Source of the DNA: Synaphobranchus kaupii
Taxonomy: Eukaryota; Chordata; Actinopteri; Anguilliformes; Synaphobranchidae
Reading direction: 5' to 3'
Assembly: GCA_029718625.1 (NCBI GenBank)
Contig: CM056389.1
Coordinates: 7,655,315-7,719,314, forward strand
Length of the DNA: 64,000 nucleotides
In this document: piece by piece, positions 1 through 64,000 of the stretch
How positions within the stretch are numbered: the stretch's first letter is position 1
How the letters are laid out: each line of letters starts with the position of its first letter
The notes under the pieces: generated by a model
Database searches by the model: none
What the model saw: the letters and a program-made list of their open reading frames with translations, nothing else
Told to the model about the DNA's origin: nothing
Translations under genes and position numbers: made by a program

Positions 1-633
1 GGCTGTAGCGGTAATGGCGGAGGGGAGACGGGCTGTAGCGGTAATGGCGGGGGGGGAGACGGGCTGTAGCGGTAATGGCGGGAGGGGAGACGGTCTGTAG
101 CGGTAATGGCGGAGGGGAGACGGGCTGTAGGGGTAATGGCGGGAGGGGAGACGGGCTGTAGCGGTAATGGCGGAAGGGAGACGGGCTGTAGCGGTAATGG
201 CGGAGGGGAGACGGGCTGTAGCGGTAATGGCGGAGGGGAGACGGGCTGTAGCGATAATGGCGGAGGGGAGACGGGCTGTAGCGGTAATGGCGGGAGGGGA
301 GACGGGCTGCAGCGGTAATGGCGGAGGGGGAGACGGGCTGTAACGGTAATGGCGGAGGGGAGACGGGCTGTAGCGGTAATGGCGGGAGGGGAGACGGGCT
401 GTAGCGGTAATGGCGGAGGGGAGACGGGCTGTAGCGGTAATGGCTGGAGGGGAGACGGGCTGTAGGGGTAATGGCGGGAGGGGAGACAGGCTGTAGCGGT
501 AATGGCAGGGGGGAGACGGGCTGTAGCGGTAATGGCGGAGGGGAGACAGGCTGTAGCGGTAATGACGGAGGGGTGACGGGCTGTAGCTGTAATGGCGGAG
601 GGGAGACGGGCTGTAGCGGTAATGGCGAGGAGA
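1..633. repeat. 30-bp G-rich minisatellite, about 21 copies, cut by the window edge
   Basis: Direct tandem repeats with a unit near 30 bp that starts GGCTGTAGCGGTAATGGCGG and continues with AGGGGAGACG. Units vary by one or two bases in length, mostly in the G runs, so this array is not in strict register. The plus strand is very G-rich and the unit keeps two CpG sites. The array enters the window from the left, so its true length is unknown. Any reading frame across it is a by-product of the repeat. Confidence 0.95.
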
Positions 634-1384
634 GCTTGGGTTCAGTGAACAATAATAAAAAAATGTGAGGAATGTAAAGGCGCTGCCTGAAGCTTCCAGA
701 TCCAATCCCTCTGTGAGCCGACGTGCTGCCGATTTAAAAGAAAAAAAGAAAAGTAAAGAAAAAGAAAGCAAAAATTATTCTTTTGGTATTTCTTTTTTTA
801 TCAATTTATTTGGCGGACGTTTTTATCCAGGGTTACAAGGCCATCACAGAGAGCCATCGTCTCTGTGACGAGAAGCCTGAAAGAGCAAGGCCGCAGGTCC
901 GTTTGGGTAGGTAACAGAGTGACACGGCCGATCGAGATACTGCAAATGGATCAACACTGAAACAACCACCAGGGAAATCTCACAGCACGTATAGGGCCTC
1001 ACAAAATAAAACCAGATAAACCACACGATCTGGAACACAGCAAGCACCAAAACAAAGAATGGTGTTAAGAAGGGAAAGATTTTGTGTGTGCCCTGATGTC
1101 AGATTCAGAGGCAAACTCTGACCAGTAAACAGCGTCTTAAATCAAAAAACCTGGTTTCTGAGAAGCCGCCCTTGGAATCCTCTGTCATGGAGCCCCCCCT
1201 CCAGAATCCTCCTGGCGTTCCGGTCTGATTTCAGCTGCTGTAGAACATTCCAGGCCTCTTCGTACGCAGGAGCTTCATCCCGTCTGGACACGCCGCTCTC
1301 ACAGAAGGCTGAGTCACTTTCCCTGCTTGTTTATAGGACTGCAGTCTATTCCCCCGCCTCCAGAGGGCCTAATTCAGCTGATCT
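634..1384. other. No gene seen; A-rich tract and a possible L2-type tail fragment
   Basis: Non-repetitive sequence between two arrays. An A-rich stretch lies near 735-775. At about 800-833 the sequence TTTATTTGGCGGACGTTTTT followed by ATCCAGGG resembles a diverged minus-strand 3' tail of the L2-type LINE found again at 52.4 kb, where the word is TTAGCAGACGCTTTTATCC. I see no convincing exon here. Confidence 0.5.
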
Positions 1385-1995
1385 CACAAAGCAGTGATGC
1401 GTTAGCGGTGCTGGTTACTTGTGCTGCATTACAGTGCCAGTTAGCATGCTGCGTTAGCGGTGCTGGTTACTTGTGCTGCATTATGGTGCCAGTTAGCATG
1501 CTGATTAGCGGTGCTGCGTTAGCGGTGCTGGCTACTTGTGCTGCATTATGGTGCCAGTTAGCATGCTGATCAGCACTGCTAACCAACACCGGTAACACAG
1601 CATTAGCTGTGCTGTGTTACCGGTGTTGGTTAGCAGTGCTGATTAGCTGTGTCCTGTTAGTGGTGCTGATTAGCTATGCTGCGTTAGCAGTACTGATTAG
1701 CGGTTCTGTATTAGCAGTGCTGGGTACCGGTGTTGGTTAGCAGTACTGATTAGCTGTGTCGTGTTAGTGGTGCTGGTTAGCTATGCTGCGTTAGCAGTGT
1801 TGGTTACCGGTGTTGGTTAGCAGTGCTGATTAGCTGTGTCATGTTAGTGGTGCTGGTTAGCTATGCTGCGTTAGCAGTGTTGGTTAACGGTGTTGGTTAG
1901 CAGTGCTGATTAGCTGTGTCGTGTTAGTGGTGCTGGTTAGCTATGCTGTGTTAGCATTGCTGGTTAGCGGTTCTGTTTTAGCAGTGCTGGGTGGG
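1385..1995. repeat. Degenerate minisatellite built on GTTAGC(A/G)GTGCTG
   Basis: A short motif GTTAGCNGTGCTG is repeated with TTAGC and GCTG words throughout. Around 1625-1985 it is organised in a longer period near 79-80 bp: the word GGTGTTGGTTAGCAG recurs near 1622, 1730, 1809 and 1888. The left part (1385-1575) has another arrangement with GTGCCAGTTAGCATGCTG. The two parts meet at an inverted segment that forms a hairpin. Confidence 0.85.
1566..1646. repeat. Inverted repeat: 36-bp stem, 9-nt loop
   Basis: The left arm is 1566-1601 and the right arm 1611-1646. The arms are reverse complements with one mismatch, separated by nine bases (1602-1610). The arm contains AACCAACACCGGTAACACAG, and the right arm reads back CTGTGTTACCGGTGTTGGTT. 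It lies inside the GTTAGC minisatellite, so it is probably an inversion of one repeat segment. A single-stranded copy would fold into a strong hairpin. No evidence of a microRNA gene. Confidence 0.85.
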
Positions 1996-2040
1996 TGGGG
2001 TCTGTGATGGTGGAGGTTTGGGTTCAGCGTGAGGATGGGA

Positions 2041-2215
2041 CTAGGGGTGATGGGGTAGTGGGAGGGGGGGGGGGGGGGTATGTAGGTCACCCAGGCAGAA
2101 CGCTCTGCTCTGTCCCAGAGGAGGTTGTTACATAAACAGGGTTGGACTCTGGATTTGATCACCCTGGGCTCAGCTCCGGGGGTGGGGGGGGTGGGGGCGG
2201 GTTGGGGGGGTTGGT
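2041..2215. other. G-rich stretch with homopolymer G runs
   Basis: Runs of G at about 2064-2078 and GGTGGGGGGGGTGGGGGCGGG around 2178-2200 break up otherwise ordinary sequence. They have quadruplex potential on the plus strand. No coding evidence. Confidence 0.6.
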
Positions 2216-2227
2216 TCTCGGAGGGAT

Positions 2228-2784
2228 CTCAAACTCCAGTCCTGGGGGGGAGTTTGCTGCAGTACTGCAATGTATTCTAAATATGTGGAAAATATAATGA
2301 TAAAAATATTTAACGGTAAAACAATTGAAAAATTATTACATATTACAGTATCTGAAATCAATACTTGCGGCTATAATGAGTGCAATAGCACATATATTGT
2401 CTTTTGCTTCGAAATGCCTAAATCAGCTGAACGAAAAAAGAAGGAAAACTATACACTATACAGTATATAGTATACATTACATAACATCCTCCTGGATTGG
2501 AGTTAAATCTGCAGACGCTGCCGCCCCTCCAGGACTGGAGTTAAACCTGCAGACACTGCGGCCCTCCAGGACTGGAGTTTAACCTGTAGGCACTGCCGCC
2601 CCTCCAGGACTGGAGTAAACCTGCAGACACTGCGGCCCTCCAGGACTGGAGTTAAACCTACAGACACTGCGGCCCTACAGGACTGGAGCTAAACCTGCAG
2701 ACACTGCGGCCCTCCAGGACTGGAGTTAAACCTGCAGACACTGCGGCCCTCCAGGACTGGAGTTAAACCTGCAGGCACTGCGGC
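2228..2784. mobile_element. hAT-like non-autonomous element with a multiplied right end
   Basis: The left end (2228-2245) reads CTCAAACTCCAGTCCTGG. The sequence CCTCCAGGACTGGAGTT at the right is its reverse complement. This terminal pair is common in fish non-autonomous hAT elements (recalled, not searched). The interior, about 2260-2480, is AT-rich without coding capacity. The right end is repeated eight times (2486-2784) instead of occurring once. A target-site duplication could not be identified. Confidence 0.5.
2486..2784. repeat. 37-bp minisatellite, 8 copies, made of a transposon end
   Basis: Eight units of 36-38 bp, each starting CCTCCAGGACTGGAGTTAAA and ending in CTGCAGACACTGCGGC with few changes. 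The unit begins with the small palindrome CTCCAGgACTGGAG. It matches the right terminal region of the hAT-like element described for 2228-2784, so the array appears to have grown from that end. Confidence 0.9.
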
Positions 2785-3728
2785 TTTTATTATTTATTTA
2801 ACATAATCTTTATGCATTTTACTCAAAATAACTTTAAAAAATTATAATTTTTAAAAATTATTTTACTTAGGAAGTGTTATATGTTTCCCCAAATGCGACT
2901 GTTTTTTGGTGATTCAGACCTGCAACCTCCTGTTCACAAATCAAATTCCCTGGATTAATTCTTGCATGTTTTTTTTTCTGCAGGAAGAAGGAAGTTTATT
3001 TTTTCACTGTAAATTCCACTACTCAGCAATTCATTCCTGCTCTTTAGGAGGAGGAAGAAGAAGAAATCAAAAAGCATGAAAAAAAAAAAACTAAAAAAAG
3101 AAACGGGCAAAAGCACAAGCAGGCGCATTAAGAGTAGCAGTTCTGCTGAAACCACAACACAAACCGGTTTGTCCAGGGGAGACCGTGTTCCATTACGTGC
3201 ATGAGTGTAATCTATGTAGGCTGTGGAACCGTGAAGGCCTAGGGGGCGGCAGGATTTAAATGCTCCACACACCCTCCCCTTTGCCCCCTCCCAGGCAAAT
3301 CTGCTCCAAACCGGAGGGCAGAGTCCATGGATCAGCAGGCACTCTCAAAGTAGGTCAAAAGTAAGGCCCTGTGACTCAGTGCTGAGTTTGTGACAGGAGA
3401 CAGCCAGACCCTGGCAGGTAAAAGACTCCTGTGTCGTTTAGGAGCGCCCCCCCCCCCCACCACCACCACCACACTAGAACCACCCGGGTAACAGAATCAC
3501 GCTCTTGCAACATCATTCGGTTCAGGGGCAAAGTTGCAGTGCGTTGCCGTAGCGACGTAAAGTCAAAGGGACAAGGGTGTACCTGATGTGACTACACCGC
3601 AACGTTGCCTGGTTACAAATGCAAAAATTTCCTATGCAGCTCAACAAATGTCCTGGCAGCTTTCATTTTAAATCATGTAACAGCTTGACATGAATTAAGT
3701 GACTGAGATAAAAATGTGTGTGGTGGCG
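2785..3728. other. Unique, partly AT-rich sequence before the large array; no gene seen
   Basis: Contains an A/T-rich block (2800-2870), a GAA/A-rich run (3045-3110) and a C run followed by CAC triplets (3448-3470). Short open frames across the purine tract are low-complexity. No splice-flanked exon or promoter stands out. The array begins without a transition zone, next to GTGTGTGGTGGC at about 3718. Confidence 0.6.
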
Positions 3729-6700
3729 GTTAATAGCGGGCTCTATGCGATGGAGGTTAGTAGTGGGCTCTATGCGATGGAGGTTAATAGTGGGCTCTAT
3801 GTGATGGAGGTTAGTAGCGGGCTCTATGCGATGGTGGTTAGTAGCAGGCTCTATGCGATAGTGGTTAGTAGCGGGCTCTATGCGATGGTGGTTAGTAGTG
3901 GGCTCTATGTGATGGAGGTTAGTAGCGGGCTCTATGTGATGGAGGTTAGTAGTGGGCTCTATGTGATGGAGGTTAGTAGCGGGCTCTATGTGATGGAGGT
4001 TAGTAGTGGGCTCTATGTGATGGAGGTTAGTAGTGGGCTCTATGTGATGGAGGTTAGTAGCGGGCTCTATGCGATGGAGGTTAGTAGCGGGCTCTATGCG
4101 ATGGAGGTTAGTAGCGGGCTCTATGCGATGGAGGTTAGTAGTGGGCTCTATGCGATGGTGGTTAGTAGCGGGCTCTATGCGATGGAGGTTAGTAGTGGGC
4201 TCTATGCGATGGTGGTTAGTAGTGGGCTCTATGCGATGGAGGTTAGTAGTGGGCTCTATGCGATGGTGGTTAGTAGCGGGCTCTATGCGATGGAGGTTAG
4301 TAGCGGGCTCTATGTGATGGAGGTTAGTAGCGGGCTCTATGCGATAGTGGTTAGTAGCGGGCTCTATGTGATGGTGGTTAGTAGCGGGCTCTATGCGATA
4401 GTGGTTAGTAGCGGACTCTATGTGATGGTGGTTAGTAGCGGGCTCTATGTGATGGAGGTTAGTAGCGGGCTCTATGTGATGGAGGTTAGTAGCGGGCTCT
4501 ATGCGATAGTGGTTAGTAGTGGGCTCTATGTGATGGAGGTTAGTAGCGGGCTCTATGTGATGGAGGTTAGTAGTGGGCTCTATGTGATGGAGGTTAGTAG
4601 CGGGCTCTATGCGATGGCGGTTAGTAGCGGGCTCTATGTGATGGAGGTTAGTAGTGGGCTCTATGTGATGGAGGTTAGTAGCGGGCTCTATGTGATGGAG
4701 GTTAGTAGTGGGCTCTATGTGATGGAGGTTAGTAGCAGGCTCTATGTGATGGCGGTTAGTAGCGGGCTCTATGTGATGGAGGTTAGTAGTGGGCTCTATG
4801 TGATGGAGGTTAGTAGCAGGCTCTATGTGATGGCGGTTAGTAGCGGGCTCTATGTGATGGAGGTTAGTAGCGGGCTCTATGCGATGGAGGTTAGTAGTGG
4901 GCTCTATGTGATGGAGGTTAGTAGCGGGCTCTATGCGATGGAGGTTAGTAGTGGGCTCTATGCGATGGCGGTTAGTAGCGGGCTCTATGCGATGGAGGTT
5001 AGTAGCGGGCTCTATGTGATGGAGGTTAGTAGCGGGCTCTATGCGATGGAGGTTAGTAGTGGGCTCTATGCGATAGTGGTTAGTAGTGGGCTCTATGTGA
5101 TGGAGGTTAGTAGCGGGCTCTATGTGATGGAGGTTAGTAGTGGGCTCTATGTGATGGAGGTTAGTAGCGGGCTCTATGCGATGGCGGTTAGTAGCGGGCT
5201 CTATGTGATGGAGGTTAGTAGCGGGCTCTATGTGATGGAGGTTAGTAGCGGGCTCTATGCGATGGAGGTTAGTAGCGGGCTCTATGCGATGGAGGTTAGT
5301 AGTGGGCTCTATGTGATGGAGGTTAGTAGCGGGCTCTATGCGATAGTGGTTAGTAGCGGGCTCTATGTGATGGAGGTTAGTAGTGGGCTCTATGTGATGG
5401 AGGTTAGTAGTGGGCTCTATGTGATGGAGGTTAGTAGTGGGCTCTATGTGATGGAGGTTAGTAGTGGGCTCTATGTGATGGAGGTTAGTAGTGGGCTCTA
5501 TGTGATGGAGGTTAGTAGTGGGCTCTATGTGATGGAGGTTAGTAGTGGGCTCTATGTGATGGAGGTTAGTAGTGGGCTCTATGCGATGGAGGTTAGTAGT
5601 GGGCTCTATGCGATGGAGGTTAGTAGTGGGCTCTATGTGATGGAGGTTAGTAGTGGGCTCTATGCGATGGAGGTTAGTAGCGGGCTCTATGTGATGGTGG
5701 TTAGTAGCGGGCTCTATGTGATGGTGGTTAGTAGCGGGCTCTATGTGATGGAGGTTAGTAGCGGGCTCTATGTGATGGTGGTTAGTAGCGGGCTCTATGT
5801 GATGGTGGTTAGTAGCGGGCTCTATGTGATGGCGGTTAGTAGCGGGCTCTATGTGATGGCGGTTAGTAGCGGGCTCTATGTGATGGAGGTTAGTAGCGGG
5901 CTCTATGTGATGGAGGTTAGTAGTGGGCTCTATGCGATGGAGGTTAGTAGTGGGCTCTATGCGATGGTGGTTAGTAGCGGGCTCTATGTGATGGAGGTTA
6001 GTAGCGAGCTCTATGCGATAGTGGTTAGTAGCGGGCTCTATGTGATGGAGGTTAGTAGTGGGCTCTATGTGATGGAGGTTAGTAGTGGGCTCTATGTGAT
6101 GGAGGTTAGTAGTGGGCTCTATGTGATGGAGGTTAGTAGCGGGCTCTATGCGATGGAGGTTAGTAGCGGGCTCTATGTGATGGAGGTTAGTAGCGAGCTC
6201 TATGCGATAGTGGTTAGTAGCGGGCTCTATGTGATGGCAGTTAGTAGCGGGCTCTATGCGATGGAGGTTAGTAGCGGGCTCTATGCGATGGAGGTTAGTA
6301 GCGGGCTCTATGCGATGGAGGTTAGTAGCGGGCTCTATGCGATGGAGGTTAGTAGCGGGCTCTATGCGATGGAGGTTAGTAGTGGGCTCTATGCGATGGA
6401 GGTTAGTAGCGGGCTCTATGTGATGGTGGTTAGTAGCGGGCTCTATGTGATGGTGGTTAGTAGCGGGCTCTATGTGATGGAGGTTAGTAGCGGGCTCTAT
6501 GTGATGGTGGTTAGTAGCGGGCTCTATGCGATGGTGGTTAGTAGTGGGCTCTATGCGATGGAGGTTAGTAGCGGGCTCTATGTGATGGTGGTTAGTAGCG
6601 GGCTCTATGTGATGGAGGTTAGTAGTGGGCTCTATGCGATGGAGGTTAGTAGTGGGCTCTATGCGATGGTGGTTAGTAGCGGGCTCTATGCGATGGAGGT

Positions 6701-7659
6701 TAGTAGCGGGCTCTATGTGATGGAGGTTAGTAGCGGGCTCTATGCGATAGTGGTTAGTAGCGGGCTCTATGTGATGGCAGTTAGTAGCGGGCTCTATGCG
6801 ATGGAGGTTAGTAGCGGGCTCTATGCGATGGAGGTTAGTAGCGGGCTCTATGCGATGGAGGTTAGTAGCGGGCTCTATGCGATGGAGGTTAGTAGCGGGC
6901 TCTATGCGATGGAGGTTAGTAGCGGGCTCTATGCGATAGTGGTTAGTAGCGGGCTCTATGTGATGGTGGTTAGTAGCGGGCTCTATGTGATGGTGGTTAG
7001 TAGTGGGCTCTATGCGATGGAGGTTAGTAGCGGGCTCTATGCGATGGAGGTTAGTAGCGGGCTCTATGCGATGGAGGTTAGTAGCGGGCTCTATGCGATA
7101 GTGGTTAGTAGCGGGCTCTATGTGATGGTGGTTAGTAGCGGGCTCTATGCGATGGAGGTTAGTAGCGGGCTCTATGCGATAGTGGTTAGTAGCGGGCTCT
7201 ATGTGATGGAGGTTAGTAGCGGGCTCTATGTGATGGTGGTTAGTAGCGGGCTCTATGCGATAGTGGTTAGTAGCGGGCTCTATGTGATGGAGGTTAGTAG
7301 TGGGCTCTATGTGATGGAGGTTAGTAGTGGGCTCTATGCGATAGTGGTTAGTAGTGGGCTCTATGTGATGGTGGTTAGTAGCGGGCTCTATGTGATGGAG
7401 GTTAGTAGTGGGCTCTATGTGATGGAGGTTAGTAGCGGGCTCTATGCGATGGAGGTTAGTAGCGGGCTCTATGCGATAGTGGTTAGTAGCGGGCTCTATG
7501 CGATGGCGGTTAGTAGTGGGCTCTATGTGATGGAGGTTAGTAGCGGGCTCTATGTGATGGAGGTTAGTAGTGGGCTCTATGTGATGGAGGTTAGTAGCGG
7601 GCTCTATGCGATGGAGGTTAGTAGCGGGCTCTATGCGATAGTGGTTAGTAGCGGGCTCT

Positions 7660-9474
7660 ATGCGATGGCGGTTAGTAGTGGGCTCTATGCGATGGCGGTT
7701 AGTAGCGGGCTCTATGCGATGGCGGTTAGTAGCGGGCTCTATGCGATGGCGGTTAGTAGCGGGCTCTATGCGATGGCGGTTAGTAGCGGGCTCTATGCGA
7801 TGGCGGTTAGTAGCGGGCTCTATGCGATGGCGGTTAGTAGCGGGCTCTATGCGATGGCGGTTAGTAGCGGACTCTATGCGATGGAGGTTAGTAGCGGACT
7901 CTATGCGATGGTGGTTAGTAGTGGGCTCTATGTGATGGCGGTTAGTAGCGGGCTCTATGCAATGGCGGTTAATAGCGGGCTCTATGCGATGGCAGTTAGT
8001 AGCGGGCTCTATGCGATGGCGGTTAGTAGCGGGCTCTATGCGATGGCGGTTAGTAGTGGGCTCTATGTGATGGTGGTTAGTAGCGGGCTCTATGCGATGG
8101 AGGTTAGTAGCGGACTCTATGCGATGGTGGTTAGTAGCGGGCTCTATGCGATGGCGGTTAGTAGTGGGCTCTATGCGATGGCGGTTAATAGCGGGCTCTA
8201 TGCGATGGAGGTTAGTAGCGGGCTCTATGCGATGGCGGTTAGTAGCGGGCTCTATGCGATGGCGGTTAGTAGCGGGCTCTATGCGATGGCGGTTAGTAGC
8301 GGGCTCTATGCGATGGCGGTTAGTAGCGGGCTCTATGCGATGGAGGTTAGTAGCGGACTCTATGCGATGGCGGTTAATAGCGGGCTCTATGCGATGGCGG
8401 TTAATAGCGGGCTCTATGCGATGGCGGTTAGTAGCGGGCTCTATGCGATGGAGGTTAGTAGTGGGCTCTATGCGATGGCGGTTAGTAGCGGGCTCTATGC
8501 GATGGTGGTTAGTAGCGGGCTCTATGCGATGGAGGTTAGTAGCGGGCTCTATGCGATGGAGGTTAGTAGCGGGCTCTATGTGATGGAGGTTAGTAGCGGG
8601 CTCTATGCAATGGCGGTTAGTAGCGGGCTCTATGCGATGGAGGTTAGTAGCGGACTCTATGCGATGGCGGTTAATAGCGGGCTCTATGCGATGGCGGTTA
8701 GTAGCGGACTCTATGCGATGGCGGTTAATAGCGGGCTCTATGCGATGGCGGTTAATAGCGGGCTCTATGCGATGGCGGTTAGTAGCGGACTCTATGCGAT
8801 GGCGGTTAGTAGCGGACTCTATGCGATGGCGGTTAATAGCGGGCTCTATGCGATGGAGGTTAGTAGCGGGCTCTATGCGATGGTGGTTAGTAGCGGACTC
8901 TATGCGATGGAGGTTAGTAGCGGGCTCTATGCGATGGAGGTTAGTAGCGGACTCTATGCGATGGAGGTTAGTAGCGGGCTCTATGCGATGGAGGTTAGTA
9001 GCGGGCTCTATGCGATGGAGGTTAGTAGCGGGCTCTATGCGATGGTGGTTAGTAGCGGGCTCTATGCGATGGCGGTTAGTAGTGGGCTCTATGCGATGGC
9101 GGTTAGTAGTGGGCTCTATGCGATGGAGGTTAGTAGCGGGCTCTATGCGATGGCGGTTAGTAGTGGGCTCTATGCGATGGCGGTTAGTAGTGGGCTCTAT
9201 GCGATGGAGGTTAGTAGCGGGCTCTATGCGATGGCGGTTAGTAGCGGGCTCTATGCGATGGTGGTTAGTAGCGGGCTCTATGCGATGGCGGTTAGTAGTG
9301 GGCTCTATGCGATGGCGGTTAGTAGTGGGCTCTATGCGATGGCGGTTAGTAGCGGGCTCTATGCGATGGAGGTTAGTAGCGGGCTCTATGCGATGGTGGT
9401 TAGTAGTGGGCTCTATGCAATGGCGGTTAATAGTGGGCTCTATGCGATGGCGGTTAGTAGTGGGCTCTATGTGA
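7660..9474. repeat. Higher-order block A of the 27-bp array
   Basis: A CpG-rich run of units whose order of variants is repeated in blocks B (from 13741) and C (from 16036). Offset to B is 6075 bp at the left and 6102 bp at the right, so A has one 27-bp unit fewer. Near 8608 it shares with C (17005) a CpA variant (ATGCAATGG) that B lacks. Confidence 0.75.
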
Positions 9475-12400
9475 TGGAGGTTAGTAGCGGGCTCTATGTG
9501 ATGGAGGTTAGTAGTGGGCTCTATGTGATGGAGGTTAGTAGCGGGCTCTATGCGATGGTGGTTAGTAGTGGGCTCTATGCAATGGCGGTTAATAGTGGGC
9601 TCTATGCGATGGTGGTTAGTAGCGGGCTCTATGTGATGGAGGTTAGTAGCGGGCTCTATGTGATGGAGGTTAGTAGCGGGCTCTATGTGATGGAGGTTAG
9701 TAGCGGGCTCTATGTGATGGAGGTTAGTAGCGGGCTCTATGTAATGGAGGTTAGTAGCGGACTCTATGCGATGGAGGTTAGTAGCGGGCTCTATGCGATG
9801 GCGGTTAGTAGTGGGCTCTATGTGATGGTGGTTAGTAGTGGGCTCTATGCGATGGAGGTTAGTAGCGGGCTCTATGTAATGGAGGTTAGTAGCGGACTCT
9901 ATGCGATGGAGGTTAGTAGCGGGCTCTATGCGATGGAGGTTAGTAGCGGGCTCTATGTAATGGAGGTTAGTAGCGGACTCTATGCGATGGCGGTTAGTAG
10001 CGGGCTCTATGCGATGGAGGTTAGTAGCGGGCTCTATGCGATGGAGGTTAGTAGTGGGCTCTATGCGATGGTGGTTAGTAGCGGGCTCTATGCGATGGAG
10101 GTTAGTAGCAGGCTCTATGCGATGGAGGTTAGTAGCGGGCTCTATGCGATGGCGGTTAGTAGCGGGCTCTATGCGATGGTGGTTAGTAGCGGGCTCTATG
10201 CGATGGAGGTTAGTAGCGGGCTCTATGTGATGGAGGTTAGTAGCGGGCTCTATGCGATGGAGGTTAGTAGCGGGCTCTATGTGATGGAGGTTAGTAGCGG
10301 GCTCTATGCGATGGAGGTTAGTAGCGGGCTCTATGTGATGGAGGTTAGTAGCGGGCTCTATGCGATGGAGGTTAGTAGCAGGCTCTATGTGATGGCGGTT
10401 AGTAGCGGGCTCTATGCGATGGAGGTTAGTAGCGGGCTCTATGCGATGGAGGTTAGTAGTGGGCTCTATGCGATGGCGGTTAGTAGTGGGCTCTATGCGA
10501 TGGAGGTTAGTAGTGGGCTCTATGCGATGGAGGTTAGTAGCGGGCTCTATGTGATGGAGGTTAGTAGTGGGCTCTATGCGATGGTGGTTAGTAGCGGGCT
10601 CTATGTGATGGAGGTTAGTAGCGGGCTCTATGTGATGGAGGTTAGTAGCGGGCTCTATGCGATGGAGGTTAGTAGCGGACTCTATGCGATGGAGGTTAGT
10701 AGCGGGCTCTATGTGATGGTGGTTAGTAGTGGGCTCTATGCGATGGCGGTTAGTAGCGGGCTCTATGTGATGGTGGTTAGTAGTGGGCTCTATGCGATGG
10801 CGGTTAGTAGCGGGCTCTATGCGATGGCGGTTAATAGCGGGCTCTATGTGATGGAGGTTAGTAGCGGGCTCTATGCGATGGCGGTTAGTAGCAGGCTCTA
10901 TGCGATGGAGGTTAGTAGCGGGCTCTATGCGATGGAGGTTAGTAGCGGGCTCTATGCGATGGAGGTTAGTAGCAGGCTCTATGCGATGGCGGTTAGTAGC
11001 GGGCTCTATGCGATGGTGGTTAGTAGCGGGCTCTATGCGATGGAGGTTAGTAGCGGGCTCTATGCGATGGAGGTTAGTAGCGGGCTCTATGCGATGGAGG
11101 TTAGTAGCGGGCTCTATGCGATGGTGGTTAGTAGTGGGCTCTATGCGATGGAGGTTAGTAGCAGGCTCTATGCGATGGCGGTTAGTAGCGGGCTCTATGC
11201 GATGGTGGTTAGTAGCGGGCTCTATGCGATGGCGGTTAGTAGCGGGCTCTATGCGATGGCGGTTAGTAGCGGGCTCTATGTGATGGAGGTTAGTAGCAGG
11301 CTCTATGTGATGGAGGTTAGTAGCGGGCTCTATGCGATGGCGGTTAGTAGCGGGCTCTATGCGATGGCGGTTAGTAGCGGGCTCTATGCGATGGAGGTTA
11401 GTAGCAGGCTCTATGTGATGGAGGTTAGTAGCAGGCTCTATGCGATGGAGGTTAGTAGCGGGCTCTATGCGATGGAGGTTAGTAGCGGACTCTATGCGAT
11501 GGAGGTTAGTAGCGGGCTCTATGCGATGGAGGTTAGTAGCGGGCTCTATGCGATGGAGGTTAGTAGCGGGCTCTATGCGATGGTGGTTAGTAGCGGACTC
11601 TATGCGATGGCGGTTAGTAGCGGGCTCTATGCGATGGCGGTTAGTAGCGGGCTCTATGCGATGGCGGTTAGTAGTGGGCTCTATGCGATGGTGGTTAATA
11701 GCGGGCTCTATGCGATGGCGGTTAGTAGTGGGCTCTATGCGATGGTGGTTAATAGCGGGCTCTATGCGATGGTGGTTAATAGCGGGCTCTATGCGATGGT
11801 GGTTAGTAGCGGGCTCTATGCGATGGAGGTTAGTAGCAGGCTCTATGCGATGGCGGTTAGTAGTGGGCTCTATGCGATGGTGGTTAATAGCGGGCTCTAT
11901 GCGATGGTGGTTAATAGCGGGCTCTATGCGATGGTGGTTAGTAGCGGGCTCTATGCGATGGAGGTTAATAGCGGGCTCTATGCGATGGTGGTTAATAGCG
12001 GGCTCTATGCGATGGTGGTTAGTAGCAGGCTCTATGCGATGGCGGTTAGTAGTGGGCTCTATGCGATGGTGGTTAATAGCGGGCTCTATGCGATGGTGGT
12101 TAGTAGCAGGCTCTATGCGATGGAGGTTAATAGCGGGCTCTATGCGATGGAGGTTAGTAGCGGGCTCTATGCGATGGAGGTTAGTAGCGGGCTCTATGCG
12201 ATGGTGGTTAGTAGCAGGCTCTATGCGATGGAGGTTAGTAGCAGGCTCTATGCGATGGCGGTTAGTAGTGGGCTCTATGCGATGGTGGTTAGTAGCAGGC
12301 TCTATGCGATGGAGGTTAGTAGTGGGCTCTATGCGATGGAGGTTAGTAGCGGGCTCTATGCGATGGTGGTTAGTAGCAGGCTCTATGTGATGGTGGTTAG

Positions 12401-13740
12401 TAGCGGGCTCTATGCGATGGAGGTTAGTAGCGGGCTCTATGCGATGGTGGTTAGTAGCGGGCTCTATGCGATGGAGGTTAGTAGCAGGCTCTATGCGATG
12501 GAGGTTAGTAGCGGGCTCTATGCGATGGTGGTTAGTAGCGGGCTCTATGCGATGGTGGTTAGTAGCGGGCTCTATGCGATGGAGGTTAGTAGTGGGCTCT
12601 ATGCGATGGCGGTTAATAGCGGGCTCTATGCGATGGAGGTTAGTAGCGGGCTCTATGCGATGGAGGTTAGTAGCGGGCTCTATGCGATGGAGGTTAGTAG
12701 CGGGCTCTATGCGATGGAGGTTAGTAGCGGGCTCTATGCGATGGAGGTTAGTAGCGGGCTCTATGCGATGGTGGTTAGTAGTGGGCTCTATGTGATGGCA
12801 GTTAGTAGTGGGCTCTATGCGATGGAGGTTAGTAGTGGGCTCTATGCGATGGAGGTTAGTAGCGGGCTCTATGCGATGGTGGTTAGTAGTGGGCTCTATG
12901 CGATGGAGGTTAGTAGTGGGCTCTATGCGATGGCAGTTAGTAGCGGGCTCTATGTGATGGCAGTTAGTAGCGGGCTCTATGCGATGGAGGTTAGTAGCGG
13001 GCTCTATGTGATGGAGGTTAGTAGTGGGCTCTATGCGATGGAGGTTAGTAGTGGGCTCTATGCGATGGAGGTTAGTAGCGGGCTCTATGCGATGGAGGTT
13101 AGTAGTGGGCTCTATGCGATGGAGGTTAGTAGTGGGCTCTATGCGATGGAGGTTAGTAGCGGGCTCTATGCGATGGAGGTTAGTAGTGGGCTCTATGCGA
13201 TGGAGGTTAGTAGCGGGCTCTATGCGATGGAGGTTAGTAGCGGGCTCTATGTGATGGAGGTTAGTAGTGGGCTCTATGCGATGGAGGTTAGTAGTGGGCT
13301 CTATGCGATGGAGGTTAGTAGCGGGCTCTATGCGATGGAGGTTAGTAGTGGGCTCTATGCGATGGAGGTTAGTAGTGGGCTCTATGCGATGGAGGTTAGT
13401 AGCGGGCTCTATGCGATGGAGGTTAGTAGTGGGCTCTATGCGATGGAGGTTAGTAGCGGGCTCTATGCGATAGTGGTTAGTAGCAGGCTCTATGCGATGG
13501 CGGTTAGTAGCGGGCTCTATGCGATGGAGGTTAGTAGTGGGCTCTATGCGATGGAGGTTAGTAGCGGGCTCTATGCGATGGAGGTTAGTAGCGGGCTCTA
13601 TGCGATGGAGGTTAGTAGTGGGCTCTATGCGATGGAGGTTAGTAGCGGGCTCTATGCGATGGAGGTTAGTAGTGGGCTCTATGCGATGGAGGTTAGTAGT
13701 GGGCTCTATGCGATGGAGGTTAGTAGCGGGCTCTATGCGA

Positions 13741-16035
13741 TAGTGGTTAGTAGCAGGCTCTATGCGATGGCGGTTAGTAGCGGGCTCTATGCGATGGCGG
13801 TTAGTAGCGGGCTCTATGCGATGGCGGTTAGTAGCGGGCTCTATGCGATGGCGGTTAGTAGCGGGCTCTATGCGATGGCGGTTAGTAGCGGGCTCTATGC
13901 GATGGCGGTTAGTAGCGGGCTCTATGCGATGGCGGTTAGTAGCGGACTCTATGCGATGGAGGTTAGTAGCGGACTCTATGCGATGGTGGTTAGTAGTGGG
14001 CTCTATGTGATGGCGGTTAGTAGCGGGCTCTATGCAATGGCGGTTAATAGCGGGCTCTATGCGATGGCAGTTAGTAGCGGGCTCTATGCGATGGCGGTTA
14101 GTAGCGGGCTCTATGCGATGGCGGTTAGTAGTGGGCTCTATGTGATGGTGGTTAGTAGCGGGCTCTATGCGATGGAGGTTAGTAGCGGACTCTATGCGAT
14201 GGAGGTTAGTAGCGGACTCTATGCGATGGTGGTTAGTAGCGGGCTCTATGCGATGGCGGTTAGTAGTGGGCTCTATGCGATGGCGGTTAATAGCGGGCTC
14301 TATGCGATGGAGGTTAGTAGCGGGCTCTATGCGATGGCGGTTAGTAGCGGGCTCTATGCGATGGCGGTTAGTAGCGGGCTCTATGCGATGGCGGTTAGTA
14401 GCGGGCTCTATGCGATGGCGGTTAGTAGCGGGCTCTATGCGATGGAGGTTAGTAGCGGACTCTATGCGATGGCGGTTAATAGCGGGCTCTATGCGATGGC
14501 GGTTAATAGCGGGCTCTATGCGATGGCGGTTAGTAGCGGGCTCTATGCGATGGAGGTTAGTAGTGGGCTCTATGCGATGGCGGTTAGTAGCGGGCTCTAT
14601 GCGATGGTGGTTAGTAGCGGGCTCTATGCGATGGAGGTTAGTAGCGGGCTCTATGCGATGGAGGTTAGTAGCGGGCTCTATGTGATGGAGGTTAGTAGCG
14701 GGCTCTATGCGATGGCGGTTAGTAGCGGGCTCTATGCGATGGAGGTTAGTAGCGGACTCTATGCGATGGCGGTTAATAGCGGGCTCTATGCGATGGCGGT
14801 TAGTAGCGGACTCTATGCGATGGCGGTTAATAGCGGGCTCTATGCGATGGCGGTTAATAGCGGGCTCTATGCGATGGCGGTTAGTAGCGGACTCTATGCG
14901 ATGGCGGTTAGTAGCGGACTCTATGCGATGGCGGTTAATAGCGGGCTCTATGCGATGGAGGTTAGTAGCGGGCTCTATGCGATGGTGGTTAGTAGCGGAC
15001 TCTATGCGATGGAGGTTAGTAGCGGGCTCTATGCGATGGAGGTTAGTAGCGGACTCTATGCGATGGAGGTTAGTAGCGGGCTCTATGCGATGGAGGTTAG
15101 TAGCGGGCTCTATGCGATGGAGGTTAGTAGCGGGCTCTATGCGATGGTGGTTAGTAGCGGGCTCTATGCGATGGCGGTTAGTAGTGGGCTCTATGCGATG
15201 GCGGTTAGTAGTGGGCTCTATGCGATGGAGGTTAGTAGCGGGCTCTATGCGATGGCGGTTAGTAGTGGGCTCTATGCGATGGCGGTTAGTAGTGGGCTCT
15301 ATGCGATGGAGGTTAGTAGCGGGCTCTATGCGATGGCGGTTAGTAGCGGGCTCTATGCGATGGTGGTTAGTAGCGGGCTCTATGCGATGGCGGTTAGTAG
15401 TGGGCTCTATGCGATGGCGGTTAGTAGTGGGCTCTATGCGATGGCGGTTAGTAGCGGGCTCTATGCGATGGAGGTTAGTAGCGGGCTCTATGCGATGGTG
15501 GTTAGTAGTGGGCTCTATGCAATGGCGGTTAATAGTGGGCTCTATGCGATGGCGGTTAGTAGTGGGCTCTATGCGATGGAGGTTAGTAGCGGGCTCTATG
15601 TAATGGAGGTTAGTAGCGGACTCTATGCGATGGAGGTTAGTAGCGGGCTCTATGCGATGGAGGTTAGTAGCGGGCTCTATGCGATGGTGGTTAGTAGCGG
15701 GCTCTATGCGATGGAGGTTAGTAGCGGGCTCTATGCGATGGAGGTTAGTAGTGGGCTCTATGCGATGGTGGTTAGTAGCGGGCTCTATGCGATGGAGGTT
15801 AGTAGCAGGCTCTATGCGATGGAGGTTAGTAGCGGGCTCTATGCGATGGCGGTTAGTAGCGGGCTCTATGCGATGGTGGTTAGTAGCGGGCTCTATGCGA
15901 TGGAGGTTAGTAGCGGGCTCTATGTGATGGAGGTTAGTAGCGGGCTCTATGCGATGGAGGTTAGTAGCAGGCTCTATGCGATGGAGGTTAGTAGCGGACT
16001 CTATGCGATGGAGGTTAGTAGCGGGCTCTATGCGA
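13741..16035. repeat. Higher-order block B, 2295 bp (85 units)
   Basis: Every marker run here recurs 2295 bp later, for example 13762-14010 at 16057-16305, 14167-14685 at 16462-16980 and 15625-15927 at 17920-18222. 2295 = 85 x 27. The block is directly followed by its copy C. Differences between B and C are very few (a CpA at 17005 and another near 17741), so the duplication is recent or recently homogenised. Confidence 0.85.
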
Positions 16036-18330
16036 TAGTGGTTAGTAGCAGGCTCTATGCGATGGCGGTTAGTAGCGGGCTCTATGCGATGGCGGTTAGT
16101 AGCGGGCTCTATGCGATGGCGGTTAGTAGCGGGCTCTATGCGATGGCGGTTAGTAGCGGGCTCTATGCGATGGCGGTTAGTAGCGGGCTCTATGCGATGG
16201 CGGTTAGTAGCGGGCTCTATGCGATGGCGGTTAGTAGCGGACTCTATGCGATGGAGGTTAGTAGCGGACTCTATGCGATGGTGGTTAGTAGTGGGCTCTA
16301 TGTGATGGCGGTTAGTAGCGGGCTCTATGCAATGGCGGTTAATAGCGGGCTCTATGCGATGGCAGTTAGTAGCGGGCTCTATGCGATGGCGGTTAGTAGC
16401 GGGCTCTATGCGATGGCGGTTAGTAGTGGGCTCTATGTGATGGTGGTTAGTAGCGGGCTCTATGCGATGGAGGTTAGTAGCGGACTCTATGCGATGGAGG
16501 TTAGTAGCGGACTCTATGCGATGGTGGTTAGTAGCGGGCTCTATGCGATGGCGGTTAGTAGTGGGCTCTATGCGATGGCGGTTAATAGCGGGCTCTATGC
16601 GATGGAGGTTAGTAGCGGGCTCTATGCGATGGCGGTTAGTAGCGGGCTCTATGCGATGGCGGTTAGTAGCGGGCTCTATGCGATGGCGGTTAGTAGCGGG
16701 CTCTATGCGATGGCGGTTAGTAGCGGGCTCTATGCGATGGAGGTTAGTAGCGGACTCTATGCGATGGCGGTTAATAGCGGGCTCTATGCGATGGCGGTTA
16801 ATAGCGGGCTCTATGCGATGGCGGTTAGTAGCGGGCTCTATGCGATGGAGGTTAGTAGTGGGCTCTATGCGATGGCGGTTAGTAGCGGGCTCTATGCGAT
16901 GGTGGTTAGTAGCGGGCTCTATGCGATGGAGGTTAGTAGCGGGCTCTATGCGATGGAGGTTAGTAGCGGGCTCTATGTGATGGAGGTTAGTAGCGGGCTC
17001 TATGCAATGGCGGTTAGTAGCGGGCTCTATGCGATGGAGGTTAGTAGCGGACTCTATGCGATGGCGGTTAATAGCGGGCTCTATGCGATGGCGGTTAGTA
17101 GCGGACTCTATGCGATGGCGGTTAATAGCGGGCTCTATGCGATGGCGGTTAATAGCGGGCTCTATGCGATGGCGGTTAGTAGCGGACTCTATGCGATGGC
17201 GGTTAGTAGCGGACTCTATGCGATGGCGGTTAATAGCGGGCTCTATGCGATGGAGGTTAGTAGCGGGCTCTATGCGATGGTGGTTAGTAGCGGACTCTAT
17301 GCGATGGAGGTTAGTAGCGGGCTCTATGCGATGGAGGTTAGTAGCGGACTCTATGCGATGGAGGTTAGTAGCGGGCTCTATGCGATGGAGGTTAGTAGCG
17401 GGCTCTATGCGATGGAGGTTAGTAGCGGGCTCTATGCGATGGTGGTTAGTAGCGGGCTCTATGCGATGGCGGTTAGTAGTGGGCTCTATGCGATGGCGGT
17501 TAGTAGTGGGCTCTATGCGATGGAGGTTAGTAGCGGGCTCTATGCGATGGCGGTTAGTAGTGGGCTCTATGCGATGGCGGTTAGTAGTGGGCTCTATGCG
17601 ATGGAGGTTAGTAGCGGGCTCTATGCGATGGCGGTTAGTAGCGGGCTCTATGCGATGGTGGTTAGTAGCGGGCTCTATGCGATGGCGGTTAGTAGTGGGC
17701 TCTATGCGATGGCGGTTAGTAGTGGGCTCTATGCGATGGCAGTTAGTAGCGGGCTCTATGCGATGGAGGTTAGTAGCGGGCTCTATGCGATGGTGGTTAG
17801 TAGTGGGCTCTATGCAATGGCGGTTAATAGTGGGCTCTATGCGATGGCGGTTAGTAGTGGGCTCTATGCGATGGAGGTTAGTAGCGGGCTCTATGTAATG
17901 GAGGTTAGTAGCGGACTCTATGCGATGGAGGTTAGTAGCGGGCTCTATGCGATGGAGGTTAGTAGCGGGCTCTATGCGATGGTGGTTAGTAGCGGGCTCT
18001 ATGCGATGGAGGTTAGTAGCGGGCTCTATGCGATGGAGGTTAGTAGTGGGCTCTATGCGATGGTGGTTAGTAGCGGGCTCTATGCGATGGAGGTTAGTAG
18101 CAGGCTCTATGCGATGGAGGTTAGTAGCGGGCTCTATGCGATGGCGGTTAGTAGCGGGCTCTATGCGATGGTGGTTAGTAGCGGGCTCTATGCGATGGAG
18201 GTTAGTAGCGGGCTCTATGTGATGGAGGTTAGTAGCGGGCTCTATGCGATGGAGGTTAGTAGCAGGCTCTATGCGATGGAGGTTAGTAGCGGACTCTATG
18301 CGATGGAGGTTAGTAGCGGGCTCTATGTGA
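16036..18330. repeat. Higher-order block C, tandem copy of B
   Basis: Matches B at an offset of 2295 bp. The match stops near 18327, where B continues GCGATAGTGG and C continues GTGATGGTGG. The right part of C (about 17.75-18.8 kb) is found again about 3402 bp (126 units) further on, near 21.15-22.2 kb. Confidence 0.85.
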
Positions 18331-21300
18331 TGGTGGTTAGTAGTGGGCTCTATGCGATGGCGGTTAGTAGCGGGCTCTATGCGATGGCGGTTAATAGCGG
18401 GCTCTATGTGATGGAGGTTAGTAGCGGGCTCTATGCGATGGCGGTTAGTAGCAGGCTCTATGCGATGGCGGTTAGTAGCGGGCTCTATGCGATGGAGGTT
18501 AGTAGCGGGCTCTATGTGATGGTGGTTAGTAGTGGGCTCTATGCGATGGTGGTTAGTAGCGGGCTCTATGCGATGGCGGTTAGTAGCGGGCTCTATGCGA
18601 TGGCGGTTAGTAGCGGGCTCTATGCGATGGAGGTTAGTAGCAGGCTCTATGTGATGGAGGTTAGTAGCAGGCTCTATGCGATGGAGGTTAGTAGCGGGCT
18701 CTATGCGATGGAGGTTAGTAGCGGGCTCTATGCGATGGAGGTTAGTAGCGGACTCTATGCGATGGAGGTTAGTAGCGGGCTCTATGCGATGGAGGTTAGT
18801 AGCGGGCTCTATGTGATGGAGGTTAGTAGTGGGCTCTATGCGATGGAGGTTAGTAGCGGGCTCTATGCGATGGAGGTTAGTAGCGGGCTCTATGCGATGG
18901 TGGTTAGTAGCGGGCTCTATGTGATGGTGGTTAGTAGCGGGCTCTATGCGATGGAGGTTAGTAGTGGGCTCTATGTGATGGCGGTTAGTAGCGGGCTCTA
19001 TGTGATGGAGGTTAGTAGTGGGCTCTATGCGATGGAGGTTAGTAGCGGGCTCTATGCGATGGAGGTTAGTAGCGGGCTCTATGCGATGGTGGTTAGTAGC
19101 GGGCTCTATGTGATGGTGGTTAGTAGCGGGCTCTATGCGATGGAGGTTAGTAGCGGGCTCTATGTGATGGAGGTTAGTAGTGGGCTCTATGCGATGGAGG
19201 TTAGTAGTGGGCTCTATGTGATGGCGGTTAGTAGCGGGCTCTATGTGATGGAGGTTAGTAGTGGGCTCTATGCGATGGTGGTTAGTAGCGGGCTCTATGT
19301 GATGGAGGTTAGTAGCGGGCTCTATGCGATGGAGGTTAGTAGTGGGCTCTATGTGATGGAGGTTAGTAGTGGGCTCTATGTGATGGAGGTTAGTAGTGGG
19401 CTCTATGCGATGGAGGTTAGTAGCGGGCTCTATGCGATGGAGGTTAGTAGTGGGCTCTATGTGATGGAGGTTAGTAGTGGGCTCTATGCGATGGAGGTTA
19501 GTAGTGGGCTCTATGTGATGGAGGTTAGTAGTGGGCTCTATGCGATGGAGGTTAGTAGCAGGCTCTATGCGATGGAGGTTAGTAGCGGGCTCTATGCGAT
19601 GGTGGTTAGTAGCGGGCTCTATGTGATGGAGGTTAGTAGTGGGCTCTATGCGATGGTGGTTAGTAGCGGGCTCTATGTGATGGAGGTTAGTAGCGGGCTC
19701 TATGCGATGGAGGTTAGTAGCAGGCTCTATGCGATGGTGGTTAGTAGCGGGCTCTATGTGATGGAGGTTAGTAGTGGGCTCTATGCGATGGTGGTTAGTA
19801 GCGGGCTCTATGTGATGGCGGTTAGTAGCGGGCTCTATGCGATGGAGGTTAGTAGAGGGCTCTATGCGATGGAGGTTAGTAGTGGGCTCTATGCGATGGT
19901 GGTTAGTAGCAGGCTCTATGCGATGGAGGTTAGTAGTGGGCTCTATGCGATGGAGGTTAGTAGCGGGCTCTATGCGATGGAGGTTAGTAGCGGGCTCTAT
20001 GCGATGGAGGTTAGTAGCGGGCTCTATGCGATGGAGGTTAGTAGTGGGCTCTATGCGATGGTGGTTAGTAGCGGGCTCTATGCGATGGCGGTTACTAGCG
20101 GGCTCTATGTGATGGAGGTTAGTAGCGGGCTCTATGCGATGGCGGTTAGTAGCGGGCTCTATGTGATGGTGGTTAGTAGCGGGCTCTATGCGATGGCGGT
20201 TAGTAGTGGGCTCTATGTGATGGAGGTTAGTAGTGGGCTCTATGCGATGGAGGTTAGTAGCGGGCTCTATGCGATGGAGGTTAGTAGCGGGCTCTATGCG
20301 ATGGAGGTTAGTAGCGGGCTCTATGCGATGGAGGTTAGTAGTGGGCTCTATGCGATGGTGGTTAGTAGCGGGCTCTATGCGATGGCGGTTACTAGCGGGC
20401 TCTATGTGATGGAGGTTAGTAGCGGGCTCTATGCGATGGCGGTTAGTAGCGGGCTCTATGTGATGGAGGTTAGTAGTGGGCTCTATGCGATGGTGGTTAA
20501 TAGCGGGCTCTATGCGATGGTGGTTAATAGCGGGCTCTATGCGATGGTGGTTAGTAGTGGGCTCTATGCGATGGAGGTTAGTAGCGGGCTCTATGCGATG
20601 GTGGTTAGTAGCGGGCTCTATGTGATGGAGGTTAGTAGCGGGCTCTATGCGATGGAGGTTAGTAGCGGGCTCTATGCGATGGAGGTTTGTAGCGGGCTCT
20701 ATGCGATGGTGGTTAGTAGCGGGCTCTATGCGATGGAGGTTAGTAGCAGGCTCTATGCGATGGCGGTTAGTAGTGGGCTCTATGTGATGGTGGTTAATAG
20801 CGGGCTCTATGCGATGGTGGTTAATAGCGGGCTCTATGCGATGGTGGTTAGTAGTGGGCTCTATGCGATGGAGGTTAGTAGCGGGCTCTATGCGATGGTG
20901 GTTAGTAGTGGGCTCTATGCAATGGCGGTTAATAGTGGGCTCTATGCGATGGCGGTTAGTAGTGGGCTCTATGTGATGGAGGTTAGTAGCGGGCTCTATG
21001 TGATGGAGGTTAGTAGCGGGCTCTATGCGATGGAGGTTAGTAGCAGGCTCTATGCGATGGCGGTTAGTAGTGGGCTCTATGCGATGGTGGTTAATAGCGG
21101 GCTCTATGCGATGGTGGTTAATAGCGGGCTCTATGCGATGGTGGTTAGTAGTGGGCTCTATGCGATGGAGGTTAGTAGCGGGCTCTATGCGATGGTGGTT
21201 AGTAGTGGGCTCTATGCAATGGCGGTTAATAGTGGGCTCTATGCGATGGCGGTTAGTAGTGGGCTCTATGCGATGGAGGTTAGTAGCGGGCTCTATGTAA

Positions 21301-21624
21301 TGGAGGTTAGTAGCGGACTCTATGCGATGGAGGTTAGTAGCGGGCTCTATGCGATGGAGGTTAGTAGCGGGCTCTATGCGATGGTGGTTAGTAGCGGGCT
21401 CTATGCGATGGAGGTTAGTAGCGGGCTCTATGCGATGGAGGTTAGTAGTGGGCTCTATGCGATGGTGGTTAGTAGCGGGCTCTATGCGATGGAGGTTAGT
21501 AGCAGGCTCTATGCGATGGAGGTTAGTAGCGGGCTCTATGCGATGGCGGTTAGTAGCGGGCTCTATGCGATGGTGGTTAGTAGCGGGCTCTATGCGATGG
21601 AGGTTAGTAGCGGGCTCTATGTGA

Positions 21625-24600
21625 TGGAGGTTAGTAGCGGGCTCTATGCGATGGAGGTTAGTAGCAGGCTCTATGCGATGGAGGTTAGTAGCGGACTCTA
21701 TGCGATGGAGGTTAGTAGCGGGCTCTATGTGATGGTGGTTAGTAGTGGGCTCTATGCGATGGCGGTTAGTAGCGGGCTCTATGCGATGGCGGTTAATAGC
21801 GGGCTCTATGTGATGGAGGTTAGTAGCGGGCTCTATGCGATGGCGGTTAGTAGCAGGCTCTATGCGATGGCGGTTAGTAGCGGGCTCTATGCGATGGAGG
21901 TTAGTAGCGGGCTCTATGTGATGGTGGTTAGTAGTGGGCTCTATGCGATGGTGGTTAGTAGCGGGCTCTATGCGATGGCGGTTAGTAGCGGGCTCTATGC
22001 GATGGCGGTTAGTAGCGGGCTCTATGCGATGGAGGTTAGTAGCAGGCTCTATGTGATGGAGGTTAGTAGCAGGCTCTATGCGATGGAGGTTAGTAGCGGG
22101 CTCTATGCGATGGAGGTTAGTAGCGGGCTCTATGCGATGGAGGTTAGTAGCGGACTCTATGCGATGGAGGTTAGTAGCGGGCTCTATGCGATGGAGGTTA
22201 GTAGCGGGCTCTATGTGATGGAGGTTAGTAGTGGGCTCTATGTGATGGCGGTTCGTAGCGGGCTCTATGCGATGGAGGTTAGTAGCGGGCTCTATGTGAT
22301 GGCGGTTAGTAGCGGGCTCTATGTGATGGCGGTTAGTAGCGGGCTCTATGTGATGGAGGTTAGTAGTGGGCTCTATGCGATGGAGGTTAGTAGCGGGCTC
22401 TATGCGATGGAGGTTAGTAGCGGGCTCTATGCGATGGTGGTTAGTAGCGGGCTCTATGTGATGGTGGTTAGTAGCGGGCTCTATGCGATGGAGGTTAGTA
22501 GTGGGCTCTATGTGATGGCGGTTAGTAGCGGGCTCTATGTGATGGAGGTTAGTAGTGGGCTCTATGCGATGGTGGTTAGTAGCGGGCTCTATGTGATGGA
22601 GGTTAGTAGCGGGCTCTATGCGATGGAGGTTAGTAGTGGGCTCTATGTGATGGAGGTTAGTAGTGGGCTCTATGTGATGGAGGTTAGTAGTGGGCTCTAT
22701 GCGATGGAGGTTAGTAGCGGGCTCTATGCGATGGAGGTTAGTAGTGGGCTCTATGTGATGGAGGTTAGTAGTGGGCTCTATGCGATGGAGGTTAGTAGTG
22801 GGCTCTATGTGATGGAGGTTAGTAGTGGGCTCTATGCGATGGAGGTTAGTAGCAGGCTCTATGCGATGGAGGTTAGTAGCGGGCTCTATGCGATGGTGGT
22901 TAGTAGCGGGCTCTATGTGATGGAGGTTAGTAGTGGGCTCTATGCGATGGTGGTTAGTAGCGGGCTCTATGTGATGGAGGTTAGTAGCGGGCTCTATGCG
23001 ATGGAGGTTAGTAGCAGGCTCTATGCGATGGTGGTTAGTAGCGGGCTCTATGTGATGGAGGTTAGTAGTGGGCTCTATGCGATGGTGGTTAGTAGCGGGC
23101 TCTATGTGATGGCGGTTAGTAGCGGGCTCTATGCGATGGAGGTTAGTAGAGGGCTCTATGCGATGGAGGTTAGTAGTGGGCTCTATGCGATGGTGGTTAG
23201 TAGCAGGCTCTATGCGATGGAGGTTAGTAGTGGGCTCTATGCGATGGTGGTTAGTAGCGGGCTCTATGCGATGGAGGTTAGTAGCAGGCTCTATGCGATG
23301 GAGGTTAGTAGCGGGCTCTATGCGATGGCGGTTAGTAGCGGGCTCTATGCGATGGTGGTTAGTAGCGGGCTCTATGCGATGGAGGTTAGTAGCGGGCTCT
23401 ATGTGATGGAGGTTAGTAGCGGGCTCTATGCGATGGAGGTTAGTAGCAGGCTCTATGCGATGGAGGTTAGTAGCGGACTCTATGCGATGGAGGTTAGTAG
23501 CGGGCTCTATGTGATGGTGGTTAGTAGTGGGCTCTATGCGATGGCGGTTAGTAGCGGGCTCTATGCGATGGCGGTTAATAGCGGGCTCTATGTGATGGAG
23601 GTTAGTAGCGGGCTCTATGCGATGGCGGTTAGTAGCAGGCTCTATGCGATGGCGGTTAGTAGCGGGCTCTATGCGATGGAGGTTAGTAGCGGGCTCTATG
23701 TGATGGTGGTTAGTAGTGGGCTCTATGCGATGGTGGTTAGTAGCGGGCTCTATGCGATGGCGGTTAGTAGCGGGCTCTATGCGATGGCGGTTAGTAGCGG
23801 GCTCTATGCGATGGAGGTTAGTAGCAGGCTCTATGTGATGGAGGTTAGTAGCAGGCTCTATGCGATGGAGGTTAGTAGCGGGCTCTATGCGATGGAGGTT
23901 AGTAGCGGGCTCTATGCGATGGAGGTTAGTAGCGGACTCTATGCGATGGAGGTTAGTAGCGGGCTCTATGCGATGGAGGTTAGTAGCGGGCTCTATGTGA
24001 TGGAGGTTAGTAGTGGGCTCTATGTGATGGCGGTTCGTAGCGGGCTCTATGCGATGGAGGTTAGTAGCGGGCTCTATGTGATGGCGGTTAGTAGCGGGCT
24101 CTATGTGATGGCGGTTAGTAGCGGGCTCTATGTGATGGAGGTTAGTAGTGGGCTCTATGCGATGGAGGTTAGTAGCGGGCTCTATGCGATGGAGGTTAGT
24201 AGCGGGCTCTATGCGATGGTGGTTAGTAGCGGGCTCTATGTGATGGTGGTTAGTAGCGGGCTCTATGCGATGGAGGTTAGTAGTGGGCTCTATGTGATGG
24301 CGGTTAGTAGCGGGCTCTATGTGATGGAGGTTAGTAGTGGGCTCTATGCGATGGTGGTTAGTAGCGGGCTCTATGTGATGGAGGTTAGTAGCGGGCTCTA
24401 TGCGATGGAGGTTAGTAGTGGGCTCTATGTGATGGAGGTTAGTAGTGGGCTCTATGTGATGGAGGTTAGTAGTGGGCTCTATGCGATGGAGGTTAGTAGC
24501 GGGCTCTATGCGATGGAGGTTAGTAGTGGGCTCTATGTGATGGAGGTTAGTAGTGGGCTCTATGCGATGGAGGTTAGTAGTGGGCTCTATGTGATGGAGG

Positions 24601-25188
24601 TTAGTAGTGGGCTCTATGCGATGGAGGTTAGTAGCAGGCTCTATGCGATGGAGGTTAGTAGCGGGCTCTATGCGATGGTGGTTAGTAGCGGGCTCTATGT
24701 GATGGAGGTTAGTAGTGGGCTCTATGCGATGGTGGTTAGTAGCGGGCTCTATGTGATGGAGGTTAGTAGCGGGCTCTATGCGATGGAGGTTAGTAGCAGG
24801 CTCTATGCGATGGTGGTTAGTAGCGGGCTCTATGTGATGGAGGTTAGTAGTGGGCTCTATGCGATGGTGGTTAGTAGCGGGCTCTATGTGATGGCGGTTA
24901 GTAGCGGGCTCTATGCGATGGAGGTTAGTAGAGGGCTCTATGCGATGGAGGTTAGTAGTGGGCTCTATGCGATGGTGGTTAGTAGCAGGCTCTATGCGAT
25001 GGAGGTTAGTAGTGGGCTCTATGCGATGGAGGTTAGTAGCGGGCTCTATGCGATGGAGGTTAGTAGCGGGCTCTATGCGATGGAGGTTAGTAGCGGGCTC
25101 TATGCGATGGAGGTTAGTAGTGGGCTCTATGCGATGGTGGTTAGTAGCGGGCTCTATGCGATGGCGGTTACTAGCGGGCTCTATGTGA
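21625..25188. repeat. Tandem higher-order repeat of 1782 bp (66 units), about two copies
   Basis: Rare variants repeat at exactly 1782 bp: GTTCGTAGCGG at 22251 and 24033, and AGTAGAGGGC near 23149 and 24931. 1782 = 66 x 27. An older related copy lies upstream: AGTAGAGGGC also occurs near 19855, and 19837-20112 equals 24913-25188 (offset 5076 = 188 units). The upstream copy contains four more units, because its offset to the next copy changes from 3402 to 3294 bp. Confidence 0.8.
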
Positions 25189-28100
25189 TGGAGGTTAGTA
25201 GCGGGCTCTATGCGATGGCGGTTAGTAGCGGGCTCTATGTGATGGTGGTTAGTAGCGGGCTCTATGCGATGGCGGTTAGTAGTGGGCTCTATGTGATGGA
25301 GGTTAGTAGTGGGCTCTATGCGATGGAGGTTAGTAGCGGGCTCTATGCGATGGAGGTTAGTAGCGGGCTCTATGCGATGGAGGTTAGTAGCGGGCTCTAT
25401 GCGATGGAGGTTAGTAGTGGGCTCTATGCGATGGTGGTTAGTAGCGGGCTCTATGCGATGGCGGTTACTAGCGGGCTCTATGTGATGGAGGTTAGTAGCG
25501 GGCTCTATGCGATGGCGGTTAGTAGCGGGCTCTATGTGATGGAGGTTAGTAGTGGGCTCTATGTGATGGAGGTTAGTAGCGGGCTCTATGCGATGGTGGT
25601 TAGTAGCGGGCTCTATGTGATGGAGGTTAGTAGCGGGCTCTATGCGATGGAGGTTAGTAGTGGGCTCTATGTGATGGAGGTTAGTAGCGGGCTCTATGCG
25701 ATGGAGGTTAGTAGCAGGCTCTATGCGATGGCGGTTAGTAGTGGGCTCTATGCGATGGTGGTTAATAGCGGGCTCTATGCGATGGTGGTTAATAGCGGGC
25801 TCTATGCGATGGTGGTTAGTAGTGGGCTCTATGCGATGGAGGTTAGTAGCGGGCTCTATGCGATGGTGGTTAATAGCGGGCTCTATGCGATGGTGGTTAA
25901 TAGCGGGCTCTATGCGATGGTGGTTAATAGCGGGCTCTATGCGATGGAGGTTAGTAGTGGGCTCTATGTGATGGTGGTTAGTAGCGGGCTCTATGTGATG
26001 GAGGTTAGTAGCGGGCTCTATGCGATGGCGGTTAGTAGCGGGCTCTATGCGATGGTGGTTAGTAGCGGGCTCTATGCGATGGCGGTTAGTAGTGGGCTCT
26101 ATGCGATGGAGGTTAATAGCGGGCTCTATGCGATGGTGGTTAATAGCGGGCTCTATGCGATGGTGGTTAGTAGCGGGCTCTATGCGATGGCGGTTAGTAG
26201 CGGGCTCTATGCGATGGCGGTTAGTAGTGGGCTCTATGCGATGGTGGTTAATAGCGGGCTCTATGCGATGGTGGTTAATAGCGGGCTCTATGCGATGGTG
26301 GTTAGTAGCAGGCTCTATGCGATGGAGGTTAATAGCGGGCTCTATGCGATGGAGGTTAGTAGCGGGCTCTATGCGATGGAGGTTAGTAGCGGGCTCTATG
26401 CGATGGTGGTTAGTAGCAGGCTCTATGCGATGGAGGTTAGTAGCAGGCTCTATGCGATGGCGGTTAGTAGTGGGCTCTATGCGATGGTGGTTAGTAGCAG
26501 GCTCTATGCGATGGAGGTTAGTAGTGGGCTCTATGCGATGGAGGTTAGTAGTGGGCTCTATGCGATGGCGGTTAATAGCGGGCTCTATGCGATGGAGGTT
26601 AGTAGCGGGCTCTATGCGATGGAGGTTAGTAGTGGGCTCTATGCGATGGTGGTTAGTAGCGGGCTCTATGCGATGGAGGTTAGTAGTGGGCTCTATGTGA
26701 TGGCAGTTAGTAGTGGGCTCTATGCGATGGAGGTTAGTAGCGGGCTCTATGCGATGGAGGTTAGTAGCGGGCTCTATGCGATGGTGGTTAGTAGCGGGCT
26801 CTATGCGATGGTGGTTAGTAGTGGGCTCTATGTGATGGCAGTTAGTAGTGGGCTCTATGCGATGGAGGTTAGTAGTGGGCTCTATGCGATGGAGGTTAGT
26901 AGCGGGCTCTATGCGATGGAGGTTAGTAGTGGGCTCTATGCGATGGAGGTTAGTAGCGGGCTCTATGCGATGGAGGTTAGTAGTGGGCTCTATGTGATGG
27001 AGGTTAGTAGCGGGCTCTATGCGATGGAGGTTAGTAGCGGGCTCTATGTGATGGAGGTTAGTAGTGGGCTCTATGCGATGGAGGTTAGTAGCGGGCTCTA
27101 TGCGATGGAGGTTAATAGCGGGCTCTATGCGATGGCGGTTAGTAGTGGGCTCTATGCGATGGTGGTTAGTAGCAGGCTCTATGCGATGGAGGTTAGTAGT
27201 GGGCTCTATGCGATGGAGGTTAGTAGTGGGCTCTATGCGATGGAGGTTAGTAGCGGGCTCTATGCGATGGCGGTTAGTAGTGGGCTCTATGCGATGGTGG
27301 TTAGTAGCAGGCTCTATGCGATGGAGGTTAGTAGTGGGCTCTATGCGATGGCGGTTAGTAGTGGGCTCTATGCGATGGCGGTTAATAGCGGGCTCTATGC
27401 GATGGAGGTTAGTAGCAGGCTCTATGCGATGGAGGTTAGTAGCAGGCTCTATGAGATGGCGGTTAGTAGTGGGCTCTATGCGATGGCGGTTAGTAGTGGG
27501 CTCTATGCGATGGTGGTTAATAGCGGGCTCTATGCGATGGTGGTTAGTAGCGGGCTCTATGCGATGGCGGTTAGTAGCGGGCTCTATGCGATGGAGGTTA
27601 ATAGCGGGCTCTATGCGATGGCGGTTAGTAGCGGGCTCTATGCGATGGAGGTTAATAGCGGGCTCTATGCGATGGCGGTTAATAGCGGGCTCTATGCGAT
27701 GGAGGTTAGTAGCAGGCTCTATGCGATGGAGGTTAGTAGCGGGCTCTATGCGATGGAGGTTAGTAGCGGGCTCTATGTGATGGAGGTTAGTAGCGGGCTC
27801 TATGCGATGGCGGTTAGTAGTGGGCTCTATGCGATGGAGGTTAATAGCGGGCTCTATGCGATGGAGGTTAGTAGTGGGCTCTATGCGATGGCGGTTAGTA
27901 GCGGGCTCTATGCGATGGAGGTTAGTAGCGGGCACTATGCGATGGAGGTTAATAGCGGGCTCTATGCGATGGAGGTTAGTAGTGGGCTCTATGCGATGGA
28001 GGTTAGTAGTGGGCTCTATGCGATGGCGGTTAGTAGCGGGCTCTATGCGATGGAGGTTAATAGCGGGCTCTATGCGATGGAGGTTAGTAGCGGACTCTAT

Positions 28101-31100
28101 GCGATGGCGGTTAGTAGCGGGCTCTATGCGATGGAGGTTAGTAGCGGGCTCTATGTGATGGAGGTTAGTAGCGGGCTCTATGCGATGGAGGTTAGTAGCG
28201 GACTCTATGCGATGGAGGTTAATAGCGGGCTCTATGCGATGGAGGTTAGTAGTGGGCTCTATGCGATGGCGGTTAGTAGTGGGCTCTATGCGATGGCGGT
28301 TAGTAGCGGGCACTATGCGATGGAGGTTAATAGCGGGCTCTATGCGATGGAGGTTAGTAGTGGGCTCTATGCGATGGAGGTTAGTAGTGGGCTCTATGCG
28401 ATGGCGGTTAGTAGCGGGCTCTATGCGATGGAGGTTAATAGCGGGCTCTATGCGATGGAGGTTAGTAGCGGACTCTATGCGATGGCGGTTAGTAGCGGGC
28501 TCTATGCGATGGAGGTTAGTAGCGGGCTCTATGTGATGGAGGTTAGTAGCGGGCTCTATGCGATGGAGGTTAGTAGCGGACTCTATGCGATGGCGGTTAA
28601 TAGCGGGCTCTATGCGATGGTGGTTAGTAGTGGGCTCTATGCGATGGAGGTTAGTAGCGGGCTCTATGTGATGGAGGTTAGTAGCGGGCTCTATGTGATG
28701 GAGGTTAGTAGCAGGCTCTATGTGATGGAGGTTAGTAGCGGGCTCTATGTGATGGAGGTTAGTAGCAGGCTCTATGTGATGGAGGTTAGTAGCGGGCTCT
28801 ATGCGATGGAGGTTAGTAGCGGGCTCTATGCGATGGAGGTTAGTAGTGGGCTCTATGCGATGGTGGTTAGTAGCGGGCTCTATGTGATGGAGGTTAGTAG
28901 CGGGCTCTATGTGATGGAGGTTAGTAGCGGGCTCTATGCGATGGAGGTTAGTAGCGGGCTCTATGCGATGGAGGTTAGTAGTGGGCTCTATGCGATGGTG
29001 GTTAGTAGCGGGCTCTATGTGATGGTGGTTAGTAGCGGGCTCTATGCGATGGTGGTTAGTAGCGGGCTCTATGCGATGGAGGTTAGTAGTGGGCTCTATG
29101 TGATGGAGGTTAGTAGCGGGCTCTATGCGATGGAGGTTAGTAGCGGGCTCTATGTGATGGAGGTTAGTAGCGGGCTCTATGTGATGGAGGTTAGTAGCGG
29201 GCTCTATGTGATGGAGGTTAGTAGTGGGCTCTATGTGATGGAGGTTAGTAGCGGGCTCTATGCGATGGAGGTTAGTAGTGGGCTCTATGCGATGGTGGTT
29301 AGTAGCGGGCTCTATGCGATGGCGGTTAGTAGCAGGCTCTATGCGATGGAGGTTAGTAGCGGGCTCTATGTGATGGAGGTTAGTAGCGGGCTCTATGCGA
29401 TGGCAGTTAGTAGCGGGCTCTATGTGATGGTGGTTAGTAGCGGGCTCTATGCGATGGCGGTTAGTATCGGGCTCTATGTGATGGAGGTTAGTAGCGGGCT
29501 CTATGCGATGGAGGTTAGTAGTGGGCTCTATGCGATGGCGGTTAGTAGCGGGCTCTATGTGATGGAGGTTAGTAGCGGGCTCTATGCGATGGAGGTTAGT
29601 AGTGGGCTCTATGTGATGGAGGTTAGTAGTGGGCTCTATGCGATGGAGGTTAGTAGTGGGCTCTATGCGATGGAGGTTAGTAGTGGGCTCTATGCGATGG
29701 AGGTTAGTAGCAGGCTCTATGTGATGGAGGTTAGTAGCGGGCTCTATGCGATGGAGGTTAGTAGTGGGCTCTATGCGATGGCAGTTAGTAGCGGGCTCTA
29801 TGTGATGGAGGTTAGTAGCGGGCTCTATGTGATGGCGGTTAGTAGCGGGCTCTATGTGATGGTGGTTAGTAGTGGGCTCTATGCGATGGAGGTTAGTAGC
29901 GGGCTCTATGCGATGGAGGTTAGTAGTGGGCTCTATGTGATGGAGGTTAGTAGCGGGCTCTATGTGATGGAGGTTAGTAGCGGGCTCTATGTGATGGAGG
30001 TTAGTAGCGGGCTCTATGTGATGGAGGTTAGTAGCGGGCTCTATGTGATGGAGGTTAGTAGCGGGCTCTATGTGATGGAGGTTAGTAGCGGGCTCTATGT
30101 GATGGTGGTTAGTAGTGGGCTCTATGTGATGGAGGTTAGTAGTGGGCTCTATGTGATGGAGGTTAGTAGCGGGCTCTATGTGATGGTGGTTAGTAGTGGG
30201 CTCTATGTGATGGAGGTTAGTAGTGGGCTCTATGTGATGGAGGTTAGTAGTGGGCTCTATGTGATGGAGGTTAGTAGTGGGCTCTATGTGATGGAGGTTA
30301 GTAGCGGGCTCTATGTGATGGTGGTTAGTAGTGGGCTCTATGTGATGGAGGTTAGTAGTGGGCTCTATGTGATGGAGGTTAGTAGCGGGCTCTATGTGAT
30401 GGTGGTTAGTAGTGGGCTCTATGTGATGGAGGTTAGTAGCGGGCTCTATGTGATGGAGGTTAGTAGTGGGCTCTATGCGATGGTGGTTAGTAGTGGGCTC
30501 TATGTGATGGAGGTTAGTAGTGGGCTCTATGCGATGGAGGTTAGTAGCGGGCTCTATGTGATGGAGGTTAGTAGCGGGCTCTATGTGATGGAGGTTAGTA
30601 GCGGGCTCTATGTGATGGAGGTTAGTAGCGGGCTCTATGTGATGGCGGTTAGTAGTGGGCTCTATGTGATGGTGGTTAGTAGTGGGCTCTATGTGATGGA
30701 GGTTAGTAGCGGGCTCTATGTGATGGAGGTTAGTAGTGGGCTCTATGTGATGGTGGTTAGTAGCGGGCTCTATGTGATGGAGGTTAGTAGCGGGCTCTAT
30801 GCGATGGCGGTTAGTAGCGGGCTCTATGCGATGGTGGTTAGTAGCGGGCTCTATGTGATGGAGGTTAGTAGCGGGCTCTATGCGATGGCAGTTAGTAGCG
30901 GGCTCTATGTGATGGTGGTTAGTAGCGGGCTCTATGCGATGGAGGTTAGTAGCGGGCTCTATGCGATGGTGGTTAGTAGTGGGCTCTATGCGATGGAGGT
31001 TAGTAGCGGGCTCTATGTGATGGAGGTTAGTAGCGGGCTCTATGTGATGGAGGTTAGTAGCGGGCTCTATGTGATGGTGGTTAGTAGCGGGCTCTATGCG

Positions 31101-34100
31101 ATGGCGGTTAGTAGTGGGCTCTATGCGATGGAGGTTAGTAGCGGGCTCTATGTGATGGTGGTTAGTAGCGGGCTCTATGTGATGGTGGTTAGTAGCGGGC
31201 TCTATGCGATGGAGGTTAGTAGCGGGCTCTATGCGATGGAGGTTAGTAGTGGGCTCTATGCGATGGAGGTTAGTAGTGGGCTCTATGCGATGGAGGTTAG
31301 TAGTGGGCTCTATGCGATGGAGGTTAGTAGTGGGCTCTATGCGATGGAGGTTAGTAGCGGGCTCTATGCGATGGCGGTTAGTAGCGGGCTCTATGTGATG
31401 GAGGTTAGTAGCGGGCTCTATGTGATGGTGGTTAGTAGCGGGCTCTATGTGATGGTGGTTAGTAGCGGGCTCTATGCGATGGCGGTTAGTAGTGGGCTCT
31501 ATGCGATGGAGGTTAGTAGCGGGCTCTATGTGATGGAGGTTAGTAGCGGGCTCTATGTGATGGTGGTTAGTAGCGGGCTCTATGTGATGGTGGTTAGTAG
31601 CGGGCTCTATGCGATGGCGGTTAGTAGTGGGCTCTATGCGATGGAGGTTAGTAGTGGGCTCTATGCGATGGAGGTTAGTAGCGGGCTCTATGTGATGGTG
31701 GTTAGTAGCGGGCTCTATGTGATGGTGGTTAGTAGCGGGCTCTATGCGATGGCGGTTAGTAGTGGGCTCTATGCGATGGAGGTTAGTAGTGGGCTCTATG
31801 CGATGGAGGTTAGTAGTGGGCTCTATGCGATGGTGGTTAGTAGCGGGCTCTATGCGATGGAGGTTAGTAGCGGGCTCTATGTGATGGCAGTTAGTAGCGG
31901 GCTCTATGTGATGGAGGTTAGTAGCGGGCTCTATGCGATGGAGGTTAGTAGCGGGCTCTATGTGATGGAGGTTAGTAGCGGGCTCTATGTGATGGAGGTT
32001 AGTAGCGGGCTCTATGTGATGGTGGTTAGTAGCAGGCTCTATGTGATGGAGGTTAGTAGCGGGCTCTATGCGATGGAGGTTAGTAGCGGGCTCTATGCGA
32101 TGGAGGTTAGTAGTGGGCTCTATGCGATGGAGGTTAGTAGTGGGCTCTATGCGATGGAGGTTAGTAGCGGGCTCTATGTGATGGCAGTTAGTAGCGGGCT
32201 CTATGTGATGGAGGTTAGTAGCAGGCTCTATGTGATGGAGGTTAGTAGCGGGCTCTATGTGATGGAGGTTAGTAGTGGGCTCTATGTGATGGAGGTTAGT
32301 AGCAGGCTCTATGCGATGGAGGTCAGTAGCGGGCTCTATGTGATGGCGGTTAGTAGCGGGCTCTATGTGATGGTGGTTAGTAGCGGGCTCTATGTGATGG
32401 AGGTTAGTAGCGGGCTCTATGTGATGGAGGTTAGTAGCGGGCTCTATGTGATGGAGGTTAGTAGCGGGCTCTATGTGATGGTGGTTAGTAGTGGGCTCTA
32501 TGCGATGGTGGTTAGTAGTGGGCTCTATGTGATGGCGGTTAGTAGCGGGCTCTATGTGATGGAGGTTAGTAGCGGGCTCTATGTGATGGAGGTTAGTAGT
32601 GGGCTCTATGTGATGGTGGTTAGTAGCGGGCTCTATGTGATGGTGGTTAGTAGCGGGCTCTATGTGATGGCAGTTAGTAGCGGGCTCTATGTGATGGAGG
32701 TTAGTAGCGGGCTCTATGCGATGGAGGTTAATAGCGGGCTCTATGCGATGGCGGGTAGTAGCGGGCTCTATGTGATGGAGGTTAGTAGCGGGCTCTATGT
32801 GATGGAGGTTAGTAGTGGGCTCTATGTGATGGAGGTTAGTAGCGGGCTCTATGTGATGGCAGTTAGTAGCGGGCTCTATGTGATGGCGGTTAGTAGCGGG
32901 CTCTATGTGATGGAGGTTAGTAGCAGGCTCTATGTGATGGAGGTTAGTAGCGGGCTCTATGTGATGGTGGTTAGTAGCGGACTCTATGTGATGGCGGTTA
33001 GTAGCGGGCTCTATGTGATGGAGGTTAGTAGCAGGCTCTATGTGATGGAGGTTAGTAGCAGGCTCTATGTGATGGCGGTTAGTAGCAGGCTCTATGTGAT
33101 GGAGGTTAGTAGCAGGCTCTATGTGATGGAGGTTAGTAGCGGACTCTATGTGATGGCGGTTAGTAGCGGGCTCTATGCGATGGAGGTTAGTAGCAGGCTC
33201 TATGTGATGGAGGTTAGTAGCAGGCTCTATGTGATGGAGGTTAGTAGCAGGCTCTATGCGATGGCGGTTAGTAGCGGGCTCTATGTGATGGAGGTTAGTA
33301 GTGGGCTCTATGTGATGGAGGTTAGTAGCGGGCTCTATGTGATGGAGGTTAGTAGCGGGCTCTATGTGATGGAGGTTAGTAGTGGGCTCTATGTGATGGA
33401 GGTTAGTAGCGGGCTCTATGTGATGGAGGTTAGTAGTGGGCTCTATGTGATGGTGGTTAGTAGCGGGCTCTATGTGATGGTGGTTAGTAGTGGGCTCTAT
33501 GCGATGGCGGTTAGTAGCGGGCTCTATGCGATGGAGGTTAGTAGCGGGCTCTATGTGATGGAGGTTAGTAGTGGGCTCTATGCGATGGCAGTTAGTAGCG
33601 GGCTCTATGTGATGGAGGTTAGTAGCGGGCTCTATGTGATGGTGGTTAGTAGCGGGCTCTATGTGATGGCGGTTAGTAGCGGGCTCTATGTGATGGAGGT
33701 TAGTAGCGGGCTCTATGTGATGGCGGTTAGTAGCGGGCTCTATGTGATGGTGGTTAGTAGCGGGCTCTATGTGATGGTGGTTAGTAGCGGGCTCTATGTG
33801 ATGGCGGTTAGTAGCGGGCTCTATGTGATGGTGGTTAGTAGCGGGCTCTATGTGATGGCGGTTAGTAGCGGGCTCTATGTGATGGTGGTTAGTAGCGGGC
33901 TCTATGTGATGGTGGTTAGTAGCGGGCTCTATGTGATGGCGGTTAGTAGCGGGCTCTATGTGATGGTGGTTAGTAGTGGGCTCTATGCGATGGAGGTTAG
34001 TAGTGGGCTCTATGTGATGGTGGTTAGTAGCGGGCTCTATGCGATGGTGGTTAGTAGCGGGCTCTATGCGATGGTGGTTAGTAGTGGGCTCTATGTGATG

Positions 34101-35723
34101 GTGGTTAGTAGCGGGCTCTATGCGATGGTGGTTAGTAGCGGGCTCTATGCGATGGTGGTTAGTAGCGGGCTCTATGCGATGGAGGTTAGTAGCGGGCTCT
34201 ATGCGATGGAGGTTAGTAGCAGGCTCTATGTGATGGAGGTTAGTAGCGGGCTCTATGCGATGGTGGTTAGTAGCGGGCTCTATGCGATGGAGGTTAGTAG
34301 CGGGCTCTATGCGATGGAGGTTAGTAGCGGGCTCTATGTGATGGAGGTTAGTAGCGGGCTCTATGCGATGGAGGTTAGTAGCGGGCTCTATGCGATGGCG
34401 GTTAGTAGCGGGCTCTATGTGATGGTGGTTAGTAGTGGGCTCTATGTGATGGAGGTTAGTAGCGGGCTCTATGTGATGGTGGTTAGTAGTGGGCTCTATG
34501 TGATGGAGGTTAGTAGCGGGCTCTATGTGATGGAGGTTAGTAGCGGGCTCTATGCGATGGAGGTTAGTAGCGGGCTCTATGTGATGGAGGTTAGTAGCGG
34601 GCTCTATGCGATGGCGGTTAGTAGCGGGCTCTATGCGATGGAGGTTAGTAGCGGGCTCTATGTGATGGAGGTTAGTAGTGGGCTCTATGTGATGGTGGTT
34701 AGTAGCGGGCTCTATGCGATGGAGGTTAGTAGCGGGCTCTATGCGATGGAGGTTAGTAGCGGGCTCTATGTGATGGAGGTTAGTAGCGGGCTCTATGTGA
34801 TGGAGGTTAGTAGTGGGCTCTATGTGATGGTGGTTAGTAGCGGGCTCTATGCGATGGAGGTTAGTAGCGGGCTCTATGCGATGGAGGTTAGTAGTGGGCT
34901 CTATGCGATGGCGGTTAGTAGCGGGCTCTATGTGATGGTGGTTAGTAGCGGGCTCTATGTGATGGTGGTTAGTAGCGGGCTCTATGCGATGGTGGTTAGT
35001 ATCGGGCTCTATGTGATGGTGGTTAGTAGTGGGCTCTATGTGATGGCGGTTAGTAGTGGGCTCTATGTGATGGAGGTTAGTAGCGGGCTCTATGCGATGG
35101 AGGTTAGTAGTGGGCTCTATGTGATGGCGGTTAGTAGTGGGCTCTATGTGATGGAGGTTAGTAGCGGGCTCTATGTGATGGAGGTTAGTAGTGGGCTCTA
35201 TGCGATGGAGGTTAGTAGCGGGCTCTATGCGATGGAGGTTAGTAGCGGGCTCTATGCGATGGAGGTTAGTAGCGGGCTCTATGCGATGGTGGTTAGTATC
35301 GGGCTCTATGTGATGGCGGTTAGTAGTGGGCTCTATGTGATGGAGGTTAGTAGCGGGCTCTATGCGATGGAGGTTAGTAGCGGGCTCTATGCGATAGTGG
35401 TTAGTAGTGGGCTCTATGTGATGGTGGTTAGTAGTGGGCTCTATGTGATGGAGGTTAGTAGCGGGCTCTATGTGATGGAGGTTAGTAGTGGGCTCTATGC
35501 GATGGAGGTTAGTAGCGGGCTCTATGCGATGGAGGTTAGTAGCGGGCTCTATGTGATGGCAGTTAGTAGTGGGCTCTATGTGATGGAGGTTAGTAGCGGG
35601 CTCTATGTGATGGAGGTTAGTAGCGGGCTCTATGCGATGGAGGTTAGTAGCGGGCTCTATGTGATGGCAGTTAGTAGCGGGCTCTATGTGATGGCGGTTA
35701 GTAGCGGGCTCCATGCGATTGCA

Positions 35724-36410
35724 GTTAATACGAACGGTATATCACATGCCTGAGCTCCGCTTGGCAAACCTGACATTTTTCTCCCGTGGGCGTGTGCAGT
35801 TTGAACAGCACGCTCTGATTGGATAGATATTACCACATGAGCTTCTGAATGTTCTGCATGCCTGTGGGAGCTGTGATAATGATGATGATGATGAGGATGA
35901 GGATGATAGCGTTATGGAAGCAGATAACGAGAGGAGTGACGGGGGAAAGCCGATGCCAGCACTGAAAGGGTGCTCTCTCTCTCTCACGAAAGAATGAGCG
36001 ATGGAGCCCTGCCAGGCCCATGGCGTGCGCTGCACATGTTTGAGTTGACTTTGAGTTACATCATTTCCAACGCGTGTGGCCTATGACTGGTGGCTGGTGT
36101 GCGTGTGTGTGTGATGGGGGCTGTGGGGGGGGGTATGGAAACAGCTGATTTGGCCGGCTGGGGATATTCAGCACACGCAGAATTTTATAAGGGAAATGTG
36201 GGTCTGATGACGTGGTCGTTTCTTAAAGTCACAGGACTGATATATCGGATTTTGGTGCGCCCGCGGCGCTGTCCACCACCCCGCACCCCGCCCCACCCCA
36301 TACAGTATAGCACAGTCATGGGCGTGGAGCAGAGCAGATCCGGTTTCTCCTCCTCTGGGAAGGAGCTCAGTCGGACACAACGCTGATATCCCTGCAGTTA
36401 CTCCTGCAGT
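35724..36410. other. Right flank of the macrosatellite; no gene seen
   Basis: The array ends in a slightly degenerate unit (CTCCATGCGATTGCAG) and passes into unique sequence. A GATGAT run lies at about 35876-35912 and a CTCT run near 35972. No exon with good splice sites was recognised. Confidence 0.6.
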
Positions 36411-36411
36411 A

Positions 36412-36452
36412 GCTTTGAGTATACTGAAAGCGCTTTGAGTATACTGAAAGCG
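36412..36452. repeat. 20-bp direct duplication
   Basis: CTTTGAGTATACTGAAAGCG occurs twice in tandem, without a mismatch. The surrounding bases are not repeated. Confidence 0.85.
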
Positions 36453-36640
36453 CATAACGGAAATGGCCAGAACCCTGCCACCGATAGTGATACCTTTATT
36501 ATTACATTCATCTGTTTTCGCTGTGGGGTTAATACTATTACTGACACTAAAACATAGTCTGCCATAGTGAGCTTTGCTGAGTGAAGTATACTATTTAATA
36601 ATAGTTGTATTCTATACTACTCAATAACGTGTGTATCTGT

Positions 36641-36676
<36 letters not shown>

Positions 36677-37976
36677 CGAGCATGTGTGTGTTCCTTTGCT
36701 GTTAATGACACAATTCTCAATGGATGAGGCAGATAACATGTTCCTTAAATGGCACGTGGATGAGAGAGAGAGAATGATATACAGGTGCCTCTCTCTCGCG
36801 CTGTGGGTCGGTGTGTGTGTCGGAATGGAGTGCAGCAGGGACAGTCGGCGTGTGTATATATAGCCGGTGGTCTGTACCGGAGGCGTGCCTCACTTACATA
36901 CCGCAAGCAAGCTCCGCTCAGAATAACGCTCATCTTCACGTTTCTGGAACTTTCCAACTGCCTGTGACTGGCCTCGTTTCTTCAGAGAGCCCTGACATAA
37001 TTGTTAGCTTTTCAAACATGGGGGGAAGCCACGCCACACTTGAGAATGTAGGCCTGGCAACGTCTCGTTGCCGCTTGACCTATTTAGGATAGATTGACGT
37101 GTTCCCTCTTTTTGCTTGTGGCTTTATGTTCACAGTACAGGGCCAGTCACCTCATCACAGCGCTACACCCAAGACTTTGACTGTAAAGACTATAACTGTA
37201 AGGCCTGTGGTGTAGTGCACGTCCGCGCTGTCGTTGGACAGCCTTTTATCCTCCAATCCTCTGTTCCCCACACCGCAAGGCTGTGGCCAGCGCAAAAAAA
37301 AAAAATGTGGCACATGAAACGACCCATACGACCCTGACTGTAATCACCTCCCACACAGAACCAGGTCCCCGTTTGCCCATTATCCAGTAACAACTGCAAA
37401 AAATCCCCCGTGTGGGAATTTCTTTAAATGGGGTGAACATTTTTTGGGCCGTTGCGTCTGTGTTATCGGGATTATTTGCTGTGAATTGCATAACATCTGA
37501 GCGGCAGATGATCTCTTTGTGTAAATGTGACGTGTGCGCGGCTCTACCTCTGTGTTTACAGATTTAACGGCGTATTTATTTAGCTGTGCAGAGTCCTGGC
37601 TGTTTGAGGCTCCGGGACCTTACTGAACAGATAAACCGTCTAAATGCAGACTCATAAAAAGCAAGACTGGAAGCCGCCCGGGATGGAATAAAAACATCCT
37701 GTTCTTTTGGCTTTATGCATTTAATGTGCTGAGTTATGGTGTAAAGTTTCTGTTTGTGCCACTGGGGAAATCTGTAAAATACTGCCCAGTCTTGCTTGAC
37801 ACCAAACTCCAAACTAATCTTTTTTTTTTTTTTTTTTAAGTCGTATGACTGAAATGCAAGGGGCGTAACCTCTGAGTTGAAGAGAGCAGTTGGATTTTTT
37901 TATTTTTCAAAAAACGATATTATTGCATTTTAGCGAATGTACTGCTTTCGTTTTTCTTGGGAGAATTTACTGTCAT

Positions 37977-38010
<34 letters not shown>

Positions 38011-38629
38011 CCCTGTTTCGAGCGCTGTGCCCCGTCTCACGCTCGTCGGAGTGTGCTGAGTCACTGGGTTCAGGCTGACTTTGTAACCTCCGCCCAGGAG
38101 GACTTCTAATTGGCTCTGGGGTCCGGGCAGCGGCTCTCCCGGTTGGCTGCCAGCACCCGCTATTTAGTTCTGTTCTTGCCAAAGACCTCTCTTAAAGCAA
38201 CAGTGCTGTCAATATGATTGGGGAAGAACAAATCTAGGAAATGGTCTTTTAGAGCAGTGCCTCCCATTTCTTTGGGTCTGTAGAATCAATGGGTAAGAAT
38301 GTAGAATGGACAAAGTGCATGTCGACACAAACACTCATATTGATCAAAATAATCTTTCTTAAAAGAACAACCTGCCCCCCTCTCCCGCACATTGTTTGTT
38401 CTGTTGCTATAGGGACAGTCTATATCCATACATAAAATGCTGTGTCTCTCTGCTTAGGCAGCGAATAAGAATGCGCCAATGCGTAAGCACAAAATCCCGC
38501 AAGACTGAGTCAGACAAAGACCGCCCGTCATAGAGGAAGTAGACGGTGAAGAACAGGAAACGCACGCTCACGAATGGTCGCACGCACAGACGCAAGTGGG
38601 CAGCTACTGCGACGCATGGTTTTAGTAAC
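36453..38629. other. Unique sequence with microsatellites; no gene seen
   Basis: Contains a TG run (about 36639-36671), a poly-T run (37820-37838) and a CT run (37979-38007). Remaining sequence is unremarkable. Short open frames lie on simple repeats or have no supporting feature. Confidence 0.6.
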
Positions 38630-38797
38630 GTACTGTCAGTGTAAAATGTACTATATCTCTGTAAAATGTACTCTGTCAGGGTAAAATATACTCTTGTCAG
38701 TGTAAAATGTACTCTGTCAGTGTAAAATGTACTCTGTCAGTGTAAAATATACTCTGTCGGTGTAAAATGTACTCGGTCAGTGTAAAATGTACTCTGA
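38630..38797. repeat. 20-bp minisatellite, about 8 copies
   Basis: Unit CTGTCAGTGTAAAATGTACT with small variants (GTAAAATATA, TCGGTG). The array is AT-rich, unlike the other arrays in the window. Confidence 0.9.
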
Positions 38798-39065
38798 GTG
38801 TTGTTTTAGTGCTGACCACTTTGCTGCGTAGCTTCAGCAGCCCATTCCTGAGTGGCAGGGTGAGCCGTTGCGTAACACGCGGGACTGCGTCTCCACAGGC
38901 CTCGGACACCATTTTACCTCCGCAGGGCCTTCGTCTCGCACGCAAGAATTACGGCTGGAGTCTTCCTCGCTCTAAATATGTGTGTGTGTGTGGCTCACAC
39001 ATATACTGGCAAACACAAAGACTGACTGACTCTGGAATGCATTCAGAGAGAGATTAATGTGCCCT

Positions 39066-39068
<3 letters not shown>

Positions 39069-39100
<32 letters not shown>

Positions 39101-39255
39101 GGAGGTGGAGAGAGAGGGAGGGATAGACAGAGGTACAGGGAGAAAGTGAGAGGGAAATGGAGAGAGAGGGGGAGAGATAGGGAGAAAGAGAGAGGGCTAG
39201 TGAGGGGGAGAGGGAGAGAGAGGAATAGAGAGGGAGAGAGAGAGAAAGAGAGAGA
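39069..39255. repeat. GA-rich low-complexity tract
   Basis: Purine-only and near-purine sequence made of GAGA, GGGAGA and GAAAGA words. It has triplex potential. Open frames here are low-complexity. Confidence 0.9.
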
Positions 39256-39583
39256 AGCTCTCTGCAGATGGGATATAAGGACTCATGGGAGGCACTGAGG
39301 CCTGGTGTTAAACGTGCCTCTCTGTCACACACATCACTCCAGTGAGGGGCAGCGGCCACTTCAGCCCCGCTCTCCGCAGGCACGCTGTGATTGGACGCCA
39401 CTGCCCTGACCGCGCCAGGCAGACAGAGAGCATGCTGGGATAGCAGGGCGCACGGCGCCCAGCGCTCTCTGGTCTTCAGCGTCTGCTTTTGCTTCCATCT
39501 CTACTCACAGCGAGATGTCCCGTGCCCTCGCGTTTGGGGCGCTATAATCCCTCCGGCGTTTGGTGCTTCTGCATTATGTTTTT

Positions 39584-40937
39584 CTGCATCCGTCTGACCC
39601 TTACTCGCACGCCCACAACAGCGCCTGCATCCGTCTGACCCTTACTCGCACGCCCACAACAGCGCCTGCATCCGTCTGACCCTTACTCGCACGCCCACAA
39701 CAACGCCTGCATCCGTCTGACCCTTACTCGCACGCCCACAACAACGCCTGCATCCGTCTGACCCTTACTCGCACGCCCACAACAACGCCTGCATCCGTCT
39801 GACCCTTACTCGCACGCCCACAACAGCGCCTGCATCTGTCTGACCCTTACTCGCACGCCCACAACAGCGCCTGCATCCGTCTGACCCTTACTCGCACGCC
39901 CACAACAACGCCTGCATCCGTCTGACCCTTACTCGCACGCCCACAACAGCGCCTGCATCCGTCTGACCCTTACTCGCACGCCCACAACAGCGCCTGCATC
40001 CGTCTGACCCTTACTCGCACGCTCACAACAGCGCCTGCATCCGTCTGACCCTTACTCGCACGCCCACAACAGCGCCTGCATCCGTCTGACCCTTACTCGC
40101 ACGCCCACAACAGCGCCTGCATCCGTCTGACCCCTACTCGCACGCCCACAACAGCGCCTGCATCCGTCTGACCCTTACTCGCACGCCCACAACAACGCCT
40201 GCATCCGTCTGACCCTTACTCGCACGCCCACAACAGCGCCTGCATCCGTCTGACCCTTACTCGCACGCCCACAACAGCGCCTGCATCCGTCTGACCCTTA
40301 CTCGCACGCCCACAACAACGCCTGCATCCGTCTGACCCTTACTCGCACGCCCACAACAGCGCCTGCATCCGTCTGACCCTTACTCGCACGCCCACAACAG
40401 CGCCTGCATCCGTCTGACCCTTACTCGCACGCCCACAACAGCGCCTGCATCCGTCTGACCCTTACTCGCACGCCCACAACAGCGCCTGCATCCGTCTGAC
40501 CCTTACTCGCACGCCCACAACAGCGCCTGCATCCGTCTGACCCTTACTCGCACGCCCACAACAGCGCCTGCATCCGTCTGACCCTTACTCGCACGCCCAC
40601 AACAGCGCCTGCATCCGTCTGACCCTTACTCGCACGCCCACAACAGCGCCTGCATCCGTCTGACCCTTACTCGCACGCCCACAACAGCGCCTGCATCCGT
40701 CTGACCCTTACTCGCACGCTCACAACAGCGCCTGCATCCGTCTGACCCTTACTCGCACGCCCACAACAGCGCCTGCATCCGTCTGACCCTTACTCGCACG
40801 CCCACAACAGCGCCTGCATCCGTCTGACCCTTACTCGCACGCCCACAACAGCGCCTGCATCCGTCTGACCCTTACTCGCACGCCCACAACAGCGCCTGCA
40901 TCCGTCTGACCCTTACTCGCACGCCCACAACAGCGCC
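39584..40937. repeat. 41-bp minisatellite, 33 units in perfect register
   Basis: CTGCATCCGTCTGACCC recurs every 41 bp from 39584 to 40896, and the next CTG is at 40937: 1353 = 33 x 41. The rest of the unit is TTACTCGCACGCCCACAACA plus a short GCGC. Variants are few: CAGCGCC/CAACGCC, one CATCTG, two GCTCAC and one CCCCTAC. The plus strand is C-rich (19 C to 7 G per unit), opposite to the 27-bp array. Confidence 0.97.
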
Positions 40938-41840
40938 TGATACCTGTCTCAGCCGCTCACCCAGGGGTTTCCTTGCTTTAATCCCTACCTGCGCACCTGC
41001 AGGACTGGAGGTAGAACATGAGGTAGGGTGTGTTGCCAGACAGTGGGGTAAGTTTTCTGTGGAGGGGGGGGGCTCCAGCTGGAGCAGTAAAAGGAGCCAA
41101 TGGGCTGTGTTGGTGGGAATCACACAGACACATCGGCTGGGGCAATACAGTTTGCCGGAAACTTCTACGTGCCCCCCTTCCCCCTCCCCCACACCTCGCA
41201 GTAGACCCCAGAGGCAATGGGAGAGGAATGCAAGCTTCACATTCCTCTGGGTTACTTTGCACTGCATCAACAACCGGGGGGAGGGGGGGGGGGGGGGGGC
41301 ATGCACACTGTGGCATCATGGGAAATATTCTCATTTCCTCTCTCTGCTTGAGAACTGCAAGCGAAGGGGAAACCCCCCCCCCCCCCCCCCTCCCGTGTCC
41401 AAATGCTCGCATCCCGGATGGTGATTATGATCATTATTATTGTTATTGCTGCATCGTAATAATTAATTAGTAAAATCAATTAATTAATTTCTGTCTCACA
41501 CAACGATGAGTGACTCAAGTGAATGCCCCGCCCCCACCCGGGTCTGGCCCAGCAGCGCCCCAACACCACCACCACCCCCCCCCCTCTCCGAGCAAAGATT
41601 TCATTAAAAAGGCATGAGCCACAAAGTGCTCTCTCTCCCTCCCTCCCTCTCTCTCTCCCTCCCTCCCTCTCTCCAACTTCCTGTCTACTGCTCCACGTTT
41701 CAGAGGCGTCAGGCGGCCATGTTTAATTATGCATGAGACAGCCACAGTTTGCAGTGTAAGAAGTCTTTTGCCTTTAACACAAAAGGGGCCAAACCTGATA
41801 TATATATAAATTTATTTTAAGTGTTATTTGCTTATTTACT
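40938..41840. other. G- and C-homopolymer-rich interval; no gene supported
   Basis: Holds a G17 run (41283-41299), a C18 run (41373-41390), a C run at about 41576-41584 and CTCC repeats (41628-41672). Overlapping open frames on both strands over 40870-41480 come from these homopolymers and lack coding signals. Confidence 0.6.
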
Positions 41841-42900
41841 TCAATTTCAACTCAATTTTATTTGTATAGGTTTTTGTCACAAAAGCAGCTTTATAGAGCA
41901 AGCCTAGGGCTTCAGTGGCTGGGAATGGGAAGAAGCCTTGGGCAGAAACTGACTCAGATGGGGGGGAAGAAGCCTTGGGCAGAACCGGACTCAGATGGGG
42001 GGGAAGAAGCCTTGGGCAGAACCTGACTCAGATGGGGGGGAAGAAGCCTCTTGGGCAGAACCTGACTCAGATGGGGGGGAAGAAGCCTCTTGGGCAGAAC
42101 CGGACTCAGATGGGGGGGAAGAAGCCTTGGGCAGAACCTGACTCAGATGGGGGGGAAGAAGCCTCTTGGGCAGAACCGGACTCAGATGGGGGGGAAGAAG
42201 CCTCTTGGGCAGAACCGGACTCAGATGGGGGGGAAGAAGCCTTGGGCAGAACCTGACTCAGATGGGGGGGAAGAAGCCTCTTGGGCAGAACCGGACTCAG
42301 ATGGGGGCGAAGAAGCCTTGGGCAGAACCTGACTCAGATGGGGGGGAAGAAGCCTTGGGCAGAACCTGACTCAGATGGGGGCGAAGAAGCCTTGGGCAGA
42401 ACCTGACTCAGATGGGGGCGAAGAAGCCTTGGGCAGAACCTGACTTAGATGGGGGCGAAGAAGCCTTGGGCAGAACCGGACTCAGATGGGGGGGAAGAGG
42501 CCTTGGGCAGAACCGGACTCAGATGGGGGGGAAGAAGCCTCTTGGGCAGAACCGGACTCAGATGGGGGGGAAGAAGCCTTGGGCAGAACCGGACTCAGAT
42601 GGGGGGGAAGAAGCCTCTTGGGCAGAACCTGACTCAGATGGGGGGGAAGAGGCCTTGGGCAGAACCTGACTCAGATGGGGGCGAAGAAGCCTTGGGCAGA
42701 ACCTGACTCAGATGGGGGCGAAGAAGCCTTGGGCAGAACCTGACTCAGATGGGGGCGAAGAAGCCTTGGGCAGAACCGGACTCAGATGGGGGGGAAGAAG
42801 CCTTGGGCAGAACCTGACTCAGATGGGGGGGATATGCCGCTGGCTGGCACCGGTTAAGTCAATAAAGGCTGATTACATAATTCCAACCATAATGCATGTA
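41841..42900 (+). mobile_element. Dispersed fish repeat with an internal minisatellite expansion
   Basis: TCAATTTCAACTCAATTTTA followed by TTTGTATAGG, AAAGCAGCTTTATAGAGCA and, after the array, CTGGCACCGGTTAAGTC matches in order a dispersed repeat I know from many teleosts. There a single GAAGAAACCTTGGG...AACCAGACTCAGA segment stands in the middle (recalled, not searched). Here that segment has been multiplied. No protein-coding part is present and I cannot assign a superfamily. Confidence 0.5.
41921..42832. repeat. 37/39-bp minisatellite, about 24 copies
   Basis: Unit GAAGAAGCCTTGGGCAGAAC followed by CTGACTCAGATGGGGGG. Some units carry an extra CT (GCCTCTTGGGC), making them 39 bp. Frequent changes are CCTGACT/CCGGACT and GGGGGG/GGGCG. 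The two unit lengths change phase, so overlapping open frames are by-products. Confidence 0.95.
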
Positions 42901-43732
42901 CAATACAAGCATAAATGACAATACATAAATGTCTGTGTGTAATCGAAGCAGAAAAGGATGACTCTGGATTTATTTATTTATGTTTTTTTTGTGTGTCCGT
43001 GTGCACTTTCTGGTCTTAAAATGAACACTGAAACACTTGTCTTAACGTGCTCTTAAAGCCTGACTGAGGACAATGAGCAACGTCCTCACACTTGGCCACT
43101 AAGTCTGCATTGAATAATCTATACAGTATACAGTTAACACCACAGGCCTACAGGTATACAAAAACTAAATAATGTAATCATACTGTTTTTTGTTTACATA
43201 TTTCATAACTTAAACACGGTATAATTACACAGTAGTCCTTCAGATGAAAGGATGCGGTTGATTTTTACAAAAATTGTGTTGCCTGAATTATTTATGACTG
43301 TATCAATTCATTGTATGCCTGCAACAAGTATGCCTACAAAATAGACATGTTAAATGCCTTTACACAGATGAGGAAATTGCTATACTACCCGCATTATTTT
43401 TTCGTGGGGGGGTCTTAGCTAACAATGGTAGCCTACCCTTTCTCCAGTGTAGTAGGCTAGTATCTCCACAGTTCACTACCTTGCATTGTCCTTTAGAACC
43501 ACTTTCATCAGCTGATGCTTGGTCATTTCCTCTACGATCATACGCCTTCTGCTTTAGGGAATTTGGAGAAAGACAATCGCCCAGTCCCAGCTCACCAAGT
43601 TGTGACTGCACATGGTCCCAATTTTAGTTGTGAGGGGAGAATGACGCTCGCATTTACAAATACGCAGGTAAACCTACTAATCCAATATTCACGAAAAGAG
43701 ACATTAAATGAAACACATAAAGTTTTCTTATA
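42901..43732. other. AT-rich unique sequence; no gene supported
   Basis: No repeats beyond short AT-rich stretches. The heptamers TAGCCTA (43429) and TAGGCTA (43453) are the first of a local cluster. Confidence 0.5.
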
Positions 43733-43740
43733 ATGTAGAG

Positions 43741-44010
43741 CAGGGGCAGAGAACCCTGGTCCTAGAGAGCCGCAGGGGCAGAGAACCCTGGTCCTGGTGA
43801 GCCGCAGGGGCAGAGAACCCTGGTCCTGGAGAGCTGCAGGGTCTGCTGGTTTTAGTTGTTACTCCCCACTTAATTGATCAATTAAAACAGTTGATTACAC
43901 AGTTAACTCACCTCACCTGGTTTCTTTGGTTTAAGTAGTTGCTGTATTTAAGGTGAAAACAAAAACCAGCAGACCCTGCGGCTCTCCAGGACCAGGGTTC
44001 CCTACTCCTG
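43741..44010. mobile_element. Non-autonomous hAT element (270 bp) with 8-bp target duplication
   Basis: ATGTAGAG flanks the element on both sides (43733-43740 and 44011-44018), the 8-bp duplication expected for the hAT superfamily. The ends are CAGGGGCAGAGAACCCTGGT at the left and, at the right, the inverse ACCAGGGTTCCCTACTCCTG. The terminal inverted repeat continues inward over GAGAGC-GCAGGGTCTGCTGGTTTT. The first 32 bp of the left end are present three times in tandem (43741, 43773 and 43805). No transposase is encoded, so movement needed a protein supplied elsewhere. The two target copies are identical, so the insertion is not very old. Confidence 0.85.
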
Positions 44011-44018
44011 ATGTAGAG

Positions 44019-44729
44019 GAATGTTCTTGTCCAGATGTCTTTAAATAGTCTTGTGCGGCTTCTGCGGGCAAGCGGCGTCCAAGGTCAACTCGTCTTTCTT
44101 CAGTGACAGTAGGCCTATAAGTCACGCGCGTGGGACACATTCCAATAGAATAGTCACCAAGCAAATATTTGAGTCACCTGACTATAATAGTACGATCATG
44201 CAGCCTACTGTCGTGACTGTGGCGCATGCCATTCCAGGGTAAGCGTGCATCAGAACATTTCAGCGAAGCTCGCAGATTTCAATCTCCGGCTACACAATGT
44301 CGCGATTAGGCTACGGAGGTGCCAAAGTATTCTGGCAATTATGGACTTTTGTAATTATGTGTTAATGGATCGTGTTCGGGCAAGACACAAGATATTTTGT
44401 GCAACCACCAACAACTATTCAGGAAATTAATTCAGCAGTACCCCGCCCTATAATTCGACAAAACTGGGCCTATTAGGCATTAAGACACTTTCATACAACA
44501 ACAGTGCATTCTTAAAACAGACCAAAATTGAACAATTCAATACATTAACTTCCCAAGTAGTCAATGTGAATCCATTACTTTCAAAGGAAATGTGCCAACT
44601 CATACACACTGAAAAATGTTTGCAGCGAACAGTAGCCTAGTTCACTCAGGTTTGCAGACACGCCACTGTAAAATACTACATCCCCCATAATTAATTGCTT
44701 GACTTTCGCCTGTCTTAAGACTGATTTTC
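44019..44729. other. Unique sequence left of the candidate promoter; no gene supported
   Basis: Nothing repetitive beyond local TAGGCTA and TAGCCTA words (44307, 44633). Could hold distal regulatory sequence for the start region at 44.7-45.8 kb. That is inference only. Confidence 0.4.
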
Positions 44730-44972
44730 ATTGGTCAATCGATGTTCTGGAGACGCTCGCTGTAGATGAGGAAGAGTCTGTTCTATTCTTTGTATTTTCA
44801 TTGGATACCAGAATAGGCGTCATTGGCAGCTCTAAATTTTCAATTGGTGAGTTAATTCTTGTCCTCGCCTTTTTCCTCGTGACTACGCACGGGCTATTGG
44901 CTGGATTGCTTGCCAATCAAGATCTGAGGAGGCGGGCGTCATAGCTGCTCTTTGACGTTAGAGTTCCATTGG
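44730..44972. promoter_or_regulatory. Cluster of seven CCAAT boxes (candidate NF-Y promoter)
   Basis: ATTGG occurs at 44730, 44800, 44822, 44843, 44896 and 44968, and CCAAT at 44913. A CRE-like TGACGTTA lies at about 44953. No TATA box is seen close to the following exon candidate. CCAAT clusters bound by NF-Y are typical of TATA-less vertebrate promoters, often of cell-cycle and housekeeping genes (established for the family). The strong splice donor 166 bp downstream supports a promoter reading. Six of seven boxes have the same orientation. Confidence 0.55.
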
Positions 44973-44989
44973 CCAGCTGTTGCTGATCG

Positions 44990-45138
44990 CGTCATTGCTC
45001 TGCCAGCTGATCGGACCGAGAAGCCGGTTTGAAGGTAGTAGGAATCGGGAGAGAAGGCGAGCCGTACTAGGAGCCGAGAATCCGAGAAAATGACTGGAGC
45101 TGCGGTTCCCTGAATCGAAATAAGTGGAATCGTTTCGT
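44990..45138 (+). other. Candidate noncoding first exon (1A)
   Basis: The sequence after the CCAAT cluster ends in CGT|GTAAGTATC, a near-perfect splice donor (GT at 45139). The exact transcription start is unknown; 44990 is an estimate. The exon has CpGs and a short open frame ATGACTGGAGCTGCGGTTCC that stops after seven codons, so it would be 5' untranslated with a possible upstream open frame. The gene is not recognised. Confidence 0.4.
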
Positions 45139-45639
45139 GTAAGTATCTAAAGAAACTTTTGCGTTGCTGTCTTCAACTGTCCTTCAGCGAGGGTGGGGGG
45201 AAAAGACACCAGGCCGTTAACAAACTGTCCAAGTTGATCGAAGGTTAAGGTGGGGCTTTGAAATAAAGGGCTTCTAGAAGATCTCGTCACAATTCATTAA
45301 ATCGGACGCTGCCAAGTGTTCAGAACGATGGCAGGCGGCCGTTCTAAAATGTTAATCTAGCTACCGTACCTTCGATTGAAAATGTGATTAGCTATCGAGA
45401 TTTAATCTGACCTGATACAAAGTTCCCATGCTATAGGTCTATGAATGTCAGAGTTCTCAAAAATAGCTATATAATCTTGGATTGTTCTTAAATCGTGTTT
45501 TCAGTATTTTATAACTACGGCTCACGTCGGATTTATTGACAACACTGTGAATTGCCGTTAAACAGGCTACGCACAAGTTATAGTATAGAGGGGAAGTGTC
45601 ACTCGATGGGGTGGGTACGGCACCCCCACCGTCCTCTCA

Positions 45640-45750
45640 TTTTCCCGGATAAAAAAGTCTGACGCTCGCTAACTCACGCCAGAATTGCTTGAACGTCGGA
45701 GAAGCACATTCGCTCATAGCGGTGACGCTGGGTAGCCTACAGATTAAGAT
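45640..45750 (+). promoter_or_regulatory. Candidate alternative promoter and 5' UTR with TATA-like box
   Basis: GGATAAAAAAG at about 45646-45656 could serve as a TATA box, with start near 45680. Then come about 70 bp of leader before an ATG with a good context (G at -3, G at +4). It would drive the second candidate first exon. Confidence 0.35.
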
Positions 45751-45777
45751 ATGGTTTTGCGGAGATCCACAAGAAAA
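45751..45777 (+). CDS. Candidate coding first exon (1B), nine residues, product unknown
   Basis: ATG at 45751 in a favourable context reads M-V-L-R-R-S-T-R-K and meets a strong donor AAA|GTAAGT (GT at 45778) in phase 0. The basic start would suit a nuclear or chromatin protein, but nine residues do not allow an identification, and I do not name one. Exons 1A and 1B lie 640 bp apart on the same strand, which fits alternative first exons of one gene running to the right. A following exon is not convincingly seen in this window; the first intron may be long. It could also be a chance ATG before a chance donor. Confidence 0.35.
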
Positions 45778-47680
45778 GTAAGTAGCCATTAGCCTGTCCA
45801 CTCCCACCAGTGACTATTAGTAGCGTACCGTTAACTCGGGTAAGAAATACCAGTGTCTTGGCTCAACGTTGTACAAAAGAACTTTAACGCTATGAAATGT
45901 AGCCAATGGTAAGCTATATATTCCAACAGGCAGCAGAGGAAGTCGCTTGTTAGCTGCAACGAGTAATGCGATCGGTTGGAAATCATGCATTATTGCGGCC
46001 GTGTGCCAAGTTCAATAGCCTAGTTAAAAATATAACATTGGACAGCCAGAAAAAAAAGCTGTTTAGCGTTTCGTATAGGCGTAGTTTAATATAAAACCGC
46101 ACAACTTTCACCTTGATGTTACTCATTTGCACATAGCACGAGTTAAGCTCTATCGTAGGCTACGACTGGGAAACACCCTTTTCTGAAAAGTATGCGGTCT
46201 TAGGCGCAGTATTTGGACTTGATTGATAATTTTCTTGAACTTGGCGATTTAATGATAAAATTGCTGAAATGCATCCAGACTCGGTTTATCGGACCAAGCC
46301 CTAAAGTTCGGGGAAATATCTTAGATTCAGTGTCTCAGCAGCCAGCGGCTTCCTTTTACCGTCAAGAATTTGAACTATGTCAAGTTAGCCATAGAAAATC
46401 TAATTTCGGGGCCTACTTCGGAGCAAGTGCCCATATTGAGCTCGCATGTTTTAAATATTCTTAACTTCGATAAATAGCCTACGTTTACGCTTGTTATTTA
46501 ACGCTTAGCGTTAGTCATTGAATTTCTTTGAAGGCTATCTGTAGTTAGCTATTTGATGTGCATATTTGTTTAACAGAAACGATTTTCACTGAAGGGTGGT
46601 AACCACAAAAAAAGCAAACCATGGTTTGCTAAAATACTTAATCACTTCGTCTGGACATGTCATTTAAACCTATGGGCGAATCCTGTCCGAAGACAAGCAT
46701 ACGAATTCCACAAGGCCACACCCTTTGCGGTGCAGCATAGAGCAACATTTTCCACCCCACAATTAAAAAAAATAAAAATAATATATATATATATTTCATA
46801 CCGTTGAGTTTTCAGAGTTCTCGGTTTATTTCCGCTTCGCCTCATGTCCTTTTGTATGTTTTTTTTTTTTATATACATGTTTTTATTAGGCTTTATATCC
46901 CGTTTACATAAGTTCTTACAACACGCCAAACATAACATAAACTGTCAGAACATTTAACGTTTACTGGGGGGATATGAAATATTAGACAATATTCTAAACG
47001 GCTTGTTTGAATCGCAGCATTACCGGTAAATTGCATAGCCTAAACTGCGTTTGCTGAACATTTGGTCTGCGTTCATTTTTCTCTCACGTCGCAGGTAAAT
47101 GCAAAGATATTTTACCCCATCTTACATTCTTCCTTAACAACATGTTTACCACTTGTGGAATGTTTTCTCATAACCAGAAATGCGTGCCTGCCAAAACGTG
47201 ACAATTTTACACTTTGTTAAATACGAATAATCGTTCTACTTAGTTTCTGAATCCTTGGGTTGATTTGGACAGTTTAAAGGGGGCGTTTTTCTTTAAATCG
47301 TTAAAGAAAATTCCCCCCAATCGAGAACATTCTGATTTTATGTTCTTTTCCCCCCTCCTGATCCTCTCTGGTTGGAAACTGAAATTATGTAAGTTTAACC
47401 ATGTTTAAATGCTCTCTCATGGTTATGCAACTGTAGTTTGCTGATTTCTACACGAGCCCGGGGTGGAGGGAAGGGGTTGGGGGAGGGTGGGGTTTGAAGT
47501 TAAAATGTGACTGCTCACAACGCAATTCCTGTAAAGAACCGGGCGGCCCCGCCCCCTCTCCACCCCCCAAGCCCCCCCCCCCCCCCCCCCCGTCCCTTGC
47601 GCCCTCTCTCCCAGGCCTCTACTGGCAGTTACGTGCTCTGATGTAAGGTCACAGGGACGATCTTTTCCCCCGCTTTATGA
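45778..47680. other. Probable intron-like unique sequence
   Basis: AT-rich, no open frame with support. Contains an 18-bp perfect palindrome at 46613-46630, a TA run near 46783-46793, a T run at 46859-46870, and several TAGCCTA or TAGGCTA words. GC content rises after 47450 with poly-G and poly-C runs (C run about 47573-47591). Confidence 0.45.
46613..46630. other. 18-bp perfect palindrome
   Basis: AGCAAACCATGGTTTGCT equals its own reverse complement. It could be a dimer binding site or chance; nothing nearby decides. Confidence 0.8.
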
Positions 47681-47689
47681 GCTAATGGT

Positions 47690-48020
47690 ATGCTAGAAAA
47701 GTGGCGATCGTCTGCGTGCGTGTGTGGCGGCTGAGCCCGATCGGGGTTCTGGGAAGGCGCGGGTTCCCGCAGGTGATGTAACGGAGCGGCTCGGCACTCC
47801 TTGGGGGTGTTGCTGCAGGACCACGCTCGAGACCGCGCGTACGGCTCCCGCGGGGAGCGTCTCGACCGCGGTCAAACCGCAAACAATTTATGGTCATGCT
47901 CCTTCATCCCGATTCCCACCGACTGTCTTTTCACCTCGGGCTGTAGAGATGACGTGCAGAGGCGTCTTATTATTTTTTCCGTTGACGAGTTTGTCGACCC
48001 CCACACACGCTAGCAGGGCG
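47690..48020. promoter_or_regulatory. CpG-rich segment
   Basis: Dense CpG (GATCGTCTGCGTGCG, CGGAGCGGCTCGG, GACCGCGCGTACGG) in surroundings where CpG is scarce. It may be part of a CpG island belonging to the candidate gene start. Open frames on both strands here follow from the high GC content; none shows splice signals that I trust. Confidence 0.35.
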
Positions 48021-48452
48021 ACGCTGTACGAGTGCGATCTTCATGCCAGCGGCTGCCCGGTGCTCCTTTCTCCATTTCTTTTTGTGATAATTATCTCCTT
48101 TGTTTTCCAAGGCCCACGACTTTGTGTCACAGCCTATTTCTGTGGCCCAACAGCCTAATATATCCTGATAATTGAAATGCCGTCTCTTAGAGAAAGCGGC
48201 TAGCAGTGCCAGGCCAGAATGTTCTGGCAGTCGCGCGCGGCTGGTTTGCAAGGTGCTATGCTTTGCGGGGGTCGCAACACGCCAGGTTTTGGAGGGGGCA
48301 CGCAGTTAAATCTATTGGGGTTCAGTGCTGAACGGGTTAGGTGAAGGCTGTCATAATGCTGTATCAGGGCTTTTTAGAAACATGATCTCGCCTTGCACGA
48401 ATTGGGCCTATTTGTCGGCGGTAATCCTGTGCGGCGTGTGCACATACCCGTG

Positions 48453-48554
48453 TGTGTCTGCGTACGTACGTCCGTACATGCATGCGTGTGTCTGCGTACG
48501 TACGTCCGTACATGCATGCGTGTGTCTGCGTACGTACGTCCGTACATGCATGCG
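48453..48554. repeat. 34-bp repeat, 3 identical copies
   Basis: Three perfect copies, starting at 48453, 48487 and 48521, of a unit containing TGCGTACGTACGTCCGTACA and then TGCATGCG. It is mostly alternating purine and pyrimidine and contains the palindromes TACGTA and CATGCATG. Confidence 0.92.
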
Positions 48555-49030
48555 TGTGGATGCACGGGCGCGTGCCGTGTGTGTGCGTGCGAGCGAGCTG
48601 TCACGACGCGTTGCAGTGGGCGCAGTGCTGCTGTCGGGTGCGTCACTGCTCCGCGTCGGGGAGGACGACACTGCGGAGGCGTTGTGGCCGCGCTGGGGGC
48701 GCGGGAGGGGAGGGGGGGGGGGGTATTGTAGGCGGGGCCCGCTCGGCATCGCACCGCGGCTCCCCGCTGTCGCTCTGTCCGTACGCTCGGATTAAATCCG
48801 AAGGGCCGGAGAGGCCTGCCAGTCGGCGTGTCCTACATTGATGTGTGCATCAACCCCCCCCCCCCCCGCATGGCCCTGGACCAATCGGGGCCCGGGGGAG
48901 TGGCCTGCGGCGCTTCCTCTATCGGAGTGAAAATGGCCGCTGGGATGAGGCCGGTTCAGGGAGCAGGAAGAGCGACTCTCGCCCCTGGCTGGAGGCGGAG
49001 CCAGGAGAGAGGGAGCGAGCGAGAGAGAGA
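48555..49030. promoter_or_regulatory. CpG-rich segment with a CCAAT box, possible second CpG island
   Basis: Contains many CpGs, GACCAATCGGG at about 48878, AAAATGGCCGC (a YY1-like word) near 48931, a G run (48711-48723) and a C run (48856-48867). The composition fits a promoter or CpG island, but no transcription start or donor was singled out. Confidence 0.3.
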
Positions 49031-49129
49031 GAGACTGCTGGCAATGCCCACATGCCACACTGCAATACAGACCTCACTGTATAACTCAGACCTTACCATG
49101 CAAAACGGGCCTCACTGTGTTTGTATAAC

Positions 49130-49365
49130 AGGTTTCAGTGAGTATCTGTGTGTGTGTAACAGGCCCCAGTGTTTGTGTGTGTGGGTAACGGGTCTCAGAG
49201 AGAGAAAGAGAGTGTGTGTGTGTGTGTGTCACAGGCCACTGTGTGTGTGTGTGTGTGTGTGTCTGTCTGTGTTGGAGGCCTCAATGTTTAAAAGGCCTCA
49301 CTTTGTGTCTGTAAAAGGTCTCAGAGGGAGAGAGTGTGTGTGTGTGTATGTGTGTAATGGGCCAC
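49130..49365. repeat. TG microsatellites with interspersed CAGGCC/CTCA words
   Basis: Several TG runs (for example 49212-49228 and 49241-49261) are separated by related phrases of the type AACAGGCCTCA, AACGGGTCTCA and AAAAGGCCTCA. This suggests a degenerate longer repeat behind the microsatellites. Confidence 0.7.
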
Positions 49366-49388
49366 AGTATTTAAAAGGCCTCGTTGTA

Positions 49389-49730
49389 TGAGTATTAAGG
49401 CATTCTGAGGTGTGTGTATATGAGTATTAAGGCATTCTGAGGTGTGTGTAGATGAGTATTAAGGCATTCTGAGGTGTGTGTATATGAGTATTAAGGCATT
49501 CTGAGGTGTGTGTAGATGAGTATTAAGGCATTCTGAGGTGTGTGTAGATGAGTATTAAGGCATTCTGAGGTGTGTGTAGATGAGTATTAAGGCATTCTGA
49601 GGTGTGTGTATATGAGTATTAAGGCATTCTGAGGTGTGTGTATATGAGTATTAAGGCATTCTGAGGTGTGTGTAGATGAGTATTAAGGCATTCTGAGGTG
49701 TGTGTAGATGAGTATTAAGGCATTCTGAGG
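49389..49730. repeat. 32-bp minisatellite, 11 copies
   Basis: TGAGTATTAAGGCATTCTGA recurs at exact 32-bp steps from 49389 to 49709. Units differ only at one place, TGTGTATA or TGTGTAGA. Confidence 0.95.
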
Positions 49731-49841
49731 GCTGGGGATATCGTCCCCTCTATGTAGCCTCACTCGCACACCCAATCTGCTTTTTGATCTGTATGGATCT
49801 CCATCTGTATGGGGTCTCTATCTGTCTGTTTCTCTGTGCAG

Positions 49842-49964
49842 ATGAGCATCTGTGTCAAAATCAAACAGCAACTTGAAGCATTCAAAATGGCGTCATATAA
49901 GCAGGATACCCCCCTGCAGCAGGTCCGTCCTTCTCAAGGGACCAGCCCAGAGACAATCCCTTAA
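49842..49964 (+). other. Weak exon candidate after a good splice acceptor
   Basis: The tract TCTGTCTGTTTCTCTGTGCAG ends at 49841 and looks like a splice acceptor. The next frame begins ATG AGC ATC TGT GTC and stays open for 40 codons to TAA at 49962. A phase-0 join from exon 1B would continue into this frame, and after exon 1A the ATG could be the first codon. No clear donor is seen (CAG|GTCCGT at about 49921 is poor), and the peptide is not recognised. It may be chance. Confidence 0.2.
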
Positions 49965-51967
49965 TACAACTCTGGGGGATGGAAGATTTTCCTCCCCCCT
50001 TTCTCTCTCTCCAATGTCTAAAATCAGGCCCCCTTTTCAGTTACTTGCATGTGGGGGTCTGGGGATAGTCGGGGTGTGTTGGTAGTTTGGGCGTTTCTGC
50101 TGCGTTTGGGAATGGGCTGATCCCCAGACTCGGGAACAGACAAACGGATTGCAGATGGATCGGCCGGCAAATCGTCTTCCTCCTTGCGTCCGTCATTTTT
50201 CGATGCGCCAACGGCTATGAGTCCATTCCAGATCCTCAAGGGCGTGTTGCTAAGGCAGATTAATCCACCAGGCCAGAGCGGCTGGAATAGATGAGGCTGT
50301 GGGTGCGGTGTGCTGATGCAGGCCACAAAATGGGGCTCCGTGTCTGCCTGTATTCAAACGGTATGCCATGTTGGGGGGTCTGATGGTTTAGCTTCTGTCA
50401 CTAATTGTGTGTGTGTGTGTATGTGGACTCAGTTGGAGACGTTGTATGCCCAGATTACACGTGCAGGATGTGGCTGGTGCAGATGCACCGTTTGGTTCTC
50501 ATAAATGTGTCCCTCAGTATTGAGTCAGGATTTGGGGGGGATGTGGGGCTGCGGCCGAATATGTGGAGCAGGAAATGCACCATGTCCTACAACCCACTGA
50601 GTGTGGGGGTGAAGTCTTCCGGCCGGCTGGAATGCTGATCAAACGGATTTTTTATTTTTTGTGGTAGCCAGTGTTAATGCTCCGTGTGCTAAGTGACTGA
50701 AGAGCGGTTTGGTTGTGCGTGCCGGCCTTGCACCCGTGTTCGGCAGCTGCGGTTTTTTGACCGTGGCTCTGGTTGCCAGATGGAATGCCAAAGACCCGTC
50801 GAATCGCGCAGACCTCCGCCCCTCCCCCAGACACGCTGCCTTTGGGGCCCGGTGTGATGTCCTCCTCACGTGCCGCAACTCTGCAGCAGTGTTACCAAGT
50901 TCATTATGACATCATAGGCACGTTGTGAGAACGTTCCGTGCTTGGCCTGGCCTCCATTTTAAAGTGGTCTTTCTCTCTCTCTCTCTCAAACACGCACACT
51001 CATAGAGTGCAGACAGTGCTCTGAGTAGGGACAGACTGGGTGGAATTTTTACCATATGCACCAGGAATTCCGGGAATGTGGAAACCTGAACAGAGAGACC
51101 AAGAGGAAGGAAAATGGAGAGAAAGAGCACGCGAGGGAGGGAGGGAGGGAGGGAGGGAGTGAAGGGGGATGAGGGGAGTGAGAAAGGGAAGGAGACTGGC
51201 GAGAACTTGAGCGGAAGAATGGAAGGAGCAAGAACGATAGAAGGTAAGAATACAGAGGAGAAAGGATAGAGAAGGCAGGGGGGAAAAAAGAGGGAGGATA
51301 GAGGGGAGAGTGAGAGTGAGAGAGACCAACCCACTTGGTGTTGTGTGCAGAAGTGAGACCTTGAGACTGAAGGCTATGTGATGTGGAGCTGTGGGTGAGG
51401 CAGACACTTTAGACTGCGCACATTTATACTGTACAAGGGTGAGGCGTGGCACGGCCGCCCAGGCTGGTGCAGATTAACACACCTTTACCACTCTGTCCCC
51501 CTGCACGACCTTCCACAAAACCTACCTACTGCTACCACGCTAACTGCTAGACCCAGATTTCCTTGTAAGGCTGCATGTGGAGCTGAAAAATGTGGTTATT
51601 GGGGCTGGGATGGTTGGTGAGATTTGTTTTTTTATGCCACGAGAACCTCAGAACAGAACGGTCCTTTGTAGCAGAAGTTGTGGCAAACTTTTTCATTTAA
51701 CACTTCTACTCTTGGTGTGCGGTACACAATGAGCGGACCGGCTGGCCCTGCAAACTGTTAGCTTGCAGACCAGAGTTACTGTGCAACGCTCAAGTTGTTA
51801 GAAGTTTGCGCTCGCCAACGTGGAGGACATGTGTTAATTAGCTTGCGATGTCACTAATTGAATGAGGTCCGATGGGTAACTGCATCAAATGGCTGCATAA
51901 ATACATCTGGCCTGCAATGAGTACATTAGTATATTACTAAAATTAATAGTCCTGATGTGCAGATCTG
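49965..51967. other. Unique sequence with a long homopurine tract; no gene supported
   Basis: The stretch 51085-51330 is almost only purines on the plus strand (GGGAGGGAGGGAGG at about 51135-51160, and many GAGA and GGAA words). Open frames on its minus strand encode only low-complexity S/L/P-rich peptides. The rest shows no repeat or exon that I can support. Confidence 0.5.
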
Positions 51968-52179
51968 GGGCCTCAAGTATAAATGGTGCATACGTACGAA
52001 GAAGATGCGTACGCCACTTACCCCATGTACTTTTATAAAAATAAACTTGACGCCAAAAGTATGAGTATGACTCATGCGTACGCATATTTTTGAGACCATG
52101 GGAATTGGCGACTCCAATGGCGAGGCAACCGGCATACGCATCTTTTTTGTACGTACGCACCGTTTATACATGAGGACCC
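51968..52179. mobile_element. MITE, 212 bp, with about 48-bp inverted ends
   Basis: The left end (51968-52015) starts GGGCCTCAAGTATAAATGGT, then GCATACGTACGAAGAAGATG. The right end (52131-52179), read on the minus strand, starts GGGTCCTCATGTATAAACGG, then TGCGTACGTAC and AAAAAAGATGCGTATGCC. About 40 of 48 positions agree. There is no coding capacity. I could not find a clear target duplication, so the superfamily remains open. Confidence 0.7.
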
Positions 52180-52412
52180 AGGTCCGTCTCTGTTCCATAA
52201 AACCGCAGCCTGGGCGATCTTGGCGTTAGCTGGCTCGAGTCCGCTTACTCAAGGTTTTTGGGTCTTCTCGGTGTTAGATCCATCTGCGCCCTTCAGAAGT
52301 TTCACAGAAAAAAAAAAACAACAAAAAAAAAACAGAAGTTTCACAGGAAGCCAAGGGGTATATTTCAGGCTGCAAAGTGCTTTCATTTTAATGTCACAAC
52401 AGAAAAGTGAAC

Positions 52413-53075
52413 ATTACATACATTAATTTAGCAGACGCTTTTATCCAAAGCGACGTACAATAAGTGCATACAGAGACATCATCAAGATCACTACAGAACA
52501 GACAAGACAAAGCACATCCTTCCGATAATGTAGCAGCTATCCCTAGTAATGAACGTTGATTGTAGTTCACAGTAAGCTGTGGGTAAATCAGCTATACTAC
52601 ACTTCTATTCTAAATACTATTATAAACTATAACAAACAGACAGGAAAACACAGGGAACTAGTAAACACAGGGAACTGATATTCCTAGATTAGTATATCAG
52701 TCAATGTGGAGTCTGAAGAGGTGTGTCTTCAGGCCTCGACGGAATGCAGGCAGGGTTGGAGTAGAACGTAGGGGAATGGGGAGTTCATTCCACCACTGAG
52801 GAGCTAAGGTGGAAAAGCTCCGCAGTCGGGATGAGCGAGAGCCGTTGACACGGAGGGGGGGGAAGTGCGAGTCGCCCTGCTGTAGAAGAGCGAAGTGGTC
52901 GAGCAGGAACATAGTTCTGGATTAAGTCCTGCAGGTAGGCAGGGCCTGTCCTATTGGCTGCAGTGTAGGCCAGGGTCAGAACTTTGAACCTGATCCTGGC
53001 TGCAACTGGCAGCCAGTGGAGTGACCTCAGCAGAACATCCAACATCTGCCTTGGCTTTTGAAATGTCCCGTGCAT
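52413..53075 (-). mobile_element. 5'-truncated L2-type LINE fragment
   Basis: The minus strand encodes the end of a LINE ORF2, downstream of the reverse transcriptase core. Motifs include LHWLPVAARIRFKVLTLAY, GPAYLQDLI, PARPLRSS, then APQWWNELP and RGLKTHLFRLHID with the stop at 52697. The first part (53075 to about 52800) and the second (52912 to 52697) are in different frames, so at least one frameshift is present. Left of the stop lies the 3' untranslated tail, ending in GTCGCTTTGGATAAAAGCG and TCTGCTAAATTAATG (minus strand, about 52425-52465). The motifs are those of L2-clade LINEs common in fish (family knowledge). It is a dead copy. Confidence 0.8.
52697..53075 (-). pseudogene. LINE ORF2 C-terminal remnant
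   Basis: Only about the last 110-120 codons of ORF2 remain. The endonuclease and the catalytic reverse transcriptase motifs are absent, and one frameshift near 52800-52850 separates two readable pieces. In an intact element this part follows the polymerase and would act with it in target-primed reverse transcription; here it cannot act. Confidence 0.75.
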
Positions 53076-53874
53076 TGTGCACAAATTCTTGGTCCGTTAA
53101 GTCATGCATTTGTTGGTTTCCACTGACTGTTTTTATTTATTTTTTCTTCATATCGGAGGGATTTTGTGCTTGCTATGCGTTTACTGTGTGAGTTTGGTGG
53201 AATTACCCCTCGTACTATAAAGGCAATTCTGCACAGTGTGGCCTTTATAGCTGCTGTTCCGTCACTTTCTCACAGGACACTGGTGGTTGGAGGGGGATCT
53301 AGCAGTTCAGCTGATCTCGCATTGGTGTCTTATTGGCTCGGCCCAAAGGGCCAAAACCGAGCTTCATTTTTGAAGCTCACTTCCTGGTTTGGCTGAGCTG
53401 CGGCTGAGAGACGGTGCTCAATAGCGCCACTGCGGTTGGCTCCAGTATAGGTCTTTCAGGCCCCTTTTTCAATGCAAGTCAATGGTATGAAATGCGGTTA
53501 AAATACAAAGTCAAAAAATTTGCCCCCGAGAATATGTAGTCGTAATATGTGCGATTTACTGTGTTGTTTTTATTTTGTAGAACCTATCTGTGACAGTTTC
53601 CAGCACTGCGTGTCACTTGTATCGCATGCATTATTGGACGAACTGACGTAATGACTATATAAGGGTCCCACTGCTCCCGACTGCTCAGTCTCTGGGTCCA
53701 ATGTTTGTACAACATGGCAGCACTTCCGGAGCTTCAAAACGCTTTTGACAAGCCCATGGAAAGTCGATGGGTGACGTCACAGTCACTTTGTCCATATTTT
53801 TTGGACAGAATAGAATGGATGTTGTTGCAGTGAAGAATGTGTGTGGAATCTGGTTAAGGATTTGCCTGTAGGGA
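53076..53874. other. Probable old dispersed repeat; no gene
   Basis: Phrases such as CAATGCAAGTCAATGGTATG (53470-53490), GGTGACGTCACAGTCACTTTG and CCATATTTTTTGGACAGAAT (53770-53810) resemble common fish dispersed repeats as I remember them. Ends and type are not resolved. Confidence 0.3.
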
Positions 53875-54010
53875 GTCACGTGATCTGGTCACATCTGTGT
53901 GCTGGTGTCATGTGATCTGGTGAGTGGTGTGCCTGTAGGGCCGTCATGTGATCTTGCCAGGGGGTTCTATAGAAGGGTCATGTGTTCTGGTCAGGGGTGT
54001 GTCTAAAGAT
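53875..54010. repeat. Degenerate repeat around TCATGTGATCTGG
   Basis: GTCACGTGATCTGGTCA, GTCATGTGATCTGGTGA, GTCATGTGATCTTGCCA and GTCATGTGTTCTGGTCA follow one another at about 30-36 bp spacing. Each holds an E-box-like CACGTG or CATGTG. Confidence 0.65.
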
Positions 54011-55069
54011 CAGGTGGTTTGTTCAGGGGTGAGTCTGTTGAGACAGCAGTAACCTGCTAATAATGAGTTTGTTTTTACAGTGTTTTTATTTTTTGAGACT
54101 GTTAGCCTCATATTTTCCACAACTCGAATGTGGGGTGGAACTCTTAGCCAATCATGTGCCACACTAGAAAGGGCAGTTCCAGTGGGCAGGGTAGGATCAC
54201 AGTAGGATGTAAAAATAAAAAAATTTACCCACACATGTACACCAGCTCTGACACGCAAGCTTGCATACATGTCTACATACAAGCAAACACACACAGAGCC
54301 TGCCAGTGTGGCTCTCTGTGATGGAAGCACAGGAGGCTGTTATTGGAGACGTGGCTGGGCTTGGCAGCCTGGACTCTGTGTGCCGGAGTGTTCTCTCAAG
54401 CTGTCGCCCCTGCCCGTCTGCAGAACCGACACGCTCTGCGATGAGAGAACCACTCTGAGCCTCGCTCCAACGCCAGCCAGTCTCGTCACAATCGTGCGTG
54501 CGTGTGTGTTTACGGACAGACCCCTGCTCTTCACATAGGCTCCTGCGCCTCATTGTAAGCCCACTGCTCTCATGCACACACCACACACATATTCAATGAT
54601 CTCTACGTCCTCTGGATGGGCTGCACCCATTCACAGTGTCTGCTGTGATGGCCCAGCCACATATCATACAGCTCGGTGCATCTGAGTAGCATAATTGGCG
54701 ACGTTATGACCACTTTATGACGTTATGGCTGCTTTGGGAGCGGGCGGCCGGTGCACGTTCTGGGCATCAGAGGCAGGGCTTCCTGGCCTCCCATTGGCTG
54801 CTGAAATCTGGGACTAGTCTACAGGCTAGTAACCGCCCCCCCCCCCCCCCCCCCATAGGGGGCATAACCCTCGGCTTTCCACACAATCATCCCACCTCTA
54901 CCCTTACCCCTGGAGGAGGGGGAGGGGGGGGGGGGGGGGGGTGGGTGGGTTTTGTGCGTACTCAGTTCCACAATGCTCTTCACAGTTCCCACAATCCCTC
55001 TGTTGGGTGCACTGTGGGGACTCTGGGGGATTGTGGGGAGGTGGCTGGCCTCGATGGGTTCATTCCAAT
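54011..55069. other. Unique sequence with paired C and G homopolymers; no gene supported
   Basis: A C19 run (54836-54854) and a G18 run (54924-54941) lie about 70 bp apart. Frames spanning them are artefacts of the homopolymers. Confidence 0.5.
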
Positions 55070-55585
55070 CGCTTATTTTATCCGTCCTTGTCTTCTCGGT
55101 CCTCGTCTGACCCGGAAAATTGACCGAGGTCCAAAAATCGACATTCCAAACCTGCTCCTCGGAGGAGTGAGGAACGAGGAGGCTCCCGGAGGATGCTTCA
55201 GCAAGGAGAGACAAGTGTAGCCTTTGCCAAAGCCTTTTCCCGGAATGCGTGACGTATATAAATTGTCCACCACTCCACATCTGCCTTGTGGTGGGTACAC
55301 CCCTGTACAAATGCAACCATTTATTAAAACATGCTTTAATTTATAATGACACTCATTCTTTGACTAACAAAAGCCACATTTATTCATGAAAAAACTGGCT
55401 AAAATGCATTATACTTAAGCGCATAAGCATAATATGACGCTGACGCTTGACTGAGCAAGGACGTTCCGTTTGCCTAATGCATGTTGCCTCGATTCCTCTG
55501 TCCTCGCATCTCATCCTCGCATCCTTTCCTTGCGTTCTCCGTTGGGCGGAGTTAAGGAGCGAGGAGTGAAAATAAGCCCGTCATC
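55070..55585. mobile_element. Possible non-autonomous DNA element
   Basis: CGCTTATTTTATCCGTCCTTG near 55070 and, inverted, GGGCTTATTTTCACTCCTCG near 55580 could be imperfect ends. Inside, inverted CCTCG/CGAGG words are frequent (CTCCTCGGAGGAGTGAGGAA, CTCGCATCTCATCCTCGCAT). No coding part. Weakly supported. Confidence 0.3.
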
Positions 55586-55837
55586 GTTTTCCCCCTCATG
55601 ACTGTGCTGCAGAGGCCTCTTTCCTGTTTGTGCTGTGTCATCCACGACCTCACTTCCTGTGGCACATCTGTACCCGGCTCTATTTCAGCTGTGTATTACG
55701 TGTGTACTTTCTTGCTCACCCTCTCCCTCCCCCTCACCCTCTCGCCCTGTGTGTGTGTGTGTCTCTCTCTCTATGTTACAAAGTGCAGGAATTTCCTTGT
55801 TTGTTGGCCGGCTGCTGGAATGTGGCTGCAGATGGCT

Positions 55838-55867
55838 GTACACACACACACACACACACACACACAC
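55838..55867. repeat. CA microsatellite
   Basis: About fifteen CA units. A C run lies at about 55944-55961. Confidence 0.9.
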
Positions 55868-56106
55868 TTTATTCACACGCTTCCTTCAGATGTCAGGGGT
55901 GACGAGGTTCACCAGGACACCATAGTTTACTCTGAGTGTCGTCCCCCCCCCCCCCCCCCCCTGTGTCTCTCTTCCCCTTTTGAGGCCTCCTCGTTGGACA
56001 TTAAACGGATGTTCTTCTCTTTCTTTCTCAACGTTTTGCCCATTTAGGGAGGCCCCGTTGGCAGATTAACCTTTGGAAACTTTAGGTGCAGTTGTGTGAA
56101 GTGTAA

Positions 56107-56336
56107 GGGTGACAGTGTGTAATATAACAGTTAGGGAACTGTGCTTGAAACCCGAAGGTTGCAAGTTTGATTCCCAGGTAGGGACATTGTCGTTGTACCC
56201 TGGAGCCAGGTACTTAACCAGCATTGCTTCAGTATATATCCAGCTGTATAAATGGACACTATGTAAAACATAATAAAAGCTCATAGTTGTGTAAGTCGCT
56301 CTAGATAAGAGCATCTGCTAAATGCCAGTAATGTAG
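56107..56336 (+). mobile_element. tRNA-derived SINE with L2-type tail
   Basis: The 5' part has a degenerate tRNA-type promoter: a box A region TAATATAACAGTTAGGGAAC and box B GTTGCAAGTTTGATTCCC. Then comes a SINE body with GTACTTAACCAGCATTGCTT and CAGTATATATCCAGCTGTAT. The tail GTAAGTCGCTCTAGATAAGA plus GCATCTGCTAAATGCCAGTA is the same sequence type as the 3' end of the L2-type LINE at 52.4 kb. Such SINEs are transcribed by RNA polymerase III and copied by the partner LINE's protein (established for tail-sharing SINEs). Box mismatches suggest an inactive copy. Confidence 0.8.
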
Positions 56337-56344
56337 ATAAGGGC

Positions 56345-56628
56345 CTGTATTCACACAGCATCTTGGAGCAGGAGTGCTGATCTTGGATCAGTTTTACATT
56401 TTTTACTTCATAAGGTTAGGATGCGTCCAGAAGGAAGCCCGATCCTAGATCAGCACCATTACTCTCAGAAGCCCTGATCTAGAATCAGTTTTACTGTTTC
56501 AGACCTTAATGGATATGGTCATGATATGGAGAGAAGACTGATCCCAGATCAATACTACTCTGAGATTCTTGATCAATATGGGAACTAAATGCAATTCCAG
56601 TTGGGGATCCCCTATTAATCCTATACGA
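56345..56628. repeat. Degenerate repeat with GATC(C/T)AGATCAG inverted words
   Basis: CTGATCTTGGATCAGTTTTA, CGATCCTAGATCAGCACC, CCTGATCTAGAATCAGTTTT and CTGATCCCAGATCAATAC alternate. Fish genomes hold a common hairpin repeat with these words (recalled). Further copies of the type are near 57840-57930 and 59205-59300. Confidence 0.5.
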
Positions 56629-56853
56629 CAGGGGTAGGCAGCCCTGGTCCTGGAGTGCTAGTCCGTTTCTGGTTTTTTGTTCAATCTGAGCTTGATCTAG
56701 AAATGCTTCCGGAAAAAAACATCACCGCTGATATTTATTGAGTGTTGATAAGACAGCCAATCAGCAGCAAGGTCATACCGCTTCCATGTGATCATGTGAT
56801 GCGTTTTTGTCAATCACGCCTTTCTGCTGATTGTCCGTCTTATCAACACCCAG
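56629..56853. mobile_element. hAT-like end fragment and a 26-bp-stem hairpin
   Basis: CAGGGGTAGGCAGCCCTGGT at 56629 resembles the ends of hAT-type elements, such as the one at 43741. Further right is a hairpin with arms 56742-56767 and 56824-56849 (GTGTTGATAAGACAGCCAAT and its inverse; 24 of 26 paired). The matching right end of the element was not found, so this is a fragment or an element split by the insertion at 56854. Confidence 0.45.
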
Positions 56854-57815
56854 TAGTAGTGTAACGATTCATGCGATGCATCGATGAATCGATTGTCAGT
56901 CCTACCGATTCAACTAAATCGATCTGCTAAAATAAATAAATCTTATGAATCGCTTTGGCTTCACCAATAATCGATATAAATGCTTTAAATCTTATGAATC
57001 GCGATTCTTAATTATGATTATTGTTTTAAGACTTAGTTTACACATTTTTTTGTGAAATGCAGCTCGGTAATCCGTAACTCTGTCATGTGTTTCCCCTAGA
57101 TTTTTTTTCAGGCCGGGCGGTGAAAGTGCGCCATTTTGCGTAGAGGCGGGAACTATAATTACACCCTCATAATATCAGCGCTGCCATTGAAAATTTTAAT
57201 TAGGCCTAAACCGAAGCTGTTTTGGCAAGGGTTTTTCCAGATGCTATTTTGATCATTCCCGCATTCTGCGGTAAGGGAAATATTGCAGCTACATAAAAAA
57301 ATTTTATTTTTAATTTTTTTTCCCCTCACCCTCTACTGGTGCATTTCACCCACTCACTCACCCACCCACTCACTCACTCACCCACCCTCTCACTCACTCA
57401 CCCACCCCACCCACTCACTGACTCTTAACTCACTCACTCACCCACCCACTCTCTCCCCTGCCAGCATGTAGCCTATTGAAAAATGTTCTAAATAACTGAG
57501 CCATGTTTAATTACATTTTTGTATTCAGCATAAAATATTATGCAGGACTACTTTTTTTATAGAATAAATAAATGTAAGTAATTCTGTTCTGTTTATTTTT
57601 TCACCTTTCAGAAGAATACAGATAGTCTCACTCGCATTATTGCACGTTTATTTCATGGATATAGAATTTTGGTTAAAAGTTACTGAATCGAATCGTGGTT
57701 TACAGAATCGAATCGAATCGTTCCAAAAAAAAAAAAAGTGTCCTTGAATCGAATCGCCAACTACTGAATCGTTAATCGAATCGAATCGCTGTGAAGCCAA
57801 AGATTCACACCCCTA
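56854..57815. mobile_element. hAT-like non-autonomous element rich in AATCGA words, inserted in another repeat
   Basis: The flanks ACACCCAG (56846-56853) and ACACCCCG (57816-57823) agree at seven of eight positions, fitting an 8-bp target duplication. The ends are TAGTAGTGTAACGATTC and, inverted, TAGGGGTGTGAATCTTTGG. GAATCGAATCG words cluster inside both ends (56875-56900 and 57690-57790). The interior carries a CACTCACCCACC simple repeat (57348-57455) and no transposase. Confidence 0.55.
57348..57455. repeat. CACT/CACCC simple repeat
   Basis: Alternating CACTCACT and CACCCACC words; low complexity. Confidence 0.9.
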
Positions 57816-57823
57816 ACACCCCG

Positions 57824-58596
57824 TAGTTAAGATTTTGAGGAGATGATCCAGGATCAGGCTACATGTCCCAGTCCTCTCCTTCAGCCATTTTATGCAAGAT
57901 GTTAAGGAGATGATCCAGGATCAGCTCTTTGGTTTAGAATCCATTCCGCTGCCTTGGGCCAATTTTCCGCCATTTCCCACGAGTGTCAGAGTTGGCGTGT
58001 CCCGTGCCGCACGGGGGTTTCGGAAGTGGCGGACGTGCCCAGAGGGGACTCGGATGGCCTGGTGACGTCTGTCCTCAGGATGAGACCAGACTTGTACATC
58101 CTGTTTACCGCCTTGGTAACACTCTCCCGGCAACCGAGTCCATGAGAGAAAGAGATTTCCATTTCCCTGGTGAGCAGGTGGACTCCACAGCTCCTGTGCT
58201 TCCGCTCGCGACTTGACCCCCCCTCCTGCAAGCGTCAATCAGGCTCTCGGCCACGCCTAGATCTCCCCCTCAGCCACGCTCACTCCCCCCTCAACCACGC
58301 CCGCTGCCCTCTCAGCCACACCCACTGCCATGCAGATTTCTTCAAGGCTCATTCCGAGTGTTAAATGTCTCGGTGGTGTAGCCTGTGAGAGCACCGTACG
58401 CATGCTCATTACCAGCCCCGATGTTGCCGATGGTTCGAATCCGGTCACGCGACCTTTGTCGAATGTCTCTCCCTCTTTCTCACTCCCCATTCTTCCTGTC
58501 TGCCGAATGTTGGCTCCGATAGGTCGGTTTGTGGGGGTAATGTGTTGGAATTAATGGAACTATGTAACTGGGGCCACACAGTGGCTCTCTCTGCAC
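57824..58596. other. No gene supported
   Basis: Contains two GGAGATGATCCAGGATCAG phrases (57838-57930) and CAGCCACGCTCACTCCCCCC-type short repeats (58258-58330). Frames on both strands are short and unsupported. Confidence 0.45.
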
Positions 58597-58780
58597 AGGA
58601 CGGTCCTGCCAGCGGACGCCCCACTTGCCCACTTCTGCTCTAAAATGGTCATGTTCAATGCATTGGTGCATTTGGTGTATTCAGGAATAGGACGGTCCTG
58701 CCAGCGGACGCCCCCACTTGCCCACTTCTGCTCTAAAATGGTCATGTTCAATGCATTGGTGCATTTGGTGTATTCAGGAA
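58597..58780. repeat. 92-bp tandem duplication
   Basis: AGGACGGTCCTGCCAGCGGA begins two near-identical copies (58597 and 58689), both running to TTGGTGTATTCAGGAAT. The second copy has one more C in the CGCCCC run. Confidence 0.9.
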
Positions 58781-59201
58781 TGCACCCTTAGACACATCTA
58801 AACCTGACTCCTGGCCTCGTCTGCTTATGCTGTATTATACAGAGCTAGTCAAGCAGAGATCCTGATGTGCATGTGTGTGTGAGGAGAGAGGCATACAGGG
58901 TACCATGGTACCACACGTGTCCTTTCTACCCACACTGTAACACACATTCTCAGAGTGCTCAGCACTGCTCTTTGCTCAGATTCTTCTGAATCTTATCAGC
59001 TTACTGTTCCCTTGTGTGCTAGTGGCCTACAGTCTCCTTCTCACAACACACACACACGCCATCTCCGTACCATCGGCATGGAACAAGGCACCTGGCTCAG
59101 GTACCCCACAATGCATCAGTGCAGAGCAATTCTGCCAGGAGCGGTAGCTGCACCTAGCTGCAGGGTGCGTGTGCTGGACGTCCCCATTAACTGGGGAACA
59201 A

Positions 59202-59355
59202 CTGACCCCAGATCAGTGGAGGACTGCAGGAATGCACAGTGGCGGATGTAAATGTCTGTGCTCTCTGATCTGAGCGCTGACCCCAGATCAGTGGCAGACT
59301 GGTAGAATGCACAGTGGAGGATGGGAACGCGCGTGTGCTCTCTTACCTGAGCGCA
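59202..59355. repeat. 76-bp tandem duplication, diverged
   Basis: CTGACCCCAGATCAGTGG starts both copies (59202 and 59278). GAATGCACAGTGG and TGTGCTCTC follow in both, with about 80 percent agreement. Confidence 0.75.
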
Positions 59356-59462
59356 TTGATGTAGCACAGGTACGGCTGCCAGCTAGTAAACCTCAGCAGG
59401 GAAAATGGAGGCTGTGACTCATGTATTGATCTGCAGGTCCCTGTGCTCATGGGCGCATCCCC

Positions 59463-59464
<2 letters not shown>

Positions 59465-59495
<31 letters not shown>

Positions 59496-59565
59496 GCGTG
59501 TGTGTGTTTGTGGGGTGTGTGCACGCATGCATGTATATATATATGTGTGTGTGTGTGTGTGTACA
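59465..59565. repeat. TG and TA microsatellites
   Basis: TG run at 59464-59487 and a mixed TA/TG run at 59532-59561. Another TG run lies at 59907-59932. Confidence 0.9.
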
Positions 59566-60084
59566 CCTGGTGTTGCTCAGACATGCCCCCCCCCCCCTCC
59601 CCTTCTCTCTCCCATGACGTGAGCAGAGCGATCGCTGACACCGGTCGTCACCCAGGCAACTGTTGTTGGGTGTCGTGCGGAGGTGCGTTGTGAAATATGA
59701 GTGGCGGGGTCAGTGTGATTAATGACTTCATTTGTGAGCGCTGGAGGCTGCCTACTGCGTTAGGGTCTGGGGGAGTGGTCAGCCTCCCCCCCCTCCCCCC
59801 CTCCTCACCACCACCACGTTTGTTCTAAGAAGCTTCTGCACGTGTGCCATAAATCAGTCCACAGGCTGTGTGCAGCGGGAACGCAATGTTCTGTATGCAA
59901 CGTATATGTGTTGTGTGTGTGTGTGTGTGTGTGAGAGAGAGTGTGGCAAGGTCTGTCCACTGGTGTTTGTAGTATGCGCATATGTTGCACAGCTCCTAAG
60001 TGACGCAGACTGATTTCTGCATAGTCACTGACACAACTGTGTGTGTGTATATGATATATATGTGTGTGTGTGTGTGTATATATA

Positions 60085-60246
60085 CAGTCAAGCCGGAAAG
60101 TCTGCACACCCCTTTCACCTTCTCCACGTTTTATTACGTTACAGACATATTCTACAATAGATTGAGTTCATTTTTTGTCTCAAAATTCTACACAAAATAA
60201 TGGCTGGTAATAATGGCCCGTAATGACAAAGTGAAAACAGGTTTTT
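60085..60246 (+). repeat. Left terminal inverted repeat of the Tc1-like element
   Basis: About 160 bp; contains CCCCTTTCACCTTCTCCACG and TTATTACGTTACAGAC. It agrees with the inverted right end apart from scattered changes and small indels. Confidence 0.85.
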
Positions 60247-60501
60247 AGACATTTGTGCTAATTTATTAAAAATCAAAATGTAAAATATCATATGTATACA
60301 AGTGTGCACACCCTTTGATATGACACCCAAAAGTGAGCTGAGGTGCATTTTGTTTCCACTGATACTGCTTGAGATGTTTCTACAACTTAATTGGAGTCCA
60401 CCTGTGATAAATTCAATTGATTGGACATGATTGGGGATTGCCAACACCTGCCTATATAAGTTCCCACAGTTGACAGTGCATGTCAGAGCAAACTCCAAGC
60501 C

Positions 60502-61529
60502 ATGGGGTCAAAGGAATTATCTGCAGACCTCAGAAACAGGATTGTGTCAAGGCATAGATCTGGAGAAGGGTACGGAAAAATCTCTGCAGCTTTACAGGTC
60601 CCAAAGAGCCACATCATTCATAAATGGAAGAAGTTTGGGAACCACCAAGAATCTTCCTAGACCTGGCCGCCCGGCCAAACTGAGCAATCGGGGAAGACGG
60701 GCCTTGGCCAGGGAGGAGGGTGAGCAGGAACCCGAGGGTCACTCTGACAGAGCTCCAGCGTATCCTTGTGGAGATGGGAGAACCTTTCAGAAGATCAACC
60801 ATCCAGGCAGCACTCCACCAATCAGGCCTTTATGGTAGAGTGGCCAGACGGAAGCCCCTTCTTAGTAAAAGGCACATCACAGCCCGCTTGGGAGTTTGCC
60901 AAAAGGCACCTAGAGGACTCTCAAACCATGAGAATCAAGATTCTCTGGTCTGATGAAACCAAAATGGAACTTTTTGGCCTGAATACCAAGCGTCACGTCT
61001 GGAGGAAACCAGGCACCGCTCATCACCTGGCTAATACCATCCCTACAGTGAAGCATGGTGCTGGCAGCATCATGATGTGGGGATGTTTTTCAGCAGCGGG
61101 AACGGGGCGACTAGTCCTGATAGAGGGGAAAGATGAATGCAGCTAAGTACACGCGAGATCCTTGAAGAAAACCTGCTCCAGAGCGCTCTGGACCTCAGAC
61201 TGGGGCGAAGGTTTACCTTCCAACATGACAACGACCCGAAGCACACAGCCAAGAGAACAAAGGAGTGGCTTCGGAGAAAGTCTGTGCATGTCCTTGAGTG
61301 GCCCAGCCAGAGCCCAGACCTGAATCCAATTGAACATCTGTGAAAAAGAGCTGAAAATGGCTGTGTACCTGACGCTCCCCATCCCAACCTGACGGAGCTT
61401 GCAAGGATATGCCAAGAGGAATGGGCAAAAATGTCCAGAAACAAGTGTGCCAAGCTCGTAGCTTCTTTCCCAAGATGCCTTGAAGCTGTAATCGCTGCCA
61501 AAGGTGCAGCAACCAAGTATTTAGGCTAA
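60502..61529 (+). pseudogene. Tc1-like DD34E transposase, decayed
   Basis: Starts at ATG 60502 (M-G-S-K-E-L) with the N-terminal helix-turn-helix region (RNRIVSRHRSGEGYGKIS, then SHIIHKWKK). It stops at TAG 60658 after 52 codons. Homology continues in other frames: RPGRPAKLS near 60660-60685, VTLTELQRILVEMG and STIQAALHQSGLYGR near 60735-60840, and ILWSDETKMELFGLN near 60940-60985. The third domain follows with [12 protein letters not shown] near 61218-61253 and PDLNPIEHL ending at TGA 61341. The rest (EEWAKMSRNKCAKLV) runs to TAA 61527-61529. The first D (60952-60954), the D of HDND and the E of PIEH are all still readable, with 34 residues between the last two. At least four frame changes and two stops rule out function. 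An intact relative is about 340 residues. Confidence 0.9.
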
Positions 61530-61596
61530 GGGTGTGTACAGATATGTAACCCCTAAATAAGCTATTTTTGTCAGTAAAATAAAATGTGCATATTTT

Positions 61597-61743
61597 CTAA
61601 AAACCTGTTTTCACTTCGTCATTATTGGCTATTGTGTGTAGATGTTTGAGGCAAAAAATGAACTATCTATTGTAGTATAAGTCTGTAACGTAATAAAAAC
61701 GTGGAGAAGGTGAAAGGGGTGTGCAGACTTTCCGGCTTGACTG
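61597..61743 (-). repeat. Right terminal inverted repeat of the Tc1-like element
   Basis: Inverse counterpart of the left end, ending GTGCAGACTTTCCGGCTTGA then CTG before TA. It is about 15 bp shorter than the left copy because of small deletions. Confidence 0.85.
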
Positions 61744-61745
61744 TA

Positions 61746-62545
61746 TATATATGATATAGATATGTATGTGTGTATACGCACAGTACATACCCTGCAGGAG
61801 TATGAGTCGGAGGGGTTGCCCCTGTATGTCTGAGGCGGCCCTTCAGGAGTGTAAAAATGGTGGTGGGGGAGGGGGGGGAGAGCACATGACTGCACCCCCC
61901 CATGGCTCTCCGGGTGTGAAGAGATTTAAAGCACTCCATTGTAGCTGCAGAATCGACGGAAAGAAACCGCTTCAGAAGAAAGAGGGGGGACAGAAAGAAA
62001 GAGGGGAGAGGGGAAAGAAAAAGGACAACACGGGGGGCCAAACCCCAAAACTTATCTGCTGTCCCCTCTAATAACCTGTTTCCAAGGGGGGCAGAGGCAT
62101 GGGGGGCGTGTCACATAGTGCCCCACCTGGACACATTCTACTAATGACTGACAGCAGGGTAATGGCCTTACTTTCCTGTTTAACGGCCTTCTTTTCTTTC
62201 TCCTCTACCCTCCCCTCTCTCTATCCATCCCCCCTCTCTCTCCTTCTCTCTCTCCCCGCAGGGCCGGCTGGTTCGAGGAGCAGCGATGTGTGTGTGTGTG
62301 TTGGCTGATCTGCAGGCAGTTCTTCACTGGCAAGCTTTATGTCCGTGTGTCCCAGCTAAAGCTGCCAGCTGAAGAACTGTTGTGGTCTGCTCTTTCCTAC
62401 GACGAAGAGGGAGGAGGAAGAGGAAGAGGAGAAGTCTCCTCCTTTCCTACGACAGAAGAGGAGGGGACCCAGTGGTGTACAGGGCGTCTCAGACCAAAAT
62501 ATCTGTCGTGTGACACTAAGAACTGTAGTTAGCATCTTCCTCATT
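61746..62545. other. No gene supported; pyrimidine tract with a splice-acceptor look
   Basis: Purine-rich block at 61960-62035. At 62185-62262 a long pyrimidine tract ends in CTCTCTCCCCGCAG|GG, an acceptor-like site, but the sequence after it runs into a TG microsatellite (62287-62301) with no matching donor. GAGGAAGAGGAAGAGGAG at 62410-62430 is low complexity. Confidence 0.4.
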
Positions 62546-62625
62546 CACACACACACGCACACGCACGCACAAGCTCACACGCACACAGTCTTACAGGCAC
62601 ACGCACCTGATCGCATACACACTCA

Positions 62626-62659
<34 letters not shown>

Positions 62660-62662
62660 TGC
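62546..62662. repeat. CA-type microsatellite cluster
   Basis: CACACGCACACGCACGCAC and CA runs (62548-62657), with the longest pure run near 62630-62656. Confidence 0.9.
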
Positions 62663-64000
62663 ACACAAAAATATGGTGCGCAAAAGCATGTGTGCATTCA
62701 CCCTCACCGCTTACTCAAGAGAGACCAGCAAACAAACAAAAAAAAATAAGGATGTGAAAAAGCTGACACTTAAAACTGAAAGACGCGCACGCACGCACAC
62801 ACACCTCATCACACAATGTTTCTCTTCAAGGCATAAACGGGATCTTTCTGACACTACCACATTCCACACTACCCCCCCCCCCCTTCTCTCTCTCCATCTC
62901 TCCCTCCCTCTATCCCTCCATCCCTCTCCCTTTTGTGCAGAGGTACAGGGGGAGTGAGAGAATGAGGATGGAGCAGATCTGTTCAGATGTGTTCAGGCAG
63001 GGCTGTGTGTGACAGAGAGAGAGAGCTGCTTTTTACCCCACAGAGCTGCCAACTCTCCACATGAAAGGGCAGGTCAGCTCCTGGAGGAGGCTTTGGGAGA
63101 GAGGAGATACTGCTCCTCCCCTGGGCACCTCCTACCCCCCCACCCCCCCCCCCCTCAACGCTGTCAATCATCCCTGTTCTCTCCACTCAAAAACACAGTA
63201 AAGGAAATGTTAACTATTGTAAAATATTATAATATTGTGCCATACTGTTCAGCATGTGACCATAATTATATTAAAATAAAACAATAAGATAATTAAAGTG
63301 AAATGTCTCTCTCTCTCTTTCTTACACACACACACACACAACACCATGTATGTTATGAAAGCATAAGTGCACGTGCACACACACACACACACACACACAA
63401 TGAATAAAAAAAACAGGATATGAAAAAAGTGACCCTCAAAAAGGCAGACAAATACTAATAAATGTTCTGAAGCAGAACCAGATGCCCCAACACACACACC
63501 CCCCCCCCCTGGGTCATTTTGTCCCCAGGTGCCTGGCTGAGCTGTGGGTAACAGGATTTGGGGTTGTGACCCCAGCGGTACAGGTTAGGTTTTAGGCCCT
63601 TTGCTCCAGATCACTGTTAAAAAACTGGGTCAGATTGGAACTCTGAACGGACTCCAAGTACACAGCATCCAGCAGTAACCATGTTAAAGATCAGTCACTA
63701 GTGTGTGTGTCTGAAAGCCAAAATGAAATTATTTTTTTTTTTTTAAATATCAGTCACTGGTGTGTCAGAATGTCTGTGAAAGCCAAAATGATTAAATAAA
63801 TGTGTGTCTCTAATAGCAGTCTCCCAGAACACCTCTGGCAGATATTTAAAGCCCCTCCCTGCCTTCCAGCCCCTGAAAGCTGAGCACTGTGGGAAACGAT
63901 CAGGTCCATCGCGACGTACAAGGAATGGATGCAGTAATCCAGTTAACGGAAGAACAATCCTTGGACCGTGGCCGTGAACGAATATGATCCCTTCACCCCT
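62663..64000. other. No gene supported; simple repeats and homopolymers
   Basis: C run at 62872-62883 followed by a CT-rich tract ending TTTTGTGCAG (62940), a C run at 63145-63154, CA runs at 63326-63341 and 63377-63399, and a T run at 63731-63744. Near 63678 and 63749 the phrase ATCAGTCACTAGTGTGTGT or ATCAGTCACTGGTGTGT with GAAAGCCAAAATGA is duplicated (spacing about 70 bp). Confidence 0.55.

Follow-up and report, generated by a model that had tools for sequence, protein, structure and literature searches.

A 32-kb array of 1185 in-phase 27-bp units in Synaphobranchus kaupii, probably a recently expanded minisatellite

The array, its unit and its flanks

The window analysed here is a 64,000-nucleotide stretch of a single assembled sequence from one individual of Synaphobranchus kaupii. 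Its main feature is a tandem array on the plus strand (3729–35723), which is composed of 1185 full units, each 27 bp long and of one of 54 types, has the unit consensus GTTAGTAGCGGGCTCTATGCGATGGAG, and contains no internal indel. When the sequence is cut without gaps from position 3729, every one of the 1185 units differs from the consensus at four positions or fewer. TRF delimits the array at 3724–35719, with 1185.0 copies, 94% matches, and 0% indels. A search with the unit pattern, allowing up to three mismatches, recovers 1185 matches, all in register inside the array; neither the opposite strand nor any other part of the window has a match, and the pattern finds none in 100 shuffled sequences. 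The gapless cut, TRF, and the pattern recount uphold the claim of the sequence-only reading that the array contains 1185 units of 27 bp without a phase break. A wrap-around alignment that allows gaps places a single indel, at 35719 in the last, degenerate unit, which we read as an edge effect because a gapless reading at this position costs substitutions only.

The array is bordered by partial units. The one at the left edge (3719–3728, plus strand) is 10 bp long, reads TGTGGTGGCG, and, apart from one difference, agrees with the terminus of the unit type ending TGTGATGGCG. The one at the right edge (35724–35730, plus strand) is the 7-bp GTTAATA; beyond these seven bases the sequence is unrelated to the unit. 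The GC content of the array is modestly higher than that of the rest of the window (0.534 vs 0.493), and the plus strand of the consensus is asymmetric, with 11 G and 4 C.

Candidate sources of the unit within the window were considered. The cyclic alignment of the unit with that of the 30-bp array at 1–634 has a score of 21, which 2 of 300 shuffles of mononucleotides and 54 of 3000 shuffles of dinucleotides also attain. Because 10 units were compared on both strands, giving 20 comparisons, a shared origin is only suggestive. An origin from the GTTAGC-like arrays (1603–1990) is unsupported, the plus-strand scores of A27b and A80 being reached by 224 of 300 and 7 of 60 shuffles, respectively. 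In local alignments of the doubled unit with both flanks, none of the four comparisons exceeded the best of 20 shuffles, and exact 12-base words common to the unit and the flanks occur only at 54836–54837, on the minus strand.

Reading frames and variant bases

Two reading frames, +0 and −0, are open across the entire array, as the sequence-only reading had stated, with no stop in 10,665 codons; the next plus-strand frame contains 396. Both are open because the unit has no stops and few single changes create one (3 of 81 in +0, 1 of 81 in −0). It is extremely unlikely that the array encodes a giant repeat protein, either from frame +0 (VSSGLYAME repeats, 10,684 codons open) or from −0, and that selection thereby keeps the phase. 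The stop-free frames and a length kept in multiples of three would agree with such a protein, but the simultaneous opening of both strands is explained by the stop-poor unit. Moreover, the ratios of nonsynonymous to synonymous variant kinds are 17:5 in +0 and 19:3 in −0, against 62:16 and 60:20 available. The ratio in +0 is near the available one, therefore no coding constraint shows, and the variant kinds give no sign of purifying selection in either frame. When the first 300 codons of +0 served as a protein query, none of the 7999 candidates sharing the most words with it reached an E-value of 0.001. We reject a coding array on the basis of the variant spectrum and the lack of homologous proteins to the frame +0 query.

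The flanks contain 218 open reading frames of 60 or more residues, of which 150 were picked by hand and compared with Pfam. The comparison returned three transposase families, one further weak match, and no host gene, although short exons would be missed. The transposase frame was not located by two further Pfam scans, which covered 20 of the 150 frames, or by a motif search.

The variant spectrum of the array is centred on CpG. The observed-to-expected CpG ratio of the array is 1.07, compared with 0.61 for the remainder of the window. Of 1502 variant bases, 800 are transitions at the CpG positions 9, 10, 20, 21, and 27, and the number rises to 1048 if T at position 26 is counted as a decayed C, whereas the non-CpG C13 and C15 are invariant in 1184 units. 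Most unit variants probably arose from the decay of methylated CpG, and the array is presumably CpG-methylated. The changes at CpG sites are skewed towards TG over CA (927:109, or 679:87 without site 26), which departs from equal decay on the two strands, unless the skew is due to drift.

Block duplications and growth of the array

The order of unit types contains exact repeats far longer than expected by chance. The longest span 66, 47, 45, 39, and 36 units, compared with 4–7 units in 20 shuffles. The match at lag 85 joins units 370–454 (13719–16013, plus strand) to the directly adjacent units 455–539 (16014–18308, plus strand); it is exactly 85 units long and includes two base differences. 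A second tandem pair, at lag 66 and formed by units 656–721 (21441–23222, plus strand) and 722–787 (23223–25004, plus strand), is exactly 66 units long, with no difference in 1782 bp. Both matches are as expected for single-step tandem duplications, and since they are preserved with two and zero differences, respectively, a single sequence suffices to estimate the size of the steps.

Other blocks are separated from their copies. Units 162–211 (8103–9452, plus strand) form a 50-unit block with copies at 14205–15554 and 16500–17849, each with one base difference, which we read as what is left of an earlier duplication that spanned about 226 units. A 39-unit block, units 520–558 (17769–18821, plus strand), is copied at 21171–22223, and the segment 19200–20468 is copied at 24276–25544, both without a base difference; these two pairs are read as remnants of a duplication of about 122–126 units. 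The older blocks align through changes of lag (225/226/212/211 and 126/121/124/122) that are whole-unit by construction, as the comparison was made on the unit grid. Some of the older alignments end in diverged segments, such as 9 units with 5 base differences and 11 units with 2. Six block pairs, comprising 337 partly overlapping unit pairs, differ at four bases in total, each of them the G of a CpG at position 21 or 27. The listed blocks span 531 of the 1185 units, which leaves over half of the array without a block history that can be read. No large blocks were found at the two ends of the array, where the unit-level alignments score 9.1 and 12.0, compared with 131.9–158.3 in the interior.

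Nearby units are also alike. Identical units at lags 1–6 number 1030, compared with 755 (sd 22) when units were shuffled within 50-unit bins, and none of the 500 shuffles reached the observed count. Mid-array, from unit 450 to unit 850, the excess is weak, at 252 compared with 221 (sd 12), the observed count being reached by 4 of the 500 shuffles.

The block duplications and the map of unit types make growth by whole units directly evident, and the 54 types distributed over 1185 units are a legible record of the growth of a very long minisatellite. The sequence-only reading had argued from the lack of phase breaks to unequal exchange or conversion and against slippage inside units. That argument fails: homology-guided copying always keeps phase, and phase alone is no proof of whole-unit exchange because whole-unit slippage or template switching keeps it too. 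Its broader claim, that length changed through whole-unit steps, stands on the adjacent 85- and 66-unit duplications of exact length and on the gapped older remnants, and phase alone would be insufficient for it.

We propose that the array grew by in-register, homology-guided copying of whole units. The small steps would have added one to several units and the larger ones blocks of tens of units, up to 85 at the least; steps of about 124 and 226 units are probable as well. Adjacent clean duplications are the expected trace of unequal sister-chromatid exchange or of a repair or replication event that re-entered the array out of register. Unit variants would have spread via the same copying that enlarged the array. 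It is plausible, but less likely than not, that most of the growth was due to whole-unit replication slippage or template switching rather than to exchange between chromatids. The excess of identical units at lags 1–6 is consistent with this, and according to a part of PMC2897807, slippage is suggested where duplications are short, and exchange or conversion where they are long. However, at 1.8 and 2.3 kb the 66- and 85-unit blocks are, in our judgement, long for slippage, although not for break-induced copying. We infer the kind of copying, as well as the neutrality and absolute youth of the array.

An array of 32 kb can be collapsed or copied too often during assembly, and the two exact duplications, of 1.8 and 2.3 kb, could be errors of this kind. 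It is nevertheless improbable that assembly or polishing produced the perfect phase or part of the length. The 54 unit types survive in the assembly, unit length variants of 1 and 2 bp are kept in neighbouring arrays, and some of the duplicated blocks differ at CpG sites, all of which argues against heavy smoothing, which should erase such differences.

Indels, neighbouring arrays and known minisatellites

The phase of the array was compared with that of seven other TRF-listed arrays of the window, the TRF consensus units being used unrefined; this control omits the arrays at 1390–1990, 43740, 49115, 58265, and 58597, and short or simple repeats. Gap-allowing alignment bears out the small indels that had been reported in neighbouring arrays, at 1–634, 2488–2784, and 41927–42832, and the 41-bp array is free of them, as had also been claimed. 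The neighbours' indels are in part one length variant recurring in several units: the 30-bp array has an extra G in 6 units and the 37-bp array an extra CT in 7. The extra G adjoins a GG run and the CT insertion fits no run, so that homopolymer runs as the cause of these indels are borne out only partly. Three of the seven neighbours are also phase-perfect, but they say little because they contain only 4, 1, and 0 substitution kinds.

With a variant kind defined by unit position and base, the ratio of indel to substitution kinds is 0:22 in the array and 8:42 in the seven neighbours. Fisher's test gives P = 0.096, or 0.050 with nine neighbour indel kinds, for a contrast that was chosen after the fact, the array being compared because it is striking, and for kinds that are not independent mutation events. 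For an array with only about ten rare variant kinds besides CpG decay, having no indels is not clearly exceptional.

That mismatch-sensitive exchange rejects 26- and 28-bp units, so that the array's own recombination holds it in phase, is quite improbable. The 0:22 against 8:42 contrast points in this direction, and with assumed indel-to-substitution ratios of 0.07–0.2, P(0) is 0.007–0.17 if there were 25 comparable substitution events. However, the contrast is weak and post hoc, P(0) is 0.11–0.46 with 11 substitution events, and off-length units do spread nearby, as the variants in 6 and 7 units demonstrate. It is likewise highly improbable that register is kept by more than youth, in a CpG-dense 32-kb block that is methylated in the germ line, perhaps transcribed, and subject to exchange that rejects out-of-phase units. 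Exposure of a single strand by transcription would fit the skewed CpG decay, and, if true, the array would document, in nature, how strictly a vertebrate minisatellite can control its register. We favour perfect phase as the joint outcome of homology-guided copying and of little time for small indels, which would call for no new mechanism.

The array looks like an ordinary but unusually long, recently grown minisatellite. A GC-rich unit with strand asymmetry is a feature of minisatellites (VNTRs), and the array has it. Its variants are interspersed and reshuffled by whole-unit duplication or conversion, as seen in the 54 types, the block duplications, and the short-lag excess, and the 27-bp unit, repeated 1185 times, lies within the 9–100 bp range given for minisatellites in part of PMC2599865. 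Very probably, then, it is a large, recently expanded GC-rich minisatellite of apparently non-coding DNA that grew by in-register whole-unit copying. Its allele length presumably differs between individuals, and the array could be used to mark the locus and to test how well long minisatellites are assembled. Satellite DNA is defined by a unit that recurs in numerous arrays across the genome, often at centromeres or in heterochromatin; within this window, the 27-bp unit has no further copy at up to three mismatches. The DNA collections searched, none of which includes fish genomes or satellite libraries, yielded no relative, and within that scope the sequence-only reading, which knew of no described family to which the unit belongs, stands.

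By description, the array resembles the human GC-rich hypervariable minisatellite MS32 (D1S8), which has a 29-bp unit. A recombination hotspot adjoins one end of MS32, whereas no end polarity is seen here, because the block duplications found are located at units 147–919. Passages of PMC3510502 describe MS32, too, as an order of sequence-variant repeats, report length mutants, and give alleles of 54, 106, and 126 repeats in one cell line, compared with 1185 in the array. The VNTR of PMC10502081, as portrayed in part of that paper, has a 30-bp unit, unit variants, and 100–3000 copies, and is thus of the same size class; it differs in sequence, species, and locus, and has population data. The human ABCA7 25-mer VNTR is similar in unit length and extends over many kilobases, but at about 10 kb it is shorter than the array (sections of PMC6857246 and PMC10502081). 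The human Y minisatellite MSY1 is also an array of variant units, for which gene conversion between sister chromatids was proposed, according to an excerpt of PMC2599865. The MSY1 unit is AT-rich and hairpin-forming, whereas the array is GC-rich, and four folded stretches of its strands are less stable than the shuffle mean (z = 0.47 to 1.81).

Size, register and unit variation of the 27-bp array

The main array, a 27-bp tandem repeat at positions 3729–35723, consists of 1185 units of exactly 27 bp with the consensus GTTAGTAGCGGGCTCTATGCGATGGAG, which contains 11 G. The count of 1185 in-phase units made in the sequence-only reading is borne out by a gapless cut, in which each unit differs from the consensus at a maximum of four positions, by TRF (1185.0 copies, 0% indels), and by a pattern search allowing up to three mismatches, which gave 1185 matches, all of them within the array and in register. 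At this threshold, no copy of the unit was found elsewhere in the window. Wrap-around alignment with gaps gave a single indel, located in the degenerate final unit; we take it as an edge effect. The array is flanked by partial units on the left (3719–3728) and on the right (35724–35730).

The units can be divided into 54 sequence types, the most frequent of which occurs 228 times. The ten common substitution kinds, defined by unit position and base, are each present in 17 to 376 units and are located at positions 5, 9, 10, 12, 20, 21, 24, 26 (two kinds), and 27. With the terminal unit left out, the rare kinds are T2G, T3C, A4C, A4T, G5C, G8T, C9A, G11A, T14A, and C20A, each found in 1 to 4 units. 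Transitions at the CpG positions 9, 10, 20, 21, and 27 account for 800 of the 1502 variant bases, or CpG decay for 1048 if T at position 26 is taken as a decayed C; the 280 occurrences of C at position 26 are not decay. The non-CpG cytosines 13 and 15 are invariant in 1184 units, and the observed-to-expected CpG ratio is 1.07 in the array versus 0.61 in the remainder of the window. From the sequence, we infer that methyl-CpG decay in the germ line would be the source of the CpG variants.

The decay is one-sided, with 927 TG versus 109 CA summed over unit sites 9–10, 20–21, and 26–27. Leaving out site 26, at which a T could derive from A, gives 679:87. The skew could reflect drift through copying or strand-asymmetric deamination.

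Block duplications and growth by whole units

The string of unit types contains exact repeats of 66, 47, 45, 39, and 36 units, versus at most 7 in 20 shuffles. Units 370–454 and 455–539 form an 85-unit duplication whose copies differ at 2 of 2295 bp, and units 656–721 and 722–787 form a 66-unit duplication whose 1782-bp copies are identical. The match length equals the lag in both (85 and 66 units), and the copies are therefore exactly adjacent. Remains of older blocks, compared on the unit grid and diverged in some parts, pair units 147–241 with 372–452 (a block of about 226 units) and units 520–599 with 646–721 (a block of about 122–126 units), with the lag shifting by whole units. The listed blocks comprise 531 of the 1185 units, all within units 147–919, and the unit-level comparison revealed no large block at either end of the array. 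C9A occurs in units 597, 719, and 785, and the locations of several rare kinds fit block copying. In the three copies of one block, position 21, a CpG site, is A in units 180 and 491 and G in unit 406 of the middle copy, which represents either a reversion or a small conversion event.

Identical units at lags of 1–6 number 1030, versus 755 (sd 22) expected from 500 shuffles confined to 50-unit bins. This surplus is pronounced in units 0–450 and 850–1185 and weak in units 450–850, where it was matched by 4 of the 500 shuffles. The block duplications and the short-lag excess therefore directly show growth by whole units, in small and large steps, in the stretches that carry them. The copying may have proceeded by sister-chromatid exchange or by a replication-based route. 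In excerpts of published accounts, slippage is given for short duplications and exchange or conversion for long ones (PMC2897807), and sister-chromatid conversion is proposed for MSY1 (PMC2599865).

Absence of phase breaks

The sequence-only reading had suggested from the perfect phase that the array changed length by unequal exchange or conversion and not by replication slippage inside units. Growth by whole units stands, supported by the adjacent 85- and 66-unit duplications; the argument from phase does not, because slippage by whole units also keeps it. Homology-guided copying of any sort preserves phase, and out-of-phase units would need fresh small indels. Since this applies to every such route, phase alone cannot pick between them.

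The main array has no indel kinds and 22 substitution kinds, of which about ten are rare and not attributable to CpG decay, versus 42 substitution and 8 indel kinds in seven other arrays of the window (Fisher P = 0.096, or 0.050 with a ninth indel kind, in a comparison that the main array entered because of its striking look). Phase is also perfect in three of the seven, whose units measure 41, 32, and 34 bp and which contain just 4, 1, and 0 substitution kinds, respectively; the 41-bp array was thus correctly described earlier as free of indels, though its substitution kinds are few. Under assumed indel-to-substitution ratios of 0.07–0.2, the probability of zero indels is 0.11–0.46 for 11 events, 0.05–0.35 for 15, and 0.007–0.17 for 25. 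The youth of the array is enough to account for zero indels, provided that the actual count of events does not greatly exceed that of the kinds.

The 37-bp array (41927–42832) carries an identical 2-bp CT insertion in seven units, a length variant that seems to have spread among them.

Coding potential, relatives, and surroundings

Forward frame +0 and reverse frame −0 of the main array contain no stops in 10,665 codons each, and frame +1 contains 396, which equals the sum of the 376 units with T at position 20 and the 20 units with A at position 24. Only 3 of the 81 possible single changes to the unit create a stop in frame +0, and 1 of 81 in frame −0. The variant kinds comprise 17 nonsynonymous and 5 synonymous in frame +0 (62:16 available), and 19 and 3 in frame −0 (60:20 available). 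When 300 codons of frame +0 were searched against proteins, none of the 7999 candidates scored gave a match. The variant-kind ratios and this search give no sign of coding. Elsewhere, a run of 198 codons between stops (40828–41424) overlaps the 41-bp phase-perfect array at its end.

The main array is the same in kind as human minisatellites and would be a large new example of this known kind. It resembles MS32, with its GC-rich 29-bp unit and variant repeats (PMC3510502), and a 30-mer VNTR of 100–3000 copies (PMC10502081), as both are described in excerpts; human arrays longer than 10 kb include, in a further excerpt, 17-, 20-, and 27-bp periods built from diverged CCTTG repeats (PMC2588610). 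Exact searches with the unit, allowing C or T at positions 9 and 20, gave no hit in viral contigs or in genome contigs of bacteria and archaea, collections to which fish genomes do not belong. Six pieces of the unit do not occur in the literature searched, and the papers matched to a 27-bp fish satellite or minisatellite name no repeat of this sort in their titles or abstract openings.

Rfam identified a mir-22 microRNA precursor (62303–62390, 84.6 bits) and two UnaL2 LINE 3′ elements on opposite strands (52418–52472 and 56278–56331). These features are consistent with vertebrate DNA and, given the UnaL2 elements, with a teleost. A Pfam scan of 150 of the 218 flanking ORFs detected HTH_SB, HTH_Tnp_Tc3_2, and DDE_3, domains of Sleeping Beauty/Tc-type transposases, which lie within 36087–64000 or 847–3344 and are assigned to no single ORF; 20 of the 150 ORFs scanned singly gave no transposase domain match. 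A weak Fumerase match (E = 0.0067) was taken as chance.

A 30/31-bp array at 1–634 starts at the first base of the window and is therefore probably longer. The score of its unit aligned to the 27-bp unit was attained by 54 of 3000 dinucleotide shuffles, and a distant common origin of the two units is possible.
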